Origin: Niallia circulans
GTDB lineage: Bacteria; Bacillota; Bacilli; Bacillales; Cytobacillaceae
Assembly (NCBI RefSeq): GCF_007273535.1
Contig: NZ_RIBP01000001.1
Coordinates: forward strand, 1,178,001 to 1,242,000
Reading direction: 5' to 3'
Length of the DNA: 64,000 bases
Both the position numbers and the translations under genes were made by a program. The notes under the pieces are model-generated. The model was not told where the DNA came from and did no database searches. It worked only from the letters and a program-made list of their open reading frames with translations. Shown piece by piece: positions 1 to 64,000 of this stretch. Within the stretch, counting starts at the first letter, position 1, and the number at the start of each line of letters is the position of its first letter.

Positions 1-68
1 GTAGCGCTTACAATTTCTGGCCCAATACCGTCACCCTGTAATACTCCTAGCTTATATGCCTTCATCAT
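1..68 (-). CDS. Isocitrate/isopropylmalate dehydrogenase family protein (N-terminus only)
   Basis: Only the first 22 or so codons lie in the window and the gene runs off its left edge. The reverse strand reads MMKAYKLGVLQGDGIGPEIV. The GDGIGPE motif is the start of the NAD-dependent beta-hydroxyacid decarboxylating dehydrogenases (LeuB, isocitrate, tartrate/D-malate dehydrogenases). A GGGAG ribosome binding site precedes two adjacent ATG codons (66-68, 63-65). It is transcribed divergently from the RraA-type aldolase gene. That pairing hints at hydroxy-dicarboxylate catabolism rather than leucine synthesis, but 22 residues cannot settle the substrate. Confidence 0.75.
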   Translation of the reverse strand, partial: MMKAYKLGVLQGDGIGPEIVSA

Positions 69-318
69 TCCATCTCCCTATTTGTTTTGTTCTTGTAGAC
101 TTTCAATATTGAATTTCTACTATCACTGTAATATAAAGCTAACGATAAATGAAATATCGCTTTTTTATGTTTATCCATAACTATTTTTTATTTTTGTTTT
201 TTAAATATGAACATTTAACCATCACTTTTTTTTATAGATAACGATTACTTTTATTGATTTCTATCCTAATGTGTAAGTTTTGTATAATAATAGAAAACCA
301 TTATAAGGAGAGGTCTAC
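69..318. promoter_or_regulatory. Divergent promoter region, dehydrogenase / RraA-type aldolase
   Basis: This is an AT-rich 250-bp spacer between divergent genes. On the plus strand a TATAAT box lies at 283-288, with TAAGGAGAGG (304-312) as ribosome binding site for the ATG at 319. No clear -35 box sits at 17 bp. A regulator site could be present but I cannot define one. Confidence 0.4.
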
Positions 319-942
319 ATGGAAAAAATAATAGAGCAATTTAAAGGGATTCCTACTACATCCATTTCCGATACAATGAATGGATTAAATAACCTTGATC
401 CTACTATAAAGCCTATTAAAGAGGGATATTCATTTGCTGGGAGAGCATTGACTGTTAAGCTTCCCGTTGGTGATAATTTAGCTGTATTAAAGGCCATTAG
501 AGCAGCCAACCCCAATAATGTTATTATTGTTGATGCAAAGGGAGATACATATAGAGCTGCTGCTGGAGACTTTGTGATTGGTATGGCCAAAACGCTTGGG
601 GTTGGTGCATTTGTTGTAGATGGTGCTATTAGAGATATTAATGGCATTAAAGAACTTGACTTCCCTGTTTTCTGTAAAGGAACAACTGTCGCAGCAGGAG
701 GAAAAGCTGGCATGGGAGAGATTAATGTCCCAATTTCTTGTGGAGGCGTTACGGTAAAACCAGGTGATATAATTGTCGGTGATATTGATGGTGTTGTTGT
801 AATTCCACAGGAGCAGGAAGAAGAAATATTGACAAAATCACTTGATAGAGTGGATAAGGATAAGTTAAGAGAAGAAAAAGTTTCAGGAAATAAAGAAGAA
901 ATTATTAAATACCTTGATCAAATGATCAACTCTGTTAAATAA
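319..942 (+). CDS. RraA family protein, probable 4-hydroxy-4-methyl-2-oxoglutarate aldolase / oxaloacetate decarboxylase type
   Basis: The product is a 207-residue cytoplasmic protein of the RraA/HMG-CHA aldolase family. The family's GD-x7-G stretch is at residues 83-94 and the substrate and Mg2+ binding DGAIRD motif is at 101-106 (R105, D106). Members cleave hydroxy-methyl-oxoglutarate-type acids to pyruvate or decarboxylate oxaloacetate; the RNase E inhibitor name comes from the E. coli paralogue and need not apply. The strong AAGGAG site and the ATG fix the start. It is followed by an intrinsic terminator and then an MFS transporter, and faces a GDGIGPE-type dehydrogenase, so I infer a small organic-acid pathway. 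Confidence 0.85.
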   Translation: MEKIIEQFKGIPTTSISDTMNGLNNLDPTIKPIKEGYSFAGRALTVKLPVGDNLAVLKAIRAANPNNVIIVDAKGDTYRAAAGDFVIGMAKTLGVGAFVVDGAIRDINGIKELDFPVFCKGTTVAAGGKAGMGEINVPISCGGVTVKPGDIIVGDIDGVVVIPQEQEEEILTKSLDRVDKDKLREEKVSGNKEEIIKYLDQMINSVK

Positions 943-950
943 CTAGTTAG

Positions 951-978
951 GAAAGGAAGACCACAGCTCTTCCTTTTT
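951..978 (+). terminator. Intrinsic terminator between aldolase and MFS genes
   Basis: The stem GAAAGGAAGA (951-960) pairs with TCTTCCTTTT (968-977) around a 7-nt loop, and its 3' arm is itself T-rich. It lies between two same-strand genes only 53 bp apart. The MFS gene is therefore expressed by partial read-through or its own promoter. Confidence 0.7.
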
Positions 979-995
979 ATTATGGGGAGATATAG

Positions 996-2141
996 ATGAT
1001 ATTAAAAATTATTATATTTTCGGTTTTTGCGTTTCAATTAATTATTAATATTACTCGGCCAATTATCACGCTATATGCTTCTAACTTAGGCTCAAATACA
1101 TTTGAAATAGGCATTTTAACAGCTGCATTTGCTTTTTTCCCACTGCTATTTGCCTTACAGGCAGGCAGAATAGCGGATAAGTATGGTGATCGCTATCCAG
1201 TTATTTTTGGGATGATTGGATTAGCTGTTGGAATGTTTTTCCCATACTTCTTCACCACGATCTGGGCACTTTATATTAGTCAGTTTATTGTTGGGATATC
1301 CAATATCTTTATCGCTGTTTCCCTGCAAAATGTCATTGGAAATATTGCTACGGAATCGAATCGTGATCAGTATTTCAGTATGTTTGGCATGGCAGTTGCA
1401 GCAGCCTCGTTAATAGGACCAATACTAGGAGGCTATATTTCCGAACATTATAACTATAATAGTGTGTTTCTCGTTTCCCTCCTATTAGCTATTTTCCCAA
1501 TTTTCATAAGCTTTAAAGTTCCTGCCATTAAAAAGAACGTGAGTGAAAAGAAAAGCATCATCGAGTCAATCGGCCTATTAAAAATCCCTTTACTGAAGAA
1601 GGCTTTATTTTCAAGCGCTTTAGTCTTATACTCCAGGGATATTTTCGTTGCCTACTTTCCAATTCTTGCAAAGGAAGCACATTTATCTAATTCCCAAATA
1701 GGGCTCGTTATTTCCTTACAAGGATTAGCGATGATTATTATTCGGTTTGTTTTACCAAGGCTTCTTATACTAATGAGCAGGGACTTCATTTTATTTATTT
1801 CCGTAATCTTGGCAGGAGCCGCTTTTCTGCTTATTCCATTTACAGGAAGTCTGATTTTTTACTGTATATTTAGCTGCTTAATGGGGTTTGGGCTTGGCTG
1901 TGGCCAGCCATTATCCCTAACCACTACTTATAACGCTTCCCCGTTAAATAGAACTGGCGAAGTGCTTGGTTTACGACTATCTACAAATAGATTATCCCAA
2001 TTAATAGCACCAATATTCTTTGGCCTTGTAGGATCGTGGATGGGCATTCTATCTGTGTTTCTGTTTAGCGGCTTTTTCTTAATTGGCGGGTCTTGGTTTA
2101 TAAAAGAAGATAAAACTGGTTCTGTGCAAATAAAAAGATAA
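996..2141 (+). CDS. MFS transporter
   Basis: The 381-residue polytopic membrane protein has about 12 hydrophobic segments. The loop between the second and third segments carries the MFS signature GRIADKYGDR (about residues 57-66). GGGGAGA (984-990) precedes the ATG. Family members are proton-coupled sugar, drug or organic-acid transporters, and the substrate cannot be read from sequence. Its place behind the RraA-type aldolase suggests uptake or efflux of a hydroxy or oxo acid, which is an inference only. It ends in a bidirectional terminator shared with the convergent methyltransferase gene. Confidence 0.85.
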   Translation: MILKIIIFSVFAFQLIINITRPIITLYASNLGSNTFEIGILTAAFAFFPLLFALQAGRIADKYGDRYPVIFGMIGLAVGMFFPYFFTTIWALYISQFIVGISNIFIAVSLQNVIGNIATESNRDQYFSMFGMAVAAASLIGPILGGYISEHYNYNSVFLVSLLLAIFPIFISFKVPAIKKNVSEKKSIIESIGLLKIPLLKKALFSSALVLYSRDIFVAYFPILAKEAHLSNSQIGLVISLQGLAMIIIRFVLPRLLILMSRDFILFISVILAGAAFLLIPFTGSLIFYCIFSCLMGFGLGCGQPLSLTTTYNASPLNRTGEVLGLRLSTNRLSQLIAPIFFGLVGSWMGILSVFLFSGFFLIGGSWFIKEDKTGSVQIKR

Positions 2142-2164
2142 GCTGACCACAGCTTATCTTTTTT
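2132..2164. terminator. Bidirectional intrinsic terminator
   Basis: A perfect 13-bp stem (2132-2144 with 2151-2163) has a GACCAC loop, and A and T runs on the two sides. It overlaps the stop codon of the MFS gene and serves both it and the convergent methyltransferase gene. Confidence 0.85.
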
Positions 2165-2168
2165 GTAA

Positions 2169-2954
2169 TTATTTCTTCTCTATCAATGCAATCAGTTCGT
2201 CGAGTTTAAAAGACTGGATTGCATTTCGTGTCAATTGAATATCGAAATAATCCTTCACCTGTTTTTCGGCGGCTTGTATGTACAGTGCTACTTTTGAGAT
2301 TTGCTCATTCGAACTAGTTGTTCGTTCGACCCAGCTTTGATATTCCAGTTGTTTTTTTCTTACATTCGCTTTCACAAGTCCAAAACCAGCTTCGTCTATC
2401 CAGCTTTGCCACTCATTTTGTGAATAGCAGCGAACATGGCTTTGATCTCTCAGCTGTTCTAAAGTATTAATAAACTCATCAAGCTGAGGTTCACTTGGTG
2501 CAATATTATCAACTAATAACAACCTTCCGTCTGGCTTTAATACGCGGTGTGCTTCTTTTATAAATTCTTTCGCATTAGGAAAATGATGTGCCGCAATTCT
2601 GCATGTAACTAGATCAAAGGTATCGTCTAAGAATGGTAAGCTTTCAGCATCTGCGACAATGTAATTAACATTGGAAACAGTTAAGTCTACAAAACGCTTC
2701 GCTTCTTGTAGCATTTCTCTTGTAATATCTGTTGCAATTACTTGGTGAACATGTGGAGCTATAAGCTTTGTAACATGTCCGCCGCCTGTTGCAATATCAA
2801 GTACAGTCCAACTCTCTTTCGGGTCAGTCCACTCAAGTAACATTTTTAAGTCTTCCCCTGATGAATGGCTTTTACTTTCTACATACTTTTTGGCGTTTGC
2901 TCCGAATTGCTGCTGCACTTTAAACTTTATTTCGTTGGAATTATGATTATTCAT
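2169..2954 (-). CDS. Class I SAM-dependent methyltransferase (UbiE/YcgJ-like)
   Basis: This is a 261-residue cytoplasmic methyltransferase of the Methyltransf_11 group. Motif I VLDIATGGGHVTK (about residues 51-63) forms the S-adenosylmethionine loop. The acidic loop VIATDIT and the post-motif LPFLDDTFDLVTCRIAAHHF follow in the usual order. It resembles B. subtilis YcgJ. An upstream GTG at 2963 is in frame, but AGAGGTG sits 6 nt before the ATG at 2954, so I use that start. The substrate is unknown and the neighbours are unrelated. Confidence 0.85.
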   Translation of the reverse strand: MNNHNSNEIKFKVQQQFGANAKKYVESKSHSSGEDLKMLLEWTDPKESWTVLDIATGGGHVTKLIAPHVHQVIATDITREMLQEAKRFVDLTVSNVNYIVADAESLPFLDDTFDLVTCRIAAHHFPNAKEFIKEAHRVLKPDGRLLLVDNIAPSEPQLDEFINTLEQLRDQSHVRCYSQNEWQSWIDEAGFGLVKANVRKKQLEYQSWVERTTSSNEQISKVALYIQAAEKQVKDYFDIQLTRNAIQSFKLDELIALIEKK

Positions 2955-3046
2955 TTCCCTCACCTCTTTCCTATACTATATAACTAATTGATGATTGTTT
3001 AGCATCGAAATTTATTATCGTGAAGAATAAGTTTTTGTTATTACAC

Positions 3047-3072
3047 AAAAAAAAGCTGCCAATATGGCAGCT
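3047..3072 (-). terminator. Intrinsic terminator of the 39-residue peptide gene
   Basis: On the minus strand the stem AGCTGCCA/TGGCAGCT (8 bp, 3-nt loop) is followed by eight Ts. It lies 12 bp downstream of the small membrane-peptide stop codon. Confidence 0.85.
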
Positions 3073-3084
3073 GCAAATCTCCTA

Positions 3085-3204
3085 TCACGAAGAAACATCC
3101 TTATCCTGTGTAAAGAAAAAAATAAAAATAACAATAGGCAAGGCAATCAGAAACAAACTTGTTTTATTTGCACCTTTAATTGTTGGTAAATCAGTTAAAG
3201 CCAT
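3085..3204 (-). CDS. Small membrane peptide, 39 residues, unknown function
   Basis: This short ORF encodes a 39-residue peptide. It has a polar N-terminus (MALTDLPTIKGANKT), one hydrophobic segment of about 17 residues rich in Ile and Phe (LFLIALPIVIFIFFF), and a short charged tail. A good AGGTGA site lies 8 nt before the ATG, and a strong terminator follows the stop. It starts 13 bp after the stop of the upstream 151-residue gene, so the two probably form one transcript. I do not recognise a family. The arrangement resembles small Bacillus membrane peptides that act as regulators or spore or envelope components, but no function is assigned. Confidence 0.65.
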   Translation of the reverse strand: MALTDLPTIKGANKTSLFLIALPIVIFIFFFTQDKDVSS

Positions 3205-3217
3205 TTGTGTCACCTCA

Positions 3218-3673
3218 TTAGCACTTTTTTAATTTTTCCAATAACCTATTATCAATAATGTAGTTAGAGCTCACAATTTCATTAAGCTCCCTTTGATTCC
3301 TTTTCAAATATGGCAGTACGGGGACTACTTTCTCCCTGCCTAATAGTGGACCGCTTATACTTAGAGAGAATCTTGCATCAGAGGAAATAAAAAGCCCCAC
3401 AAGGTTTATTTCGTCCTTTATTAGAAGAATGGCCACTAAGATATCAATAACATCTAACGAAAAGTTAAACAAATGATTCTTCCCTTTTCCCTCTAACCTC
3501 GAAACTCCTGTAATTGGACCACCAACAGTTACACCAAAATAACCTGGTCCAAAGTATATTCTTGTTAACGTTATTTGTCCCGTTAATAATAGGGCGGCAA
3601 TAATGAGATCGAGATCTCGCTGTATCTCTCTAATGACAGCACTATCTAACATTGCTTTTTCTTCCAGTTTCAT
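3218..3673 (-). CDS. Conserved hypothetical protein
   Basis: The 151-residue protein is of unrecognised family. It has hydrophobic stretches at about residues 20-35 (LDLIIAALLLTGQI) and 80-105 (LDVIDILVAILLIKDEINLVGLFI), and a Gly-rich middle (FGPGYFGVTVGGPITG). It may be a membrane-associated beta protein. A GTG 12 nt upstream is also in frame, but AGGTG stands 9 nt before the ATG at 3673, which I prefer. It heads a two-gene unit with the 39-residue membrane peptide. Confidence 0.6.
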   Translation of the reverse strand: MKLEEKAMLDSAVIREIQRDLDLIIAALLLTGQITLTRIYFGPGYFGVTVGGPITGVSRLEGKGKNHLFNFSLDVIDILVAILLIKDEINLVGLFISSDARFSLSISGPLLGREKVVPVLPYLKRNQRELNEIVSSNYIIDNRLLEKLKKC

Positions 3674-3820
3674 GATATTCAGCACCTGTGAACCGACATA
3701 TGTTAGTTATATGCCTAGAACAAAAAATGGTTCCTTCAAGGTATTTAACTGTGATTATGTTATAAAGCTTACATAAAAACCAGGCTATTATCCCACACTG
3801 ATAATAGGGAGGGTTTGCAA

Positions 3821-4696
3821 ATGTTACTTAGTTGGATGCTTGCACTTTTAATTTATACGCAGCAAGAAAATGTACAAGATAACTTAATTATTACAAACAA
3901 GGGCGATGAAATGTATGTAGTAAATCGGTCTAACTTTTCAATGCAGTTCCCAGTACTGCCTTTTATAGACACGAAAAAAGTGAAAGACTTTATGAATGAA
4001 ATAGATGAGCAAGTTAGCAAAAAACCTAAGAATGCTTTTTTAGACGCAAACGGCAATATTACATCAGAACAAATAGGCTATCGCTTAAACAGAAGAATGT
4101 TCACAGAAGAAATGCTGTCTTATTTTTTTAATAAAGGCACATCGACCATCGAACTGCCGATAGTCGCTAATTATCCTCGTGTGGACAGTGAGTTACTTGG
4201 AAACATTAGAGGAGAAAAAATTGGGGAATATATAACATTTTATAGTCCTTACAATACACAAAGAAAAAACAATATTGACCTTGCAGCAAAAGCAATCAAT
4301 AATAATGTTCTCTTCCCAGGTGAGGTGTTTTCCTTTAATAAGGTCGTTGGAGAAAGAACAGTTGATAGAGGATATCTGCCGTCAACTGCAATCGTTAACG
4401 GGGAATACTCTGAAGAATTCGGCGGCGGAATTTGCCAAGTATCCTCTACGCTTTTTAATGCTGTCGATAGTGCAGGGTTAAATATTGTTAAGCGCTTTAC
4501 ACACAGTAAAGGCGTTTCGTACGTTCCAGTTAACAGGGATGCAACGGTTAGCTGGGATGGGCCAGATTTTATCTTTAAAAATGATTATAATCAACCTATC
4601 CTCATCCGTGCCAAAGCAGTTAATAACCATGTTAAAGTAGAGATTTATTCTTCTGATGTTATTACATATACGCCTAAAAAAATTCCATATCTCTAA
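3821..4696 (+). CDS. VanW family protein (YoaR-like)
   Basis: The 291-residue protein has a hydrophobic N-terminus (MLLSWMLALLIY) that may be a signal or anchor. The C-terminal half is the VanW domain: LAAKAINNNVLFPGEVFSFN, then the GGGICQVSSTLFNA motif, then the SHSKG-like TFTHSKGVSYVPVNRDATV stretch. VanW proteins accompany some vancomycin-resistance clusters, but most Bacillus copies stand alone and are thought to act at the cell envelope; their reaction is unknown. AGGGAGGG is 7 nt before the ATG at 3821, and an in-frame TTG at 3815 is less likely. No van genes are nearby. Confidence 0.8.
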   Translation: MLLSWMLALLIYTQQENVQDNLIITNKGDEMYVVNRSNFSMQFPVLPFIDTKKVKDFMNEIDEQVSKKPKNAFLDANGNITSEQIGYRLNRRMFTEEMLSYFFNKGTSTIELPIVANYPRVDSELLGNIRGEKIGEYITFYSPYNTQRKNNIDLAAKAINNNVLFPGEVFSFNKVVGERTVDRGYLPSTAIVNGEYSEEFGGGICQVSSTLFNAVDSAGLNIVKRFTHSKGVSYVPVNRDATVSWDGPDFIFKNDYNQPILIRAKAVNNHVKVEIYSSDVITYTPKKIPYL

Positions 4697-4747
4697 TATA
4701 TCCAATAGGATTTGTTCAGACGTATAGTGGTTCTCTTTAAGATTCAA

Positions 4748-5185
4748 TTATTTACTTGTTACAATAAGTTCTTTTGTATCAATATCATAAATTTTATAGC
4801 TTATTTCCCAAATATGATCTTTTGTGACTGTAACTGCACAATAATACGGTATTTTTCTTCCATAAGCATCTAGTTGGGGAATGTCCTTAAATGAAAATAT
4901 TTCGTTTGTATCATGCATTACGAAGTCAGCCATTGAAGAACGACCAGCGGAATCCACATCTATTACACACTGTCCTTTAACAACATCGTATTCTTTTAAC
5001 AGCATGTATTTTAGACTTGGTAAAAACACCATTAAGATTAAAGCGCCTAAAACAACTGCTCCACTAGCTTTTCCTATTTTTGAAATCGGATAGGCCCTTT
5101 TCCGATGCATTTGAAGAAAAGCATAAATAGCTAAAATGACTAGGAAGAAACCAACACAAAGTCCAAAATAATATACAAGCAGCAT
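4748..5185 (-). CDS. Hypothetical membrane protein
   Basis: The 145-residue protein has two predicted membrane helices (about residues 3-24 and 42-58). A C-terminal domain of about 85 residues follows, containing a pair of Cys residues (VKGQCVIDVD and YYCAVTV) that could form a disulfide outside the cell. The longer reading frame reaches 5254, but a textbook AGGAGGTGAG lies just before the ATG at 5185. No family is recognised. It is followed, 91 bp upstream on the same strand, by another small unknown gene. Confidence 0.6.
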   Translation of the reverse strand: MLLVYYFGLCVGFFLVILAIYAFLQMHRKRAYPISKIGKASGAVVLGALILMVFLPSLKYMLLKEYDVVKGQCVIDVDSAGRSSMADFVMHDTNEIFSFKDIPQLDAYGRKIPYYCAVTVTKDHIWEISYKIYDIDTKELIVTSK

Positions 5186-5275
5186 TTTCTCACCTCCTAA
5201 CATAACAACAAATGAAGACAAGCTACCATAAAGCAGCTTGTTCAGTCTAACCATATAAGGAACTAAACCAAAGTA

Positions 5276-5677
5276 TTATTCACAATCACTCACCAATTCA
5301 TCAAGAAAAAGTGTTAATTCTTTTGCGATTTCTTCCACTGTTTCATCAAGTAGTTCTCCTGAGATCTTGCTGCCTGGTATCCTTCGTTCTATTGGTACAC
5401 CAAAAAAACTACAAGTACACTCCCATATATAAATGATATGTATATCTAGAAGTTCTCCTTCGCTTTCAGTGATGCCTACTGTAATAGAGGAATTATAGCC
5501 GGGGATAAATGGATCATTTCCTTCGATTACAAATTCCGCTTCAAGAAACAGTCCTTCTTCCATTAATACAGGCTTCTTTTCCCTTACATATTCCTTTAAA
5601 AAGCTAGTGAAAACTAATTCTTTATTTTTAATCTGCTTCCGCAATTCATCATTAAATTCCTTTTGAGGATACTTCAT
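5276..5677 (-). CDS. Hypothetical protein
   Basis: This is a 133-residue acidic, soluble protein with no signal or membrane segment. It has a predicted alpha-beta-alpha pattern: a helical, charged N-terminus, a central beta-rich part with CTCSFFGVPIERR, and a Leu/Glu-rich C-terminal helix. I do not recognise a family. The start is uncertain: TTG at 5680 and ATG at 5677 are both possible and the ribosome binding site (GATAGG) is weak and close. Confidence 0.5.
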   Translation of the reverse strand: MKYPQKEFNDELRKQIKNKELVFTSFLKEYVREKKPVLMEEGLFLEAEFVIEGNDPFIPGYNSSITVGITESEGELLDIHIIYIWECTCSFFGVPIERRIPGSKISGELLDETVEEIAKELTLFLDELVSDCE

Positions 5678-5724
5678 CAACCTATCACATCACTTTTATT
5701 TAATTGACAAAAAAATTAAATATA

Positions 5725-6552
5725 CTAGTCCACATAATGCTTCTTAAAGTCTGGATGGATGGAAAATTTGCGGCGCAGCTGAATGAGATTTTCCCCGAAG
5801 CTTTCCTCTAATAGTTCTCTGTGCTTCGCCATAATTTCCATAAGATATAAATCGTGGATCATCACTTCTGTTATTGGCATAACTAATCCAACATGCATCG
5901 TCCATGCTGCACGGCTGTCCTCGCCAAGTGAAACAATTCCTGCAACTACTTCCGAGTCATCGCCACTTATTACAATCCATCTTCCGCCATACTCATCTGT
6001 AATGGCATCGCCCATATAATGCAAATATACGTTAGCGAAATCAGAAACAATTTCTCCGTAGGCAATAATTGTTACGTTGACGCCTTTTTCTGCTGCTTGT
6101 CTTAGTTCCGCCTCCAGCACTTCGTAGTCCTCTTTCCAAACCTCAAGCAATATTCGTGTGGAAGTTGAGGAGATACAGGCTTTAACTTTATCAAGTATTT
6201 CACTTCTGCCCATAATGTTCCAAATATTCTCGCGATCATTTGCAGAGTTCTCAAACTGAGCTAATGATTTTTCGGCAAGCTCAAAGTTCTCTTCTGCTTT
6301 TTGTCTGCGGTTTTTAATTAGCTCTTTCGCAGGTACTGGTGTGTATTGTGGCGTATTACCTAGACTAACTAAAATATCGCCTCGGCTTGTTAGGTTGTCC
6401 AAAACTTCATATATACGTGAACGTGGGACACCGGAATTTTTTGCAACAGCATACCCTGTTAATGGTGAATCCTGTAAAAGTGTGAGATATGCTTTTGCTT
6501 CATACTCCGTAAAATGAAGATTTTTTAATGTTTCGAGAATGTTTTCTTTCAT
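5725..6552 (-). CDS. TrmB family transcriptional regulator
   Basis: The 275-residue regulator has an N-terminal TrmB winged helix (about residues 1-75) with FTEYEAKAYLTLL and the recognition region SGVPRSRIYEVLDNLTSRG. A charged linker helix and a phospholipase-D-like C-terminal sensor domain follow. TrmB proteins are mostly archaeal sugar sensors, and Bacillus has uncharacterised relatives. It is divergent from the LysE exporter 128 bp away, so I infer it controls that exporter. A direct and inverted repeat lies just downstream of the exporter's promoter. Confidence 0.85.
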   Translation of the reverse strand: MKENILETLKNLHFTEYEAKAYLTLLQDSPLTGYAVAKNSGVPRSRIYEVLDNLTSRGDILVSLGNTPQYTPVPAKELIKNRRQKAEENFELAEKSLAQFENSANDRENIWNIMGRSEILDKVKACISSTSTRILLEVWKEDYEVLEAELRQAAEKGVNVTIIAYGEIVSDFANVYLHYMGDAITDEYGGRWIVISGDDSEVVAGIVSLGEDSRAAWTMHVGLVMPITEVMIHDLYLMEIMAKHRELLEESFGENLIQLRRKFSIHPDFKKHYVD

Positions 6553-6596
6553 AAAGCCTCCATCTATGTTTGTAACTAATATTTTAACAAAATCTG

Positions 6597-6657
6597 TTGA
6601 TTATTTCCAAATCAATCTGCTATACTCATTAAAAAGTAGTTACCTGAGTAGTCACTA
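6597..6657 (+). promoter_or_regulatory. Promoter of the LysE-type exporter with candidate operator
   Basis: TTGATT (6597-6602) and TATACT (6621-6626) are 18 bp apart, a good sigma-A promoter. Just after the expected start lies AGTAGTTAC (6635-6643) repeated as AGTAGTCAC (6647-6655), 12 bp apart. The same stretch also reads as an imperfect inverted repeat, TAGTTAC/GTCACTA. This is the right place for a repressor site. Confidence 0.55.
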
Positions 6658-6680
6658 TCAAAAAAAGGGGGAAATGTAAC

Positions 6681-7310
6681 ATGGATAGCTTATTAACATA
6701 TGTAACAATTGCTGCGATGATGGTTATAATTCCGGGAGCCGATACAATGCTACTTGTGAAAAACACGCTCGGTTACGGTGCAAAGGCAGGACGCTTCACT
6801 GTTCTGGGAATGGCAACAGGTTTATGCTTTTGGACACTGATTGCAATTCTTGGTTTAGCTGTTGTTATTGCAAAGTCTGTGATTCTTTTCAGTACCATAA
6901 AATATTTAGGGGCTGCTTACTTAATTTACTTAGGAATTAAAAGCTTTTTTACTAAAAGCGTCTTCTCTTTAAAGGAGATTCAAGCACAAGCAAACACACC
7001 AATAAAATCATCAAAACGTCATAATAAAGAGGCTTTTATGCAGGCCATGCTGAGCAATGTCCTTAATCCAAAGACTGTTTTAGTATACATAACGATCATG
7101 CCGCAATTTATCAATCTGAAGCAAAATGTGAACGAGCAGCTAATCATTTTAGCTCTCATTCTGACATCACTTGCTGTTGTATGGTTCTTATTTCTTGTGC
7201 AGCTTATTGATTATGCAAAAAAATGGTTGAACAATTCTAAGTTCCAAAAAGTCTTCCAAAAGTCGACTGGAATTATGTTAGTTGCTTTTGGAGTTAAAAC
7301 AGGAATTTAA
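6681..7310 (+). CDS. LysE/RhtB family amino acid exporter
   Basis: The 209-residue membrane protein has about six helices and the LysE-family N-terminal PGADTMLLVKNTLGYG motif (residues 18-33), with SNVLNPKTVLVYI in the middle. Members export amino acids or their analogues by proton exchange. AAGGGGGAAA precedes the ATG. The gene is divergent from a TrmB regulator and ends in a strong terminator, so it is a single-gene unit. The substrate is unknown. Confidence 0.87.
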   Translation: MDSLLTYVTIAAMMVIIPGADTMLLVKNTLGYGAKAGRFTVLGMATGLCFWTLIAILGLAVVIAKSVILFSTIKYLGAAYLIYLGIKSFFTKSVFSLKEIQAQANTPIKSSKRHNKEAFMQAMLSNVLNPKTVLVYITIMPQFINLKQNVNEQLIILALILTSLAVVWFLFLVQLIDYAKKWLNNSKFQKVFQKSTGIMLVAFGVKTGI

Positions 7311-7328
7311 ACCTAATGTTTATTATCT

Positions 7329-7356
7329 CCGTTCAGAGAAACTGGACGGTTTTTTT
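7329..7356 (+). terminator. Intrinsic terminator of the LysE-type gene
   Basis: The stem CCGTTCAG/CTGGACGG (8 bp with one G-U pair, 5-nt loop) is followed by seven Ts. Confidence 0.85.
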
Positions 7357-7443
7357 AAAACTACGCTACATAGTTATTCTTTACACCTAACAATAACTTT
7401 GTTATGATAAATTAAGTTCCAATATAAGGAAGGAAGGAAAGAC

Positions 7444-7665
7444 ATGGTTTTACTTATTATCTTTGGATTCAGTCTTGTATATTTTGTACCATTAGCTTAT
7501 ATGTTTTTTAAGACGGACAGTTTTTTTGTAAAGATTATTTCTTCATTCGTAGCATTTTCATCTGTCCCTGTTGCCCTTATTGTCATGTGTATTTTACAAA
7601 ACTTCGCTATATTTTCAGATAATAGCTTCATTCACTTCTTTTATATAAATAATGTATATAATTAA
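7444..7665 (+). CDS. Small membrane protein, 73 residues
   Basis: This short ORF is preceded by a purine-rich AAGGAAGGAAGGAAAG ribosome binding site. Two hydrophobic segments (about residues 2-21 and 30-53) flank a short charged loop (FKTDSFFVK), giving a small two-helix membrane protein. I do not recognise a family, and the aromatic C-terminal tail is unusual. A TATGATAA sequence upstream could serve as a -10 box. The ribosome binding site is the main support. Confidence 0.45.
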   Translation: MVLLIIFGFSLVYFVPLAYMFFKTDSFFVKIISSFVAFSSVPVALIVMCILQNFAIFSDNSFIHFFYINNVYN

Positions 7666-7759
7666 TTATATTTATTGCATTGCTTAGGGTTGACTGTCTC
7701 ATTGACGGTTAAATGAAACTTACCGTATTACGATGCAATAGACTTTAAAATTCAGCGAT

Positions 7760-7784
7760 AAAAAAGGATGCCTCATAGACATCC
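7760..7784 (-). terminator. Intrinsic terminator of the serine hydrolase gene
   Basis: On the minus strand GGATGTC/GGCATCC (7 bp with one wobble, 5-nt loop) is followed by six Ts, 57 bp past the stop codon. Confidence 0.7.
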
Positions 7785-7840
7785 ACCGTTCAAACCTCTT
7801 ATTACAAATTTTTTTGTGTTAGGTTTAAGATAATACTTAG

Positions 7841-9706
7841 TTAACTATAAAACTGCCATGTTAATAGTAAAAAAATCAGCATGGTAATTGAAAATATTGT
7901 TAATACATAAAAGCACTTCTGTAATTTAGTTAATTCAACCTTTTTCCACTTAAATAATATGAAAGCAATAGTTATCACAGCTATAACGGTTAAAATATAA
8001 TTCGTGATTATTTGTGGAAGTACTTCAGCATATCCTCTTTCACTATTACTTAGCATTCTTATTATTAATACCATTATGTTTACTATAAATGCTGTGCCAA
8101 CAATGTTTAATAGATATATCCATTTTCTCAGTTTTGAATTCACCTGTTTTCGCTTCTTATTTATTAATTTTGTTATGATTAAAACAAATGGAGAGATGAT
8201 AAAGAAAAGGACGCAATATGCGAATAGAATAGCGCTGATTGCTAGCCAGTAAGTGTTATTCTTCATCGGCAGATAATCAGAAATGGCTGTATGAATTTGA
8301 TTAACTGAGCCATCTTCGAATGAGAAATAAAGAACATTTGTCGGAATAAACATAGAATGACCTTTATTCAATTTATAAACATTTGGATATATTTGCGTGT
8401 AATTAGCTGTTTGCCCTGCCAAACTAACCTCTATATCAGTTTCATTCACTGACTTCACAACAAGTGGCATTAGCTTGAAATACACATTTAAGAAGCCGCT
8501 TTCTATTTGTCTTGCGGTAATATATTTTCCTTCGGTTATTTTCGAATCTGGCAAGTCTGTTAATTTGACGTCACTTACTTCTCTCTCACCAACTAATTCT
8601 TTCGTAAGCCCATAAGTAAGATCAACCTCGCCTGCTTGGTTCGTTAACACAATAACAGCAAAGTTTTCTTCCGGAACTATATGAAAATTACTTGAAAATG
8701 ATGCCGTATTACCACCATGTGTGAATCCTTTTGACTTACCATCATATTCCCAAAAACCGTGAGCAATACCAGGAACATTCCTATTAACAGCATAACTTTG
8801 CGCAAGCATGTTACTTAACGTATTTTCGTTCTTAAATAAAACGGAGCTCTTAACCTGCGGCATCAATGCACGTGCAAATTCTGCTAAATCCTGTGCTGTT
8901 CCATTTATTCCTCCACTCGGGTACATAGACATATAATAAGGTGTTGATGGTTTAAATTCCCCTGTTCCAAGCAGTTCATAACCATTCACTTTTTCCTTTG
9001 TTAACGGCTCATTTATACCTAAATAGAAGGTCGTGTCTGAAATCCCCAACTTTTGAAATATATGCTCATCCACATAATCACTGAAGTCTTGTTCTGTAAT
9101 TAATTGAACGATATAAGCCGCCAAGCTTGTAGAATAATTGGAGTACGCCACAACTTCCCCAGGGTGATAAATTTGGTTCGGCTCAAGCATTTTCAATCCT
9201 TCTTCTAATGTTTTCAGATGGACATCTGTCGCGTATCCTAAGTCAAATATTCTTTCCTCAAAACCAGCTGTATGATTCATTAAATTCAGCATGGTTATGG
9301 GATCCTCATATTTCAACTTATGGAGAAATCCTTTAGGCAAGTAATTGCTAATATCTTCATCCAACTTGATTTTTCCTTGTTCCTCTAATTGCATTACTGC
9401 TACCCAAACAAACAACTTACTTATGGAACCCCATTCAAAAACTGATGTATCCGGATCTATTTTCTTTTTGCTGTCAACATCTCCATAGCCATATCCTTTG
9501 GAAAAAACCACTTCATTATCTTTAACGATGATAATGCTTGCACCAGCTGTCGTCTTACCAATATAATCACTCACATAGCCATCAACAAAGTTCTCTAATT
9601 TGGTAAGTGGAATTCCTGACGGAGTTGTTAGTTCCTTTGCACTAAGTGTCTTTGGTACGCATAATGCAAATATTATGATCAAAAATAAAATAACTATTTT
9701 TCGCAT
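7841..9706 (-). CDS. Secreted, membrane-anchored class C beta-lactamase-type serine hydrolase
   Basis: The 621-residue protein begins with a signal sequence (about residues 1-23, ending near LSAKE). The penicillin-binding/class C beta-lactamase fold follows with all three motifs: S94-I-S-K97, Y188-S-N190 and H330-G-G332. An extra beta domain comes next, and four predicted membrane helices form the last 130 residues. Such proteins act outside the cell as D-amino acid peptidases, esterases or penicillin-binding hydrolases; true beta-lactamase activity is uncommon. AAGGGGGG precedes the ATG. The gene stands alone with its own terminator. The catalytic motifs are intact, so I expect an active enzyme. 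Confidence 0.88.
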   Translation of the reverse strand: MRKIVILFLIIIFALCVPKTLSAKELTTPSGIPLTKLENFVDGYVSDYIGKTTAGASIIIVKDNEVVFSKGYGYGDVDSKKKIDPDTSVFEWGSISKLFVWVAVMQLEEQGKIKLDEDISNYLPKGFLHKLKYEDPITMLNLMNHTAGFEERIFDLGYATDVHLKTLEEGLKMLEPNQIYHPGEVVAYSNYSTSLAAYIVQLITEQDFSDYVDEHIFQKLGISDTTFYLGINEPLTKEKVNGYELLGTGEFKPSTPYYMSMYPSGGINGTAQDLAEFARALMPQVKSSVLFKNENTLSNMLAQSYAVNRNVPGIAHGFWEYDGKSKGFTHGGNTASFSSNFHIVPEENFAVIVLTNQAGEVDLTYGLTKELVGEREVSDVKLTDLPDSKITEGKYITARQIESGFLNVYFKLMPLVVKSVNETDIEVSLAGQTANYTQIYPNVYKLNKGHSMFIPTNVLYFSFEDGSVNQIHTAISDYLPMKNNTYWLAISAILFAYCVLFFIISPFVLIITKLINKKRKQVNSKLRKWIYLLNIVGTAFIVNIMVLIIRMLSNSERGYAEVLPQIITNYILTVIAVITIAFILFKWKKVELTKLQKCFYVLTIFSITMLIFLLLTWQFYS

Positions 9707-9994
9707 ATTCCCCCCTTAATATTTAGCGAAAAAGAAACCGTTGCTATATCAAAATTTTCTGTTATTTATGAGTGCAGTGATAAATGTTCTTTTGCGCACA
9801 AATTGGCATTCTTCTCCCTTTAATTGTATCTGTAAATGATTTACAAGTAATCGACTACAAGACCTGTTCTTTTCTAAGCCTTAAGAAGTAGTAAATATAT
9901 GATTTTAAACTTTTTTATTAGTAAGATGGTAAATAAATGAAGGAAGCTTGAAAATTTTTTATTATATTAGCGAATGCAGTAGGTTCATTGCCAC
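9707..9994. other. Gene-free AT-rich spacer
   Basis: This stretch holds the promoter region of the serine hydrolase (minus strand) and the tail after the EamA transporter terminator. I see no ORF with a ribosome binding site, no convincing repeat and no RNA fold beyond the terminator that follows. Confidence 0.5.
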
Positions 9995-10021
9995 AAAAAA
10001 AGCCGCAACTAGCTAGCGGCT
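9995..10021 (-). terminator. Terminator of the MocR / Ddl / EamA operon
   Basis: On the minus strand AGCCGC/GCGGCT (6 bp, 9-nt loop) is followed by seven Ts. Confidence 0.75.
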
Positions 10022-10056
10022 GACAGAGAATTCTCTATTTTTTTAGAAGTCCAGCA

Positions 10057-10947
10057 TTAGTTTATGTTTAAGGAATCGCTTACTTTAACTTTTGCATTTT
10101 TACCGCCAAGAACAGAAAGCAGAACTATGATAGCAATACCAATTGTCATCAAACTTATAGCTTCGTTGAGAAAAATAGCGGCAAATAAAATCATCAGAAA
10201 TGGCTGTAAGTATTGTATTTGACTGACTCTGGCAATGCCGCCCAAGCTCATTCCCCGATACCAGGCAACATAGGCAAGAAATTGACTGACCACACCAAGA
10301 TAAAGGAAGCTGAGCCAAGCTTGAATTGGTGCATGTATCATCTCTTGTGTGAAGTTTAAGCCGACAGGAATAATGAAAAATGGGGCAGCAATCAAAATTG
10401 CCCATGCAATGACTTGCCAGCTGCCTATTTCCTTTGCTAGTCTTCCTCCCTCTGCATAACTAAATCCCAACAGTACAACAGCTGCAAGTAAGGCTAAATC
10501 AGCGATCTGTAACTGACCGATGCCAAGAATTAGTGCATATATGATAACGGCACAAGATCCTATCATACTAGAAATCCAGTATTTAAGTGATGGCTGTTCT
10601 CCTGCTCTTAACATGGCAAACCCTGCTGTTGCTAAAGGCAGGAGTGCCACCTCAACAGCTCCATGTGAGACTGGTAAGGATTCCATTGCCCATGATGTGA
10701 GGAGAGGAAATCCTAACACAGCACCGAGTGCTACGATGAGAATACTCGTAAACTGCCGAAGAGAAGGGAGCTTTTCTTTGCGGATTATAAGGATGACAGC
10801 TACTAAAATAGCGGCGATAACTGTTCTTCCTAACCCGACAACAGTCGTTCCGAAATAAGTTACTGCTATACTTGTCGCAGGGAGCGTTAAACTAAAACAC
10901 ATAACACCGACTATCCCAAGTAAAAACCCTAGTTTTTCTTTAGCCAT
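10057..10947 (-). CDS. EamA/DMT family transporter
   Basis: The 296-residue protein has ten predicted helices in two EamA repeats, and the second repeat carries the typical PLYLGV-like SFLYLGVVSQFLAYVAWYRG stretch. Drug/metabolite transporters export or import small metabolites. The frame opens at 10983, but AAAGGGCGG stands 7-8 nt before the ATG at 10947, so I use that. It is the last gene of an operon with a MocR regulator and a D-Ala-D-Ala ligase, so a role in exporting or importing an amino acid or dipeptide is plausible but unproved. Confidence 0.85.
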   Translation of the reverse strand: MAKEKLGFLLGIVGVMCFSLTLPATSIAVTYFGTTVVGLGRTVIAAILVAVILIIRKEKLPSLRQFTSILIVALGAVLGFPLLTSWAMESLPVSHGAVEVALLPLATAGFAMLRAGEQPSLKYWISSMIGSCAVIIYALILGIGQLQIADLALLAAVVLLGFSYAEGGRLAKEIGSWQVIAWAILIAAPFFIIPVGLNFTQEMIHAPIQAWLSFLYLGVVSQFLAYVAWYRGMSLGGIARVSQIQYLQPFLMILFAAIFLNEAISLMTIGIAIIVLLSVLGGKNAKVKVSDSLNIN

Positions 10948-11011
10948 GTAAAGCCGCCCTTTCTTCTGTTTTTTTCTATACATAGTAGTATTTCTTTGTA
11001 GTGCTTTGTAA

Positions 11012-11929
11012 TTATATCTTATACTCGTTTGCTCGTTCTTTCCGTGAATTTTCGATAATTAAATCTAGCAATTTACCATATGGAATCCCTGCGGCATGAG
11101 CACTTTTCGGGAGCAGGCTGTTTTTCGTCATACCTGGTAGTGTGTTAACTTCTAAAATATAAGGAATACCGTCTTTAAGCATCATGTCAATTCGCGCATA
11201 CACACTGCACTTCAATGAATGATAGCAAGCCATTGCAGCAGCAGATACACGTTTTTCTATTTCTTGAGGAAGCTGAATCACCTCTTCAATCGTAGCCGTA
11301 TCATCATATTTCGAATGATAATCAAAAAACTCTCCTTTATGTTGAATAGAAATAATCGGCAGCAGCTCCCCATTTAAGACAGAACAAGTAATTTCCTTAC
11401 CGTTAATATGCTGCTCAATCACTACCTCATGATCCCATTTAAATACTTCTAAGATGGATGATAGCAATGTCTCCTGATCATAGACAATTTTCACCCCTAC
11501 ACTTGAACCACCTGAATTAGGCTTAACGACTAGTGGATAGCCCATTTTTTCGATTTCACTTAAAGGCAGTTCCTCCAAGCTTGATAGCTGAATCCAATTA
11601 GGTGTTAACAAACCTTCATAGCGAATGATTTTTTTGGAGAGATTTTTATCCATACATAAGCTGCTTGAGAGGATACTGCTTCCTGTATAAGGAATGCCGA
11701 GTGTTTCAAGTGCTCCTTGAATAACACCATCCTCCCCAAACTTACCATGCAAAGCAAGCAGCGCGATATCAAGGTTTTCTGCCTTTTCGACAATTTCCTG
11801 TTTACTGTTAAGCTCGATTGGGATTATTTCGTACTTATTTGTATCTAAATGAGCGATCATTTCCTTCCCTGTCATAATGGACACCTGCTTTTCAGAAGAT
11901 ACTCCACCCATAATAACGCCAACCTTCAT
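11012..11929 (-). CDS. D-alanine--D-alanine ligase family ATP-grasp enzyme
   Basis: The 305-residue protein has the Ddl layout. The N-terminal MKVGVIMGGVSSEKQVS holds the first D-Ala contact residues. The ALHGKFGEDGVIQG motif comes next, then the ATP-grasp loop NSGGSSVGV, and the LEVNTLPGMT motif binds Mg2+ and the second substrate. The FDYHSKYDD loop fits D-Ala-D-Ala rather than D-Ala-D-Lac ligases. The ATG at 11929 is 4 nt after the regulator's stop and its GGAGGT site lies inside that gene's last codons, so translation is coupled. Because it sits under a MocR regulator and beside a transporter, it may be a second, dedicated ligase rather than the housekeeping one. Confidence 0.87.
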   Translation of the reverse strand: MKVGVIMGGVSSEKQVSIMTGKEMIAHLDTNKYEIIPIELNSKQEIVEKAENLDIALLALHGKFGEDGVIQGALETLGIPYTGSSILSSSLCMDKNLSKKIIRYEGLLTPNWIQLSSLEELPLSEIEKMGYPLVVKPNSGGSSVGVKIVYDQETLLSSILEVFKWDHEVVIEQHINGKEITCSVLNGELLPIISIQHKGEFFDYHSKYDDTATIEEVIQLPQEIEKRVSAAAMACYHSLKCSVYARIDMMLKDGIPYILEVNTLPGMTKNSLLPKSAHAAGIPYGKLLDLIIENSRKERANEYKI

Positions 11930-11933
11930 TTTC

Positions 11934-13400
11934 TCAACCTCCATAATGTTCTTTTATCGTTTGCCCTATCAACTTAATTCCTCTGCTTATTTCTTCTTCC
12001 TTCAATCGAGAAAAACCTAAGCGCAGTGTGTGTTTCCCACTATTGTTTGTATAAAAATCATTTCCAAGTGCAAAGACAACACCCCTTTGAGAGCATTTTT
12101 TTAATAGCTCACGGGAATCGATTTTCTTATCCAGCTCAATAAAAAGATGCAAACCGCCATCACCGGTAATTCTTTTCATCGGGATGTATCTTTTCGAAGC
12201 ATTTAAGGCTAATTCATACTTTTTCTTATAAACAGATCTGGCTTTTTTTATATATTTCTCAAAGTAACCATCATGTAAATACTGATATAAAACTGCTTGA
12301 TCTAATGTAGATGTATGAATGGTGCGAGCCCGCTTCATACTTTCCAAATAATAAATTAACTCTTTATCCGCTAAGACCCAGCCGACCCTTAAACCAGGAA
12401 AAAGAATTTTGGAGAAGCTGCTTGTATAAATGACATTATTACCGCTTCCAGCAAATGCCGCCAATGGTGCAAGATGGGCTCCTGAGTATCTCAGCTCTTC
12501 ATTAAAGCCATCCTCAACAATCGGAACTTGATAGACAGAAAATAATTCCATTATTTTTTTCCGTTTTTCAGACGAGGTTACAATACCAGTTGGATTATGA
12601 TAGGAGGGAATTAGGTAGGCGAAATCATATTTGTTTTTTGATAAAACGGATTCCAGCATGGAAATATCCATACCGTCATCTTCCATGTCAATTCCATCGA
12701 TTTCATAACCGTGCATGCGAAAGAGCTTCAGTGCAGAATGATGGGTTGGATTTTCACAAATAATTCGGCCACTTTTCTTATTTAAAGAAGATAAAATAAT
12801 ATCAAGGCCCTCGGTAAAGCCATTTGTTATCAAAATATCCTTCTCTTTAATGTCTACACCTTTAACTTCCATATAGTGCAGCAAGTAGTCAATCAGTGGC
12901 TTATAGCCCTTGGCATATCCATAATTCAGAACAATATCGCCTTCAATTGCCATTCTGTTTAAAAAAGCTCTTTTAAAATTTTCCACGTCAAAAAGCTTTT
13001 CATCTGGTGCAATACTATTGAATGAAATCATTTCATTGCTTCTGCGTACACCATGCTTCATTAAGTCGAGGTTTTCTGCTAAAAGTGCTTGCTCATTCAT
13101 CTTTTCGCCCCAATTCACTTCAATAGAAGGGGTTTTTGCGGTTTCTACATTTTTAACAAAGTTGCCTTTTCCCTTAATTGCGTATATCAGGCCTTCTTGC
13201 TCCAAATCTGCATACGCTGTTAAAACCGTATTTCGGCTTATTGCTAACGAAACGCTCATTTCCCTTGTTGATGGAAGCTTTTGATTCTCAAGCAAATGCC
13301 CATTTGTGATCATCCTTTTCAGGTATTCCTTAAGCTGGATATATACAGGCCGCCCTTCGGTAAGCTTAAAATCATTAAACACAGCATTCATCCTCTCCAT
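11934..13400 (-). CDS. MocR/PdxR-type regulator (GntR helix-turn-helix fused to aminotransferase)
   Basis: The 488-residue fusion has a GntR winged helix at about residues 18-85 (KLPSTREMSVSLAISRNTVLTAYADLEQEGLI). A fold-type I aminotransferase domain follows, with HNPTG (268-272), D297 and the PLP lysine K331 in SSFSK. MocR proteins sense PLP or amino acids and activate or repress nearby genes. The start is unclear: ATG 13400 and 13391 overlap the GGAGAGG site, while a GTG at 13382 is 9 nt from it. It is the first gene of a tightly coupled operon with the Ddl-type ligase and EamA transporter, so it probably controls itself and them. Confidence 0.88.
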   Translation of the reverse strand: MERMNAVFNDFKLTEGRPVYIQLKEYLKRMITNGHLLENQKLPSTREMSVSLAISRNTVLTAYADLEQEGLIYAIKGKGNFVKNVETAKTPSIEVNWGEKMNEQALLAENLDLMKHGVRRSNEMISFNSIAPDEKLFDVENFKRAFLNRMAIEGDIVLNYGYAKGYKPLIDYLLHYMEVKGVDIKEKDILITNGFTEGLDIILSSLNKKSGRIICENPTHHSALKLFRMHGYEIDGIDMEDDGMDISMLESVLSKNKYDFAYLIPSYHNPTGIVTSSEKRKKIMELFSVYQVPIVEDGFNEELRYSGAHLAPLAAFAGSGNNVIYTSSFSKILFPGLRVGWVLADKELIYYLESMKRARTIHTSTLDQAVLYQYLHDGYFEKYIKKARSVYKKKYELALNASKRYIPMKRITGDGGLHLFIELDKKIDSRELLKKCSQRGVVFALGNDFYTNNSGKHTLRLGFSRLKEEEISRGIKLIGQTIKEHYGG

Positions 13401-13553
13401 TACATTTTTGCATTTTCAGCGTTATTTCTAAAGGTCCACTCAAAGTGGATTTTTAGCGTAGGGTGGTATGTAATCCTTTTTAGCAACGATATAATAAATA
13501 GTTATTAGTTAAGTATAAAGCTAATCTAATCATTTTGGCATTCCCCTAATTAT

Positions 13554-13576
13554 AAAAAAAGCCGCCAGTTGGCAGC
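13554..13576 (-). terminator. Terminator of the sugar acetyltransferase gene
   Basis: On the minus strand GCTGCC/GGCGGC (one wobble pair, 4-nt loop) is followed by seven Ts, just after the gene end. Confidence 0.7.
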
Positions 13577-13588
13577 CATATTCATTGC

Positions 13589-14131
13589 TCAATTATCGAT
13601 GCTTTTTATAACTTTAGCTGGATTTCCTGCGACTACCGTGTTTGCCGGAACATCCTTTGTCACGACAGATCCTGCCGCAACAATAGAATTATCGCCAATT
13701 GTGATTCCTGCCAATATAACACAGCTGCCGCCGATCCACACATCATCGCCGACTGTAATAGGAATTCCATATCCGCTTTTATTTCTGCCCTTCGGTTCGA
13801 TTGCATGTCCTGCAGTATATATTCCGACATTAGGTCCTATCATACAGTTATCGCCTATTCTAACTTCTGCCATATCTAAAATCGTGCAGTTGTATCCTGC
13901 GTAAAAATTTTCTCCTACATGAATATTGTAACCTAAGTCACAATGAAAATTATGTTCAATCGCAGGATTAGCCCCCACACTACCAAATAATTCTCTGATT
14001 ACTTCTACTCGTTTTGCTGAATCCTCTACATCGCTATCATTACATGCGCGGACAAGCTTTTGTGCACGAATGCTTTTTAATTTTAACTCTTCTGTCCCTC
14101 TTTCATAGAAGACCTTCTCTTTCTCGTTCAC
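13589..14131 (-). CDS. Maltose O-acetyltransferase-like sugar acetyltransferase
   Basis: The 180-residue cytoplasmic protein has an N-terminal Mac domain (about 1-55) and a left-handed beta-helix of hexapeptide repeats (IGDNCMIGPNVGIYTAGH, VGDDVWIGGSCVILAGITIG). It ends in the usual AGNPAKVI. The catalytic His is in TAGHAIE. Members move acetyl from acetyl-CoA to sugar hydroxyls. The start is GTG at 14131, with GGGAGGAAG 8 nt before it. It is a single-gene unit with its own terminator. Confidence 0.88.
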   Translation of the reverse strand: MNEKEKVFYERGTEELKLKSIRAQKLVRACNDSDVEDSAKRVEVIRELFGSVGANPAIEHNFHCDLGYNIHVGENFYAGYNCTILDMAEVRIGDNCMIGPNVGIYTAGHAIEPKGRNKSGYGIPITVGDDVWIGGSCVILAGITIGDNSIVAAGSVVTKDVPANTVVAGNPAKVIKSIDN

Positions 14132-14239
14132 AATAGCTTCCTCCCTTCCATTCTATTTATTTTACCATGCAGTGGTATATTTATCCTTTACGTTTAATTT
14201 ATTTCTATAAGCGTAATATATTAATTTGAGATATTTTAA

Positions 14240-14268
14240 TTGACACTTTTAGACTATGGGTATATTAT
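14240..14268 (+). promoter_or_regulatory. Promoter of the SDR gene
   Basis: TTGACA (14240-14245) and TATTAT (14263-14268) are separated by 17 bp, upstream of a GGAGG-led ATG at 14331. Confidence 0.6.
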
Positions 14269-14330
14269 TAACTTGTAGATAAGATACTAATTAATAGATA
14301 GACAACTTAGACATTATTGGAGGAATTAAC

Positions 14331-15074
14331 ATGACAAATTTACAAGACAAAGTAGCAATCGTAACTGGTGGTGCTTCAGGTATTGGATTAGCAACAGTTA
14401 AAGCTTTCCTAGATAAAGGTGCGAAAGTTGTTTTAGCAGACTATAATGCAGAAGCTGGCGCTGCTGTTGAAAAAGATTTAAAAGAAACTTATGAGAATGT
14501 ATTGTTTGTAAAAACAAATGTAGCCGAAGAAAGCGAAGTTGAAAACTTGGTTGCTGAAGCGGTTAAACATTTCGGCAAGCTAGATATCATCTTTAACAAC
14601 GCTGGCGTTGGTGTGCAAAAACCAACACATGAACTAACTGCAGAAGAATACAAACGTGTAATTGCGATTAACCAAGATGGCGTATTCTATGGAGCAAAAT
14701 ATGCAATCCGTGAAATGATTAAAACTGGCGGAGGTTCTATTATAAGCACTTCTTCTATCTTAGGATCTGTTGGGGAGCCTACTTCGATTCCTTACGCTGC
14801 AAGTAAAGGTGCAGTTAATCAAATTACAAAATCATTGGCGATTGAATATGCAGACCGCAATATCCGTGTTAACGCAGTTGCACCAGGATTTATTGAATCT
14901 GGTATGGTTAGTAAAGAAGCTTTAGGTGATTTCTATGATGGTTTAGTTGCAAAACATCCAATTGGACGCTTAGGTAACCCAGAAGAAATTGCACATGCCG
15001 TTGTATTCTTGGCAGAAAATGACTTTGTTACAGGCACAACACTCTTTGTTGATGGCGGTTATACTGCTATATAA
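14331..15074 (+). CDS. Short-chain dehydrogenase/reductase (glucose 1-dehydrogenase-like)
   Basis: The 247-residue protein is a classical SDR. The NAD(P) loop VTGGASGIG is at 11-19, NNAG at 89-92, the catalytic Ser in STSSILG at about 141, and Y155-x3-K159. D37 after the second strand favours NAD+. The C-terminal TGTTLFVDGGYTAI is typical of the glucose 1-dehydrogenase/FabG-like branch. GGAGG precedes the ATG. It is a monocistronic gene with a strong promoter and terminator, and its substrate is unknown. Confidence 0.88.
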   Translation: MTNLQDKVAIVTGGASGIGLATVKAFLDKGAKVVLADYNAEAGAAVEKDLKETYENVLFVKTNVAEESEVENLVAEAVKHFGKLDIIFNNAGVGVQKPTHELTAEEYKRVIAINQDGVFYGAKYAIREMIKTGGGSIISTSSILGSVGEPTSIPYAASKGAVNQITKSLAIEYADRNIRVNAVAPGFIESGMVSKEALGDFYDGLVAKHPIGRLGNPEEIAHAVVFLAENDFVTGTTLFVDGGYTAI

Positions 15075-15076
15075 TT

Positions 15077-15116
15077 AAAAAAATCCCCCCGATTAATGAA
15101 ATCGGAGGGATTTTTT
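15077..15116. terminator. Bidirectional intrinsic terminator
   Basis: AAAAAATCCCCCCGAT pairs with ATCGGAGGGATTTTTT (one mismatch, 7-nt loop). It ends the SDR gene and can also serve the convergent DUF445 gene. Confidence 0.85.
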
Positions 15117-15174
15117 GTTTTATCATTTTTAATAAATGATAGTCGGTTTAACTCAAGCTTCCACCATAAGCTAT

Positions 15175-16428
15175 TTAGATCAACCCAATCAAATCATGAA
15201 TACCAGTCAAAATAATACCGATTATAAAACCGCAAATCGCACCATTCACTCGAATCCACTGCAGGTCTTTGCCAATATTATTTTCAATCATGTCAATCAT
15301 TGTCTCATTGTCTAGCTTATCGAGGTTTTCTTGAACGAGATCACCAATTTTCGAATGGTTTTTCTCGATTAATATGGATATTTGTGTTTGCATCCATTTA
15401 TCAATCGCTTCGCTATTTTTCTGAATCATGCCTAAGAAATGCAGGCATAGTGGCATAACATACGTATCAATAAATTCTTCATCATCCAATTGAAGCAATA
15501 TATTTTCCTGTAGTTTTTGTAATGCTTCCAATACTGTATTATCTAAATCCCATTCAGCTATCAGCTGGTTCTTCCACTTGTCGATACCCTCAATTAACTG
15601 TTCATTATCGTTCATTGCTTCGATTTCTTTACGAATATATTTGACGAGAGCTTCGCGGTTTGGCTGCCCTTTATGCTGCAAGCTTCTTACCCCGCTCAAC
15701 AAAAGGTTTTGAACAATATTTCCGAGTTTCTCTTCGCTAAGTAAGCTTTCAATTGATCGTAATGCAAATTTAAGCATGCCATCCGCTTCAATTCTGTTGA
15801 TGACATTCATAGAAACGCTGCCGAGCTTTTCCTTCGTATCCTCTTGTCTTAACCAATTGTCTGCTTTTTTCAGCACATGATCTAATACTTTTTCATCGAA
15901 ATTTTCATTCACTAATTTTGAACTGATCATCTGCAGGATTTTTTTCACTTCAATATTAGAAAGAGTTAAAACAATTTGTGTTTTAATGAAAGGCACCATT
16001 TTTTCAATGTCGATATTGCTTACTAGTTTTTTAACTGCTTTAATCAATCCAGCCTTAAGAGAACCTTTCGTTATAAGTTCTGTTATGGTTGGAAGCAGTT
16101 TATCTGTAAATGAAATATCCTTAATTTTATCTTGGATGCTCTCCTTTGAAAGCCAATCATTTTTCAGGACTGTTACAAGTCCTTTTGTGACCCTTTTTCG
16201 ATTATTAGGCAATAATGCTGTATGTGGAATTGGCAATCCAAGTGGATGACGGAACAGTGCAGTAACTGCGAACCAATCCGCTAATCCCCCGACAAGACCT
16301 GCTTCAAATCCTCCCTGCAGCAACCTGATCCAAATGGAATCATTAAACGGTGCTGTTGCAATATACCCTATTCCCATAATAATAAGGGAATATACAGCTA
16401 ATTTTTTTGATTTTGTTTTCATAGACAT
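15175..16428 (-). CDS. DUF445 family membrane protein
   Basis: The 417-residue protein begins with a membrane helix (about 9-27) followed by GGFEAGLVGGLADWFAVTALFRHPLGLPIPHTALLP, the hallmark of DUF445. A long, charged helical middle and a final helix (about 395-415) follow. Function is unknown across the family; B. subtilis YtfB/YheB-type relatives are conserved membrane proteins. GAGGAAAAAAG precedes the ATG. The 55-residue gene upstream on the same strand has its own terminator between them, so the two are separate units. Confidence 0.87.
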   Translation of the reverse strand: MSMKTKSKKLAVYSLIIMGIGYIATAPFNDSIWIRLLQGGFEAGLVGGLADWFAVTALFRHPLGLPIPHTALLPNNRKRVTKGLVTVLKNDWLSKESIQDKIKDISFTDKLLPTITELITKGSLKAGLIKAVKKLVSNIDIEKMVPFIKTQIVLTLSNIEVKKILQMISSKLVNENFDEKVLDHVLKKADNWLRQEDTKEKLGSVSMNVINRIEADGMLKFALRSIESLLSEEKLGNIVQNLLLSGVRSLQHKGQPNREALVKYIRKEIEAMNDNEQLIEGIDKWKNQLIAEWDLDNTVLEALQKLQENILLQLDDEEFIDTYVMPLCLHFLGMIQKNSEAIDKWMQTQISILIEKNHSKIGDLVQENLDKLDNETMIDMIENNIGKDLQWIRVNGAICGFIIGIILTGIHDLIGLI

Positions 16429-16528
16429 CTTTTTTCCTCATCCTTAAATAATAGTAAATTTATCTAGTCTTTTTCTTATTATAACCTTCAATTGCCGAAA
16501 AAAACGTTGAAAAGGCATTGTGATAAAT

Positions 16529-16553
16529 AAAAAAGCCGAATTTTTCATCCGGC
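16529..16553 (-). terminator. Terminator of the 55-residue membrane protein gene
   Basis: On the minus strand GCCGGA/TTCGGC (one wobble) with a 7-nt loop is followed by six Ts. Confidence 0.65.
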
Positions 16554-16580
16554 CCCTTATATAATCTATAAAATTCTCTA

Positions 16581-16748
16581 TTACTTGTCTAGTTTATTCA
16601 GCTTCTCAGAGATTTCTTTAAGAAGACTATTTTTCTCTTTTTGCAGCTTTAATAGCTTCAAAGCATACCAAATTGCGAAAACAAAGATTGCAATTTTCCC
16701 TAAAAATATAAAAGGAATTACTATTAAATTAGCATCCATCCAGCTCAT
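16581..16748 (-). CDS. Small membrane protein, 55 residues, helix plus coiled coil
   Basis: This short ORF encodes one membrane helix (about residues 8-29, LIVIPFIFLGKIAIFVFAIW) followed by a Leu/Lys-rich amphipathic coil (LLKLQKEKNSLLKEISEKLN). A GTGGGG site lies 7 nt before the ATG and a terminator follows 28 bp after the stop, so it looks like a real single gene. Similar short proteins with a helix and a Lys-rich coil are common in Bacillus, but their role is unknown. Confidence 0.6.
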   Translation of the reverse strand: MSWMDANLIVIPFIFLGKIAIFVFAIWYALKLLKLQKEKNSLLKEISEKLNKLDK

Positions 16749-16999
16749 GTTAAGACCCCACTTTTTTATCTTTTTATTTATATAACTGGCTAATTATAAC
16801 TTTTATTCATCTTATTAACAAACACACAAGTACACAGATTCATTTTCCTCATTTAGTTTTTACGTTATAAACGATAAAAAGTTCCCTTCTTTTATTAATG
16901 AGCCATTATATCTTAACAAGCAAGTTTAATCAATTTATTTGTTAACTTACTTATCCATTATTGTATAATAATAACAAGTGTTGAAAAGAGGGGGAAGTT

Positions 17000-17470
17000 A
17001 TGAATTCCATTGATTTAATTTTATTAAATTTCACTGAAGTAAGACGAAGAAGTATTAAGGTATGGACATCCATTCCCGCAGAAAAACTTTTATGGAAGCC
17101 AGATAATGAGGCGATGAATTGTATCGAAATGATAAGGCATGTATTAGAAAGCGAGCATTATTATCATCTAGCGATCAAAAACAGAGGCAGCTTAGCCGTA
17201 TTTGAGTCTCCATTTGAGGGATTACCGTACACAACCGTTCAAGATGAATTAGAATTTGCTGAACCATATCGCAATGATTTTTTACAGACAATAAAATCAT
17301 TCACAGAAGAAGGTTTATCTTCCATAAAGATTGATCGCTCAGAATCAGGCTACATAAGAGATTTAGGAGATATGCTGTTGCGAGTAGCCTATCATGAGTC
17401 CGTTCACACAGGCCAGCTCTTAGATTACTTAAGGTCAGCAGATGTTCCTAGAGTGCGGATTTGGGATTAA
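17000..17470 (+). CDS. DinB family protein
   Basis: The 156-residue four-helix-bundle protein carries the metal-binding histidine triad of the DinB/YfiT superfamily: H47 in MIRHVLE, and H132 and H136 in YHESVHTGQLLDYLR. Relatives include thiol-dependent S-transferases that use bacillithiol, and damage-inducible proteins of unknown role. AGAGGGGGAAG precedes the ATG, and a TATAAT box lies at 16974-16979. It is a single gene. Confidence 0.88.
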   Translation: MNSIDLILLNFTEVRRRSIKVWTSIPAEKLLWKPDNEAMNCIEMIRHVLESEHYYHLAIKNRGSLAVFESPFEGLPYTTVQDELEFAEPYRNDFLQTIKSFTEEGLSSIKIDRSESGYIRDLGDMLLRVAYHESVHTGQLLDYLRSADVPRVRIWD

Positions 17471-17555
17471 ACTACATAAGATATTAATTCTTTGTTGACC
17501 GCTTTTATTTATATGGAAGCTTGTTGCTGCTCCTGTTATGCCATTATTACAAAAT

Positions 17556-17615
17556 AAAAAGGGCTGCAATCTGTGATTATTTAACCTCTAGTCAAATAAA
17601 CACAGATTGCACCCT
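17556..17615 (-). terminator. Long hairpin terminator of the paralogous gene pair
   Basis: The arms AGGGCTGCAATCTGTG and CACAGATTGCACCCT pair over 15 bp with one bulge, and the AT-rich interior pairs further. On the minus strand a run of Ts follows. It lies just after the stop at 17622, and in the other direction 85 bp after the DinB gene. Confidence 0.75.
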
Positions 17616-17621
17616 AAAATA

Positions 17622-18263
17622 TTATATTTCATCTATCAACTTATCATTAATTTGCGTAACCTCTGTTCCCTCTGGCAGGTTATCCATTAACTTCATAATA
17701 CTTGAATATCGTTCTTCGTTGGAAAACAGATAAAATCCATGCCCATCAAAACCAGGTGTAATATAAAAAGAATTAGGTTTTTCCTCAATAACTGCTAGGC
17801 GTTCCTTATGATCGAACCGAACGTTATCTTCTGAAGAAATCGCAAAGAATTCGTTCATTTGGGCGATTCCATAATTGGCATTGATTATTTTTGCTAATGT
17901 ATTAATGTCCATAAATTTCACACAAATGCTTGCAGGATGATAATAACGTCTAATTCTTCTCTGTGTGTAAAAAACTCTCTGTGAAGTTGTATACCTTGCC
18001 TCATATTCTAATCCTAACTCATTTAATTCCTTTTCATATTCCGCCATTATTAAATATTGAATGGAGTAAGTAACATACAAAGGAAAGGTTTTAGTAGCAG
18101 ACAAAAATTTAATTAAATACTCCTCTTCCGTTCTATCATCTTTGTCATCAACACTAAGACAATAAACCTTAGGTTCTCCACCTGAAAGTTCAATCCTAAC
18201 GGGCAAAGAATGCTCCTTCAACGCCTCTTGCAAATCCTCTTCTTGAATCCATAATTCATCCAT
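17622..18263 (-). CDS. Hypothetical protein, tandem paralogue
   Basis: This is a 213-residue soluble protein. Its C-terminal part (GFDGHGFYLFSNEERYSSIMKL then NLPEGTEV) aligns by eye with the end of the next gene upstream (HDGQGFNLYTNDSKYSTVEQL then HLPNGTIL). The two are therefore tandem paralogues that have diverged strongly. I do not recognise a family. AGGGG is 7-8 nt before the ATG at 18263, 32 bp after the upstream stop, so the genes are co-transcribed. The frame extends to 18329 without a ribosome binding site. Confidence 0.6.
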   Translation of the reverse strand: MDELWIQEEDLQEALKEHSLPVRIELSGGEPKVYCLSVDDKDDRTEEEYLIKFLSATKTFPLYVTYSIQYLIMAEYEKELNELGLEYEARYTTSQRVFYTQRRIRRYYHPASICVKFMDINTLAKIINANYGIAQMNEFFAISSEDNVRFDHKERLAVIEEKPNSFYITPGFDGHGFYLFSNEERYSSIMKLMDNLPEGTEVTQINDKLIDEI

Positions 18264-18295
18264 TATTTTTCCCCTAAATAAGTAATAAGACTGTT

Positions 18296-18898
18296 TTATT
18301 CTAAAATCGTTCCATTCGGTAGATGGCATATCAGTTGTTCAACTGTCGAATACTTGGAATCATTCGTATAGAGGTTAAACCCTTGGCCATCATGCCAGAT
18401 TTTGATGACAGTTGCTGGATGCTTCATTGTAAAGCACGGTACTAAGTATTGTTTCATCTTTCCGAATAACCCTTTTTTAAGGATAGGCTTATAGCTAGTA
18501 TTATTGGAAAATGAGATTGAATAAAACTGATTTGATGCAGCAATCCAAAAGCTTTCCTCTAGAACAAGCTTTAATGCAGATGGACCATTAATTGTAATCG
18601 TTAAGACTGGAAACCGCTTAAACGATGAACCCTCATACCTTAAAGAATATGGGATACTCTCACTAATGTATAACTTCTCTATTTCTTCCGTTACATCACC
18701 ATATGGTTCATACAAGACAAAATAGGGAAAAGCATTTTGTTCACATAAAAATTCATATAAAAATTGTTTAGTATCCTCATCGTAATTTTCATACTCAGAG
18801 GGTCCGATATATAATTTCTTCAGTTTTTGTGCCTTTTCAAAAAAAATATAATCCTCTTCAGAATCAAACGCTACAGCCGTTATTGATATTTTTGTCAA
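18296..18898 (-). CDS. Hypothetical protein, tandem paralogue
   Basis: The 200-residue soluble protein is the first of the tandem pair, sharing the C-terminal GQGF-LYTND-YST-hydrophobic-LP-GT signature with its neighbour. The frame opens at a TTG at 18928, but GGGAGGG stands 6 nt before a second in-frame TTG at 18898 (then ACAAAAATATCA, MTKISITAV), which I take as the start. The N-terminal part is rich in Phe/Glu (SEEDYIFFEKAQKLKKLYIG). Function is unknown. Confidence 0.6.
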   Translation of the reverse strand: MTKISITAVAFDSEEDYIFFEKAQKLKKLYIGPSEYENYDEDTKQFLYEFLCEQNAFPYFVLYEPYGDVTEEIEKLYISESIPYSLRYEGSSFKRFPVLTITINGPSALKLVLEESFWIAASNQFYSISFSNNTSYKPILKKGLFGKMKQYLVPCFTMKHPATVIKIWHDGQGFNLYTNDSKYSTVEQLICHLPNGTILE

Positions 18899-18955
18899 AG
18901 GGAATCCCTCCCAAAAAGGGACATTCAAAAAATCTAATGACCCTTTTATTAAGTA

Positions 18956-19885
18956 TTAAAATATCCAGTTATAAGAGGGTTTGTCAGTTTTATTTATATC
19001 ACCAATTAACGGAAGACGTGTTAGCATATTCGCCAATGCAACAGCCTCCCATGGAAAATGCTCTGTAATCCCAAGTCCAACAATGTCATAAGCCTTTCCA
19101 ACATCTTGAAGGACCCGAATGATCGTTTCTATACTGGAACCTTTTGGCGTTTTTTCGACCATTTCGCTGTATGTTTCTGGGTTTGCTATAAGTAATGACC
19201 GAAACTCTCTTAAATCAAGTACGTCTAAATCAAAATGAACAATTACTTTTGAAACATTTCGCTTATTTAGCCAATTTAAAACAGAGCTGCTGTCCTTCAC
19301 AATTTCCTCAGGCTTAACCACACTCAAATTAAATCGGTCCATCACTGCTTTTTCTGAAGCTGTTCCGTCATTTAAACCAACGTATAACACGTTTTTAGGG
19401 TCTACCAATGTTGGCACTTCTGCAACGAAGTCCTCATCTCCTACTCCAAGGAGATTCGCAAGCACATGTGCATGATGGTTTTCAAAATGCTCTGGAGTAT
19501 TTACATCAGGATGAGCGTCAACCCAAAGTATTGCTGCATCTCCATCATACCTATTATTGAGATAGGCAAACGGAGCCAATTCAACGCCACAGTCTCCACC
19601 GAAAACAACAACACGATCGGGGTTATGTTTATCGAGTATGGCTTTCGCAGCATGTACTTGTTTAAGTAGTGTACTCCTTGCAAAAATCCCCTTCTCAACA
19701 GTAAGCCCTTCTGCTGACAGGTCAATCGGAACCTCTTCAAAGGCATCATTTGAACTTGGAGCAAGCCAATTAAGAAGCTGTGCACCGAGGTAATAAGCTG
19801 AATTATTCCCGCCTTGCCATTGTGGCATTAGTAGCCTTAATGTCTTGTCGCCTTCCGTTTTCAAGCTTTCATTCCTTTTCATCAT
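18956..19885 (-). CDS. Arginase/agmatinase/formiminoglutamase family protein with an altered metal ligand
   Basis: The 309-residue protein follows the ureohydrolase layout: GGDCG (96-100), DAHPD (123-127), NHHAH (136-140) and HFDLDVLD (217-224). Family enzymes hydrolyse guanidino compounds with two Mn ions. The first ligand motif is normally GGDHS; here Cys99 replaces the His, so one metal site is changed. This could mean different metals, another reaction or a non-catalytic role. AGGAGG precedes paired ATG codons. It is monocistronic, and no arginine or agmatine genes are adjacent. Confidence 0.82.
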   Translation of the reverse strand: MMKRNESLKTEGDKTLRLLMPQWQGGNNSAYYLGAQLLNWLAPSSNDAFEEVPIDLSAEGLTVEKGIFARSTLLKQVHAAKAILDKHNPDRVVVFGGDCGVELAPFAYLNNRYDGDAAILWVDAHPDVNTPEHFENHHAHVLANLLGVGDEDFVAEVPTLVDPKNVLYVGLNDGTASEKAVMDRFNLSVVKPEEIVKDSSSVLNWLNKRNVSKVIVHFDLDVLDLREFRSLLIANPETYSEMVEKTPKGSSIETIIRVLQDVGKAYDIVGLGITEHFPWEAVALANMLTRLPLIGDINKTDKPSYNWIF

Positions 19886-20006
19886 ACAGCCTCCTATTAA
19901 TACAAGATTATAAAAATTAAACTATATTTTTATAGTAATACTCCTCCAACCAGCTTGTAAAATTTAACTCCTTGGCCTTTTGTCAAATATTGCAGCATTT
20001 TTTACA

Positions 20007-20060
20007 TTGACATTGATAATCATTATCATTTATAGTTAGTTATAATGAAAATTATTCTCA
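20007..20060 (+). promoter_or_regulatory. Fur-controlled promoter of the flavodoxin gene
   Basis: TTGACA (20007-20012) and TATAGT (20031-20036) are 18 bp apart. The spacer contains TGATAATCATTATCA (20014-20028), a perfect 7-1-7 Fur box. A second box with the same pattern, TGAAAAT-T-ATTCTCA, lies at 20046-20060 downstream of the expected start. Repression by Fur when iron is sufficient is therefore strongly indicated. Confidence 0.88.
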
Positions 20061-20077
20061 TTTAAGAGGTGTTTATG

Positions 20078-20545
20078 ATGAAGGTACTAATTGGGTTTGC
20101 AAGCTTAACAAGCAATACAGAGGATATTATGATGATATTAAAAAATAAATTAGAAGCATTAAATTGTGAAGTGGCTGTTGAGGACTTAGACTTAATTCCT
20201 CTTCAAAAGCTATCACAATATGATCTTGTTTTTTTCGGAAGCTATACATGGGGTGATGGAGATTTGCCGTATGAGCTGGAGGATATGTATGAAGAATTAG
20301 ACGAAGTGGATCTAACAGGGATGTCCTTCGGTGTCTTTGGCTCAGGCGACCGTTTCTATCCTGCCTTCTGTCAGGCAGTTGACCTGTTGGCAGACAAGGT
20401 GAAGGAACGAGGCGCAGATGTTTTTAGCTCTTTATTAAAAATTGAGTTTAGTCCAGATAGTGAGGAGGAAGTGCAGGAATGTGAACAATTTGCAGTAGGT
20501 GCCTATGAGTGGGCAAAGGAAAAGGATACTAGTCATGCACGCTAA
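20078..20545 (+). CDS. Flavodoxin (YkuN/YkuP-like)
   Basis: The 155-residue protein has the FMN phosphate loop ASLTSNTED (residues 8-16), the FFGSYTWGDGDLP loop and the FGSGDRFYPAFCQAVD loop that stack on the flavin ring. Short-chain flavodoxins replace ferredoxin as electron carriers when iron is scarce. The promoter carries two Fur boxes, as for ykuNOP in B. subtilis. AGAGGTG is 6 nt before the ATG at 20078. The stop overlaps the start region of the next gene. Confidence 0.92.
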   Translation: MKVLIGFASLTSNTEDIMMILKNKLEALNCEVAVEDLDLIPLQKLSQYDLVFFGSYTWGDGDLPYELEDMYEELDEVDLTGMSFGVFGSGDRFYPAFCQAVDLLADKVKERGADVFSSLLKIEFSPDSEEEVQECEQFAVGAYEWAKEKDTSHAR

Positions 20546-21419
20546 TGGAGCGACTGCTGTTGTTACTACCTCCCCTAATGAATTTTTAGTTTCCATTAAA
20601 GGAGAAGGCATTTATTCGTTCAAGCATAATCGTTGGAAGATAATAATTCCATTGCAAGACTCCATTTATCAACTGAAAAAAATTGGTGATTACATTATGG
20701 GTGTTGGTGAAAGAGGTAGGTTCATTCGAATCCATGAAAAAACAGGTAGATGGAAGACCTCCTTCTTTCCAACAAGTCAGCGCTTGTGGAATATTGTAGG
20801 CAACGAGAGTGGCTTAGTTATAACACATGCAGGTACACAATTACTTGTGTCTTTAGATTTCGGGGTAAACTGGAAAGTCATTTCGCTTTTTAAAGAACTT
20901 TCCGTTAGACCTATTATTCGCTCTTTAACATTGCATGGTGAAGACTTATATGTTGGCACACAAATACATAAACAACATGGCGGGTTGTGGAGATATACAT
21001 TATCTTCCCAACAGCTAGTGCCAGTCCTTCATGATGAAGAAACGATGGTTTCCTCTATTCATGTCGATAATTCGTTTCTCTGGATGACAACAGGTGCGTG
21101 CCAAACAAAAAAAGGCACTATCGCCTTTCGAAATCATCGAGACAACAAGTGGCATTCCCTTACTTGCCAAATAGAAGAACGTGCTTTTCTGGGCATGGTA
21201 CTTTCTGGCGATCATATTTATGTTTGTTCCAGCAAGGACGAATATGGATATTCACGTATTTATCATGGTGACTTATCACAAATGATATTAGAGCCAGTCG
21301 AAACAATTAAAGGTCATTGCTTTTGTGTAGCTGCCAGTGCCGGAAATCTGTTTTTGGCTGGCGGAGAAGAATGCAAATGGATGAAAGACAGCTTAACAAA
21401 GACAAAAATCCTTCATTAA
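20535..21419 (+). CDS. Predicted beta-propeller protein of unknown function, co-transcribed with flavodoxin
   Basis: This is a 294-residue soluble protein. It has recurring beta-hairpin units with Trp/Gly turns (WKIIIPLQDSIYQLKKIGDY, GRWKTSFFPTSQRLWNI) and an Asp-box-like turn SLDFGVNW, which suggests a small six-bladed propeller related to BNR or photosystem II assembly (Ycf48) repeats. Its ATG at 20535 overlaps the flavodoxin gene by 11 bp, so it must be in the same Fur-regulated transcript. ykuO holds this place in B. subtilis, but I cannot confirm homology. It ends in a strong terminator. Confidence 0.65.
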   Translation: MHANGATAVVTTSPNEFLVSIKGEGIYSFKHNRWKIIIPLQDSIYQLKKIGDYIMGVGERGRFIRIHEKTGRWKTSFFPTSQRLWNIVGNESGLVITHAGTQLLVSLDFGVNWKVISLFKELSVRPIIRSLTLHGEDLYVGTQIHKQHGGLWRYTLSSQQLVPVLHDEETMVSSIHVDNSFLWMTTGACQTKKGTIAFRNHRDNKWHSLTCQIEERAFLGMVLSGDHIYVCSSKDEYGYSRIYHGDLSQMILEPVETIKGHCFCVAASAGNLFLAGGEECKWMKDSLTKTKILH

Positions 21420-21429
21420 AGGAAATAGG

Positions 21430-21460
21430 GGAGCGTCGCTAAGCAGGCGCTCCTTTTCTT
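21430..21460 (+). terminator. Terminator of the flavodoxin operon
   Basis: GGAGCGTC/GGCGCTCC (8 bp with one wobble, 8-nt loop) is followed by a T-rich tail. Confidence 0.75.
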
Positions 21461-21464
21461 AAGA

Positions 21465-21854
21465 CTAGCCCTCCACAATGGCTAGATAATTAAATAGTCC
21501 TGACTCATTTTCCACAATTAGAATATCATTTCGTTCTTTGGCAGAAAAAATTTTTGACCCTACCTTCAGCTTATTTGCCATTTCATCATTAAAATCTGTG
21601 TTAGCTTCATTTAATGTTTTTATTTCCCCAACTTGAGCATCCTTCGTTAACGCTAGTTCATCTACCCAATCAATATTTGTTTGATATATTACACCTTCAA
21701 ACTGAAAAATATCGGCTTCTGGGTTCAAACTTAGCACTTCCTCCGCATCAATTTCACCGCTGACCGCTGTTACTTCTTCCCCTTTCGCAGAGCATCCAGT
21801 CATAATAAGCAAGGCTAAAGCAGTCAAAACAATATACAGCTTTTTCTTAACCAA
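21465..21854 (-). CDS. Hypothetical lipoprotein
   Basis: The 129-residue protein has a lipoprotein signal peptide (MVKKKLYIVLTALALL) and the lipobox IMTGC with Cys at about residue 21. The mature part is acidic with no recognised domain. AAGGGGG is 8 nt before a TTG start at 21854, and no other start fits that site. It is a single gene that may help in envelope or stress functions, but nothing more can be said. Confidence 0.7.
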   Translation of the reverse strand: MVKKKLYIVLTALALLIMTGCSAKGEEVTAVSGEIDAEEVLSLNPEADIFQFEGVIYQTNIDWVDELALTKDAQVGEIKTLNEANTDFNDEMANKLKVGSKIFSAKERNDILIVENESGLFNYLAIVEG

Positions 21855-21972
21855 ACCAATAACCCCCTTTTTATCCTTTAGACGCTTGTTTAGGACTTAA
21901 GGTTACTGGATTATTGGTTATTTTTGTAAAAAAAACAATTCTTCCTAAAAAAAGAATCGCTGAGAAATAAAG

Positions 21973-22368
21973 CTATTTATTTTTCAAACTAATGCTTTCC
22001 GTCTGATTATTCCACTCAACGGTTACATTTACTTTAGACTTATCCGTCACTTTTGCATTTGAGGCATTATTCTCATTTGTCTCTGTATAAATACCGTTCT
22101 CATCAAGGGTAGCACCGTTGCCACTATAGCCGCTTGCTTTAGTTGCTACAGTATAGATAATTTCACCAACGGAGTTCACGTCCTGCCCCTTATATTGCAA
22201 TGTTAAATCTTGTTTTTCATAATCATCCTCTCCCTGCGTAACATTTAATTCAACCGACCAATTGCCTGACTCACCTGTAAAGGTAAACGTATCGGAAGAA
22301 TTATTACTGGTGCATCCTGTTAAGACAAGGATGATTATGAACGATAAAGCAGCTAGAATTCGCTTCAT
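21973..22368 (-). CDS. Hypothetical lipoprotein
   Basis: The 131-residue protein has a signal peptide (MKRILAALSFIIILV) and the lipobox LTGC at about residues 16-19. A Ser/Thr-rich, beta-rich mature domain (FTGESGNWSVELNV, YTVATKASGYSGNG) looks like an immunoglobulin-type fold. The frame continues to 22467, but AGGAGGAAAGAG immediately precedes the ATG at 22368. No family was recognised. Together with the next gene it forms a pair of separate lipoprotein genes. Confidence 0.68.
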   Translation of the reverse strand: MKRILAALSFIIILVLTGCTSNNSSDTFTFTGESGNWSVELNVTQGEDDYEKQDLTLQYKGQDVNSVGEIIYTVATKASGYSGNGATLDENGIYTETNENNASNAKVTDKSKVNVTVEWNNQTESISLKNK

Positions 22369-22548
22369 CTCTTTCCTCCTAATGAAAAGACTTTGATAAA
22401 CAATTATACGCTTGGGCTTGTTAAAAGTTTCCACAAAACTTTTGAACTTTCTTAGCAGTAGCGTCAATAAGAAGAGATCCTTTCACTTCATTATAAAGCA
22501 TTATAAAATTTTCCTTAGCAATAAAAAGTTTATTATATGAACCAGCAC

Positions 22549-22575
22549 AAAAAAGCTGCTTTTACGACAGCAGCT
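22549..22575 (-). terminator. Terminator of the peptide-utilisation operon
   Basis: On the minus strand AGCTGCT/AGCAGCT (7 bp, 8-nt loop) is followed by six Ts, 63 bp past the last gene. Confidence 0.8.
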
Positions 22576-22638
22576 TCTTAAATAATAGTGTTTATCCGCT
22601 AATAATCTAATTAAGACTTAATACCGCCTCAAGAAAAT

Positions 22639-23082
22639 TCACATAACGTTTTTAAACTTAAGCTCAATTTTATATGTACCTTCAGTAGTATCATCTAAAA
22701 CATTCCATTGACTGTTAATCATAGATGACAATATTTCGTACTCAGCCTGTTTTAATTTTAATGAACTAATTACGAAGCCATCCTGTAAATAGTCCGTATC
22801 AGCAACCTTCTTGAATCTAAAGTTCAGCAGTTTTTTTAGTCCATTCAAATGGAGCCATTTTAATTCATAGCCGGATTTCACGGCTGTTTCCCAGTCTTCT
22901 CCCAATTGCTCGGCGACCTGATATCTTTCGTTAAAGTCCATGTCCTTGTCTTGGACATTGTCTTTAAAGATGGAGAATTGTTGCTGCTTTATAGAGTCAA
23001 TGATTGTCTCTAACGGTAAACCACTTGTTAAGCAATTTTCAATGAAAAAGGCTACTGGCATGGATAATCTTATTGTATTCAT
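22639..23082 (-). CDS. Hypothetical protein, last gene of the peptide operon
   Basis: The 147-residue soluble protein is of unrecognised family. It is helical at the N-terminus (MPVAFFIENCLTSGLPLETIIDSI) and richer in strands toward the end (TYKIELKFKNVM). GAGGAGG is 8 nt before the ATG at 23082, and the stop of the S9 peptidase lies 16 bp upstream, so it is co-transcribed with the peptide uptake genes. The frame extends to 23115 but without a ribosome binding site there. Confidence 0.6.
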   Translation of the reverse strand: MNTIRLSMPVAFFIENCLTSGLPLETIIDSIKQQQFSIFKDNVQDKDMDFNERYQVAEQLGEDWETAVKSGYELKWLHLNGLKKLLNFRFKKVADTDYLQDGFVISSLKLKQAEYEILSSMINSQWNVLDDTTEGTYKIELKFKNVM

Positions 23083-23098
23083 TTTTTCTTCCTCCTCG

Positions 23099-25051
23099 TT
23101 AAATATATGCCTCAATCCAAGCTGTGACTTCTTCTAAAAAATGAATCCGATAGGATGGTTTTCCATTTTTCATAAATGTATGGTTTGATTTTGGATAACG
23201 AATAAGTTTTGTTGTTCGCTCCCACTTTTTAAGTGCTGTAAATAGTTGATCAGACTGTTCAACGGGACAGCGCAGATCCTCCTCGCCATGTAGAATGAGC
23301 AATGGTGTGCTTATGTTTTTCACATGTGCTAAAGGTGATTTTTCCCATAGCATATTTATATTGTCCCAAGGATTTCCTCCAAGCATTGCATCCGTATAAG
23401 AAATACCGATATCACTCATTCCATAAAAGGAAATCCAATTGGTAATACTTCTTTGTGATATAGCAACATTAAAGCGATTTGTTTGAGAAACAATCCAGTT
23501 TGTCATTAACCCACCGTAGCTTCCCCCTGAAACTCCTAGCCTTTGAGTATCAACGAAAGAGTAGCTGCTTAACACATAGTCCAGACCACTCATGATATCT
23601 TGATAATCTCCTTCACTGAACTCTCCTCGGCACGCTTTAGCAAAATCCTGACCATATCCAAAGCTTCCTCTTGGATTGATAAACATAACACTATATCCCT
23701 TTGACACTAATACTTGAAATTCATGGTTAAAGGTTCCCGTATACATAGCATGTGGACCTCCATGGATTTGTAAAATCAATGGTGTCTTTTCTCCTGCAGG
23801 CTTATGCTTTGGGCTCATCAACCAGCCTTGAATTTTTGTCCCATCAAAGGAGTTAAACCAAAAATCCTCAACCACAGCTGCAGCAAATGTATGAGTAAGT
23901 TCCTCATGATAATTGGTGAGCTTTACTTCTTCACCTGTATCCAAATCAAGCTTATACAGTTCGCTTGGACAGTCTTTAGTAATAGCTAAATAGAATAAAT
24001 GTTTTTTATCTTCTGATTTGATGTAATGATAAATATCTTTATCACCAGTTGTAACAGCTTTAAAATCGCCATTTTGAGCATAGCGATATATATGGACACT
24101 CCCATGTTTTGTGCCAAGCACATATAAATTCCCTTCTAAATCAGCAAATGGCGCTGGATAGCCACCAGCAAATTTCATGTCACTTAATGCATAATTTCCA
24201 AATTGTAAATCAAGTGTGGGGGATAATAATGATTTAGGAGAGTTATTATCACTTGAAACTTTATATAGTTGGTTTTGTGTTCCACTTCCAAACTCTTGAT
24301 TATTAGCAACTAGTACTAGTGTTTTTTTATCCGATAAAAAGTTATATTTGCTAATTAATAAACTGGAATCTGTTTTTTTATCGATTAACTTTGTTGTTAT
24401 ATTAATGGAAAAAACATCATTAGTTTTATTATTTTTCTGCTGGTCTGTTGATGCACTTTTTGTATTGCGCAAATACAATATTTCAGACCCATCTGGAGAC
24501 CAAGCAGGACTTGAAATTTGGAAAGTTCCCGTTGTTAATTGTGTGCATTGGCTTTCTTTTGTATCTATAAGGAAAAGGTGGTTATACTTTTCATCCTTTA
24601 AACCAATTCCTTCACTTTTAAATGGTAGATCCTCATATACCTTTCCTTGATCAGTGTTCACATTTACTTCAGGCACTCTTGAAGTAAACAAAAAACAATC
24701 TCCACGAGGGGACCATTGGAAACTGCCGATTCCATGGCTGTGATTTGTCAACTGGACAGCATGATTATCATCTTTGACGATAAATATTTGTTTTTTTCCG
24801 TCAACGTTTCGTAAAAACGCGAGGCTTTGTCCATCAGGGGACCAAGCAGGGAAAGAATCCTTTCCTTCGTTTGAAAGCTTGGCAATGCTTCCTCCGTTAC
24901 TAGATACAAAACAAATATTAGTAGAATAATTGTTTTTGTCCTTGTTGATTGTACGTTCCACATAGGCAATTTTGCCTTGAGGATTGACAGTAGCATCACT
25001 AAGCCACGTGTATTTATAAAGATCGTCTGGTTGCATCGAGCGATTTTCCAC
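23099..25051 (-). CDS. S9 family serine peptidase (prolyl oligopeptidase/acylaminoacyl peptidase, YuxL-like)
   Basis: The 650-residue cytoplasmic enzyme has an N-terminal TolB-like beta-propeller (about 1-400, repeats such as FPAWSPDGQSLAF and SPAWSPDGSEILY). An alpha/beta hydrolase domain follows with the oxyanion HGGPH, the nucleophile S511 in GGSYGG, D592 in GEEDLRC and H624 in KSNHTF. These peptidases trim short peptides. It follows the oligopeptide ATPase genes, so it likely cuts the imported peptides. The start is GTG at 25051 with a weak AGTGG site; ATG at 25036 is an alternative. Confidence 0.9.
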   Translation of the reverse strand: MENRSMQPDDLYKYTWLSDATVNPQGKIAYVERTINKDKNNYSTNICFVSSNGGSIAKLSNEGKDSFPAWSPDGQSLAFLRNVDGKKQIFIVKDDNHAVQLTNHSHGIGSFQWSPRGDCFLFTSRVPEVNVNTDQGKVYEDLPFKSEGIGLKDEKYNHLFLIDTKESQCTQLTTGTFQISSPAWSPDGSEILYLRNTKSASTDQQKNNKTNDVFSINITTKLIDKKTDSSLLISKYNFLSDKKTLVLVANNQEFGSGTQNQLYKVSSDNNSPKSLLSPTLDLQFGNYALSDMKFAGGYPAPFADLEGNLYVLGTKHGSVHIYRYAQNGDFKAVTTGDKDIYHYIKSEDKKHLFYLAITKDCPSELYKLDLDTGEEVKLTNYHEELTHTFAAAVVEDFWFNSFDGTKIQGWLMSPKHKPAGEKTPLILQIHGGPHAMYTGTFNHEFQVLVSKGYSVMFINPRGSFGYGQDFAKACRGEFSEGDYQDIMSGLDYVLSSYSFVDTQRLGVSGGSYGGLMTNWIVSQTNRFNVAISQRSITNWISFYGMSDIGISYTDAMLGGNPWDNINMLWEKSPLAHVKNISTPLLILHGEEDLRCPVEQSDQLFTALKKWERTTKLIRYPKSNHTFMKNGKPSYRIHFLEEVTAWIEAYI

Positions 25052-25086
25052 TTGTATCCACTTCTTCCTTGTATATTTGTTTTAGA

Positions 25087-26070
25087 TTATGCTAATGGAA
25101 AATGGCATGCTGCAAAATGCCCGTCTGCATGCTCCATAAGTGCTGGCTGCTCTGTCTTGCACATCTCGCGGGCATATGGGCATCTAGTATGAAATGTGCA
25201 TCCACTTGGCGGATTAGCAGGATTAGGAATTTCACCTTGCAAGACAATTCTGTCCTTCTTCTCAAATGGGTTCAAAACAGGAATTGCAGACAACAGTGCT
25301 TCCGTATATGGGTGTTTGACATTATTAAACAGCTCATTTTTATCAGCAAGCTCAACAATTTTGCCCATATACATAACGGCAATCCGATCACTTATATGCT
25401 TAACAGACGGCAGCCCATGAGCAATGAATATATAGGTTAGATTGAACTTTTTTTGCAGTTGCTTTAACAGGTTAAGTATTTGCGCTTGAACAGAAACATC
25501 AAGTGCTGATACAGGTTCATCACAAACTATTAATTTCGGCTTTAACGCAAGCGCTCTTGCAATTCCAATCCGCTGACGCTGTCCGCCGCTAAACTCATGC
25601 GGGTGCCTGTCTGCGTGATGCTCTCCTAGACCAACTACTTTAAGCAGATTCATTACCTCTTCTCGCAGTTTCTCCCCTTTCGCAATTCCATGCACTCTAA
25701 GAGGTTCAGCTACAATATCAAATACCTTCATTCTTGGATTCAAGGAGGAAAATGGATCTTGAAAAACAATTTGTAAATCCCTTCGCAATTCCCGCTTCTT
25801 CTTTTCATTTAGTTGATTTAAATGATTTCCATCAAACCAAATATCGCCCTCTGTTTGTTCTAACAGCTGCGTAATCATTAAGCCCATCGTTGATTTACCG
25901 CATCCCGATTCACCAACAACTCCAAAGGTTTCCCCCTTGTTAACTTCGAAATCTAAGCCATCCACCGCTCTAAAATAGCTTTTTTTTGAAAAAGCACCCT
26001 TCTTTATTGGATAATGTTTTTGTAGATTAACCACTTTTAAAATGGCTTGACTACTTTGCTCTGAATTCAT
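25087..26070 (-). CDS. Oligopeptide/dipeptide ABC transporter ATPase (OppF/DppF type)
   Basis: The 327-residue ATPase has Walker A GESGCGKST, the signature SGGQRQRIGIARAL and Walker B LIVCDEPVSALD. The C-terminal oligopeptide/HPY extension carries the Cys motif found in this family (CTFHTRCPYAREMC), reported to bind an iron-sulfur cluster in some members. It overlaps the partner ATPase by 20 bp, with AAGGAGG before its ATG. With it and the two permeases it forms the peptide importer. Confidence 0.93.
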   Translation of the reverse strand: MNSEQSSQAILKVVNLQKHYPIKKGAFSKKSYFRAVDGLDFEVNKGETFGVVGESGCGKSTMGLMITQLLEQTEGDIWFDGNHLNQLNEKKKRELRRDLQIVFQDPFSSLNPRMKVFDIVAEPLRVHGIAKGEKLREEVMNLLKVVGLGEHHADRHPHEFSGGQRQRIGIARALALKPKLIVCDEPVSALDVSVQAQILNLLKQLQKKFNLTYIFIAHGLPSVKHISDRIAVMYMGKIVELADKNELFNNVKHPYTEALLSAIPVLNPFEKKDRIVLQGEIPNPANPPSGCTFHTRCPYAREMCKTEQPALMEHADGHFAACHFPLA

Positions 26071-27043
26071 TGTAAACCTCCTTAGCTCGTATGCACCTAA
26101 CCGAATGGTTCTCCGCCTTTTTCACTAGAGCTGGTTTTACTGCTTTACATTCGTCAACAGCAAAAGCACATCTTGGATGAAATGGACATCCATCAGGCAT
26201 TTCCAATAAATTCGGAACCGTTCCTGGAATTGAATCCAAGATTTCTGTATCTACATCCATTCTTGGGATTGATCCTAACAAACCAATTGTGTATGGATGG
26301 GAGGGGTTTTTAAATAACACTTTAACCGGCGCTTCCTCTACAATTTCACCAGCATACATAACTGCTACCTTATCTGCCATTTCTGCTACAACGCCAAGGT
26401 CATGCGTAATTAATATGACTCCAGTATTTTCTTCCTTGCTTAGCGCTCCGATTAACTCAAGGATTTGGGCTTGGATCGTAACATCCAAGGCAGTCGTTGG
26501 CTCATCTGCAATTAATAGTTTAGGAACACAAGCTAAAGCGATCGCAATCATCACCCTTTGCCTCATTCCTCCTGATAATTGATGTGGAAAGTTGCTTGCA
26601 ACCTTTGCTGCATTTGGAATTCCAACACGCTCAAGCATTTCAATACTTTTTGCTTTTGCCTCTTGCTTATTTAAACCTTTATGTCTTCTAATAACCTCAC
26701 TAATTTGAAATCCAATTGTAAAAACAGGATTTAAGGAAGTCATTGGCTCCTGAAAAATCATCGAAATGTCATTGCCGCGGTATTTATTTAATTCTTTGCG
26801 GGACATATGCAGCAAGTCTTCGTTATTAAAGTTCACTTCCCCGCCAATAACCTCACCAGGATCACCAAGCAAACCCATAATGGATAGAGAAGTAACACTT
26901 TTGCCGCTGCCCGATTCTCCTACGATTGCTAATGTTTCACCAGTACTAACAGAGAAACTAATCCCATTTACTGCAGGCAACACACCATCTTCCACATGAA
27001 AAACTGTTTTTAAATCTTTTACTTCGAGTAAATTTGATGGCAT
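26051..27043 (-). CDS. Oligopeptide/dipeptide ABC transporter ATPase (OppD/DppD type)
   Basis: The 330-residue ATPase has Walker A GESGSGKS, the Q-loop FQEPMTSLNPV, the signature LSGGMRQRVMIAIAL and Walker B LLIADEPTTALD. The family's C-terminal Cys motif is present (CPFHPRCAFAVDEC). GAAGGG precedes the ATG. It pairs with the downstream OppF-type ATPase as the heterodimeric motor at the inner face of the membrane. Confidence 0.93.
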   Translation of the reverse strand: MPSNLLEVKDLKTVFHVEDGVLPAVNGISFSVSTGETLAIVGESGSGKSVTSLSIMGLLGDPGEVIGGEVNFNNEDLLHMSRKELNKYRGNDISMIFQEPMTSLNPVFTIGFQISEVIRRHKGLNKQEAKAKSIEMLERVGIPNAAKVASNFPHQLSGGMRQRVMIAIALACVPKLLIADEPTTALDVTIQAQILELIGALSKEENTGVILITHDLGVVAEMADKVAVMYAGEIVEEAPVKVLFKNPSHPYTIGLLGSIPRMDVDTEILDSIPGTVPNLLEMPDGCPFHPRCAFAVDECKAVKPALVKKAENHSVRCIRAKEVYNEFRAK

Positions 27044-27062
27044 CGTATCAATCCCTTCTGTA

Positions 27063-27992
27063 TCATTTTTTTGCTTTTAATCGAGGATCAAGCATATCTC
27101 GAAGCCAATCGCCTAAAAAGATTACGCCTAGTACTGTAATTGTTATCGCAAGGCCAGGGAAAGTAGCTACCCACCATGCTGTAGCAACGTACTGACGTCC
27201 ATCACTCAGCATTCCGCCCCATGAAACGGCAGGTGATTTAATACCTAAACCAAGAAAACTTAAGGAAGCTTCTAAAACGATGGTGGTTGCTACGCTCATA
27301 CCAGAAATAATGATGAAGGAGGAAATGACATTAGGAAGAATATGCAAAAATATGATTCTACTTTTCCTTGCTCCAATTGCAACGACTGATTTTATAAACT
27401 CACGCTCTTTTATACTTAATACTTCCCCGCGGACAACCCGTGCATAAGAAACCCAATTTGTTATCCCAATAACAAAAATTAAAGTGGATAGTCCCGGACC
27501 AACAACTGCTAACACAACGAGCATTAATAAAATTGTCGGGATTGCTAAAAAAGCATCCGCAGTTCTCATGATTATGGCGTTAATCCAGCCACCATAAAAT
27601 CCGGCAAGCAAACCTAAAACTGCTCCGATTAAACCAGAAACAAGTACGGCACCGATTCCGACAATAAGTGAAACCCTTGAGCCATATAAGATACGGCTTA
27701 AAATATCTCTGCCTAGATTATCAGTACCTAATATATGTTCAATCGTGCCGCCCTCCATCCACATTGGTGGTTTAAGTCTCATTAATGGGGCTACTTTTCC
27801 TGGATCATAGGGAGCTAATAACGGGGCAAATATGGCAATAACAACCGTAAACAGAACAATAACCGCCCCAACAACACCCGTCTTGCTTTTCAATAATTGT
27901 TTTATCCAACGCTTCAGCTCACTTTTTTTCGGACGACTAGAATTTATCGTCGTGTTTTGCCCTTCTACTACTGGTTTTGAAACAGAAGACAA
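27063..27992 (-). CDS. Peptide ABC transporter permease (OppC/DppC type)
   Basis: The 309-residue permease has six predicted helices after a charged N-terminal tail. The N-terminal OppC signature (LKSKTGVVGAVIV) and HILGTDNLGRDILSRILYGSR precede the EAA loop (ARVVRGEVLSIKEREFIKS). AAGGAGGGG stands 5-7 nt before a TTG start at 27992. It follows the DppB-type gene by 12 bp, so translation is probably coupled. Confidence 0.92.
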   Translation of the reverse strand: MSSVSKPVVEGQNTTINSSRPKKSELKRWIKQLLKSKTGVVGAVIVLFTVVIAIFAPLLAPYDPGKVAPLMRLKPPMWMEGGTIEHILGTDNLGRDILSRILYGSRVSLIVGIGAVLVSGLIGAVLGLLAGFYGGWINAIIMRTADAFLAIPTILLMLVVLAVVGPGLSTLIFVIGITNWVSYARVVRGEVLSIKEREFIKSVVAIGARKSRIIFLHILPNVISSFIIISGMSVATTIVLEASLSFLGLGIKSPAVSWGGMLSDGRQYVATAWWVATFPGLAITITVLGVIFLGDWLRDMLDPRLKAKK

Positions 27993-28004
27993 AGCTACCC
28001 CTCC

Positions 28005-28931
28005 TTAGCTGTATTTAATTCTTGGATCCAAGAATCGATAAATAATATCTGTCAAAAGGTTTATTAAGATAACTAGAATTGCAATAATAAATACGGATGC
28101 TTGTATAATTGCCATATCCTTGTTGTTGACTGCTGTCACTAGTAATTGCCCGAGTCCAGGCCATGCAAATACGGTTTCCGTTATAAGAGCTCCTGATATT
28201 AAGCTAGTAAATTGTAAGCTCATTACTGTTACAACAGAGATTAATCCATTCCTCAATGCATGCCGTCCAACTACAACCATCTCCATAATCCCTTTACTTC
28301 TTGCCGTTCTTATATAATCTTGATTTAAAATTTCCAGCATATTCGCTCTAATCAATCTAGTCATCTGTGCAAACAAACCTACACCTAAAGTAAAGGCAGG
28401 TAAAATGATGTGACTAAAGCCACCTCTTCCCGACACAGGGAAAATCCCGAGGATAACAGAGAACAATAATATGACCATAATACCTACCCAGAAATTAGGC
28501 ATTGCTTTACCAAGAACGGAAATTCCTGAGATAATCAAATCCAAAAAAGAATTTCGTTTCAAAGCAGATAGAATCCCTAGAGGAATGGCTACTAATGTGG
28601 AAAAAAGCATTGCTACAAATGCTAGTTCAAAGCTTGCTGGTATACGCTCGAGCACTAAAGGCAGAGCTTGTTGTCCGTAGTGATAAGAAATTCCAAAATC
28701 TCCTTGTACGGCACTTTTTATAAATACGCCATACTGTACATATAGTGGTTCATCAAGTCCCAATGCTTTCGTTAGCTCAAGACGGTCTTGTTCTGTCGCA
28801 GTTTCTGGAAGCATTAATGCTACAGGATCACCTGTAACGCGCACTAAAATAAAGACGATTACCGTAATTAAGAATAATACTGGAATCATTTGCAGAAGTG
28901 ACTTGATAATATACTTTCCCAATTTTCTCAT
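28005..28931 (-). CDS. Peptide ABC transporter permease (OppB/DppB type)
   Basis: The 308-residue permease begins with a helix and the DppB N-terminus (LLQMIPVLFLITVIVFILVRVTGDP), then LGLDEPLYVQYG and the EAA loop ARSKGIMEMVVVGRHALRNGLI. Six helices are expected. The ATG at 28931 touches its AAGGG site; a TTG three codons in (28922) has better spacing and could be the real start. Confidence 0.92.
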   Translation of the reverse strand: MRKLGKYIIKSLLQMIPVLFLITVIVFILVRVTGDPVALMLPETATEQDRLELTKALGLDEPLYVQYGVFIKSAVQGDFGISYHYGQQALPLVLERIPASFELAFVAMLFSTLVAIPLGILSALKRNSFLDLIISGISVLGKAMPNFWVGIMVILLFSVILGIFPVSGRGGFSHIILPAFTLGVGLFAQMTRLIRANMLEILNQDYIRTARSKGIMEMVVVGRHALRNGLISVVTVMSLQFTSLISGALITETVFAWPGLGQLLVTAVNNKDMAIIQASVFIIAILVILINLLTDIIYRFLDPRIKYS

Positions 28932-28989
28932 CCCTTCAAAAAAAATTTAGACCAAGAGGAAGATTACCTCCCCTTGATCTAGTTATTGT

Positions 28990-30540
28990 TTAGTTGGCTG
29001 GAGTAATTTCTTGGGCATAATACATTTCATCTTCTCTTGGAGAATATTTAATGCTGTCCGTTACTCCGAATACACCTTCCATTTGGAATAGGTATACTGC
29101 TGGTCTGTCTTCTGCAAAGATTTGCTGTACTTTTTGATACTCTGCCTCACGAGATTCAGGATCCATATTTACAAGAGCATCCTGCAGTAATTTCTCTACT
29201 TCTGGGTTATTATAGTCAGTTTCTCCTGCGGCTTGATCAAGCATGTAACGACCATAGTTGTTTGATGCATCATTTAAGGAGTTACCAATCCCAATCATGA
29301 ATATCTCGCCGAATGACTTAGAGTTGAACTGCTCATAGAATGCAGTTGCTTCTAAAATATTAAGGTCAACCTCAAAGCCAACCTCTGTTAGCATCGCAGC
29401 AATTACTTCTGCATATTCGCCATATTGACTAGCTACAGAGAAGCTTATCTTAAGGTCATCTTTTGTATAACCTGCATCTTTTAATAATTTCTTAGCTTTT
29501 TCTACATCATATAAAGAAGTTTTATATAGTGATGGATCTGCACCAAAGTTACCTGGTGTCACAGATGTTCTTGTTAGTACACCTGCTCCGCCTGCAATGC
29601 TATCAACAATTGATTGCTTATCAATCGCTAAATCAATCGCCTCACGAACAACGGGATCTGCAGTCACTGTTCCCTCTGTATGACGAAGGATAAGCTGCAA
29701 TACTCTTCTAGTTGGTGCAGAAGCAATCGTTTTACCATCTGTTTCTTCAATACGCGCTACATCTGTTGTTGGAATTGTCGCTGCAATATCAATCCCACCT
29801 GCTAGTAATTCTGATACTCTTGTAGAAGCTTCAGGAATTGTACGGAAAACTACTTTTTCCCATGTAACATCTCCACCGAAATAATCATCGTTTTTCACTA
29901 GCTCTAAGCGATCGTCTTTTGTCCAGCTGCTGAATTTATATGGACCTGTACCAACAGGATTTTTCAGAAATTCATCCATACCTTTTTCTTCAATATATTT
30001 GGATGGAAGCATACCTGAACCCATTCTTGACAGTCTATTTAGCAGAATTGGATCTGGAACCTCTGTGATGATATTAACTGTATAATCATCGACAATTTGT
30101 ACTTCTTTAATTTGCTTATACAGGTAGTTTTGTTTTAAAGAACTATCCTTAGCAACTCTTTCTAAAGTAAATTTAACGTCAGCTGCTGTGAATGAATCGC
30201 CATTGTGAAACTTAACATCATCACGCAGTTTAAACTGCCAAGTTGTATCATCGACTTGCTTCCATTCTGTAGCAAGTACAGGAATTTTATTTCCGTCACT
30301 ATCGTTTTGAATAAGGTAATCAAACATATTAACAAGGACAGCTTCACTCATTGTATTGTTATTATTATGAATATCGAAGCTTTCAATATCTGTTGCGTTA
30401 GCAAATGTTAATACATTGTCTTGTTTTTCAGTAGTAGTGCTATCTCCACTTGAATTAGTGCTGTTACTGCAGGCTGAAATGATTAGAACGGCAATCAAAG
30501 AAACTACTAAACTTAAAAATTTATATTTTTTATTTTTCAA
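28990..30540 (-). CDS. Family 5 peptide-binding lipoprotein (DppA/OppA/GsiB type)
   Basis: The 516-residue lipoprotein has signal and lipobox LIISAC with Cys24, then a Ser/Thr linker. The family 5 binding domain follows with the signature LATEWKQVDDTTWQFKLRDDVKFHNGDSFTAADVKFTLER (about 84-123). It captures peptides outside the membrane for the permease pair encoded downstream. AAGGGGAG precedes a TTG start at 30540. The ligand cannot be read: dipeptides, glutathione or other peptides are possible. Confidence 0.92.
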   Translation of the reverse strand: MKNKKYKFLSLVVSLIAVLIISACSNSTNSSGDSTTTEKQDNVLTFANATDIESFDIHNNNNTMSEAVLVNMFDYLIQNDSDGNKIPVLATEWKQVDDTTWQFKLRDDVKFHNGDSFTAADVKFTLERVAKDSSLKQNYLYKQIKEVQIVDDYTVNIITEVPDPILLNRLSRMGSGMLPSKYIEEKGMDEFLKNPVGTGPYKFSSWTKDDRLELVKNDDYFGGDVTWEKVVFRTIPEASTRVSELLAGGIDIAATIPTTDVARIEETDGKTIASAPTRRVLQLILRHTEGTVTADPVVREAIDLAIDKQSIVDSIAGGAGVLTRTSVTPGNFGADPSLYKTSLYDVEKAKKLLKDAGYTKDDLKISFSVASQYGEYAEVIAAMLTEVGFEVDLNILEATAFYEQFNSKSFGEIFMIGIGNSLNDASNNYGRYMLDQAAGETDYNNPEVEKLLQDALVNMDPESREAEYQKVQQIFAEDRPAVYLFQMEGVFGVTDSIKYSPREDEMYYAQEITPAN

Positions 30541-30570
30541 TTTAATCTCCCCTTCTCAACTGAAACTTCT

Positions 30571-31752
30571 CTAATTTTCTAAATATTTAAGTGCGGTGCC
30601 TGTTAACATTGCTACCCCGTAATACAAGCCTTCCTCGTCTAAATCGAAGCTAGGATGATGCAGCGGATAGGATGTTTCTAAAGAACCATTGCCAACTCCT
30701 AAGCGGAAAAAGGCACCAGGAATTTGCTCTGCATAGAAACTAAAGTCTTCTCCGCCAGTTGATGCATTCAGTAACTTACATTGTTCTGCACCAAGAATTT
30801 CAGCACTGGTTTCTGAGACCAAATCTATCAGGTCTTTATTATTTTCTAGTGAGGGATAGTTCAGCTCGTAACTAAATTCATAATCAGCATCAAATGCGCT
30901 CACAACTCCTTTTATTACTTGCTCCATTAGTTGCGGAATTTTTTCCCTAATGGCTGGTGACAGTGTTCTCACTGTTCCCTCCATCTCAACACTAGTAGCT
31001 ATTGCTGTTCCAATGGTTCCACCATTAATTTTTCCAATAGACACTACTACTGGTTCTAGCGGATCTATCATTCTGCTGCTGATATTTTGCAGTGCGACGA
31101 TAACCTGGGAAGCAATTAAAATTGAATCTTTCCCTTCATGAGGTCTAGCTCCATGACCTCCTTTTCCGATAATTTTGATGCTGATATTATCAACAGACGC
31201 GCATACAACTCCATATGTAATACCAATTTCACCCACTCGCAAACTAGGGTTAACATGCAAACCGATGATAGCATCCACCTTAGGATTCTCTAAGACTCCA
31301 TCGGCAATCATCGCAGCAGCACCTGCTAATAATTCTTCTGCTGGCTGAAAGATAAATTTAATATTGCCTTTTTTCGGTTTGCCAAGTGAGGTGAATAGCT
31401 CTGCAGCTCCCATAAGTATACTTGTATGTGCATCATGGCCACATAGATGTGCAACGTTAGCATTGGAAGAGCGATAAGTCACCTCCTTTTCATCTTGAAT
31501 TGGCAATGCATCCATATCTGCTCGAATACCAATCGTTGGGCCCGGCTCTTGCCCTCTAAGCAAACCAGTAACGCCAGTCTTACCAACACCAGTTTCAACC
31601 TCTAGGCCAAGTCGTTTAAGATGCTCTTCTACTTTAGCCGCAGTGCGAAGCTCCTGATAACCCAGCTCTGGATTCGTATGAAAATCTCTGCGCCATATGC
31701 TTAGCTGCTGTTTTAATTCTTCTGCTCTTTTGAGCAAATCAGATAATTCCAA
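30571..31752 (-). CDS. M20 family amidohydrolase/aminoacylase
   Basis: The 393-residue cytoplasmic metallohydrolase belongs to the amidohydrolase (AbgB/hippurate hydrolase) branch. Metal ligands are in IRADMDALPI, LCGHDAH and the GGEDFSF motif near the end. It hydrolyses N-acyl or N-carboxybenzoyl amino acids and dipeptides. The frame opens at an ATG at 31767 which overlaps GGGAGG; the TTG at 31752 is well spaced from that site and is the likelier start. It sits between the regulator and the binding protein, so its substrate is probably what the transporter imports. Confidence 0.9.
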   Translation of the reverse strand: MELSDLLKRAEELKQQLSIWRRDFHTNPELGYQELRTAAKVEEHLKRLGLEVETGVGKTGVTGLLRGQEPGPTIGIRADMDALPIQDEKEVTYRSSNANVAHLCGHDAHTSILMGAAELFTSLGKPKKGNIKFIFQPAEELLAGAAAMIADGVLENPKVDAIIGLHVNPSLRVGEIGITYGVVCASVDNISIKIIGKGGHGARPHEGKDSILIASQVIVALQNISSRMIDPLEPVVVSIGKINGGTIGTAIATSVEMEGTVRTLSPAIREKIPQLMEQVIKGVVSAFDADYEFSYELNYPSLENNKDLIDLVSETSAEILGAEQCKLLNASTGGEDFSFYAEQIPGAFFRLGVGNGSLETSYPLHHPSFDLDEEGLYYGVAMLTGTALKYLEN

Positions 31753-31782
31753 AATCAAACCTCCCATTTCTAGATAAATCTA

Positions 31783-32511
31783 TTATTCTTCTGAGGAAAA
31801 TACTTTTGAATAAATGGCATTTTCTGAATTGGAAATATGTAATCTCATAATCTCTTTTGATTGTTCTCCATCCTGCTTTTCTAATGCTTTAAGCAGGCTT
31901 ATGTGGCCTTCATAGTTAACCGTCTTCACCTTGTCGCTATATGGCATTAAGTCAAGGGCAGGATTAATTTTCGTTCTAATCATTCTTACAGCCTTTTCGA
32001 AATATTCATTGCCAGATGCCTTAGCAATTGCTAAGTGAAACTTTACATCCAATGAACGAAATAATTCCCGAGAACATTCTGGTTCTATGCTCATTCTCAA
32101 ATAGTCTCTTAGCTTCATTAATTCTTCATTCGTTATTCTTTTTGCAGCAAGATAGGCGGCCTCTGGCTCAATTATTGATCTAAATTCAAATATTTTTATC
32201 ATCTGATCCCAGTCTTTTCTTAGCTCTGCCTTGTTTCGCATATGAGAATTTAGCGTTAATGGAAGAACGAATGTCCCCCCTTTTGCACCAATTCTTTTCT
32301 CAATCAAGCCTCGCTCTTCTAATATGGACAACGCCTCACGAATAGCTAAACGGCTCGTTTTGAAGATTGTTGCCAGTTCACGCTCTGTAGGTAATTGCTC
32401 ACCAGACAGAAGCTCCTTCAGGATGATAGCTTCCTCTAGCTGATCTAATATAAAATCACTCACCTTCTTTGGCGAAACTGTCTCAAATTGAAATTCTGAC
32501 TCCGGAAACAT
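31783..32511 (-). CDS. FadR-subfamily GntR transcriptional regulator
   Basis: The 242-residue regulator has an N-terminal GntR winged helix (about 10-75, SGEQLPTERELATIFKTSRLAIREALSILEERGLIEKR). An all-helical FCD domain follows with the metal-binding Asp/His pattern (FRSLDVKFHLAIAKASGN). AAAGGAG is 8 nt before the ATG at 32511, while an in-frame TTG at 32529 has no site. It heads the peptide operon, and two 18-bp palindromes immediately upstream make autoregulation very likely. Confidence 0.9.
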   Translation of the reverse strand: MFPESEFQFETVSPKKVSDFILDQLEEAIILKELLSGEQLPTERELATIFKTSRLAIREALSILEERGLIEKRIGAKGGTFVLPLTLNSHMRNKAELRKDWDQMIKIFEFRSIIEPEAAYLAAKRITNEELMKLRDYLRMSIEPECSRELFRSLDVKFHLAIAKASGNEYFEKAVRMIRTKINPALDLMPYSDKVKTVNYEGHISLLKALEKQDGEQSKEIMRLHISNSENAIYSKVFSSEE

Positions 32512-32540
32512 TAACTTTTCTCCTTTCAAACCTTAAAACA

Positions 32541-32597
32541 TTAAGGTTCAAACCTTAAACCTTTATAACATAAAAAACATTAAGGTTTAAACCTTAG
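32541..32597 (-). promoter_or_regulatory. Tandem palindromic operators of the FadR-type regulator
   Basis: TTAAGGTT-CA-AACCTTAA (32541-32558) is a perfect 8-2-8 palindrome. TTAAGGTT-TA-AACCTTAG (32580-32597) is a second with one mismatch. Their centres are 39 bp apart. A half-site AAACCTTAA occurs at 32528-32536. The gap between the palindromes contains TATGTT/ATAAAG sequences fit for a -10 region on the minus strand, so a bound repressor would block the promoter. Confidence 0.8.
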
Positions 32598-33054
32598 ACC
32601 TTTAAGTTCAGATTAGCCTTTTCCCTACATCAAGTCAACGAATTAAGAATTTTCTAATATCACATAATATTTAATAAACGTAAGACAGTTAATACTGTAT
32701 CCACAATCAGGCCTATAAAAAAAGGCACCTAATAAATTCAATCATATGAAAATGATGAATAGTATAGGTGCCTTTGGTTGTCCAATCGGCTACATTTATT
32801 AAATAAAAGTGTAAATAGAATTTTATTTTATTAACCAAATCTTAATCATTTAATTCTTATATGTCAACTAGGAATTTAAATTATTAAGAACTTTTTTTAA
32901 AATCAAGTTAATTAAAAATTAAGATTACCTTGCTTTCCAGGAAAATTATAAAAGATTTTCATATATCCATCAAGAAATTTTTTTTCATAAAGAAATCAAT
33001 CCCGCCGCGATAGGAACACTTATGCTCCTTAGTTTTGCATTTAAACTACAACAA
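32598..33054. other. Gene-free AT-rich spacer with one long hairpin
   Basis: There is no ORF with a ribosome binding site. The main structure is a 55-nt hairpin at 32721-32775: AAAGGCACCTA pairs with TAGGTGCCTTT and the interior pairs further (ATCAT/ATGAT). On the minus strand it ends in seven Ts. It could be a second, back-up terminator for the OpuB-type operon, but it lies 340 bp beyond the gene, so its role is uncertain. Confidence 0.45.
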
Positions 33055-33088
33055 GGAGCTCTCTATCAACTAAACTATCGAGAGCTCC
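33055..33088 (-). terminator. Hairpin after the OpuB-type operon
   Basis: GGAGCTCTC pairs with GAGAGCTCC (9 bp perfect, 16-nt loop), 23 bp after the stop. The T tract on the minus strand is short (TTGTTG), so it may be a weak terminator or an mRNA end-protecting stem. Confidence 0.5.
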
Positions 33089-33110
33089 CTAACTATATAC
33101 AGGAAAAAAT

Positions 33111-34631
33111 TTAGTTATTAAGTAAGTTCTTCCCTTCTAAAAATGTTTTAGCAACATCGCTTGCTTTTTTCTTATCCACCGCAACTTCATAGTTCATTTC
33201 TCTCATTTCATCATCCGTTATTTGATCGGCTAGTTTATTTAGTATGTCTTCCAGCTCTGGATATTTCTCTAACGTCTCTTTTTTCAGGATTGGTGCTCCT
33301 TGATATGGTGGAAACAGGTTCTTGTCGTCTTCTAAAACAGTTAAGTTATTTCGTTGGATTTCGCTATCTGTTGAATAGGCATCAACTATATTTATATCGC
33401 CTCTTTTAACAGCAGCATATCTTAGTTCTGGCTGCATGATATTTACCTTGGAGAACTGTATGCCATAGAGATTTTGAATGCCAACATATCCATCTTGACG
33501 TTCTGGAAACTCTGGTGTAAAGCCTGCTTTTATACTTCCTTCGATTGCTTTTAAGTCGGAAATGGTCTTTAAATCATATTGTTCGGCAAGTGCTGCGGGA
33601 ACAGCTAAAGCGTATGTGTTATTGTATTTCATTGGCTTCAGCAAAACTAAATTCAATTTAGTTAAAGCTCCTTCTTTCGCTTGATTGTAAACCTCTAGTC
33701 TATCCGTACTTTCCGGCTGGTCTTTTAAAAGATCGACTATTACGGTTCCTGTAAATTCTGGATAAATATCTATACTTCCTGATGTTAAAGCGTTATAGAC
33801 AAAAGTAGTTCCTCCCAAGTTTGGTTTGATGTCAACTGTTAAGGAAGAATCCTCTTCAATCAGCAGCTTATACATATTCATTAATATTTCCGGCTCTGGT
33901 CCCATTTTGCCGCCAATTGTTATATCTGCACCTTTAGGCTGGTTTAAAGCAGATACAGTTATAATTAAGAAAGCAATTACGATGACAGATACGATTGAAA
34001 TAAATGCTTTCTTAAAGGAAAGCTTTTCAAATTGCCTTAATAAGAAGTCAAAAAACAGTGCTAACAGAGCTGCTGGAATGGCTCCTAATAAAATAAGACT
34101 AGTATCATTTCTGCTGATCCCCACTGTAATTAAATCACCTAAGCCTCCCGCACCAATAAGTGCAGCAATTGTAGCTGTACCAATGATAAGAACCATCGCT
34201 GTTCTTATCCCTGCCATTATTACTGGCATGGCAAGAGGTAGCTCTACCTTAAATAACAGTCTTCGATTATTCATCCCTAACCCTTTTGCTGCCTCAATTA
34301 AATTTGGATCAACCTCTTTTATGCCTGTATAAATATTCCTTAAAATTGGAAGTAACGCGTAAATAACCAATGCAATAATTGCTGGGATTGTCCCGATTCC
34401 AACAATCGGAATAAGTAAACCTAATAAAGCTAAAGATGGTATTGTTTGAAATACAGATGTGATGCCGATAATGATTTCGGCAGCCTTTTTCTTTCTTGTT
34501 AAATAAATTCCAAGTGGAACTGCAATAACTAATGCAAAAAAGAGCGCAATAAATGATATTTCAATATGCTGAATTAAATCCTTTAATAACTCCCCTTTTC
34601 TTTCTAAGAAGGCTTGATATAGATTACTCAC
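33111..34631 (-). CDS. Fused ABC permease/substrate-binding protein (OpuB/ProWX, EgtU-like)
   Basis: The 506-residue protein joins a permease (about 1-215, six or seven helices, with EAA-like LIEAAKGLGMNNRRLLFKVELPLAMPVIMAG) to an extracellular binding domain of the OpuAC type (about 235-500). That domain carries the ITIGGKMGPEPEILMNMYKLL start. Such fusions import glycine betaine, choline or carnitine, and one widespread subgroup (EgtU) imports ergothioneine. The GTG start overlaps the ATPase stop by 4 bp, so translation is coupled. The ligand cannot be told apart by eye. Confidence 0.88.
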   Translation of the reverse strand: MSNLYQAFLERKGELLKDLIQHIEISFIALFFALVIAVPLGIYLTRKKKAAEIIIGITSVFQTIPSLALLGLLIPIVGIGTIPAIIALVIYALLPILRNIYTGIKEVDPNLIEAAKGLGMNNRRLLFKVELPLAMPVIMAGIRTAMVLIIGTATIAALIGAGGLGDLITVGISRNDTSLILLGAIPAALLALFFDFLLRQFEKLSFKKAFISIVSVIVIAFLIITVSALNQPKGADITIGGKMGPEPEILMNMYKLLIEEDSSLTVDIKPNLGGTTFVYNALTSGSIDIYPEFTGTVIVDLLKDQPESTDRLEVYNQAKEGALTKLNLVLLKPMKYNNTYALAVPAALAEQYDLKTISDLKAIEGSIKAGFTPEFPERQDGYVGIQNLYGIQFSKVNIMQPELRYAAVKRGDINIVDAYSTDSEIQRNNLTVLEDDKNLFPPYQGAPILKKETLEKYPELEDILNKLADQITDDEMREMNYEVAVDKKKASDVAKTFLEGKNLLNN

Positions 34632-35578
34632 TCTTTTCCACCTTCCTTCATGCCATTTAATTGATATTGTATAAGCGATTGTCTATCAATCATGCCAATG
34701 ATTGCTCCATCCTTTTCAATCCCTACTTGATTATTTTCAGACAGTGCTTCTAAGGTAGCTTGTAAAGAGCTTGTGACCGGAATAATTGATCCGTCAAAGT
34801 CACTGATCGTTAATGGCGACAGAATTTGTTCAAGATTAAAGGCAATATGTTCATGACTTACCCTGCCAATAAAATCTTGAACAAAATCATTTACAGGATT
34901 ATTTATTAATTCCTCTGGAGTTCCAGTTTGGACAATTTTCCCATCTCTCATTATGCAAATTCTATCGCCTAATTTTAAGGCTTCCTGCATGTCATGCGTG
35001 ACGAAAACAATTGTCTTTTTTATTGTTTTTTGTAAGCTTATAATATCATCTTGGAGCTTTTCTCTGCTGATTGGGTCAAGTGCACTAAAAGGCTCATCCA
35101 TTAGGATAATTTCTGGATCTGCGGCTAGTGCTCTGATTACTCCAATCCTTTGTTGTTGCCCGCCTGACAGCTCATTAGGTTTTCTGTTTTTATATGTTTG
35201 CGGCTCTAATCCAACCATTTCAAGCAATTCATCAACTCTTGCCCCTATCTTCTCTTTCGTCCACTTTTTCATTTCAGGTACTACAGCTATATTTTCTCCA
35301 ATAGACAAGTGAGGAAACAACGCAATTTGTTGCAATACATAGCCAATATTCCAGCGCAGTTCATGAATATCGTATTCACTTATTTTTTTCCCATCAATGA
35401 GTATCGTTCCATTTGTTAAATCTATTAACCGATTTATCATTTTTAAGGTGGTCGTTTTACCACTCCCGCTTGGCCCAATCAGTACAAATAGTTCACCTTT
35501 ATTAATTGTGAGATTTATTTCATTAACAGCTGTCGTACCATCCTGGAATAGCTTTGAGACATTTTCAAATTGAATCAT
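34628..35578 (-). CDS. Quaternary-amine type ABC transporter ATPase (OpuCA/ProV-like)
   Basis: The 316-residue ATPase has Walker A GPSGSGKTTT, the signature LSGGQQQRIGVIRAL, Walker B IILMDEPFSALDP and the H-loop VFVTHD. About 70 C-terminal residues form a short CBS-like regulatory module (VTSSLQATLEALSENNQVGIEKDGAIIGMI). AAGGAGATTACAT precedes the ATG. It energises the fused permease/binding protein encoded immediately downstream. Confidence 0.9.
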   Translation of the reverse strand: MIQFENVSKLFQDGTTAVNEINLTINKGELFVLIGPSGSGKTTTLKMINRLIDLTNGTILIDGKKISEYDIHELRWNIGYVLQQIALFPHLSIGENIAVVPEMKKWTKEKIGARVDELLEMVGLEPQTYKNRKPNELSGGQQQRIGVIRALAADPEIILMDEPFSALDPISREKLQDDIISLQKTIKKTIVFVTHDMQEALKLGDRICIMRDGKIVQTGTPEELINNPVNDFVQDFIGRVSHEHIAFNLEQILSPLTISDFDGSIIPVTSSLQATLEALSENNQVGIEKDGAIIGMIDRQSLIQYQLNGMKEGGKE

Positions 35579-35597
35579 ATGTAATCTCCTTATGTTT

Positions 35598-36566
35598 TTA
35601 TGTATTTACTATTACAATCTTTCCATTTGCACGATTACTTTCCATTAAAAGATGTGCTTGGCTAATCTCCTCTAAAGTAAATACCCTTGCTATCGGTACT
35701 TCTATCGCAAATTGTTCGATATGTTGAAATAATTTAGTCAGCAATTGGGGTTTGAAGTTAACGCCACTGTCAAATTGGGTAAAATACGTGCCAGAAGGGA
35801 TATCTACCATTGGCTCAAAGCTATCCATCTCCCATTTACCGCCCAATATGCCTGTCATACAAAGGATTCCTTTTTCATCAAGCATCCTGAGCGAATTCTT
35901 TAAGGTGACAGTGCCAACTAGTTCTAATATCTTATTAACACCATTAGGGAAAATACTATAAAGCTGTGGCTGGATATCGCCTTCATCTAATAAAACGTAA
36001 TCCGCGCCAAGCTTGTTCAACTGTTCCACCTTCTCTTGATTACGTGTTGTTGAAACAACTGTTACTCCTATACTTTTCGCTAACTGAAGTGCAGCTAACC
36101 CTACCGAACTCGTGCCACCACGGATAAGCAGGGTATCCCCTGTTTTCAACATTAAGCTATCAACTAATGATGCATAAGCTGTATAATACATTTCTGGGAT
36201 TGCCGCAAGCTTTACCCAATCCAGCTCATTGTTTATGGCATATACTTGGCTGGAAGGGATAAGCGCATATTCTGCATAACTTCCATTAAATTCACGCCCA
36301 AGCCCTCCCATCAAGGAAACAACCCTTTGCCCTTTTTTCAGCGTACTATCTGATGGATCAGCAACCTCTCCTGCACATTCAATTCCAATAATTCGTGGCA
36401 GCTGTACAGATGGTGAGTGCCCTTGTCTTGTATAAATTTCCGAACGATTGATTCCGAAGGCTTTTATTCTAACTAATACCCATCCTGGCTTCACTTTAGG
36501 CATCGGTACTTCCTTTACATATAAATCCTGTGGTGCACATGCTTTTTCTAACACAACTGCTTTCAT
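35598..36566 (-). CDS. Zinc-independent quinone oxidoreductase-type alcohol dehydrogenase (MDR family)
   Basis: The 322-residue medium-chain dehydrogenase has the N-terminal GroES-like fold (GINRSEIYTRQG, RIIGIECAGEV). A Rossmann domain follows with LLIRGGTSSVGLAALQLAKSIG (NADPH loop). It lacks the structural zinc Cys quartet, placing it with quinone and enone reductases. Such enzymes reduce reactive quinones or enals. AGGAGTGTGCTTAA precedes the ATG. It lies 27 bp after the Bcr/CflA transporter gene and is divergent from an HxlR regulator, which fits a quinone or electrophile response. Confidence 0.87.
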   Translation of the reverse strand: MKAVVLEKACAPQDLYVKEVPMPKVKPGWVLVRIKAFGINRSEIYTRQGHSPSVQLPRIIGIECAGEVADPSDSTLKKGQRVVSLMGGLGREFNGSYAEYALIPSSQVYAINNELDWVKLAAIPEMYYTAYASLVDSLMLKTGDTLLIRGGTSSVGLAALQLAKSIGVTVVSTTRNQEKVEQLNKLGADYVLLDEGDIQPQLYSIFPNGVNKILELVGTVTLKNSLRMLDEKGILCMTGILGGKWEMDSFEPMVDIPSGTYFTQFDSGVNFKPQLLTKLFQHIEQFAIEVPIARVFTLEEISQAHLLMESNRANGKIVIVNT

Positions 36567-36593
36567 TTAAGCACACTCCTTTGCTTTATCAAT

Positions 36594-37844
36594 TTATGAT
36601 TGGATCTGGCTTTTAATAGATTTTGCTTTTATAACATTCTTAACCAGTACGAAGTAGATAAGCACAGCAACAAGACCACTGCAGAAAATAATTATCCCGA
36701 ACGGCAGGGCAGAATTTTCACCGGCTATTCCTACAAGAGGGCCAAAAATTGCACCTAATAATGTCGGACTAACACCAAGTAAGGCAGAGGCACTCCCTGC
36801 AATATGTCCTTGCTTTTCCATCGCTAACGTAAAAGATGCGGAGCTAATGATACCTGTCGACCCAACAAACAAGAAAAGAGCGCTAACTAATAGATATAAA
36901 GGGCCTTGAATAAATACTATCCACATGACTGCTGCCCCAGAGATAAATGCAACAGCTAACCCTATAAGAACAATTTGTTGTTCTGCGATTTTTTCAGCCA
37001 TTTTTTTAACAAATTGAGAGCCAAGAATTAAGCTGATTCCATTTAAAGAAAATAACAGTGAATAAAGCTGTGGAGAAATACCATAAATCTTCTGGTAAAC
37101 AAAGGGTGATCCAGAAATATATGCAAATACCCCTACGAATATAAACCCTTGCATTAAGGTATATCCCATAAACGTCCGATCTTTCATCAATATGGTAAAA
37201 TTACTAAAAAACTCTCTTAAATTATTAGGAACACGCTTCTCGGCAGGAAGTGTTTCTGTTAATCCCCATGCTGTTAAACTTGATAATAATATTCCCAGCA
37301 CACCTAAGAACAGAAACACACCAGTCCATAAAGAAAAAGCAAGAACTGCACTGCCTGCAAGTGGTGCAAGTAATGGTGCCAAATTGGTAAACATCATAAG
37401 CAAAGAAAAAAACTTAGTTAGTTCAACTCCACTATACAAATCACTGACTATTGCGCGTGAAATAACAACGCCCGCCGATGCAGCAAATCCTTGAATAAAG
37501 CGTAAAGCAATTAGCACCTCGATATTTGGTGCGAATACACAGGCAAAAGAAGAAACTAAATAAATAATCATCGAAATTAATAACGGTTTTCGCCTGCCAT
37601 GAACATCACTTATGGATCCCATTACAAGCATCCCTATACTCATTCCAATCATACAAGCGGTCAAGCTCACCTGTATCATCGAGGCGGTTGTTCCAAAGTA
37701 CTTCATCATTTGCGGAAATGCAGGAAGATAAGTATCAATAGTAAACGGGCCTAAGCTAGAAAATACAGCTAATAATATTGCCAGTCTTAATGATTTTTTG
37801 TTACTTTTATCTAGTTTCGGATATTTATCGCCAGTCTTATTCAT
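36594..37844 (-). CDS. Bcr/CflA family multidrug MFS exporter
   Basis: The 416-residue membrane protein has 12 helices and the Bcr/CflA N-terminus (SSLGPFTIDTYLPAFPQM). The motif A loop GSISDVHGRRKPLL and the ALRFIQGFAASAGVVISRAIVSDLY segment are typical of drug:proton antiporters. It is the first gene of a unit with the quinone-reductase-like enzyme and lies divergent to the HxlR gene, which probably controls both. The ribosome binding site AAAGGGG is rather far (about 12 nt) from the ATG. Confidence 0.9.
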   Translation of the reverse strand: MNKTGDKYPKLDKSNKKSLRLAILLAVFSSLGPFTIDTYLPAFPQMMKYFGTTASMIQVSLTACMIGMSIGMLVMGSISDVHGRRKPLLISMIIYLVSSFACVFAPNIEVLIALRFIQGFAASAGVVISRAIVSDLYSGVELTKFFSLLMMFTNLAPLLAPLAGSAVLAFSLWTGVFLFLGVLGILLSSLTAWGLTETLPAEKRVPNNLREFFSNFTILMKDRTFMGYTLMQGFIFVGVFAYISGSPFVYQKIYGISPQLYSLLFSLNGISLILGSQFVKKMAEKIAEQQIVLIGLAVAFISGAAVMWIVFIQGPLYLLVSALFLFVGSTGIISSASFTLAMEKQGHIAGSASALLGVSPTLLGAIFGPLVGIAGENSALPFGIIIFCSGLVAVLIYFVLVKNVIKAKSIKSQIQS

Positions 37845-37975
37845 GTTGAATTCATTCCCCTTTCGATTTAAATACCTAGGAAGATTTTTAATTTTATAGC
37901 AGCATATTGTGTTTACATCTAAATTGACAATGCAATAGTTACATCATAAAATCATGATAAATGTCATTGTTACTT

Positions 37976-38020
37976 TTGAAAAGTAGGCACCTTTAGGTTG
38001 TATAGTAACCTTTTAGTAAC
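37976..38020 (+). promoter_or_regulatory. HxlR gene promoter with TAGTAAC direct repeats
   Basis: TTGAAA (37976-37981) and TATAGT (38001-38006) are 19 bp apart. TAGTAAC occurs at 38003-38009 and again at 38014-38020, an 11-bp period, overlapping the -10 box and start point. Such repeats beside an HxlR gene are good candidates for its own operator. Confidence 0.5.
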
Positions 38021-38033
38021 TAATGGAGGTCTT

Positions 38034-38393
38034 ATGATGGAAACAAAAAAAGAACTACCTGCTTGCCCTGTCGCAACAACAGTTGGACTGATCGGCAACA
38101 AGTGGAAGCTGTTAATCTTGCGGGAATTATTAACTGGCACAAAAAGATTCGGTGAACTCAGAACTGGCATTGAGGGAATTAGCCAAAAAGTCTTAACGCA
38201 AAATTTACGCTCAATGGAGGAAGACGGCATCATCAAACGCCAAGTTTTTGCAGAGGTCCCGCCACGTGTCGAATACTCACTTAATGACTTGGGAAATAGT
38301 CTAAGACCAATAATAAGTGTTATGGAGGAATGGGGATTAGGCTATAAAGCAATGATAAACGGGGAAACAAATGAACTTATAGGGAATAAATAA
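38034..38393 (+). CDS. HxlR family winged-helix regulator
   Basis: The 119-residue regulator has the HxlR core: CPVATTVGLIGNKWKLLILRELLTGTKRFGELRTGIEGISQKVLTQNLRSMEEDGIIKRQVF. Cys9 or so (ELPACPVA) is the conserved N-terminal Cys that senses quinones, aldehydes or disulfide stress in HypR/YodB-type members. GGAGG precedes ATG codons at 38034 and 38037; the open frame begins at a TTG at 37998 without support. It is divergent from the drug exporter and quinone reductase genes and probably represses them. Confidence 0.9.
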   Translation: MMETKKELPACPVATTVGLIGNKWKLLILRELLTGTKRFGELRTGIEGISQKVLTQNLRSMEEDGIIKRQVFAEVPPRVEYSLNDLGNSLRPIISVMEEWGLGYKAMINGETNELIGNK

Positions 38394-38414
38394 ACTTTAA
38401 TATAATAATGATAA

Positions 38415-38521
38415 AACAAAGAGGCTGGGACAAAACAAAAAACCGAACTATCTAATCGAAATTAGAATGGACAGATCGGTTTTTATACTGATTCATATAC
38501 TTATGTCCCAGCCTCTTTGTT
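38415..38521. repeat. Nested palindromic intergenic repeat (GGCTGGGACA element)
   Basis: The outer arms AACAAAGAGGCTGGGACA (38415-38432) and TGTCCCAGCCTCTTTGTT (38504-38521) are a perfect 18-bp inverted repeat. Inside are AAAAACCGA/TCGGTTTTT (38438-38446 with 38476-38484) and CTAAT-CGAA-ATTAG (38452-38465). The 107-bp unit has no coding capacity. From memory, GAGGCTGGGACA-type palindromes are scattered through Firmicute genomes as extragenic repeats. It follows the HxlR gene and precedes (convergently) the GH88 gene, so it can also act as a bidirectional terminator. Confidence 0.8.
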
Positions 38522-38656
38522 ACAAGATTTTTACACTTTAACTCTTGGACCAATACAATCTAACTTTACTACTATGCTAGTTTCCATCTGTACATAGAGC
38601 CAGCCGATATTGTTGCAATTTTTTTTATTCACTGTTTGTAGCCTTCTACTCTAGTT

Positions 38657-39835
38657 CTACCAGTACATCCTCCAGCTCATAGCTGTACGGATTAGTGCTT
38701 CAAAATAATAATAATCTCCCCAAATACAACATTCATCCACTCCATTATTATCAGGCTTCGAGTAAACTGCATGTTGCAGTATGCCATTGGAAGGAACCTC
38801 TTTCGTTGTATAGTTTTCGGCAAGTGATTTAATCATTTTTATGGCTGCATTTTCATACAATTCTCTGTATGGATTGGAAATCGGCAGATGCTTGCTTAAT
38901 TCAAGCAGCCCACATGCCATGATGGCAGCTGCTGAGCTATCACGTTCCTCCGAACCCTCTGTAAATATCAAGTCCCAATAGCAGACAGCATCTGCAGGAA
39001 GACGATTAAGAAAATAGTTTGCTAGTCTTTCCGATAAATCAAGGAATGCTCGATTTCCGGTATGCACATAGCTTAATACAAATCCGTACACTCCCCATGC
39101 TTGGCCACGAGCCCAGCATGATTGATCCGTATAGCCTTGCGCCGTCTTTCCATATAGGGGATTTCCTGTTGCCGTATCCATGTAAAAGGTATGGTATGTG
39201 GAAGAATCCGCTCTAACAATATATTTAGCTGCCTGTTCAGCATGATTTACGGCAATATCATAATACTTTTTATCACCTGTTACCTTTGAAGCAAAATACA
39301 ATAACGGCAAGTTCATGTTGCAATCTATGATCATTCTTCCATGCTGCTCAGGGTCGGATAAATCACCCCATGCTTGCAGAATTTTCGCCTTATTATGATA
39401 GCGAATGATTAACTTATCAGCCGCTTTTATGGCGGTTTCCTTTGCTGTGTTGTCATTCAGCACTTCATATCCCGCTACACTGGATAACGAGTATAAAAAG
39501 CCGATATCATGTGTTTCTAGCTGGATATTTTTTGTTAATCGGTCTTTAAAGCTTTCAAGCTGTATTTTTATTACTTGAAGATACTTATCATCATGTGTAT
39601 ATTCATACGCTAGATAAAGCATGCCTATCCAAAAGCTCGCCGTCCAATCAGTGTTTTCTTCCGGGATATAAACTAAGTTTTTTGACGCAGCAGGCGGTAC
39701 TTTCGTTTTAAATATATCGAGATTTCCATCTATTTTGCGCAAAACGAACTGAATCTCCTTATCCAACCACTCTTTATTTAATTCAGTTCTGATTTTAAAT
39801 TTATCATGTTTTATCCCTTCATTAATGCTTGTCAT
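38657..39835 (-). CDS. Glycoside hydrolase family 88, unsaturated glucuronyl hydrolase
   Basis: The 392-residue (alpha/alpha)6-barrel enzyme has no signal peptide and so acts in the cytoplasm. D110 in ETHDIGF and D171 in IIDCNMNLPLL match the catalytic pair of Bacillus and Streptococcus enzymes, and WARGQAWGVYGF is the conserved substrate wall. GH88 enzymes hydrate the C4-C5 double bond of unsaturated uronic acids that lyases leave on glycosaminoglycan, gellan or xanthan fragments, releasing the uronate. It follows the DUF2264 gene by about 60 bp in one unit, divergent from an AraC regulator. Confidence 0.93.
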   Translation of the reverse strand: MTSINEGIKHDKFKIRTELNKEWLDKEIQFVLRKIDGNLDIFKTKVPPAASKNLVYIPEENTDWTASFWIGMLYLAYEYTHDDKYLQVIKIQLESFKDRLTKNIQLETHDIGFLYSLSSVAGYEVLNDNTAKETAIKAADKLIIRYHNKAKILQAWGDLSDPEQHGRMIIDCNMNLPLLYFASKVTGDKKYYDIAVNHAEQAAKYIVRADSSTYHTFYMDTATGNPLYGKTAQGYTDQSCWARGQAWGVYGFVLSYVHTGNRAFLDLSERLANYFLNRLPADAVCYWDLIFTEGSEERDSSAAAIMACGLLELSKHLPISNPYRELYENAAIKMIKSLAENYTTKEVPSNGILQHAVYSKPDNNGVDECCIWGDYYYFEALIRTAMSWRMYW

Positions 39836-39895
39836 ATTTTGGCTCCTTCCATGCTTTCAATTTATAAGGTCATAATGACTGTTGAAGAAAAACTT

Positions 39896-41047
39896 CTACA
39901 AACACTGGTCAATTGGGAATGCCTTTCCTGACCAGGCTCTTTTTGATGTCCAGTCCATTGCTGGCTGACTCCAGAACGGGTCTGACTCTGCCAGACCTAA
40001 TGGCAGGAATATTGCGGCACACAAATAAACACTGCCTGTCGAGATATAGTCTTCACCAATCTCTGGTTGATGACCGCAAAACCCTATAGTCAGCCAGCCT
40101 GTATCGGTAAACGTATCTGGGGCTTCAAGTGACCGTTTCAATACTTGAGTTAGCGCACTTCTGATTTGTTCAGGAGCTAATTCTCTCGGTAAATCCTGAC
40201 GCAATGCATGATGAGCTAATGTTTGAAAAACACCGAAACGATAAGCAATCGACCTTCCTACTGGTGGAAAAGTCCCTTCTGGTGAAATTAAACGCTCTTG
40301 TATAACCGCATACCGTTTCGATCTTTCTATAAAAGTACCCTTTCTTTCAAGCCAGTCCTTGTACTCTTCTCCAACCGTTTCCAATAAATCTACAAGCATA
40401 GGATGGATAACAAAGCTATTATAATAATCAAAATGAAACTCAGGACCATCGCTATAGACTCCGTCACCCAAATACCATTGGTCAAATTGCTTAACAGCAA
40501 AATCAATCCGCATCGGGTCCCAGTCCTTCTCACCAGCCTTATATAAAAAGGCCTCTATCACTGCAGAAAATAGAAGCCAATTCGAATAAATCGGTTTCCT
40601 TGTCCTGGTAGCTTTCATCGCGGTAATCACATTTTTCTTAACCCTTTCATGAAGTGGCTCCCATAACTCATTTGGAGCTCTAAGAAAGGAATGGGCAAGA
40701 AAAGCTGTATCCACAATCGGCTGAAGATCCTCAGAAAAATTCATGTAGTCTGGAGAATGTGGATCAGTACCTGCATCAATCGCTAAGCGTGCTAGCTCAC
40801 AATACTGGATACGAAGTGCATTTTCCTCACTATTTTCGCTTTTCATTTCTAACCACGGAGCCATTCCAACAAGCAGTCGAGATAACGCTTCCAAATGAGT
40901 GAATTGATCACGGTTCGTGTCTTTTTTCATCTCGATCGGCATTACTTTTTTTAGAGTCCCAGCCTTTAAATTTTCAAGTACCGGGTTTGCAATTTTAAGC
41001 ATGGCTTGAAGCCAATATTTGCGAATTTCATCGTTCTCCTCTATCAC
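39896..41047 (-). CDS. DUF2264 domain protein, probable (alpha/alpha)6-barrel carbohydrate enzyme
   Basis: The 383-residue cytoplasmic protein matches the DUF2264 layout: an N-terminal DRDQFTHLEALSRLLVGMAPWLE-like start, repeated helical segments, and DGPEFHFDYYNSFVIHPMLVDLLE in the middle. The family is often found in polysaccharide loci; I recall links to GH154 beta-glucuronidases but cannot verify that here. GGAGGGTG precedes a GTG start at 41047. It leads the GH88 unit, which suggests removal of another residue from the same oligosaccharide. Confidence 0.8.
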   Translation of the reverse strand: MIEENDEIRKYWLQAMLKIANPVLENLKAGTLKKVMPIEMKKDTNRDQFTHLEALSRLLVGMAPWLEMKSENSEENALRIQYCELARLAIDAGTDPHSPDYMNFSEDLQPIVDTAFLAHSFLRAPNELWEPLHERVKKNVITAMKATRTRKPIYSNWLLFSAVIEAFLYKAGEKDWDPMRIDFAVKQFDQWYLGDGVYSDGPEFHFDYYNSFVIHPMLVDLLETVGEEYKDWLERKGTFIERSKRYAVIQERLISPEGTFPPVGRSIAYRFGVFQTLAHHALRQDLPRELAPEQIRSALTQVLKRSLEAPDTFTDTGWLTIGFCGHQPEIGEDYISTGSVYLCAAIFLPLGLAESDPFWSQPAMDWTSKRAWSGKAFPIDQCL

Positions 41048-41239
41048 TTTTTCACCCTCCTATTTCTACCATTTGCTTTACTAAATTATAACTTACGTAT
41101 TATTCTTAAAGTGTTTGTTAAATAACCAAAAATGTTGTTCTATTGCTCTATATTGCCAAAGATAAATAGTTAGAAAGAATATCCTAGAGATTTCGAATAG
41201 TAAGCTCTCAATGATTGATTAATAGGTGGAGGAATTTCG

Positions 41240-42112
41240 GTGAATAATTTATTTGAACAAATTGATCTTAATCCATTTAACTGGGTTTATCGCAGGGTTT
41301 CAGAGAAGGATTTCCAAGGTTATTATCACTGGCATCAAGGCTGTGAACTATTATTCGTCTATCGTGGAAAAGGGCGGGTAATTGTTAACCAGCAGACTTA
41401 TGAGATGAAAAGAGGGATGCTTTTCTTTTTTCAGCCTTTTCAATTACATAAAATATATGTAGACGTATCACCTGAAACTCCGTATGAGCGAAGTATTCTT
41501 CATTTCGATACGTTGATGCTCGGAGAAAGTAATCTTAATCATGTACCAGGTCTTAATAGTCTGTTAAAACAATTACAATATGGTGTAAATGAGCTGCAGG
41601 CATTTGATTTAGAAGATGTCTATAGTTACTTATATGAGGTTTATGAGATATTTAACAAGTCTTTACAAACAAAAAACTGGGAGGAAGATGCCCAGCTCTT
41701 TCTAATGCAGTTACTCTCTTGCATCCGCTTAAAAGACTACAGTACCTATACTAATGCAACCTCTAATCTCCCTTTGCGGCCACTGCTCTATTCGGAAAGG
41801 ATGATGAACTGGATAGAAGCACATTATATGGAGCCCTTTAACTTAGAACAATTAGCTGATGAGCTGCATTTATCAAAATCATATTTATCAAGAAGCTTTA
41901 AACGTGAGACGGGAAGCAGTTTAACAGAATACCTTACAATTCGAAGGATAAAGGAAGCATGTCAATTACTTGAGATGACTCATAAATCGGTTGAATTTAT
42001 TGGTGAAAGTGTAGGAATAAAAAATACGTCCTATTTTATTCAGTTATTTAAAAAAGTGGTCGGAATCACTCCGCACCAATATAGGCTAACGCACCAGAAG
42101 GCCAACCATTAA
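41240..42112 (+). CDS. AraC family transcriptional regulator
   Basis: The 290-residue protein has an N-terminal cupin sensor (HWHQGCELLFVYRGKGRVIVNQQTYEMKRG, about 30-110). A C-terminal double helix-turn-helix follows (about 195-290, LEQLADELHLSKSYLSRSFKRETGSSLTEYL and the VGIKNTSYFIQLFKKVVGITPHQYR signature). GGAGG stands 7 nt before a GTG start. Divergent from the DUF2264/GH88 unit 192 bp away, it is probably the sugar-responsive activator. TATTGC repeats 10 bp apart at 41141-41156 may be part of its site. Confidence 0.9.
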   Translation: MNNLFEQIDLNPFNWVYRRVSEKDFQGYYHWHQGCELLFVYRGKGRVIVNQQTYEMKRGMLFFFQPFQLHKIYVDVSPETPYERSILHFDTLMLGESNLNHVPGLNSLLKQLQYGVNELQAFDLEDVYSYLYEVYEIFNKSLQTKNWEEDAQLFLMQLLSCIRLKDYSTYTNATSNLPLRPLLYSERMMNWIEAHYMEPFNLEQLADELHLSKSYLSRSFKRETGSSLTEYLTIRRIKEACQLLEMTHKSVEFIGESVGIKNTSYFIQLFKKVVGITPHQYRLTHQKANH

Positions 42113-42124
42113 TATTAAGAATAT

Positions 42125-42168
42125 AAAAAAAGGATATCATAGCCTCAGTAGGTAATGATATCCTTTTT
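42125..42168. terminator. Bidirectional terminator between AraC and sulfatase genes
   Basis: AAAAAAGGATATCAT (42126-42140) pairs with ATGATATCCTTTTT (42155-42168) around a 14-nt loop. It ends the AraC gene and the convergent PTS/sulfatase unit. Confidence 0.85.
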
Positions 42169-42171
42169 CTG

Positions 42172-43506
42172 TTACTTATTTCTTCCTATATATGCTCTTC
42201 CGTTTTCAGCTTCCTTAGCCCATCTATCTGATGGAGTGCCAGGTACTGCCCCTTGTAACAGGGGATCGTTAGTTTCCTTCATCCAGTTGGAAACTTTCAT
42301 CCTTAGCTGTTCGGCTACCTTCGCATATTGTGGCTCATTAATAAGATTTGTGTATTCTAATGGATCTTTCTCCAAGTCGTAAAGTTCTTCAATATCATTA
42401 GGAACATAATAATCTTTACGTACCTCAGCACCAGAAATACTACTGTGAATATCCATAGGCATATATATTTTCGGGCCATCCTCAAAATTTTTTACATATT
42501 TATACTTTTCTGTACGAATTCCACGCATCGGATGATAGTTATCATGCCAAGTTAGTTCACAGAAAAAGTCTTCCCGAATTTTCGCTGCTGACTCTGTTAA
42601 TAACAGTGGCGCAAAGCTCTTTCCGTCTAAATCCTCTGGTACAGGTAATCCTGCTAACTCTAGTAGGGTTGGCATAAGATCTACATTACAAAGTAAATCA
42701 TTAGAAACGATGTTTGTTCCGAATATCTTAGGGTTATAGAAAATTAATGCGGTTTCTAAGCCTGCTTCTTTCATTGTTCCTTTTGCTCTTGGGAAAGCTA
42801 TTCCGTGATCTGTCGTGTATACAACAATTGTATTATCAATAAGACCTGTTTCTTCTAACGTTTCCATAATCTTTTTTACCGCAGCATCTAATACTTTCAC
42901 AGAGCCGTTCATTAATGCAATCTCCTTACGAATTGCTTCTGTATCTGGCAAGTAATCTGGAACTTCTACGGCAGCGATTTCATCTGCAAATGGTTCATAC
43001 TCATCAAATGTACGATGCGTTTCCCAGAAACCAATATTTGCAAAGAATGGCTTGCCATCTTTACTTTTTTCCTGCAAATACTTAACAGCACTTTCGGCTA
43101 CTTGTGGAGCTCTTGATCCTTCTATTTTCTCATAGCGGTCATATCCTAGCTTATAAGAAGAAGTCCAAGTACCTCTTTCTGTATGACCAACGGTTTCGTG
43201 ACTAAAACCAATCAATGCAGACTCATATCCACTTTCGGAAAATTTAGTAGGCATGGTAGAAACACTTTCATCAATCCCAAATTCGTAATGTGCTAATCCA
43301 ATTAGTCCATTATTATGCGGATATAACCCTGTTAAAATACTGCCGCGACTTGGGCTGCATTGGGGTGCAGGGCAAAAGAATTGATCGAATCGTACTCCTT
43401 CAGCCGCCAACCGATCTATTTCAGGAGACGCAACAGCCTTCCCATAGCATCCTAAATGTCTTCCAGTGTCATGTGAAATCATAAATACTATATTTGGATT
43501 ATTCAT
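42172..43506 (-). CDS. Cytoplasmic Cys-type sulfatase, N-sulfoglucosamine sulfohydrolase-like
   Basis: The 444-residue S1 family sulfatase has the formylglycine motif C50-S-P-S-R54 with GSILTGLYPH, metal ligands in SHDTGRH (about 12-18) and YTTDHGIAFPRAKGTM. The FCPAPQCSPSRGSILTGLYPHNNGL and IAFPRAKG regions resemble sulfamidases that remove N-sulfate from glucosamine. There is no signal peptide, so it acts inside the cell. AAGGAGTG is 6 nt before the ATG at 43506. It lies 15 bp after the double-EIIB PTS gene in the same unit. Cys50 must be converted by the FGE encoded nearby. Confidence 0.9.
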   Translation of the reverse strand: MNNPNIVFMISHDTGRHLGCYGKAVASPEIDRLAAEGVRFDQFFCPAPQCSPSRGSILTGLYPHNNGLIGLAHYEFGIDESVSTMPTKFSESGYESALIGFSHETVGHTERGTWTSSYKLGYDRYEKIEGSRAPQVAESAVKYLQEKSKDGKPFFANIGFWETHRTFDEYEPFADEIAAVEVPDYLPDTEAIRKEIALMNGSVKVLDAAVKKIMETLEETGLIDNTIVVYTTDHGIAFPRAKGTMKEAGLETALIFYNPKIFGTNIVSNDLLCNVDLMPTLLELAGLPVPEDLDGKSFAPLLLTESAAKIREDFFCELTWHDNYHPMRGIRTEKYKYVKNFEDGPKIYMPMDIHSSISGAEVRKDYYVPNDIEELYDLEKDPLEYTNLINEPQYAKVAEQLRMKVSNWMKETNDPLLQGAVPGTPSDRWAKEAENGRAYIGRNK

Positions 43507-43521
43507 TTGAATCACTCCTTC

Positions 43522-45354
43522 TTATTCTCCTACAATTTCTTCAATTTCTGTTTTTATAATTGGTACATGAGGTCCATAGATGACTTGTACTCCATTTCCA
43601 CGAAGCATTACGCCCTTTGCTCCTGTTGTTTTCAGGTCTGCTTCTGATACTTTAGACGAATCCTTAACCGTAACTCGTAATCTTGTTGCACAATTATCTA
43701 CCTCAGATAAGTTGTCTTTTCCACCTAATGCGGCAATAATTGTTGCAGCTCTATTATTTTCTTCAACAGTAACAGCCGCTTCGGCTTCTGCTTCTTCATC
43801 TTCACGACCAGGTGTTTTGTAATTAAACTTTGTAATTAAGAATCTAAAGACAACATAGTAAACAATAAAGAATGCAATTCCAATAAGTGGTATTAAAATC
43901 CAGTTCGTTTTATCATTCCCTTGAAGAATACCAAACAAAGTTAAGTCGATTAATCCAGCTGAAAAAGTCATCCCTACTGTTATATGGAAAATATGAGCGA
44001 TCATATAAGCTAGTCCCCAAAGTGCAGCGTGTGCAACAAATAGTACTGGTGCAACAAACAAGAATGCAAACTCAAGTGGTTCAGTTATACCAGTTAAAAA
44101 GGAAGTCAACGCACCTGTAGCAAGCAAGCCGAATACTTTCTTTTTATTTTCCGGTTTTGCTGTATGATAAATAGCAATCGCTGCACCGATTAAACCAAAC
44201 ATCATTGGGAAGTACTTACCTGTCATAAAGCGAGCTGTACCGATGTAGTATTGGTCGACATTAGGATCTGCTAGCTGTGCGAAAAAGATATTTTGCGCAC
44301 CTTGCACAACATTACCTGCAACCTCCAATGTGCCACCAAGTCCAGTTTGCCAGAATGGTAAATAAAAGATATGATGCAGTCCAAGTGGACCCAATAATTT
44401 AACAATAAATCCGAATAGGAATGTACCAAAATAACCTGTTTTATCCACCAAGCTACCAAGCTGTGCAATCCCATCTTGAATAGGCGGCCATACTACATAC
44501 ATGGCAATTCCTAGAAAGATGGAAACAACGGAAGTAATAATTGGGATAAAACGAGAACCGCTGAAAAATCCTAAAAATTGCGGAAGCTGAACTTTATTAA
44601 ATCTACTGTGAAGCAAATACGTAACTAAACCAGAGATAATTCCGCCAAAAACACCCGTTTGTAGTGTTTGAATACCTAATACCATCCCTTGCCCGACACC
44701 AGCTAAATTCTCTGTTGCTAAATTATCCGTTATTATTAGCATCGCATTTAATGAAGCGTTCATGACAAGATAGGATAAAACGGATGCTAACCCTGCAACT
44801 CCCTTATCTGATTTCGCCAGCCCTACGGCTATGCCAATCGCAAATATCAATGGCAGATTTCCAAATATAATGTTTCCTGCTGAACTCATAATAGTGAAAA
44901 TGGCTTGCAGGATTGTATGATCTAAAAAAGGATAAAGTGCAATTGTATTAGGGTTTGAAAATGCTCCCCCAATCCCTAATAACAGTCCTGCTGCTGGCAA
45001 TACTGCAATCGGAAGCATAATAGCCTTGCCAAACATTTGAAATTTGCTGAATAGCTTGTTAAACATATTTTCGTCTCTCCCCTCTTCATTCCCTGAAGAT
45101 TCTAATTCTGTCTTTTCTCTAACTATTTCTTGATATAATTGAAAGGTAGTTTCTTTTCCCAGCAATATATGCAGCTCATGTTCTCGATAAAGAGCAGCAT
45201 ATACACCTTTTAATGCCTTTAGTTCTTCTAGGTTTGCCTTGTCATTTTCAGCTAGTTCTAAACGTAATTTGGTTGCACAAGCTTCTACATGCCGGATGTT
45301 TCTAATTCCGCCTATATGATTTATAAAAACGGGGTACAAATCATTTTGTTCCAC
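43522..45354 (-). CDS. Glucose/GlcNAc-type PTS permease with EIIB-EIIC-EIIB architecture
   Basis: The 610-residue protein starts at GTG 45354 after GGAGGGGG; upstream codons to 45417 overlap the antiterminator hairpin. An N-terminal EIIB domain (Cys26 in EACATKLRLEL) is joined to EIIC (about 95-510, MFNKLFSKFQMFGKAIMLPIAVLPAAGLLLGIGGAF). A second C-terminal EIIB follows (Cys555 in DNCATRLRV). Phosphate would come from the separate EIIA encoded upstream. The GlcNAc/glucose-type EIIC and the adjoining sulfatase suggest uptake of an amino-sugar-containing oligosaccharide. A LicT-type antiterminator controls it. Confidence 0.9.
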   Translation of the reverse strand: MEQNDLYPVFINHIGGIRNIRHVEACATKLRLELAENDKANLEELKALKGVYAALYREHELHILLGKETTFQLYQEIVREKTELESSGNEEGRDENMFNKLFSKFQMFGKAIMLPIAVLPAAGLLLGIGGAFSNPNTIALYPFLDHTILQAIFTIMSSAGNIIFGNLPLIFAIGIAVGLAKSDKGVAGLASVLSYLVMNASLNAMLIITDNLATENLAGVGQGMVLGIQTLQTGVFGGIISGLVTYLLHSRFNKVQLPQFLGFFSGSRFIPIITSVVSIFLGIAMYVVWPPIQDGIAQLGSLVDKTGYFGTFLFGFIVKLLGPLGLHHIFYLPFWQTGLGGTLEVAGNVVQGAQNIFFAQLADPNVDQYYIGTARFMTGKYFPMMFGLIGAAIAIYHTAKPENKKKVFGLLATGALTSFLTGITEPLEFAFLFVAPVLFVAHAALWGLAYMIAHIFHITVGMTFSAGLIDLTLFGILQGNDKTNWILIPLIGIAFFIVYYVVFRFLITKFNYKTPGREDEEAEAEAAVTVEENNRAATIIAALGGKDNLSEVDNCATRLRVTVKDSSKVSEADLKTTGAKGVMLRGNGVQVIYGPHVPIIKTEIEEIVGE

Positions 45355-45406
45355 TTTATCCCCCTCCAAGGTGTTTGAAATTTTGCAAAAAAGAGATATG
45401 AAGTAT

Positions 45407-45485
45407 AAAAAAGGCAAGACCTAAAAAGACAAAGAGGTATACTCTCTACCTTTTTAGGTCTTGCCTGATTTAACAGTAACAATCC
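45407..45485 (-). promoter_or_regulatory. RAT antiterminator and overlapping terminator before the PTS permease
   Basis: On the minus strand GGATTGTTACTG then TTAAATCAGGCAAGACC (45485-45457) matches the ribonucleic antiterminator recognised by LicT/SacT proteins. Its 3' end overlaps a 17-bp terminator stem (45412-45428 with 45450-45466) followed by six Ts. Binding of the LicT-type protein encoded immediately upstream would open this terminator and allow expression of the permease and sulfatase. Confidence 0.88.
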
Positions 45486-45492
45486 CCGATAT

Positions 45493-46323
45493 TTAAATAT
45501 TTTTGTCCTTAAGCCTTTGGATATGCAGTGTAAGAAAACCAATTTCTGATTCTGGAACATCATACTTATATTCTTCATTTAGATAAATGGCGAGTACTTC
45601 TGCACATTGATAACTTTGTTGATATTTACTTTTCACTATTTCCAACATATCAATGTCCATTTCATGAAAAGCCTCATTCTTCTCCATCCTGCTTATTACA
45701 AACTCTAAGTGTGTTAAGAAGCGATAATAGCTTAATGATTCCTTGTTTATTTCCATATTAAGATGACTCGCTACAATATCCATTAAGTCTTGTAAAATAA
45801 ATGTTCTTTTTAGCGGTACATCAATATTACTTTCATTTATTGTACTTGTATGAATATGCAAAGCAATATAACCAGCTTCATCAATTGGCAGTTGAACACC
45901 TAGTTTTAATTTTACTTGTTCAATAGCCCATAAACCTATTTCATATTCTTTTGGATAAAGAACCTTCACTTCACTTAATAGCCTATTCCTAATTGCGATA
46001 CCCTTTTTAATACGATCTATTGCAAATGCTAGATGATCTGTTAAAGCAATGTGAATATGGCTGTTAAGCTCTGCTTTTAATTGTGATTCCGTATAAGAAA
46101 TGATGTCTTCTGCAAGCGATACATACGACTCTGGTAATGACTGTAATAATTCTTGAAATTGTTTTGTCTCATTTTTCAAAATAAAAACCTTTTCAATTTT
46201 CTGTTCCTGAATGATATCATTTTTACTTTTTTGGAATGCGATCCCAGGACCAAGAACAATTTTCTCCATACCATCTTCAATTATAATGACTGCATTATTA
46301 TTTAAAATTTTATTGATTCTCAT
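45493..46323 (-). CDS. BglG/LicT-type transcriptional antiterminator
   Basis: The 276-residue protein has an N-terminal RNA-binding CAT domain (MRINKILNNNAVIIIEDGMEKIVLGPGIAFQKSKND, about 1-58) and two PRD domains with conserved His sites (DHLAFAIDR, HIHTS; THLEFVISRM, LHIQRL). It binds the two RAT sequences that lie before the EIIA gene and before the permease gene. PTS phosphorylation of the PRDs should switch it off when no sugar is present. The longer frame to 46380 overlaps the EIIA gene; ATG 46323 begins the conserved CAT domain. Confidence 0.92.
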   Translation of the reverse strand: MRINKILNNNAVIIIEDGMEKIVLGPGIAFQKSKNDIIQEQKIEKVFILKNETKQFQELLQSLPESYVSLAEDIISYTESQLKAELNSHIHIALTDHLAFAIDRIKKGIAIRNRLLSEVKVLYPKEYEIGLWAIEQVKLKLGVQLPIDEAGYIALHIHTSTINESNIDVPLKRTFILQDLMDIVASHLNMEINKESLSYYRFLTHLEFVISRMEKNEAFHEMDIDMLEIVKSKYQQSYQCAEVLAIYLNEEYKYDVPESEIGFLTLHIQRLKDKNI

Positions 46324-46366
46324 ATAGTTCCATTCCCACCCATATAGGAAATTAAGGGATAATAAG

Positions 46367-46858
46367 TTAAATGGAAGCAATTAATACTTCTTCTACTCCA
46401 GCTTCCCCTTGCTGTTTATATTGTTTCTCTAGCTTCTTCACTTTATCACTATTTATTATAACTAATGGTGTAATAGTACTTGTAGCATTTTCCTTTACTA
46501 AATCTAAATTAAATTCTATAAGCAACTCACCTGTTTTGACGTAATCTCCGGGATTTACATGAACAGTAAAGCCCTCTCCATGCATATTTACTGTATCCAA
46601 GCCAATATGAATAAGAATTTCTAAACCGTTTTCACTTTCTAACCCAATTGCATGCTTCGTTGGAAAGACTTGCAGAACCTTTGCATTAAGTGGTGCTACT
46701 ACTTTGCCGGCTGTTGGGATAACAGCAATTCCATCTCCCATCATTTTCTCAGCAAATGCCGGATCTGGAACCTCTTCAATCGGAATAATCTTTCCAGTTA
46801 AGGGCGACTTAAAAATTTCCTTTATTTCTTTTTTTCCAAATAATTTACCTAAACCCAT
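46367..46858 (-). CDS. Glucose-type PTS EIIA component
   Basis: The 163-residue single-domain EIIA has active-site histidines H69 and H84 in FPTKHAIGLESENGLEILIHIGLDT, and the SPLTGKIIPIEEVPDPAFAEKMMGDGIAV start of the Crr family. It passes phosphate from HPr to the EIIB domains of the downstream permease and to the antiterminator. AGGAG is 8 nt before the ATG at 46858. It leads the operon EIIA-licT-permease-sulfatase. Confidence 0.92.
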   Translation of the reverse strand: MGLGKLFGKKEIKEIFKSPLTGKIIPIEEVPDPAFAEKMMGDGIAVIPTAGKVVAPLNAKVLQVFPTKHAIGLESENGLEILIHIGLDTVNMHGEGFTVHVNPGDYVKTGELLIEFNLDLVKENATSTITPLVIINSDKVKKLEKQYKQQGEAGVEEVLIASI

Positions 46859-46880
46859 TGTTAACACTCCTTTTAAACGT

Positions 46881-46957
46881 AAAAAGACCTAAAACAAGCT
46901 AGAGAAATACATCTCTAAAATGTCTTAGGTCTTGCCTGATTTAACAGTAACAAATCC
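46881..46957 (-). promoter_or_regulatory. RAT antiterminator and overlapping terminator before EIIA
   Basis: On the minus strand GGATTTGTTACTG then TTAAATCAGGCAAGACC (46957-46928) is a second LicT-type RAT. It is nearly identical to the one before the permease apart from one extra T. It overlaps a terminator stem (AGACCTAA/TTAGGTCT plus inner AGAGA/TCTCT) ending in five Ts. The whole operon entry is thus under the same antiterminator. Confidence 0.85.
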
Positions 46958-46977
46958 TCAATATATTAATTGATTTA

Positions 46978-47029
46978 ATCATATAACACTATTAAAACGC
47001 TGTCAACGTTTATTTGAATTCGCTTTCTA
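46978..47029 (-). promoter_or_regulatory. Promoter of the EIIA-licT operon with candidate CcpA site
   Basis: On the minus strand TTGACA (47006-47001) and TATGAT (46983-46978) are exactly 17 bp apart. Just upstream, TAGAAAGCGAATTCAA (47029-47014) differs from the cre consensus WTGNAANCGNWNNCAW at one position. Carbon catabolite control by CcpA is therefore likely. The region overlaps the last codons of the FGE gene. Confidence 0.75.
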
Positions 47030-48004
47030 TTCTTCCTTAACTATATCTTTAACACATCTAAATCCTAAATTCCCACTAGAGCTATCAATAGTATTATGAG
47101 TCCTGGCAGCAACACGATATCGATTACAATAGGAATCATGGCATAAATAAGATCCACCTCTCATTGACTTTGTATTGCCATTGTGGGGCCCTTTAGGGTT
47201 ATTAAGGGAATCTGTCTTGTGATAGGTTGGATGGAACCAATCAGCGCACCACTCCCATACATTTCCTGCCATATTAAATAATCCATATCCATTCTCTTCA
47301 AAGCTATCTACAGGTGCAGTACCGACAAAACCATCTTCTTCAGTATTAACCGTTGGAAACTCTCCCTGCCAAATATTACACATATGCTTACCATTTGGAT
47401 GAAGGTCATTCCCCCAGCTATATTTATTCTGTACAAGTCCTCCTCGTGCAGCATATTCCCATTCAGCCTCAGTCGGTAGCCTTTTTCCTGACCATTCACA
47501 GTAAGCAAGCGCATCATTCCAAGAAATATGAACGGCAGGATGGTTCATACGGTCTTTAATAGAGGAGTTTGGACCCTCTGGCTTTTCCCAGTAGGCTCCT
47601 TCCACAACACGCCACCATGGCGTATTTCGAGGGGCTTTTCTATATACTGACATATCTTCCTCAGATAATAGCAAATGAAAAACAAATGACCACCCATATT
47701 TCTCTGCATCTGTAACATAATTTGTTTCTTTTATAAAATGTGAAAATTCCTTATTTGTTACAGCATATTTATCCATATAGAATGAGTTCACGTTTACCTT
47801 TCGAATTGGTCCCTCTCCGTCAAGTGGAAATCCATCACTATCCTCTGTGCCCATTAAAAATTCTCCACCCTCTAAATAAATCATATTCTCGTTAGAGGTA
47901 TGGCTGGTTTTTATTTTATTTATTTTTTCTGTACCTATGTCTAGTGAAACAATTGATTCTCTGCTGACTGAACAGCAAGAGCTAACTTTTAGTTCTTTTT
48001 CCAT
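47027..48004 (-). CDS. Formylglycine-generating enzyme (SUMF1/FGE family)
   Basis: The 325-residue protein has the full FGE-sulfatase fold: GGEFLMGTEDSDGFPLDGEGP, KYAVTNKEFSHFI, GKRLPTEAEWEYAARGG and GNVWEWCADW. Both active-site cysteines are present (C288 and C293 in MRGGSYLCHDSYCNRYR) with the DSSSGNLGFRC end. This marks a true copper- and oxygen-dependent sulfatase activator rather than an ergothioneine or iron-oxidase relative. AAGGTG is 8 nt before the ATG at 48004. It follows two CHR genes in one unit and should convert the Cys of the three sulfatases here. Confidence 0.93.
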   Translation of the reverse strand: MEKELKVSSCCSVSRESIVSLDIGTEKINKIKTSHTSNENMIYLEGGEFLMGTEDSDGFPLDGEGPIRKVNVNSFYMDKYAVTNKEFSHFIKETNYVTDAEKYGWSFVFHLLLSEEDMSVYRKAPRNTPWWRVVEGAYWEKPEGPNSSIKDRMNHPAVHISWNDALAYCEWSGKRLPTEAEWEYAARGGLVQNKYSWGNDLHPNGKHMCNIWQGEFPTVNTEEDGFVGTAPVDSFEENGYGLFNMAGNVWEWCADWFHPTYHKTDSLNNPKGPHNGNTKSMRGGSYLCHDSYCNRYRVAARTHNTIDSSSGNLGFRCVKDIVKEE

Positions 48005-48018
48005 GTACATCACACCTT

Positions 48019-48555
48019 CTAAAATATAATTATGCCTACAATCCCTGCTCCCACTATAACAATCAAAGGATGTGCCTTCCACCTCGTCAAAAAATATAAA
48101 GAAACTAAACATATGCACAGGAGACTAATCATTTCTAAATTAATAGTCAGAGAAATTACATGATTTGAAATCGCCAGTTTAATTGCAGCAAACACAATTA
48201 AACTTGTTACAATCGGCCTAAGTCCATAAAATCCCGCTTTAACCAGTTTATATTCATTTACATGCGTAAAAAAAACTGCCAAAAGGAGGATAATAATATA
48301 AGATGGAATAGTCATGGCTAATGAAGAAATAATCCCACCAGGTATGCCAGCTAGTTGATAACCAACTAAAGTTGCACTATTAGTTGCTATTGGACCTGGA
48401 GACATTCCCGCAACAGCAATAATTTCGGTAAACTCGCCAGTGCTTAACCATCCTTTCTCTGTAACTCCATGCTCAATAACTGGAATCATCGCATAACCGC
48501 CGCCAAAGGAAATCGCTCCTATTACAATAAAAAACAAAAACAACTGGATGAGCAT
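48019..48555 (-). CDS. Short CHR (chromate ion transporter) family protein, second of a pair
   Basis: The 178-residue membrane protein has the CHR signature: IGAISFGGGYAMIPVIEHG (about 13-31) and AVAGMSPGPIATNSATLVGYQ (about 48-68). Short CHR proteins work as pairs with opposite membrane orientation. AAGGGGG precedes the ATG at 48555. Although named for chromate resistance, the CHR family carries oxyanions, and sulfate is a close analogue. Coupling to FGE in a sulfatase locus makes sulfate export an attractive guess. Confidence 0.88.
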   Translation of the reverse strand: MLIQLFLFFIVIGAISFGGGYAMIPVIEHGVTEKGWLSTGEFTEIIAVAGMSPGPIATNSATLVGYQLAGIPGGIISSLAMTIPSYIIILLLAVFFTHVNEYKLVKAGFYGLRPIVTSLIVFAAIKLAISNHVISLTINLEMISLLCICLVSLYFLTRWKAHPLIVIVGAGIVGIIIF

Positions 48556-48569
48556 CAATGATTCCCCCT

Positions 48570-49184
48570 TTAACTAGCCTGGTTTGTTTTTTCTGGTTGT
48601 TTTGGTGTTTCGTTTCTTTCAAACTGTACAATTATACCCAGCTTTTCTTTCACTTTAGTAATAATAATTCCTAATACTGCTCCCAGAAAAATAACGAGAA
48701 TAGGATGAAGATTAAGCACAATCATAGCAACGACCATAAGGATAGCAAGACTTGCTGTTGACTTATCTATAATAGAATTTTTGCTGATCTTAATTGCTGC
48801 ATAACCAATTAAAGCTACCACAGCACCACTAATGCCTTTAAACGCTGCATTTACGTACTCATTATCCTGAAAGATTAAGTAAGCACTGCCTAATACAATA
48901 ACAATAATAAACGTTGGAAAAAGTGCTCCAAACATTGCTGCTACAGCACCTAACATACCACCAACTCGATAACCTATAAATATGGCTGAATTAATGGCAA
49001 TAGCACCAGGTGCTGTTCCGCCAAGGGCTAACGTATCTGATACTTCTCTCATATCCATCCATTTTTTACGTTGAACAATTTCTTTCTCTATTATAGGAAT
49101 CATGGCATATCCCCCGCCAAATGTAACTGGGCTCATCTTAAAAAATAACCAAAACAATTCTATAAAAAGCTTATTAGATTTCAT
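48570..49184 (-). CDS. Short CHR (chromate ion transporter) family protein, first of a pair
   Basis: This 204-residue member has PVTFGGGYAMIPIIEKE (about 19-35) and LALGGTAPGAIAINSAIFIGYR (about 53-74), with five or six helices and a hydrophilic tail. AAGGGAG is 5-6 nt before the ATG at 49184; the frame extends to 49283 but that part contains operator DNA and no ribosome binding site. It heads the CHR-CHR-FGE unit, whose upstream region contains two copies of a palindrome shared with the rpiR promoter. Confidence 0.88.
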   Translation of the reverse strand: MKSNKLFIELFWLFFKMSPVTFGGGYAMIPIIEKEIVQRKKWMDMREVSDTLALGGTAPGAIAINSAIFIGYRVGGMLGAVAAMFGALFPTFIIVIVLGSAYLIFQDNEYVNAAFKGISGAVVALIGYAAIKISKNSIIDKSTASLAILMVVAMIVLNLHPILVIFLGAVLGIIITKVKEKLGIIVQFERNETPKQPEKTNQAS

Positions 49185-49212
49185 TTTATCTCCCTTCTGT
49201 TCAAGGTAGCAC

Positions 49213-49237
49213 ACTTTCATCCAAAACGGATAAAAGT
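49213..49237 (-). promoter_or_regulatory. Shared palindrome, copy A
   Basis: ACTTTCATCC-AAAAC-GGATAAAAGT is a 10-5-10 inverted repeat with one mismatch, 28 bp before the first CHR start codon. It shares the core TTYATCCAAWWYGGAYAAAA with copies B and C. Confidence 0.7.
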
Positions 49238-49337
49238 ATCTAAAAAAATTACCTGCTGTAAGCAATCCCCTATCTGAAGTCATGTGATATTACCAATTTC
49301 ATTTAAACTTTCTTCAACCGCCTTAAATACATTTATA

Positions 49338-49373
49338 ATCATAACACACTTTCATCCAAAATGGATAAAAGTG
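49338..49373 (-). promoter_or_regulatory. Shared palindrome, copy B, with promoter of the CHR-FGE unit
   Basis: CACTTTCATCC-AAAAT-GGATAAAAGTG (49347-49373) is an 11-5-11 inverted repeat. On the minus strand it runs directly into GTGTGTTATGAT, whose TATGAT (49343-49338) fits a -10 box. Copy C has the same layout, so the bound protein would cover the -35 region. Confidence 0.7.
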
Positions 49374-49425
49374 CGTATGTTTAATTTGATTATTTTTTTA
49401 CTTGTTACTTAAAGATATGACCTGC

Positions 49426-51306
49426 TTATAAATGTTCAGAATTAGCAATAATAAGATTCTTAAATTCTTCAAAGGAATTTATTGAATTTATTTGTATCAT
49501 CAATTCTTTATTGTGTACTAATTTTTGAATAAACAAAAGCAAATCCCTAGTTTCCGTGCTTTTAGCTTGAGCAATAGTAAAAATTATTTTAACTGGAACC
49601 CCTGACCAATTAACAGGCTTCTTTAGAATACCGACTCCGATTTTTGTAACTTCTGAACAAAGCTCAATTGGGTGCACAAGTGCAATTTGATTGCCAAATG
49701 CAGTACTTGCTAGTTTTTCTCTTCTAATACAAAGTTCCTCAAAATTGGTTGGAGTAATGCCTGTTTTCCCTATTAAATCACACATTTTTGTAATTGCTTC
49801 GTGTTTATTATCACACTCTAAATTGCTATAAAATATATCTTTCGAAAAATATTTATCTATAATATATTGATTCTTTACCTTTGCTTTTTCGTCTAATAAC
49901 TTACGTTGTTCTTCATCCGTAAAGAATGGACTAATAACTTCAATTGGAATATTTGGTATATTGACAGGAACAGTCGAAAAGATAATGTCTGGGTTAAAAT
50001 TAATAACGTCTTCTTGATTATATAACGCAAAATGTTGTATATGATGTGCTCTTGGAAAAGTTTGCTCTATTTTAAATTTGAGTAACTGAGCGGTTCCTTG
50101 ACCTGTTGTGCATATAATGGCTATGCGCTTAAATTCTCTTTCGTCCGCCTTTTTAAAGCCCCGCTCTAAAGCCAACCCTATATGCATCGTTATATAAGCA
50201 ATATCGTCGTCTGTTAATTGACATTTATAGATTGAATTCACCTTTTCAGCTAATAATACGGCAAGACTAAAAGCAAAGGCGAATTGTTTTTTAATATCAT
50301 GGAGAATTGGATTTTTCAAATGAATATCCTTTGTTATTCTGCCAAGCAGCTGACGCAAGTGAATAAGCAGTCCTGTTCTTAACTCCTGATCCATCCACAA
50401 TGATACATCATACATAGACTCTATTTTTTCTAAAAAACTATCAATAATCATATTTATTTTGGAATCAGAAATTTCTAATTCAGTTAAGTAATCCGTTAAA
50501 AACAATTGACCGATTATATGCGAATAAACATAAATGTATTCAGAAGGGTGTAAATTTACTTCCATCAAAGTCTCTATTTTTCTAAGAATAGCTTTCGAAA
50601 TTTCATACTCTAATGAATCGTCCATGATATGTTCTGCGGGAATATCAATAGGATGTTGCTCAGAAACCCGTTTCATCATAATTTTGATATGATAGATAAT
50701 ATTTTGCAGGACAATATCTGAACATTCCCCTTTTCTTTTTTTCATCTCAGAGATAATAATTGATTCAATGAAGGAGATGTCGTTTTTATCATTTAGATAA
50801 GCTTCTTGAGTTAATAGATTAGCAATTGCTAGTCTTTTTCCTAATTCAGAACCAATGATTTTGAGTCCATAATGAGGTTTTGTCTTTAGCTCTAATCCGT
50901 ATGGTTTGATATCCTCCTTTAATGTAGAGAGGACACTGCTAATTTTACTTCTGCTCACATAAAATACATCACATAGTTCTTCTAATCTAATATATTGAGT
51001 TTCCTCAATTAATACTTTAAATATGTTTTTTGATAAATCAGAGGAAGAAATGAAAGATTCGGCTGTCTCATTATTAATGTTGTTGATAATTTCTTGTTTG
51101 TTGCTTGTTCGTAAATAATACCCTTCTCCCCGTTTAGCTACAATCTTACTATTATATTTTTCTAAATAAACGTTGAGAGTGCTGATTGAATTTCTTATTG
51201 TCTTTTCACTTACTCCAAAGACAAACATTAAATTCTTTATGGGTATATATTGCTCATCTCTTATAAACTCATTTAGCAATTTCAAATCCTTCTCTAATAA
51301 AATCAT
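49426..51306 (-). CDS. LicR/MtlR-type PRD transcriptional activator with EIIB and EIIA domains
   Basis: The 626-residue regulator has N-terminal helix-turn-helix domains (about 1-160, VFGVSEKTIRNSISTLNVYL and FYVSRSKISSVLSTLKEDI). Two PRD domains follow (about 185-395, YVYSHIIGQ, YITMHIGLALERG), then an EIIB-gat-like domain (IAIICTTGQGTAQLL) and a fructose/mannitol-type EIIA (His in ALVHPIELC). It reads the PTS state and activates sugar operons. It is the last gene of the cellobiose-type PTS/sulfatase operon and is probably its activator. Confidence 0.9.
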   Translation of the reverse strand: MILLEKDLKLLNEFIRDEQYIPIKNLMFVFGVSEKTIRNSISTLNVYLEKYNSKIVAKRGEGYYLRTSNKQEIINNINNETAESFISSSDLSKNIFKVLIEETQYIRLEELCDVFYVSRSKISSVLSTLKEDIKPYGLELKTKPHYGLKIIGSELGKRLAIANLLTQEAYLNDKNDISFIESIIISEMKKRKGECSDIVLQNIIYHIKIMMKRVSEQHPIDIPAEHIMDDSLEYEISKAILRKIETLMEVNLHPSEYIYVYSHIIGQLFLTDYLTELEISDSKINMIIDSFLEKIESMYDVSLWMDQELRTGLLIHLRQLLGRITKDIHLKNPILHDIKKQFAFAFSLAVLLAEKVNSIYKCQLTDDDIAYITMHIGLALERGFKKADEREFKRIAIICTTGQGTAQLLKFKIEQTFPRAHHIQHFALYNQEDVINFNPDIIFSTVPVNIPNIPIEVISPFFTDEEQRKLLDEKAKVKNQYIIDKYFSKDIFYSNLECDNKHEAITKMCDLIGKTGITPTNFEELCIRREKLASTAFGNQIALVHPIELCSEVTKIGVGILKKPVNWSGVPVKIIFTIAQAKSTETRDLLLFIQKLVHNKELMIQINSINSFEEFKNLIIANSEHL

Positions 51307-51338
51307 TGTAAATCATCCCTTTTTACTGCAGTAAAATA

Positions 51339-52772
51339 TTAAGTCCGTTTATCATATCTTTGCGGAACAATATCGCCTGTTTCAAAAAAATGCTTTAACA
51401 TTTTTTCTTTGAAGCTTTGAATAATTGAAGCATATCTTTCATCATCTATTTTATTGCATTTTTCAGTTGGATCTTCATTTAGCACGTAGAATTCATCCTT
51501 TTCATACAACCTATAAATATATTTATAGGAATAGTCTCTAATCATCATCGCTTTCGTATGCTGTGGCATTTTTGTTTGCTCAATTGTCCTTGCCCAATAC
51601 TCGTTACTTGGATCATGACCAGCATCCATGCAATGATCTTCGCCCTCTAGCCTGCCACCTTCAGAAAATACCACTTCACGATGTTCATTGTTTCCTTCTA
51701 ATACTGACTTTAATGACTTTCCGAAATGTGTATAATCAGGTTGAATTCCTGCCATGTCAAGTATAGTCGCCTGGATATCTATTAACTCAACTAATGCCTC
51801 TGTGACCCTATGCTTTACAGGCATGCCTTTTGCAGGCTTAATAACTAGTGGAACATTTGTCAGCATATCTTCGAAGGTGTTTTGGTTTTTCTCTGCAATT
51901 TCGTAATCCCCTGTATAATCACCATGATCACTAAAGAAGATAAATAACGTATCATCATAAACATTTTTTTCTTTTAACGTATCAACTAATTCTCCAATGT
52001 ATGAATCAAGTTCAGACCCCATTGCGTAATAAACATGTTTCATTTCTTTTAGTTGTTCGTCCGACCAATTATAAAGCTTCTGATTCTCTCTTATCCCTCT
52101 TAATATACTTGGTTTTTCCTTCCACTCTTCTTCAGTTAACCGAACAGGATTAGGAAGCTCATCCTTGTTTATTTTATCAAGCCATTTTTGCTCTACTTGA
52201 TAAGGAGGATGTGGTAGACTAAGTGCTAAATACACACAAAAAGGCTCGTTTTCATACTTTTCATCCTGTATAAATTCTATAGCATTATTTATCTGCTCCC
52301 AGTCTAGTTTTGGATAATCTTCCTTTTCGCCAACATAATGAGAGTAATCAAATATATCAGGTTGTTCTGCTTCATTTTTGTCTTTTTTAATATTTTTAAA
52401 GAATTCTGCATATTGATTATCTCTTGTGGAACAGTATTTTGCAATGTCGGCATCCGCACGCAAGAAATCGTTTCGACCGCCCCAATATACATGATAACCT
52501 TCCTTTTTTAACGTTTTTAATAAATTAGGGTCTTCTTCACCCATTAAGTGATGCATTGTTCTGAAACCTTTCGTATGTGGATACCATCCAGTTAAGAAAG
52601 AACTTCGACTAGGCACGCAAACAGGCAACTGGCAAAACGCATTAGAAAAACCTACTCCCTCTTCTACTAATCCATCAATATTCGGTGTGTATGTTGTCTC
52701 ATTTCCTGTGTAGCTAATAGAATCAGCTCTCCACTGGTCTGCAACTATCATAACTATATTGGGTTTTTTCAT
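51339..52772 (-). CDS. Cytoplasmic Cys-type sulfatase
   Basis: The 477-residue S1 sulfatase has metal ligands D11-D12-like ADQWRADS at 11-18, C52-V-P-S-R56 with SSFLTGWYPHTKGFRTMHH, and FFSDHGDYTGD. There is no signal peptide. The start ATG at 52772 lacks a clear ribosome binding site, the nearest good AGGAGG being about 40 nt upstream. It lies between the cellobiose-type EIIB and the LicR-type regulator in one operon, so it should desulfate what that PTS brings in. The exact linkage (2-O, 4-O or 6-O sulfate) is not readable. Confidence 0.9.
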   Translation of the reverse strand: MKKPNIVMIVADQWRADSISYTGNETTYTPNIDGLVEEGVGFSNAFCQLPVCVPSRSSFLTGWYPHTKGFRTMHHLMGEEDPNLLKTLKKEGYHVYWGGRNDFLRADADIAKYCSTRDNQYAEFFKNIKKDKNEAEQPDIFDYSHYVGEKEDYPKLDWEQINNAIEFIQDEKYENEPFCVYLALSLPHPPYQVEQKWLDKINKDELPNPVRLTEEEWKEKPSILRGIRENQKLYNWSDEQLKEMKHVYYAMGSELDSYIGELVDTLKEKNVYDDTLFIFFSDHGDYTGDYEIAEKNQNTFEDMLTNVPLVIKPAKGMPVKHRVTEALVELIDIQATILDMAGIQPDYTHFGKSLKSVLEGNNEHREVVFSEGGRLEGEDHCMDAGHDPSNEYWARTIEQTKMPQHTKAMMIRDYSYKYIYRLYEKDEFYVLNEDPTEKCNKIDDERYASIIQSFKEKMLKHFFETGDIVPQRYDKRT

Positions 52773-52886
52773 TCGTTTAACAAGAAAGAATTTAATAACC
52801 TTTCCTGTTATTCACCTCCTGTGTCCATCTATTAAGTAGATATTGTGGTGGAAAGTGAGAAATATCCCTCACTTCCCTCCTTTGTT

Positions 52887-53189
52887 TTATGATAATAGTT
52901 CTTCTGCTCTTTTTAGTACTTTATCACCTTTAGCTAAAGCATAGTCTCTGCTGTCAATAACTTCACATGGTTTACTGTTTGAGTCCGCTACTTTTTTTAC
53001 TGCTCTGAACTTATGACGAATTTGGGGTCCTAACAAGATAACATCGAAGCGGTCTATTAAACTTTCCAGCTGATCAACAGGATGTGCTTCAACTACCCAA
53101 TTAGCTTTTTCCGGCCCAAAAGCATCTCTTATATTTTTTTCTAATATACTAGTTGAAATTCCGCCTACACATACTAATAAAATATTCAT
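52887..53189 (-). CDS. PTS EIIB component, lactose/cellobiose family
   Basis: The 100-residue EIIB has the phospho-Cys7 loop in ILLVCVGGISTSILEKNI and the low-molecular-weight phosphatase-like fold (DVILLGPQIRHKF). It takes phosphate from the EIIA encoded just upstream and gives it to the sugar during EIIC passage. GGAGG precedes the ATG, which overlaps the EIIA stop by one base (TAATG), so the two are made together. Confidence 0.92.
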   Translation of the reverse strand: MNILLVCVGGISTSILEKNIRDAFGPEKANWVVEAHPVDQLESLIDRFDVILLGPQIRHKFRAVKKVADSNSKPCEVIDSRDYALAKGDKVLKRAEELLS

Positions 53190-53497
53190 TATAATACCTC
53201 CGTTAGTTTTTCTACTAAATCTCTCATCGTAATAGTTGTCATTAAATGGTCTTGCGCATGAATTAACAATACGCTTGTTTGAGCACCTTTACCGCTTGCT
53301 TCTGCTGTTAATAAAGCTGTTTGATGCTGATGAGCCTGGTTTAATTCGTTTTTGGCCAAAGTCATTAATTCTGTGATTTTCTCTTCATTCCTTGGTTTCA
53401 TATAATCCATTGATTCAAGAATAAAGCCTCTTGCATTGCCGCTATATAGAATAATTCCCATACAAATTTGTTCCAAATTAATTTGTGTATTTTCCAT
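53189..53497 (-). CDS. PTS EIIA component, lactose/cellobiose family
   Basis: The 102-residue helical EIIA has the active His80 in SVLLIHAQDHLMTTI and the typical N-terminus (ICMGIILYSGNARGFILESM). It forms a trimer and receives phosphate from HPr. GAGAGG precedes the ATG. It sits in the order EIIC-EIIA-EIIB-sulfatase-regulator. Confidence 0.92.
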   Translation of the reverse strand: MENTQINLEQICMGIILYSGNARGFILESMDYMKPRNEEKITELMTLAKNELNQAHQHQTALLTAEASGKGAQTSVLLIHAQDHLMTTITMRDLVEKLTEVL

Positions 53498-53518
53498 CTC
53501 TAACTTCCTCTCTGATTA

Positions 53519-54883
53519 TCACTCAGCCTTTAAATCAAGGGCAGAATTATTATTTATTTGTGTTAACGCAGCTTCTTCTTCCTCTTCTTGTATCAACTCT
53601 TTTTCAAAACGTTTATAGAATGGGTAATATACTGCAATATCTATTAAAATAATTATTAAAGCTACTAATCCTGCTTTTACAGATGCTGATGCCGCCATAG
53701 CAATTAAAATTACCGGTGTTTGACTTGGTACATTTAGAATAGGAGCATTTATTAAGTTAAACCAATCAAAAGCTGCATAAGTAATTATGGTATTAATTAC
53801 AGGCACCATTACAAATGGAATAAATAGCTTTGCATTAAATGGGATTGGTGTGCCAAACATGGTTGGTTCACTGATGTTAAATAAGGAAGGAATGAAACCA
53901 ACCTTTCCAATTTGCTTTAACCCTGTAGATTTACTAAATAAGTTAAGAAGAGCTAATGCGAATATCCCCGCACCACCAATCATAATAAATCCGAACTGAA
54001 CAGGACCGGTAAACACATTATCATATGGCAAGCCTGCAGAATAATTATTAAGGTTTTCTACGATATTCTGAAGTTCAATCGGCAATAGAATCGGCATCAC
54101 AATACTGCCGCCATGAATACCCATAAACCAGAATAAATTAACAAGAAACATAAAGAAACCAACCATAAATACGTTATCAAAGTTGTTTACTAACGGACTA
54201 AAGATAGTAGTAATCATCTCTGGAAGCTTAACGCCGAATAAACTGTTAAGAACACCATTTATTAATATAAACACTAGTACATTCGCAATTCCAGGTAAAA
54301 TGGAATTAAAGGACGTTTTTACATATAAAGGAACTGAATCAGGAAACTTAATGCCAATATCCTTAGTGTGGAATAACCGGATGATTTCCACCACAATGAC
54401 AGAGATAACAATACCTGAAAAAATCCCAGTGGATCCAAATGCACTCATATTTATTTGCAGTGTAGCAACATCGTTAATTAAGACAGATGTCGGTTGACCC
54501 ACTATAAAAAAGTAAATCATCACACTTGTGACTAACGCACCTATCTCATTTAACTTGTAATGCTTGGCTAAATTGTAGCTAAAACCCATTGTGAAAGCGA
54601 TGCCGATTATACCTGTTGAAATATCATTTATTCCTCGTAGCCAAACATGCTCATCGCCCCACTTTGCCCATCCTACTAACATTTTTGCTATAAAATTGTC
54701 AGATTGAAAGACTACTTCAGGAATAGGCGGTTTACCAATTATTACAGCTAGAGCACCAACTATCGTTAATGTAAGCGTAGCCAAAATTGCTGTCATGATA
54801 GCCTTGAAATAGCGGTTATTCGAAGCCCAATCAGCTGCAGGCCCTAAATATTTTTCTATTTGCTCCATAGCTTTATCCAACAT
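53519..54883 (-). CDS. PTS EIIC component, cellobiose family
   Basis: The 454-residue permease has about ten helices and cellobiose-family marks: MEQIEKYLGPAADWASNNRYFKAIMTAI at the start, FWFMGIHGGSIVMPIL and LGGAGIFAL-type stretches, and NISEPTMFGTPIPFNAKLFIPF, which forms part of the substrate site. It imports a disaccharide-size sugar while it is phosphorylated by EIIB. AAAGGAGG precedes the ATG. It leads the five-gene operon, with a clear promoter upstream. Confidence 0.92.
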   Translation of the reverse strand: MLDKAMEQIEKYLGPAADWASNNRYFKAIMTAILATLTLTIVGALAVIIGKPPIPEVVFQSDNFIAKMLVGWAKWGDEHVWLRGINDISTGIIGIAFTMGFSYNLAKHYKLNEIGALVTSVMIYFFIVGQPTSVLINDVATLQINMSAFGSTGIFSGIVISVIVVEIIRLFHTKDIGIKFPDSVPLYVKTSFNSILPGIANVLVFILINGVLNSLFGVKLPEMITTIFSPLVNNFDNVFMVGFFMFLVNLFWFMGIHGGSIVMPILLPIELQNIVENLNNYSAGLPYDNVFTGPVQFGFIMIGGAGIFALALLNLFSKSTGLKQIGKVGFIPSLFNISEPTMFGTPIPFNAKLFIPFVMVPVINTIITYAAFDWFNLINAPILNVPSQTPVILIAMAASASVKAGLVALIIILIDIAVYYPFYKRFEKELIQEEEEEAALTQINNNSALDLKAE

Positions 54884-54927
54884 GGCGATTAATCCTCCTT
54901 TGTTTTTTGTAATTTCTGTATACTTTA

Positions 54928-54955
54928 ATTATAGATGACTACAAATCATGTTCAA
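54928..54955 (-). promoter_or_regulatory. Promoter of the cellobiose-type PTS operon
   Basis: On the minus strand TTGAAC (54955-54950) and TATAAT (54933-54928) are 16 bp apart, upstream of the EIIC ribosome binding site. Confidence 0.6.
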
Positions 54956-55005
54956 TTTGCAATTTTACCAGATAAAATGGAAAAGGAGGGGTTCTAATTA
55001 ACCAA

Positions 55006-55044
55006 AGAAAAACAGCCATTGCTTAATTTGGAAGCAATGACTGT
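55006..55044 (-). terminator. Terminator of the third sulfatase gene
   Basis: On the minus strand ACAGTCATTGCTT/AAGCAATGGCTGT (13 bp with one wobble, 7-nt loop) is followed by Ts. Confidence 0.85.
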
Positions 55045-55067
55045 CTCTACTCTCTGCTTTTTAGAAA

Positions 55068-56552
55068 TTACTTTTTCTCTAAACCCAAGCGTACATATTG
55101 TTCGTCTGGTGCATCACTTTTTTGCATAAGATCGACTAATTTATGGCTCATTTCTTTTTCCAATTCATTATCAACTATAGGATTTTCCTGCTTGGGATCA
55201 CTTTTAATATCAAATAATAAATTACCTGACTTATAAGTGTTATAGAGACTATTAACTGGTATTTTTAAATAAGGAGACTTATTTGTAAATTTTGATTCTG
55301 GCATCAGTTCTGCTTCATTTATTGATTGTTGACTTAAGAAACCTCTTATATTTGTAACCGCTAAAGTATGATTGAATAATGGTCCATTATTTTGCTGAGC
55401 AGCTGCTCTCATATAGGTGTATTTTCCATCATGGATATTAACATAAGAACCATGTGTGCCAAATAATATGGAATCATGATTAGCTTTTTTTTCTTTTGCT
55501 AAGATTGGAAGAAGCGAATTCCCCAAGACCATAGTGCTCTCAAATGAAACTTGAAAATAATCCATTAATGTAAGAGGAATATCTATTGTTTGTGATAAAG
55601 CTGAACATCTAGTGCCGCCAATTGTAATATTAGGAACATGAATAAAAAAAGGAATGTGAATAACTTCTTCATATAACGGAGCGATATTCTTACCAACCCA
55701 ATTATGCTCTCCTAACAAAAAACCATGGTCTGTATTAACAATAAGAAGTGTATCTTTCCACATATCTTGCTCGTCCATAAAATCAAGCACTTTCCCAAGG
55801 TGATAATCACACATACTAATTAAGGCAGCATATTCTTTTTGAAGGGCATCTATGTCTTCCTCTTCATAGTCGCCATCATTTAACTGTTGATATGCCGGCC
55901 AGTATGGTATATCTTTTTTATCCTCACAATCATAAATTTCCCGGTACTTTTCTGGCACATAGAAAGGTTCATGCGGATCAAAACATTCAATTTGTAAGAA
56001 CCAATTGTCTTTTTCTTTATGTGTTTTTAAAAAATCAAGACCTGCAGTAATTGTTTGAACACTGGACATATCTTCTTCACGCTGTTGTCTAGTTCTATTT
56101 GCGAAATGCTGTAAGACAGATAAACCTTGCTTATTCATTTTATGTTTATTTTCATTTGGCAAAGCTTCCCCTCTGGCAATCCATCTATCACCTTCCTGAC
56201 CTCTAAAACCTTCCCATGTTGAATACCGGTTATGGTAGGTAGCTCCACCATCCTCAAAGTAATGGGAATGATCTGTTACTAAATGTGTGTATACTCCCTT
56301 CTTCTGTAACTCTTCGAAAACTGATTTATCAAATGATTCAAGAGGTCCCCATTGACGGTGAAGGAAATTATAATTTCCTGTATGCAATTCTCTTCTCGCT
56401 GGCATGCATGGCATACTTCCACCATAAAATTGATCAAAAGTAACTGTTTTTTCCTGCAATCGTTTGAAGTTAGGAGCATGCACCCAATCATTATGATAAT
56501 TCGGAAGAAAATTCCGAGATAAAGTATCAAACATTAACATTACTGCTCTCAA
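55068..56552 (-). CDS. Cytoplasmic Cys-type sulfatase with a CxPAR signature
   Basis: The 494-residue S1 sulfatase begins at TTG 56552 (MRAVMLMFDTLSRNFLPNY, the usual start of this subgroup); GAGAGGAGTAGG lies just upstream, and the frame to 56606 lacks support. The modification motif is C49-M-P-A-R53, with Ala in place of the usual Ser, then RELHTGNYNFLHRQWGPLE. Metal ligands are in MFDTLSR and VNTDHGFLLGEHNWVGKN. There is no signal peptide. It is a single gene, with a tandem TTTCCCAA element before it that also stands before the EIIBCA gene, so the two should be co-regulated. Confidence 0.9.
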   Translation of the reverse strand: MRAVMLMFDTLSRNFLPNYHNDWVHAPNFKRLQEKTVTFDQFYGGSMPCMPARRELHTGNYNFLHRQWGPLESFDKSVFEELQKKGVYTHLVTDHSHYFEDGGATYHNRYSTWEGFRGQEGDRWIARGEALPNENKHKMNKQGLSVLQHFANRTRQQREEDMSSVQTITAGLDFLKTHKEKDNWFLQIECFDPHEPFYVPEKYREIYDCEDKKDIPYWPAYQQLNDGDYEEEDIDALQKEYAALISMCDYHLGKVLDFMDEQDMWKDTLLIVNTDHGFLLGEHNWVGKNIAPLYEEVIHIPFFIHVPNITIGGTRCSALSQTIDIPLTLMDYFQVSFESTMVLGNSLLPILAKEKKANHDSILFGTHGSYVNIHDGKYTYMRAAAQQNNGPLFNHTLAVTNIRGFLSQQSINEAELMPESKFTNKSPYLKIPVNSLYNTYKSGNLLFDIKSDPKQENPIVDNELEKEMSHKLVDLMQKSDAPDEQYVRLGLEKK

Positions 56553-56640
56553 TTTATTCCTACTCCTCTCAAAATGAAAATAGTTATACACTACTATAGT
56601 TATCATTATATTATTGTTTTGCTTCTTTTTTAGCTAATCT

Positions 56641-56680
56641 AAACAGATTGGGAAATTACCCGCGACTTTGGGAAAAAGTG
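56641..56680 (-). promoter_or_regulatory. Tandem TTTCCCAA element before the third sulfatase
   Basis: TTGGGAAA occurs at 56648-56655 and 56668-56675, a 20-bp period (two helical turns). Read on the minus strand it is TTTCCCAA-N12-TTTCCCAAT. The same pattern lies before the EIIBCA gene. Confidence 0.6.
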
Positions 56681-56739
56681 ACCACTATACATTTTACTTA
56701 GTGAAAAAAAGGGGGTAATGTCCCCCCTCCTTTTAACTC

Positions 56740-58656
56740 TTATACATGTAAAGAAATTATATTGCCTCCAAAATCTATTGGTTGTTCGTTAGCAACCTTA
56801 ATTTCTTTGTACTGATCCTGATTAGTTACTACAACCGGTGTCACAATCGGATAACCCGCTTCCTTAATTTTCTCAATATCAAACTCAATTAATAACTGTC
56901 CTTGTTCAACTCTATCTCCTTGTTTAATATTAGTTGAGAAGAACTTCCCTCCTAATTGCACTGTATCCATTCCGATATGCATGAGGATTTCTGCTCCAGA
57001 ATCAGTAGTAATTCCGATTGCATGTTTTGTTGGAAATACTGCTGAAACTATCCCGCTTACAGGGGACATTAATTTCCCTTCAGTCGGAGTTATCGCAACT
57101 CCTTTCCCAAGTAAACCAGAAGAAAAGGCAGCATCATCTATGTCAGATAGATTTTTCACTTCTCCTTTTAGTGGACTGAAGATAACTACATCTGTAGGAA
57201 CATTCTTTTCTTGCACTTGCTGAGCTTTTACGTTTTGCTTTAACTCTTCCTTTTCTTTCTTTTTATCTATTCCGAAGAAATAAGTTAAGATAAACCCAAC
57301 GATTAAGTTTGCTGCCATCGCAATGACCGCACCCCAAAATCCCATATCAATTCCATCAGGACTAATTTTAGTTGGTAAACCAAACACACCAAGTCCGCCC
57401 ATCATATATGCTTTTGTCCCCATAATCCCCATTATGCACCCACCGATAGAGGAGGTTATAAGAGTGATAATAAATGGTCTTTTTAACGGTAGTGTAATCC
57501 CATAAAGCGCTGGTTCTGAAACTCCAAATATTGCGGATATAAATGCTGGTATACTTAATGTTTTATATTTTTTTTGCTTAGTAGCAACTAATACTCCTAA
57601 GACAACACCAGCTGTTGCCATTGATGTGGCAGAATTAAATGCTAATATATAATCACTGCCATGAACACTAATATTATTAATAGCAATTGGAACTAATCCC
57701 CAGTGCAAACCAAACATAACAAATACCTGCCATAAGCCTCCAACTACAAGACCAGTTAGAATTGGACTTAAATCATAGACCCAGAGAGTTCCTTCACCTA
57801 AAAGCTTACCTAACCAGGTTGCTACAGGACCAATCACGATGAACGTTAATGGAACGATTACTAATAAAGTAAAGAAGGGTACCAAAAAATTCTTAACAAC
57901 ATCTGGAATTACTTTAGCAAACCATTTTTCTAATTTCGTTCCTACATATGTCGCAAGTATAATAGGAATGACAGAGGATGAGTAAGACATTAGAATAACA
58001 GGAATACCTAAAAAAGTTATATGAATGGGTGATTCAAAAATAGTACCTGTAAATAAAGTGTAAAGCGGATCACCAGAGCTCAAACCCGACAGCGTTGGAT
58101 AAACTAACGCAGCACCTATTGCCATCCCAATAAAATGGTTGCCTCCAAATTTCTTCATGGATGTATATCCTAAGAAGATAGGGAAAAAGTAAAATAATGC
58201 ATCACCAACAGCATTTAAAATTTGATAGGTTCCCGTTGTATTTGCATACAAACCAAGAGCAACAAATAGCGCATTAAACCCTTTAATCATTCCAGTAGCT
58301 GCCAGAACTCCTAAAGTAGGCGCAAAAATACCAGATATAATATCTATAAATTTATTAAATAGTCCTTGACTCTCTTCTTGAACATTTTCTGAACCTGATG
58401 TATTTGACTCAAATCCTCCAACTCCAAGGACTGCTTTATAAACATCTGGAACATGATTTCCGATTACGACCTGATATTGTCCTCCACTCTTCATAACCGT
58501 GATGACATCATCCATGTTTTTTAAAACCTCTGTATTTGCTTTGCCTTCATCCTTTAACTTAAATCGTAACCGAGTTATACAATGCACAACACTGTTAACA
58601 TTCTCTTTTCCCCCGACATTTTCAATGATGTCTTTTGCTAACTGTTCGTATTTCAT
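56740..58656 (-). CDS. Beta-glucoside-type PTS permease EIIBCA
   Basis: The 638-residue three-domain permease has EIIB at 1-90 (phospho-Cys26 in VVHCITRLRFKL) and EIIC at about 100-450 (LGVLAATGMIKGFNALFVALG; ISAIFGVSEPALYGITLPLKRPF). EIIA is at about 490-638 (H in FPTKHAIGITTDSGAEILMHIGMD). This is the BglP/BglF family, which takes up and 6-phosphorylates beta-glucosides and similar sugars. AGGGGAGG precedes the ATG. It has its own EIIA, so it is a complete transporter. GH4 and RpiR genes are nearby. Confidence 0.92.
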   Translation of the reverse strand: MKYEQLAKDIIENVGGKENVNSVVHCITRLRFKLKDEGKANTEVLKNMDDVITVMKSGGQYQVVIGNHVPDVYKAVLGVGGFESNTSGSENVQEESQGLFNKFIDIISGIFAPTLGVLAATGMIKGFNALFVALGLYANTTGTYQILNAVGDALFYFFPIFLGYTSMKKFGGNHFIGMAIGAALVYPTLSGLSSGDPLYTLFTGTIFESPIHITFLGIPVILMSYSSSVIPIILATYVGTKLEKWFAKVIPDVVKNFLVPFFTLLVIVPLTFIVIGPVATWLGKLLGEGTLWVYDLSPILTGLVVGGLWQVFVMFGLHWGLVPIAINNISVHGSDYILAFNSATSMATAGVVLGVLVATKQKKYKTLSIPAFISAIFGVSEPALYGITLPLKRPFIITLITSSIGGCIMGIMGTKAYMMGGLGVFGLPTKISPDGIDMGFWGAVIAMAANLIVGFILTYFFGIDKKKEKEELKQNVKAQQVQEKNVPTDVVIFSPLKGEVKNLSDIDDAAFSSGLLGKGVAITPTEGKLMSPVSGIVSAVFPTKHAIGITTDSGAEILMHIGMDTVQLGGKFFSTNIKQGDRVEQGQLLIEFDIEKIKEAGYPIVTPVVVTNQDQYKEIKVANEQPIDFGGNIISLHV

Positions 58657-58952
58657 ATTTTCCCTGCCTCCCCTTAATTTACTGCTGAGACAAAACCTTT
58701 TTCTAGATAATTTAAGTCCCTAAATTAACTTTGTTATACAAGTACTGTAATTATGGCCTATATTATAATAAGACTATCTTGCACACATACATTTACTGTT
58801 TAATCATCTTTCCTTTGTATAAATAGTGTTAAAGAAAAAAACAAACTATGAAAGCGCCCTCTTTACGTATTATAAGTTATAACAGCTACTTTAGGACTCT
58901 TTTCAGACACATTGGGAAAGCGCTTCATCGTTTTGGGAAAGTGTTAACTATC
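58657..58952 (-). promoter_or_regulatory. Upstream region of the EIIBCA gene with tandem TTTCCCAA element
   Basis: TTGGGAAAG occurs at 58912-58920 and 58933-58941, a 21-bp period. The flanks (ACAC on the left, GTG on the right) also resemble the element before the third sulfatase. An AAAGCGCTTCAT core between the repeats and TGAAAGCGCCCTCT at about 58847-58860 resemble CcpA sites but do not match the full consensus. I see no gene in this 300-bp stretch. Confidence 0.55.
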
Positions 58953-58993
58953 TAAAAAAAGATAAGAACCCTTGCCAATAGGCAAGGGTTCTT
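58953..58993 (-). terminator. Terminator of the first RpiR gene
   Basis: On the minus strand AAGAACCCTTGCC/GGCAAGGGTTCTT (13 bp perfect, 4-nt loop) is followed by ATCTTTTTTT. Confidence 0.9.
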
Positions 58994-59015
58994 AATGCAA
59001 TATGTGTGGTAGGAT

Positions 59016-59777
59016 TTATTTTCCATTAAGATATTCTACATAGCTATAAACCAACATTTCAATAATTACATGAATAGGGCTATATAAAGAATATATACTA
59101 GTTACAGTTGTAGGTGAGTCAATATTTGCATAAAGACTAAATGTAGAGTGATCCATTAACCAATTGTTAGCATTTGCAGTGATTCCCAGTATTTTAACGT
59201 TTTTAAGGATAGGAGTTGTCAAAGCTTCCTTTAACACCGGATTATTACCTGAGCCTGAAAATACAATCAGCAAATCCTTCTCGCACATTCTCTCAATCAT
59301 AATTTGATAGAGACTAGTATGCCCAAATGGGAGAACTTGCATTTCTTTGCCAATCCCCAAAAACATTCTCTGCATTTCTGAGGCTTGATTTTGTTGGGCC
59401 CAACCTGTGCCAATAATATATATATGTTCGCTATTTTCAATCGTTTGAAATATTTCAAGCATGCTTTGATTTTTTAGAATCTCTACTGTGTTAGTGACAC
59501 TCTTCACTATTTGCTCACCCAAATTACTTTTTACATCTGGATTTTGAGAAAAGTAGTTTCCCCATTTCATAAAGTTTTTTAATTCTGTAAATCCTGAAAA
59601 TCCTAATTTTTGAGCAAATCTTAACACAGATGATTTAGATGTTAAACTTTTAGATGCAAGTTGGTTTATGCTTAACTGATGAATGATTTCTTTATTTTTA
59701 AGTATATATCCTGCAATGGCAAGTTCACCTTCACTGAACGAACTATATCTTTCATTAATTAGGTTCTCAAGTTGCAT
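59016..59777 (-). CDS. RpiR/MurR family regulator
   Basis: The 253-residue regulator has an N-terminal HTH_6 domain (about 1-77, HQLSINQLASKSLTSKSSVLRFAQKLGFSGFTELKNFM). A C-terminal SIS sugar-phosphate binding domain follows (about 105-240, IYIIGTGWAQQNQASEM and LLIVFSGSGNNPVLKEAL). RpiR proteins bind phosphosugars from PTS uptake. A 37-bp palindrome upstream recurs before the CHR/FGE operon, so I infer it controls that unit and itself. GGAAGGGGAG stands before the ATG. Confidence 0.9.
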   Translation of the reverse strand: MQLENLINERYSSFSEGELAIAGYILKNKEIIHQLSINQLASKSLTSKSSVLRFAQKLGFSGFTELKNFMKWGNYFSQNPDVKSNLGEQIVKSVTNTVEILKNQSMLEIFQTIENSEHIYIIGTGWAQQNQASEMQRMFLGIGKEMQVLPFGHTSLYQIMIERMCEKDLLIVFSGSGNNPVLKEALTTPILKNVKILGITANANNWLMDHSTFSLYANIDSPTTVTSIYSLYSPIHVIIEMLVYSYVEYLNGK

Positions 59778-59855
59778 AGCGTCTCTTCTCCCCTTCCTAT
59801 TTATATATTATGTCCCCGTAATTTTTAAAATAAATTCCTTTTTTTATTCCATAAT

Positions 59856-59892
59856 AACACACCTTTTATCCAATTCGGACAAAAGGTGTGTT
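59856..59892 (-). promoter_or_regulatory. Shared palindrome, copy C, at the rpiR-type promoter
   Basis: AACACACCTTTT (59856-59867) and AAAAGGTGTGTT (59881-59892) are perfect arms around ATCC-AATTC-GGAC. On the minus strand the site runs into GTGTGTTATTAT, whose TATTAT fits a -10 box. This is the same layout as copy B before the CHR-FGE unit. Confidence 0.75.
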
Positions 59893-59970
59893 AGGAAAAG
59901 CATCAATTGTTTATGTATATATATGATTTTAAATACTTCAGGCATGCTATCATTTAGAAATTGTTATAAT

Positions 59971-60024
59971 AAAATAATAAGACACCGAACAATTGTTAAA
60001 TTTACCATAAAACAATTGGGTGCC
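59971..60024 (-). terminator. Possible terminator of the ROK regulator gene
   Basis: On the minus strand GGCACCCAATTG pairs imperfectly with CAATTGTTCGGTG, followed by an AT-rich tail (TTATTATTTT). The stem has a bulge, so it is only a candidate. Confidence 0.35.
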
Positions 60025-60047
60025 TTTTATGTCTAATACTTATAAAG

Positions 60048-61223
60048 CTATTTAAAATACGCATTATATATCTCAATAGCGCCACCTAATGCAACCGATT
60101 TCTCTCCTAATTTACTTTTTTGAATGATTATATTAGAGGTGATGTTTATATTTTCCTTTATTGTTTGTACCACTTTTTCATAATAAGCAGGGTACTGATA
60201 AATCAACTTACCATGCAGAAATACTTTGCTTGGATGCAAGATATTAATCATATTACTTATACCTACACCGTAGTAATAAGCTGATTGCAATACTAGCTCT
60301 TGTACTTCTAAATCATTATTTTTTAATAACTTCATAATAAAATCAAAGGCGTTATCCTCAATTGTTAATAGCGAGATATCTTTTTTCGCTACAATCTCAT
60401 CCAATAAAGATTTATATGTTGTGTAAGCAGCTAAGCAGCCTTTTTTCCCACAAATACAGTCTTTTCCATTAATATCAATCACAATATGTCCAGCTGCACT
60501 TGAATCGCCTGCTTGATTATTACCTGGTACACCACTTTCTAAAAAACCTGTTCGCACACCATAACCATTAATACAGAATAAAATAGAGTCATTTAACAAA
60601 CTATTTAAATAATATTCAGCATAGGCAGCTGTATTTGCTCCATTATTTAAAGTAATTGGTAAAGAAAATTCCTTATTAAGCATTTCGACTATAGCTACAT
60701 TATTCCATTCAGTTGCAACAAAACTATCTGGATTTAAAATTATTCCTTTTTCCCTATCAAGCGGCCCTACAGATCCTATTCCAATACCTAGTAAAGCTTT
60801 ATCTTTAATCTTATACTTTATTAATAAGTTTTTTAAATCAAAAATCAACTTAGGTATTACCTTTTCTGGAGTATCTATTGCATGTAATTTATATTGAATC
60901 TTTTCTACTTCTTCAAATAATATATTTGTTAAAATAGCTGTTACATGAGTTCTAGATATATCAATTCCTATTACATAGGCGGCATTAGGAACAATTGCAT
61001 AATACGTAGGTGGTCTTCCACCTGAAGGTTCTCCGGTTCCATCATTATAAATAAATCCTTTATCCTGTAAGTCGTAAATTATTCTTGTCAAGGTAGTTTG
61101 AGGTAAATTAAAAGCTTGCAAGAGTGCAATTTTAGATATCCTTCTGTGTAAGTGAATATATTTATAAATTTGTTTCTTAATATTATTTTTTTCCGAGTTA
61201 TCTAATAAGAAATCCTTTAACAT
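60048..61223 (-). CDS. ROK family transcriptional repressor (NagC/XylR type)
   Basis: The 391-residue repressor starts at ATG 61223 (MLKDFLLDNSEKNNIKK); the frame extends to a GTG at 61301 without a ribosome binding site. A winged helix (about 20-75, HRRISKIALLQAFNLPQTTLTRIIYDLQDKGFI, then SGGRPP) is followed by the ROK sugar-kinase-like domain. That domain has VIGIDISRTHVTAIL, AAYAEYYLN and the zinc motif GHIVIDINGKDCICGKKGCL. Such proteins are derepressed by free sugars or amino sugars. It is a single gene between two RpiR genes. A TATTCA-CTA-TGAATA palindrome lies just upstream. Confidence 0.9.
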   Translation of the reverse strand: MLKDFLLDNSEKNNIKKQIYKYIHLHRRISKIALLQAFNLPQTTLTRIIYDLQDKGFIYNDGTGEPSGGRPPTYYAIVPNAAYVIGIDISRTHVTAILTNILFEEVEKIQYKLHAIDTPEKVIPKLIFDLKNLLIKYKIKDKALLGIGIGSVGPLDREKGIILNPDSFVATEWNNVAIVEMLNKEFSLPITLNNGANTAAYAEYYLNSLLNDSILFCINGYGVRTGFLESGVPGNNQAGDSSAAGHIVIDINGKDCICGKKGCLAAYTTYKSLLDEIVAKKDISLLTIEDNAFDFIMKLLKNNDLEVQELVLQSAYYYGVGISNMINILHPSKVFLHGKLIYQYPAYYEKVVQTIKENINITSNIIIQKSKLGEKSVALGGAIEIYNAYFK

Positions 61224-61294
61224 TCTATCACTCTGTTCCCTGTTTTTTACTAATATATCATATATCTTTAAGAATGAAAAAGATAAATTCATAA

Positions 61295-61309
61295 TATTCA
61301 CTATGAATA
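61295..61309 (-). promoter_or_regulatory. Palindrome upstream of the ROK regulator
   Basis: TATTCA-CTA-TGAATA is a perfect 6-3-6 inverted repeat about 75 bp before the likely ATG. A second TATTCA half-site is seen at about 61362-61368. It may be the autoregulatory operator. Confidence 0.4.
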
Positions 61310-61475
61310 GTAGGATTAAATATCGACCATTAAAAGTTTATTGATATGTAATAGAAACTTACTATTCAAACCACCTTGTTTATTTGCTTCATTTATGAAG
61401 CATTAATAGTTTAATTTCTTCTCTTGTCTTTCATTTGTTACCGCTTCAGATGAACTTCGCATCAAGTAAAATTTC

Positions 61476-61517
61476 TCACGCAAAAAGGAGTAAAAAAACT
61501 ACTCCTTTTTCGCGTGA
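61476..61517 (-). terminator. Terminator of the SDR gene in the catabolic island
   Basis: TCACGCAAAAAGGAGTA pairs with TACTCCTTTTTCGCGTGA (one bulge, 7-nt loop). On the minus strand the 3' arm TACTCCTTTTT supplies the T tract. Confidence 0.8.
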
Positions 61518-61532
61518 TTTTCCCGATATTTA

Positions 61533-62300
61533 TTAAACGTTATATAAACCACCATCAATAGTATAGGAAGATGAAGTAATGTAAGTAGATTCATCAGAGA
61601 TTAAAAACGCAATAACATTTGCTACTTCTTCAGGTTCACCATATCGCTTCATTGGAACTGCATCATTGTAGGCATGTTTTGCTGCCTCAGCGTCTTCTGA
61701 CACATTTGATTCAATATTACGCATCATTTGTGTATTAATGACACCTGGATTAACAGTATTCACACGCACATTATAAGTTGCTGCTTCTAAAGCTGCTACT
61801 TTATTAATACCCATTACAGCATGTTTAGAAGAATTATATAATCCCATACTTGGTGCTCCAGTTAACCCAGCTACAGAAGATGTATTAACAATGGAACCAG
61901 CATTCTGCTGTTTCATCACAGGCAATACATATTTAAGACCAAATAGCACACCCTTCACATTAATACCATATACAAAATCAAAGTCTTTTTCTGTTATTTC
62001 TTCAATTAGTTTAGCTGGACCTTCAACGCCTGCATTATTTACGAAACCATCAATTCGACCAAATTTAGCTATTGTTTGATCAACATAATTTTTAACATTC
62101 TCTTCATTTGAAACGTCAGTTTGTACAACTAAACTGTTATTTTGAGTTAATTGAAGCTCTGATTGTACTGCTTCAATTGCTTCTTTGTTTAAATCGACTA
62201 GTACTACCTTTGCCCCGCCACTAACTACTTTTTTCACTACTTCTTTCCCGATACCGCCAGCTGCTCCAGTAACTATAATAACTTTATCTTTAAAATTCAT
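61533..62300 (-). CDS. Short-chain dehydrogenase/reductase
   Basis: The 255-residue SDR has the cofactor loop VTGAAGGIG (about 10-18), D36 in VLVDLN favouring NAD+, NNAG, the catalytic Ser in NTSSVAG and YNSSK with Tyr and Lys. The TIDGGLYNV end is typical. AAGGGG is 8 nt before the ATG at 62300. It stands alone with a terminator. In glycosaminoglycan pathways an SDR (KduD/DhuD) reduces the keto acid that isomerisation of the released uronate yields; this one could do that but could equally act on another sugar. Confidence 0.87.
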   Translation of the reverse strand: MNFKDKVIIVTGAAGGIGKEVVKKVVSGGAKVVLVDLNKEAIEAVQSELQLTQNNSLVVQTDVSNEENVKNYVDQTIAKFGRIDGFVNNAGVEGPAKLIEEITEKDFDFVYGINVKGVLFGLKYVLPVMKQQNAGSIVNTSSVAGLTGAPSMGLYNSSKHAVMGINKVAALEAATYNVRVNTVNPGVINTQMMRNIESNVSEDAEAAKHAYNDAVPMKRYGEPEEVANVIAFLISDESTYITSSSYTIDGGLYNV

Positions 62301-62454
62301 TTTCAAATCCCCTTTAAATGTATTTAATTAAGATATCTCAAATTAATAATAACATAGGTTATTTTAAATAACCAACAATTTAACTCAGATAATTTAATAT
62401 GTTTTTAGTTTATGTTATTCTTTTCAAGTAAATCGTTAAAAAATAAAAAGGGGC

Positions 62455-62492
62455 AAAAATAGAGGACCGAGCCAATTACAGGCCAAGTCCTC
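62455..62492 (-). terminator. Terminator of the second RpiR gene
   Basis: On the minus strand GAGGACTTGGCC/GGCTCGGTCCTC (12-bp stem with two wobbles and one mismatch, 7-nt loop) is followed by TATTTTTG. Confidence 0.75.
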
Positions 62493-62543
62493 AATCTTTG
62501 TCTATCAACTTTTGCTAGAATGATGGTTATTTAATTATTTTAT

Positions 62544-63434
62544 CTATTCATCAACAAGATCTAGTCTTCCCTCTTTCATAACTTTATTCGAACTTTTTCT
62601 GTGATCAAAATATTTAGAGATATGAATTTTATTTTCAAGGTTATGCTCGTAATTTAATGAAAAAACACAAGCATAAAGGACATTTAATAAAAAATTAATT
62701 GATTCGTTTGTGGTAAAGCTGTCAATTTTGGAATACAATCTTTCTCTTGTTGTTATCCTTAAAATGCAATCAGCATATTTAGTTAAAGTATTTTCGCCAA
62801 TACTTGTTATAGCAAGGATAGGAACCCGCTTTTCCTTTAAAAATGGTAATAGTTCAACGGTATTTTCACTTTCTCCACTATAGGAGATAACTATTGCACA
62901 ATTATCCACTGAAGAGTTTGCTGCTTCAAAATGGGGATCAATAGTACAAAGACTAACGTATTTCCCAATCCGATTCATCTTCGCTTTAAAGTCATGACAA
63001 ATCATTAAATTATGATAGACAGAAAAAACTTTAATATGTGCTGCTTTTTCCAACATTTTAGTTGCTTTTTGCAAATCTTCATAATTTATAAGAGACAAAG
63101 TATCACTAATGGTTGTCTGATTCAGTAATGCCATTTTACTTGCAACAGTCATGATATTATCCTGTGCCTCAAAAGGATAATTAGCATCTACATTTGAATA
63201 ATGACTGTTTAAATACTCTATCTCTTCTAGAAAGACTTGTTTCAATTCAATCCAACCACTATACCCCAACTTCTTTGCGATCCTGATTAAGGTAGACGGA
63301 TGAGTGTACGTTTCCTTCGAAATTTCTTGTGTTGTTTTATCTTTTATCTGCTCCCTCTGTTCAAATATATAAGTAATTATTGCTCGTTCAGATGAAGAAA
63401 ACATATCCTCCCGCATTTTTTCTGTCAATAACAT
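62544..63434 (-). CDS. RpiR/MurR family regulator
   Basis: The 296-residue regulator has HTH_6 (about 1-80, SKETYTHPSTLIRIAKKLGYSGWIELKQVFL) and a SIS domain (about 130-260, IKVFSVYHNLMICHDFKAKM and AIVISYSGESENTVELLPFL). GGAGTTGATTAAAT precedes the ATG. It is divergent from the GH4 gene, and the 238-bp space between them is full of GTAAAT/ATTTAC half-sites, so it most likely controls the GH4 gene in response to a phosphosugar. Confidence 0.9.
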   Translation of the reverse strand: MLLTEKMREDMFSSSERAIITYIFEQREQIKDKTTQEISKETYTHPSTLIRIAKKLGYSGWIELKQVFLEEIEYLNSHYSNVDANYPFEAQDNIMTVASKMALLNQTTISDTLSLINYEDLQKATKMLEKAAHIKVFSVYHNLMICHDFKAKMNRIGKYVSLCTIDPHFEAANSSVDNCAIVISYSGESENTVELLPFLKEKRVPILAITSIGENTLTKYADCILRITTRERLYSKIDSFTTNESINFLLNVLYACVFSLNYEHNLENKIHISKYFDHRKSSNKVMKEGRLDLVDE

Positions 63435-63464
63435 ATTTAATCAACTCCATCATCTTTTCCACTT

Positions 63465-63651
63465 GTAAATCACATTTACATTTAAACATATATTTTGTAA
63501 ACAAAAATGTAAATACCAAATGATTTATCTCTAAACCTATTGTTAATAAATCTACTTATTTTATACTACAAATAACAAGAAGGAAATGACCTACTGATTT
63601 CCTCTTTGATTTAAATTTACAAACTTTTTAACTATATGTAAATATATTTAC
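63465..63651. promoter_or_regulatory. RpiR/GH4 intergenic operators
   Basis: GTAAAT-CAC-ATTTAC (63465-63479) and the 14-bp palindrome GTAAATATATTTAC (63638-63651) are both symmetric. More half-sites lie between them (ATTTAC at 63615-63620, TGTAAAT near 63508). The right-hand palindrome is only 7 bp from the GGAGGG ribosome binding site of the GH4 gene. Confidence 0.6.
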
Positions 63652-63672
63652 CTATTTTGGAGGGAAAGATTG

Positions 63673-64000
63673 ATGGCTAAAGGCATAAAAATTGTAACTA
63701 TAGGTGGAGGCAGCAGCTATACTCCTGAACTAATGGAAGGTTTTATTAAAAGATATGACGAATTGCCAATTAGAGAAATGTGGCTCGTTGATGTGGAGGA
63801 AGGAAAAGAAAAACTTCAGATTGTTGGTGAGATGGCTCAAAGAATGTGGGATGCTTCTCCATATGATGTAAAAGTTCATTTAACATTAGACCGGCGTGAG
63901 GCACTAAAAGAGGCAGATTTTGTTACGACACAATTTAGAGTTGGTTTATTGAATGCACGGATTAAAGATGAAAGAATTCCTTTATCTCATGGAATGGTAG
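63673..64000 (+). CDS. Glycoside hydrolase family 4, probable 6-phospho-beta-glucosidase (partial)
   Basis: The first 109 codons are in the window and the gene runs off the right edge. KIVTIGGGSSYTPELMEGFI (about 5-24) is the NAD+-binding start of GH4, followed by MWLVDVEEGKEKLQIVGEMAQRM and ADFVTTQFRVGLLNARIKDERIPL, as in LicH/CelF. GH4 enzymes use NAD+ and Mn2+ to split 6-phospho-glycosides made by PTS uptake. GGAGGG is 8 nt before the ATG. It matches the EIIBCA and cellobiose-type PTS genes in this island. Confidence 0.9.
   Translation, partial: MAKGIKIVTIGGGSSYTPELMEGFIKRYDELPIREMWLVDVEEGKEKLQIVGEMAQRMWDASPYDVKVHLTLDRREALKEADFVTTQFRVGLLNARIKDERIPLSHGMV

Follow-up and report, generated by a model that had tools for sequence, protein, structure and literature searches.

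If a Bacillus-type bacterium takes up sulfated sugars and removes their sulfate inside the cell, where does the sulfate go? This step is easily omitted from accounts of cytoplasmic desulfation. In these Gram-positives, disposal of the freed sulfate might hold back growth on host, algal or plant sugars that carry sulfate. The question is raised by a gene island at the end of a 64,000-nucleotide stretch of Niallia circulans DNA (the window). Pfam profile matches confirm all of the genes that an earlier note had listed for this island (Table 1). The three sulfatases, described there as lacking signal peptides, do begin with, or close to, their first beta-strand when judged by eye, and the FGE does retain both Cys of the C-x4-C motif in alignment with solved FGEs. 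PTS uptake followed by cytoplasmic desulfation by FGE-activated sulfatases, as proposed there, is the natural reading of the gene anatomy. The note had overlooked the CHR (chromate transporter family) pair, the two RAT-like sites with their terminators and a second FGE island.

Table 1. Features of the island, in window coordinates.
Feature	Coordinates	Strand	Basis and remarks
GH88 unsaturated glucuronyl hydrolase	38657..39835	-	PF07470
DUF2264, GH154-type beta-glucuronate dehydratase homologue	39896..41047	-	PF10022, 400 bits
AraC regulator	41240..42112	+	Pfam; divergent from DUF2264-GH88, convergent with S1
Sulfatase S1, Cys type CSPSR	42172..43515	-	PF00884, PF16347
PTS EIICB, glucose-specific type	43522..45417	-	PF02378, PF00367; longest frame, true start probably downstream
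RAT-like antiterminator site 2	45454..45484	-	Overlaps 20-pair terminator stem 45417-45461
LicT-type antiterminator	45493..46380	-	PF00874, PF03123
PTS EIIA, glucose type	46367..46867	-	PF00358
RAT-like antiterminator site 1, then terminator stem	46925..46955	-	Pattern search
Promoter-like site TTGACA-17-TATGAT before EIIA	46978..47006	-	Consensus match; such sites are as frequent in the region as expected by chance
FGE	47027..48010	-	PF03781; start at 48010 or 48004
CHR2, second half of CHR pair	48019..48558	-	PF02417, 149 bits
CHR1, short-chain CHR	48570..49184	-	PF02417, 162 bits; frame reaches 49283, start placed at ~49184 by homologue alignment
LicR/Mga-type PTS-controlled regulator	49426..51306	-	PF00874, PF00359, PF05043
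Sulfatase S2, Cys type CVPSR	51339..52772	-	PF00884
Lactose/cellobiose-type PTS	52887..54883	-	Pfam; TIGR00410; IIB 52887-53189, IIA 53189-53497, IIC 53519-54883
Sulfatase S3, Cys type CMPAR	55068..56606	-	PF00884
Beta-glucoside-type PTS EIIBCA	56740..58656	-	Pfam; TIGR01995
RpiR regulator	59016..59777	-	PF01418, PF01380
ROK regulator, NagC/Mlc-like	60048..61301	-	PF00480
SDR oxidoreductase	61533..62306	-	Pfam
Second RpiR regulator	62544..63434	-	PF01418, PF01380
GH4 start	63670..64000	+	PF02056, PF11975; gene extends beyond window end (to L002:1055)

All three sulfatases score above the PF00884 cut-off and carry the type I Cys-sulfatase motif C-x-P-S/A-R, and their best solved matches span mixed substrate classes. 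That of S1 is an S1_8A sulfatase (E 3.5e-46); S1 also carries an SGSH_C domain and matches the N-sulphoglucosamine sulphohydrolase 4mhx (E 6e-36). The FGE is an aerobic-type enzyme, matching solved FGEs with E 7e-122 and aligning to 6s07 across query residues 40-321 with both Cys matched, which we take to be the catalytic ones. Among the fetched FGE, anSME and CHR loci of relatives, 78/79 sulfatase frames look cytoplasmic by a crude N-terminal test of our own, applied to a set that includes some duplicates and fragments and leaves aside the LTA-synthase-type sulfatase loci L003 and L005. By this test, cytoplasmic sulfatases look to be the rule in these relatives.

Each of the three PTSs belongs to a different type: EIICB exceeds the TIGR02002 cut-off (609 bits versus 591.8), the lactose/cellobiose-type system that of TIGR00410 (245 versus 236) and the beta-glucoside-type EIIBCA that of TIGR01995 (753 versus 614.7). 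The LicT-type protein scores 290 bits with model NF046042, just below the cut-off of 300, and is accompanied by RAT sites overlapping terminators before the operon. Both sites resemble the RAT consensus. Site 1 was found with a pattern taken from site 2 itself, to which it has 2 mismatches, and the search gave 0 matches in 100 shuffles; the terminator stems fold with z -4.9 at site 1 and z -6.9 at site 2. In B. subtilis, the bglPH operon is governed by LicT antitermination at RAT sites that overlap terminators upstream of the PTS genes. The window has the same arrangement, with the difference that its operon ends in a sulfatase gene and has a glucose-type EIICB.

The combination of PTS and FGE, which the earlier note considered little described, has a precedent in a pneumococcal island reported in 2012 (McAllister 2012, PMC3283741). 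According to passages of that report, the S. pneumoniae island comprises a ROK gene, a cellobiose-type PTS, a sulfatase, a sulfatase modifying factor and a TauE-family protein, and deletion of ROK raises the PTS and sulfatase transcripts (PMC3283741). ROK, PTS, sulfatase and modifying factor are thus common to both islands. The pneumococcal one differs in having a putative single PTS and sulfatase and a TauE/SafE gene adjoining the modifying factor instead of a CHR pair; the passages in question mention no GH88/dehydratase unit and do not propose export (PMC3283741).

Directly upstream of FGE in the window, and separated from it by about 10 bases, is CHR1-CHR2, a short-chain CHR pair encoded by neighboring genes, in which each protein has one PF02417 domain and a length of about 180-240 aa. 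The second FGE of the same genome is followed by a LysR gene and a TauE/SafE exporter gene. Within the order (397 genomes, 50 of which hold 55 FGE genes), CHR lies within 7 kb of 11/55 FGE genes versus 0.43 expected (7/32 genera), and TauE lies near 7/55 versus 0.74 expected (5 genera). Locus L019 shares the order FGE-EIIA-LicT-PTS-S1 with the window but has a divergent TauE in place of the CHR pair. At locus L052, FGE-ROK adjoins a SulP-STAS sulfate transporter. The window ROK is homologous to the ROK gene that lies between the CHR pair and FGE in relatives (379 bits with that of L006). In a second family, that of G418, CHR occurs within 5 kb of 54/117 FGE genes, a count that can only be too low as some CHR2 partner rows were omitted; the expected 0.6 assumes three CHR loci per genome. 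These linked genes are found in 53/100 FGE-bearing genomes and 11/14 genera, and for 51/54 of them the distance is within 2 kb. Because the genomes are related, the chance figures overstate independence.

Viewed from the CHR side, FGE, anSME-type or sulfatase genes are found in the examined stretch at 17 of the 33 best-scoring CHR1 relatives in named genomes and at none of the other 47 (n=80), with the caveats that this score cut was chosen after the scores were known and that the stretches examined for the 47 include short ones, the smallest being ~4.5 kb. As a check on the cut, we inferred a CHR tree (L082 and L083, copies of L047 and L008, were dropped), in which a 47-row clade (SH-aLRT 98) holds 27/29 linked rows, the exceptions being L074 and L100. 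The remaining best-scoring loci are mixed, with 7 having only a ROK gene and 9 having no sulfatase, maturase or ROK. Five of these nine adjoin CBS-HTH/Kinase-PPPase/GlpX genes in a neighbour clustering from which L092 is absent, and the subfamily therefore has another setting as well. Taken together, the linkage of CHR and TauE (and, in two cases, SulP) with sulfatase maturases is, at the level of gene neighborhoods, conserved.

The conservation bears on what the CHR pair does. It is improbable that the pair confers resistance to chromate (or another oxyanion) and lies in the island by accident. Chromate efflux gave the family its name, and B. subtilis YwrB-YwrA, as described in parts of one report, exports chromate and is accompanied by the chromate-responsive regulator ChrS (PMC8940164). 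However, chance placement leaves the CHR-FGE linkage in the order and in the G418 family, and the gathering of 27/29 linked rows in one clade, unexplained. Furthermore, CHR1, the member of the pair that we scored, reaches 80 and 74 with the NCBIfam chromate efflux ChrA/ChrB models, below the equivalog cut-off of 250. The window pair resembles YwrB-YwrA in being a two-gene short-chain CHR transporter, but it differs from the system in those passages in these scores and in its linked partner, which is sulfatase maturation and not a regulator that responds to chromate (PMC8940164).

Still less probable is that the CHR pair works for FGE, for instance by transporting an ion needed by this copper enzyme. 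Such a role would suit the near contact of CHR2 and FGE in the window and the frequent location of CHR genes adjacent to FGE or with a single gene, ROK, in between. It does not suit the CHR pairs that lie beside radical-SAM maturase-type genes with no FGE in the examined stretch (L074, L090 and L100) or beside sulfatases with no maturase in view (L084 and L099), nor the occurrence of TauE or SulP in similar places. With a profile built here, radical-SAM maturase-type genes are seen next to CHR pairs at L074, L087, L090, L097 and L100, and the radical-SAM and SPASM domains are confirmed in L074 and L087. Because CHR pairs adjoin this maturase type too, the linkage tracks sulfatases rather than FGE chemistry. 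For the same reason, copper supply to FGE was dropped as an explanation of the CHR link.

We instead consider it probable, from gene content and neighborhood, that the island consists of PTS-plus-sulfatase units sharing one maturation-and-export unit, with sulfate export as the predicted function of the latter. Sulfated mono- or disaccharides would be imported, and phosphorylated on entry, by PTSs of three families, with S1 paired to the glucose type, S2 to the lactose/cellobiose type and S3 to the beta-glucoside type. S1-S3 would be made in the cytoplasm, where FGE would oxidize their active-site Cys to formylglycine, and would free inorganic sulfate inside the cell. CHR1-CHR2 would then carry this sulfate out, so that none builds up while the sugar serves as carbon. 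The S1 unit would be turned on by LicT antitermination at the two RAT/terminator sites. Here, we infer that the exported ion is sulfate, that the direction is outward and which sugars are involved, with sulfate export suggested by the linkage.

CHR proteins are reportedly probable chromate/sulfate antiporters, to go by the title of a 1998 paper by Nies. We lean, by a modest degree, toward a broader proposal, in which CHR pairs of this distinct Bacillota subfamily would be dedicated sulfate exporters, interchangeable with TauE/SafE and SulP, that evolved for sulfate efflux and not for chromate resistance. Co-extrusion of sulfate by YwrBA is discussed in passages of the B. subtilis report, which also place CHR proteins in bacteria, archaea and fungi (PMC8940164). 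A comparable arrangement is the TauE/SafE found in sulfonate degraders and in the acesulfame gene cluster, an anion exporter beside cytoplasmic enzymes that release a sulfur-containing anion, for which export of the waste anion is proposed (PMC10413263, in part). There, the transporter family is unrelated to CHR, the substrate is sulfamate and the sulfatase is of metallo-beta-lactamase type, unlike those of the window (PMC10413263). Among the matches listed in open PMC full text, no paper was, by its title or the start of its abstract, about a link of CHR or chromate transporters to sulfatases, maturases or sulfate. Tight and repeated as it is, the linkage with sulfatase maturation would give a testable natural job to a family named for a pollutant that most of its hosts seldom meet.

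Local export is not obligatory, as many FGE genes have no such transporter nearby: 36/55 in the order lack CHR, TauE and SulP (several loci end at contig ends, and SulP was looked for unsystematically), and 63/117 in the G418 family lack CHR within 5 kb, CHR alone having been searched there. At anSME loci, CHR or SulP is found at 3/17 only, several of these loci also ending at contig ends. A hand-picked few FGE genes without CHR or TauE revealed no recurrent alternative transporter; SulP was seen once, DUF624 twice, and MatE, MFS, a Na/H exchanger, a spore permease and an AcrB-type protein once each.

Which sugars enter is a separate matter. The earlier note favored glycosaminoglycan fragments, with GH88 acting on lyase-made unsaturated uronides. 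That glycosaminoglycan-type fragments from extracellular lyases are what the island takes in and desulfates, with GH88 cleaving the unsaturated uronate, now seems unlikely to us, although several observations fit it. The nearest matches of GH88 are unsaturated glucuronyl hydrolases of streptococci (2zzr/3anj, E 5e-109); the match is full-length, with THDIGFLY and IIDC aligned with HHDLGFLY and IIDC, and their Asp positions are presumably catalytic. The SGSH_C domain and 4mhx match of S1 point the same way, as does the GH154 enzyme of a chondroitin pathway, described in part (PMC12269599). Against it, the sulfatases as a set have best matches of mixed substrate classes, and the PTSs are of glucose, lactose/cellobiose and beta-glucoside type, not of the mannose family by which streptococci take up hyaluronan disaccharides. 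The lyase searches of the genome covered Hepar_II_III, for which no match was found while two controls were positive, and PL8, for which the genome gave no match but the control genomes were also silent. Finally, GH88-DUF2264 with AraC is a separate unit, convergent on the sulfatase operon.

The DUF2264 protein offers another source of GH88 substrates. Its identity was reached via the PDB names of its matches, 9o4u (E 2e-103) and 8oi4 (E 8e-104), and as a text term DUF2264 had no match in the open PMC full-text literature. As in GH154 dehydratases, the active site is conserved, with 9/10 residues of BcGDH identical and N176 replaced by Ser here and by Thr in 8oi4. In passages of the BcGDH paper, Ala mutants of the ten residues are inactive on chondrosine, by that paper's own account a poor substrate, and beta-glucuronate dehydratase is described as making GH88 substrates from saturated ends (PMC12269599). 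With this dehydratase homologue adjacent, GH88 need not depend on a lyase for its substrates, and the island points to a way of processing terminal glucuronate without one. DUF2264 and GH88 would form a pair under its own regulation, taking off terminal beta-glucuronic acid first by dehydration and then by hydration and release. The Bacteroides caccae BcGDH/BcGH88 chondroitin pathway, as far as those passages go, likewise encodes a GH154/DUF2264 dehydratase with GH88; unlike it, the window pair lies in a Bacillus-type genome beside AraC with no adjacent lyase gene recognized (PMC12269599).

DUF2264 occurs in 14/50 FGE-bearing genomes of the order versus 6/347 others. In 4-kb stretches around 12 loci (of 22 matches), a GH88 or sulfatase match is present only at the window's own locus, GH88 being found at 0/11 of the rest. 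At L114, a locus outside this set, DUF2264 and GH88 are consecutive.

The 25-kb stretch contains all the genes that the earlier note listed for it, each confirmed by Pfam. The left half carries GH88, DUF2264, AraC, the sulfatase S1, a glucose-type EIICB, LicT, a glucose-type EIIA and a formylglycine-generating enzyme (FGE), while the right half carries a LicR/Mga regulator, S2, a lactose/cellobiose-type PTS (IIB, IIA, IIC), S3, a beta-glucoside-type EIIBCA, RpiR, ROK and SDR, followed by a second RpiR and a GH4 extending across the window end. S1-S3 all have Cys-type motifs and are, judged by eye, free of signal peptides, and sequence comparison shows both Cys retained in the FGE, as had been stated. 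Two short genes of the CHR ("chromate" transporter) family had been missed; the pair ends about 10 bases upstream of the FGE start.

Features of the island and of the second FGE island in the same genome
Feature	Position	Description
RAT-like element 2	45454-45484	before EIICB; runs into terminator stem, fold z -6.9
RAT-like element 1	46925-46955	before EIIA; runs into terminator stem, fold z -4.9
CHR2	48019-48558	Pfam CHR family; absent from the earlier list
CHR1	about 48570-49184	Pfam CHR family; absent from the earlier list
ROK	60048-61301	12 kb from the window CHR/FGE module
L004 island	G000:C3:800001-820000	beta-glucoside-like PTS, GH1, LicT, two sulfatases, two MFS_2 permeases, ROK, LacI, FGE2, LysR, TauE

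Profile searches of the N. circulans genome return seven Sulfatase-family matches and two FGE genes, the second about 400 kb from the first, with LysR and a TauE/SafE exporter gene after it. Both FGE genes thus have an anion-transporter gene nearby, of different families, which prompted a test of linkage across the order. At E 1e-50 or better, FGE is found in 50 of 397 genomes (55 matches, a few partial). We located CHR and TauE in these 50 genomes and read the 53 FGE neighbourhoods outside N. circulans, some of which end at contig ends. At least 11 of the 55 FGE genes (7 of 32 genera) have a CHR pair no more than 7 kb away, where gene number and genome size predict 0.43, and at least 7 (5 genera) have TauE within the same distance, where 0.74 are predicted; two of these seven are divergent, Pfam-checked TauE proteins. 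None of CHR, TauE or SulP, the last searched unsystematically, was seen by 36 of the 55 among the matches listed. The linkage is stronger in a second family, which has 117 FGE genes distributed over 100 of its 197 genomes. For 54 of these genes (from 53 of the 100 genomes and 11 of 14 genera) a CHR gene lies within 5 kb, versus about 0.6 expected if each 6.6-Mb genome has three CHR loci, and for 51 it is no more than 2 kb away. These figures count genes as independent and are too generous given the kinship of the genomes; kinship does not remove the spread of the linkage over many genera in both groups.

The commonest layouts are CHR1-CHR2-ROK-FGE (L007-L009, L031, L037, L038) and FGE-ROK-CHR1-CHR2, the latter in two genomes (L006, L010). 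At L047 the arrangement is CHR1-CHR2-FGE-ROK, and in the window it is CHR1-CHR2-FGE; the ROK that accompanies these modules is homologous to the window's own. L052 adds one FGE gene to those with CHR or TauE, in the arrangement FGE-ROK-SulP/STAS, and in L019 a divergent TauE replaces the CHR pair beside a window-like FGE-EIIA-LicT-PTS-S1 operon. With genes labelled by similarity to proteins of the window and L004, one stretch of P. massiliensis (L097) holds RpiR, a beta-glucoside PTS, S3, FGE, CHR1, CHR2, a lactose-type PTS, S2, LicR and two radical-SAM maturase-type genes, and is by this labelling a syntenic version of the window's right half; Metabacillus bambusae (L084) has CHR1-CHR2, MFS_2, the sulfatase S4, EIIA, LicT, PTS and S1. 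Elsewhere, FGE matches at L057:8457-10690 span two frames beside a shortened sulfatase, and this maturase/sulfatase pair may be decaying. One genome of the order, which is Gram-positive, has a gene for an AcrB-type RND protein near FGE (L043:5347-8472), with an unconfirmed frame of equal length in L044.

CHR linkage follows sulfatases rather than FGE as such. Seventeen loci gave radical-SAM sulfatase maturase matches, 15 of them above the family cut-off. In L074, a PTS adjoins an unbroken series of sulfatase, maturase, ROK, CHR1, CHR2 and GH1; L076 combines both maturases with ROK and a CHR pair, and in L075 the maturase is accompanied by ROK, two sulfatases and SulP. CHR or SulP was not seen at the other 14, several of the loci ending at contig ends. 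Scanning a CHR1 alignment against named genomes gave 80 loci. The best-scoring 33 comprise 17 with FGE, maturase-type or sulfatase genes in the stretch compared, 7 with ROK only and 9 with neither, versus none with such genes among the remaining 47 (Fisher 1e-8), a division set after the scores were known and with some stretches short. In a tree of 96 CHR1 proteins, one 47-row clade (SH-aLRT 98) holds 27 linked and 9 ROK-only rows, and 2 of the 29 linked rows (L074, L100) fall outside it. The subfamily serves more than sulfatases, as a sub-branch of five Paenibacillus pairs (L104, L106, L108, L114, L119) lies by CBS-HTH, Kinase-PPPase and GlpX genes with no sulfatase in reach; here the pair may have another function or be a relic.

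Cytoplasmic sulfatases free one sulfate per ester cleaved, and in a cell that grows on the sugar as carbon source this should outstrip sulfur demand many times over. CHR proteins were reportedly proposed by Nies in 1998 as probable chromate/sulfate antiporters, and the SulP family consists of sulfate permeases. Co-extrusion of sulfate is discussed for the B. subtilis CHR pair (PMC8940164), and TauE proteins are described as exporters of sulfite and other small anions (PMC10413263). The occurrence of three unrelated families at similar places near sulfatase maturation is best explained by one common task, putatively sulfate removal, for which we infer both substrate and direction. The earlier note considered a PTS-plus-FGE design little described in aerobic Bacillus-type organisms; in pneumococcus, a comparable island that combines PTS, sulfatase and modifying factor with ROK and TauE is already on record (PMC3283741). 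New here are the link with CHR and how widely it occurs, the replacement of CHR by TauE or SulP, and the interpretation, given below, that GH88 works without a lyase; among the matches listed in open full-text literature, no paper concerns a CHR-sulfatase link.

The two RAT-like elements differ by two mismatches and, together with their terminators and LicT, suggest that the EIIA-LicT-EIICB-S1 operon is under substrate-controlled antitermination. NCBIfam models assign the three PTSs to the glucose-specific, lactose/cellobiose and beta-glucoside groups, all with scores above cut-off (for lactose/cellobiose, that of a subfamily model). From these groups we derive expected substrates, each at somewhat less than even likelihood: for S1, a sulfated monosaccharide of the glucose or glucosamine type; for S2, a sulfated beta-disaccharide; and for S3, a sulfated beta-glucoside. 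Pfam-checked GH65-family genes accompany S1-like sulfatases adjoining FGE in L046 and L033, with unconfirmed frames of similar size in L049 and L056; these S1 relatives may act on sulfated alpha-glucosides there.

DUF2264 is a homologue of BcGDH, the Bacteroides caccae beta-glucuronate dehydratase, and of BD-beta-Gal, and retains 9 of the 10 residues whose BcGDH mutants were inactive. With GH88, it would make up a lyase-free exo-glucuronidase route like that described for B. caccae (PMC12269599). The GH88-DUF2264 unit has its own AraC gene and converges on S1; among 12 loci compared, DUF2264 adjoins a sulfatase in the window only. Glycosaminoglycan-like fragments, the substrate proposed in the earlier note, are therefore possible but not favoured, given the PTS groups, the lyase-free reading of this separate unit and the lack of Hepar_II_III matches in a profile search of the N. 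circulans genome. Genomes with FGE carry DUF2264 more often than those without (14 of 50 versus 6 of 347, counts uncorrected for relatedness), which hints at shared diets. In Paenibacillus qinlingensis, consecutive SDR, GH88 and DUF2264 genes (L114:16002-19700) are separated by about 5-8 kb from a CHR pair.
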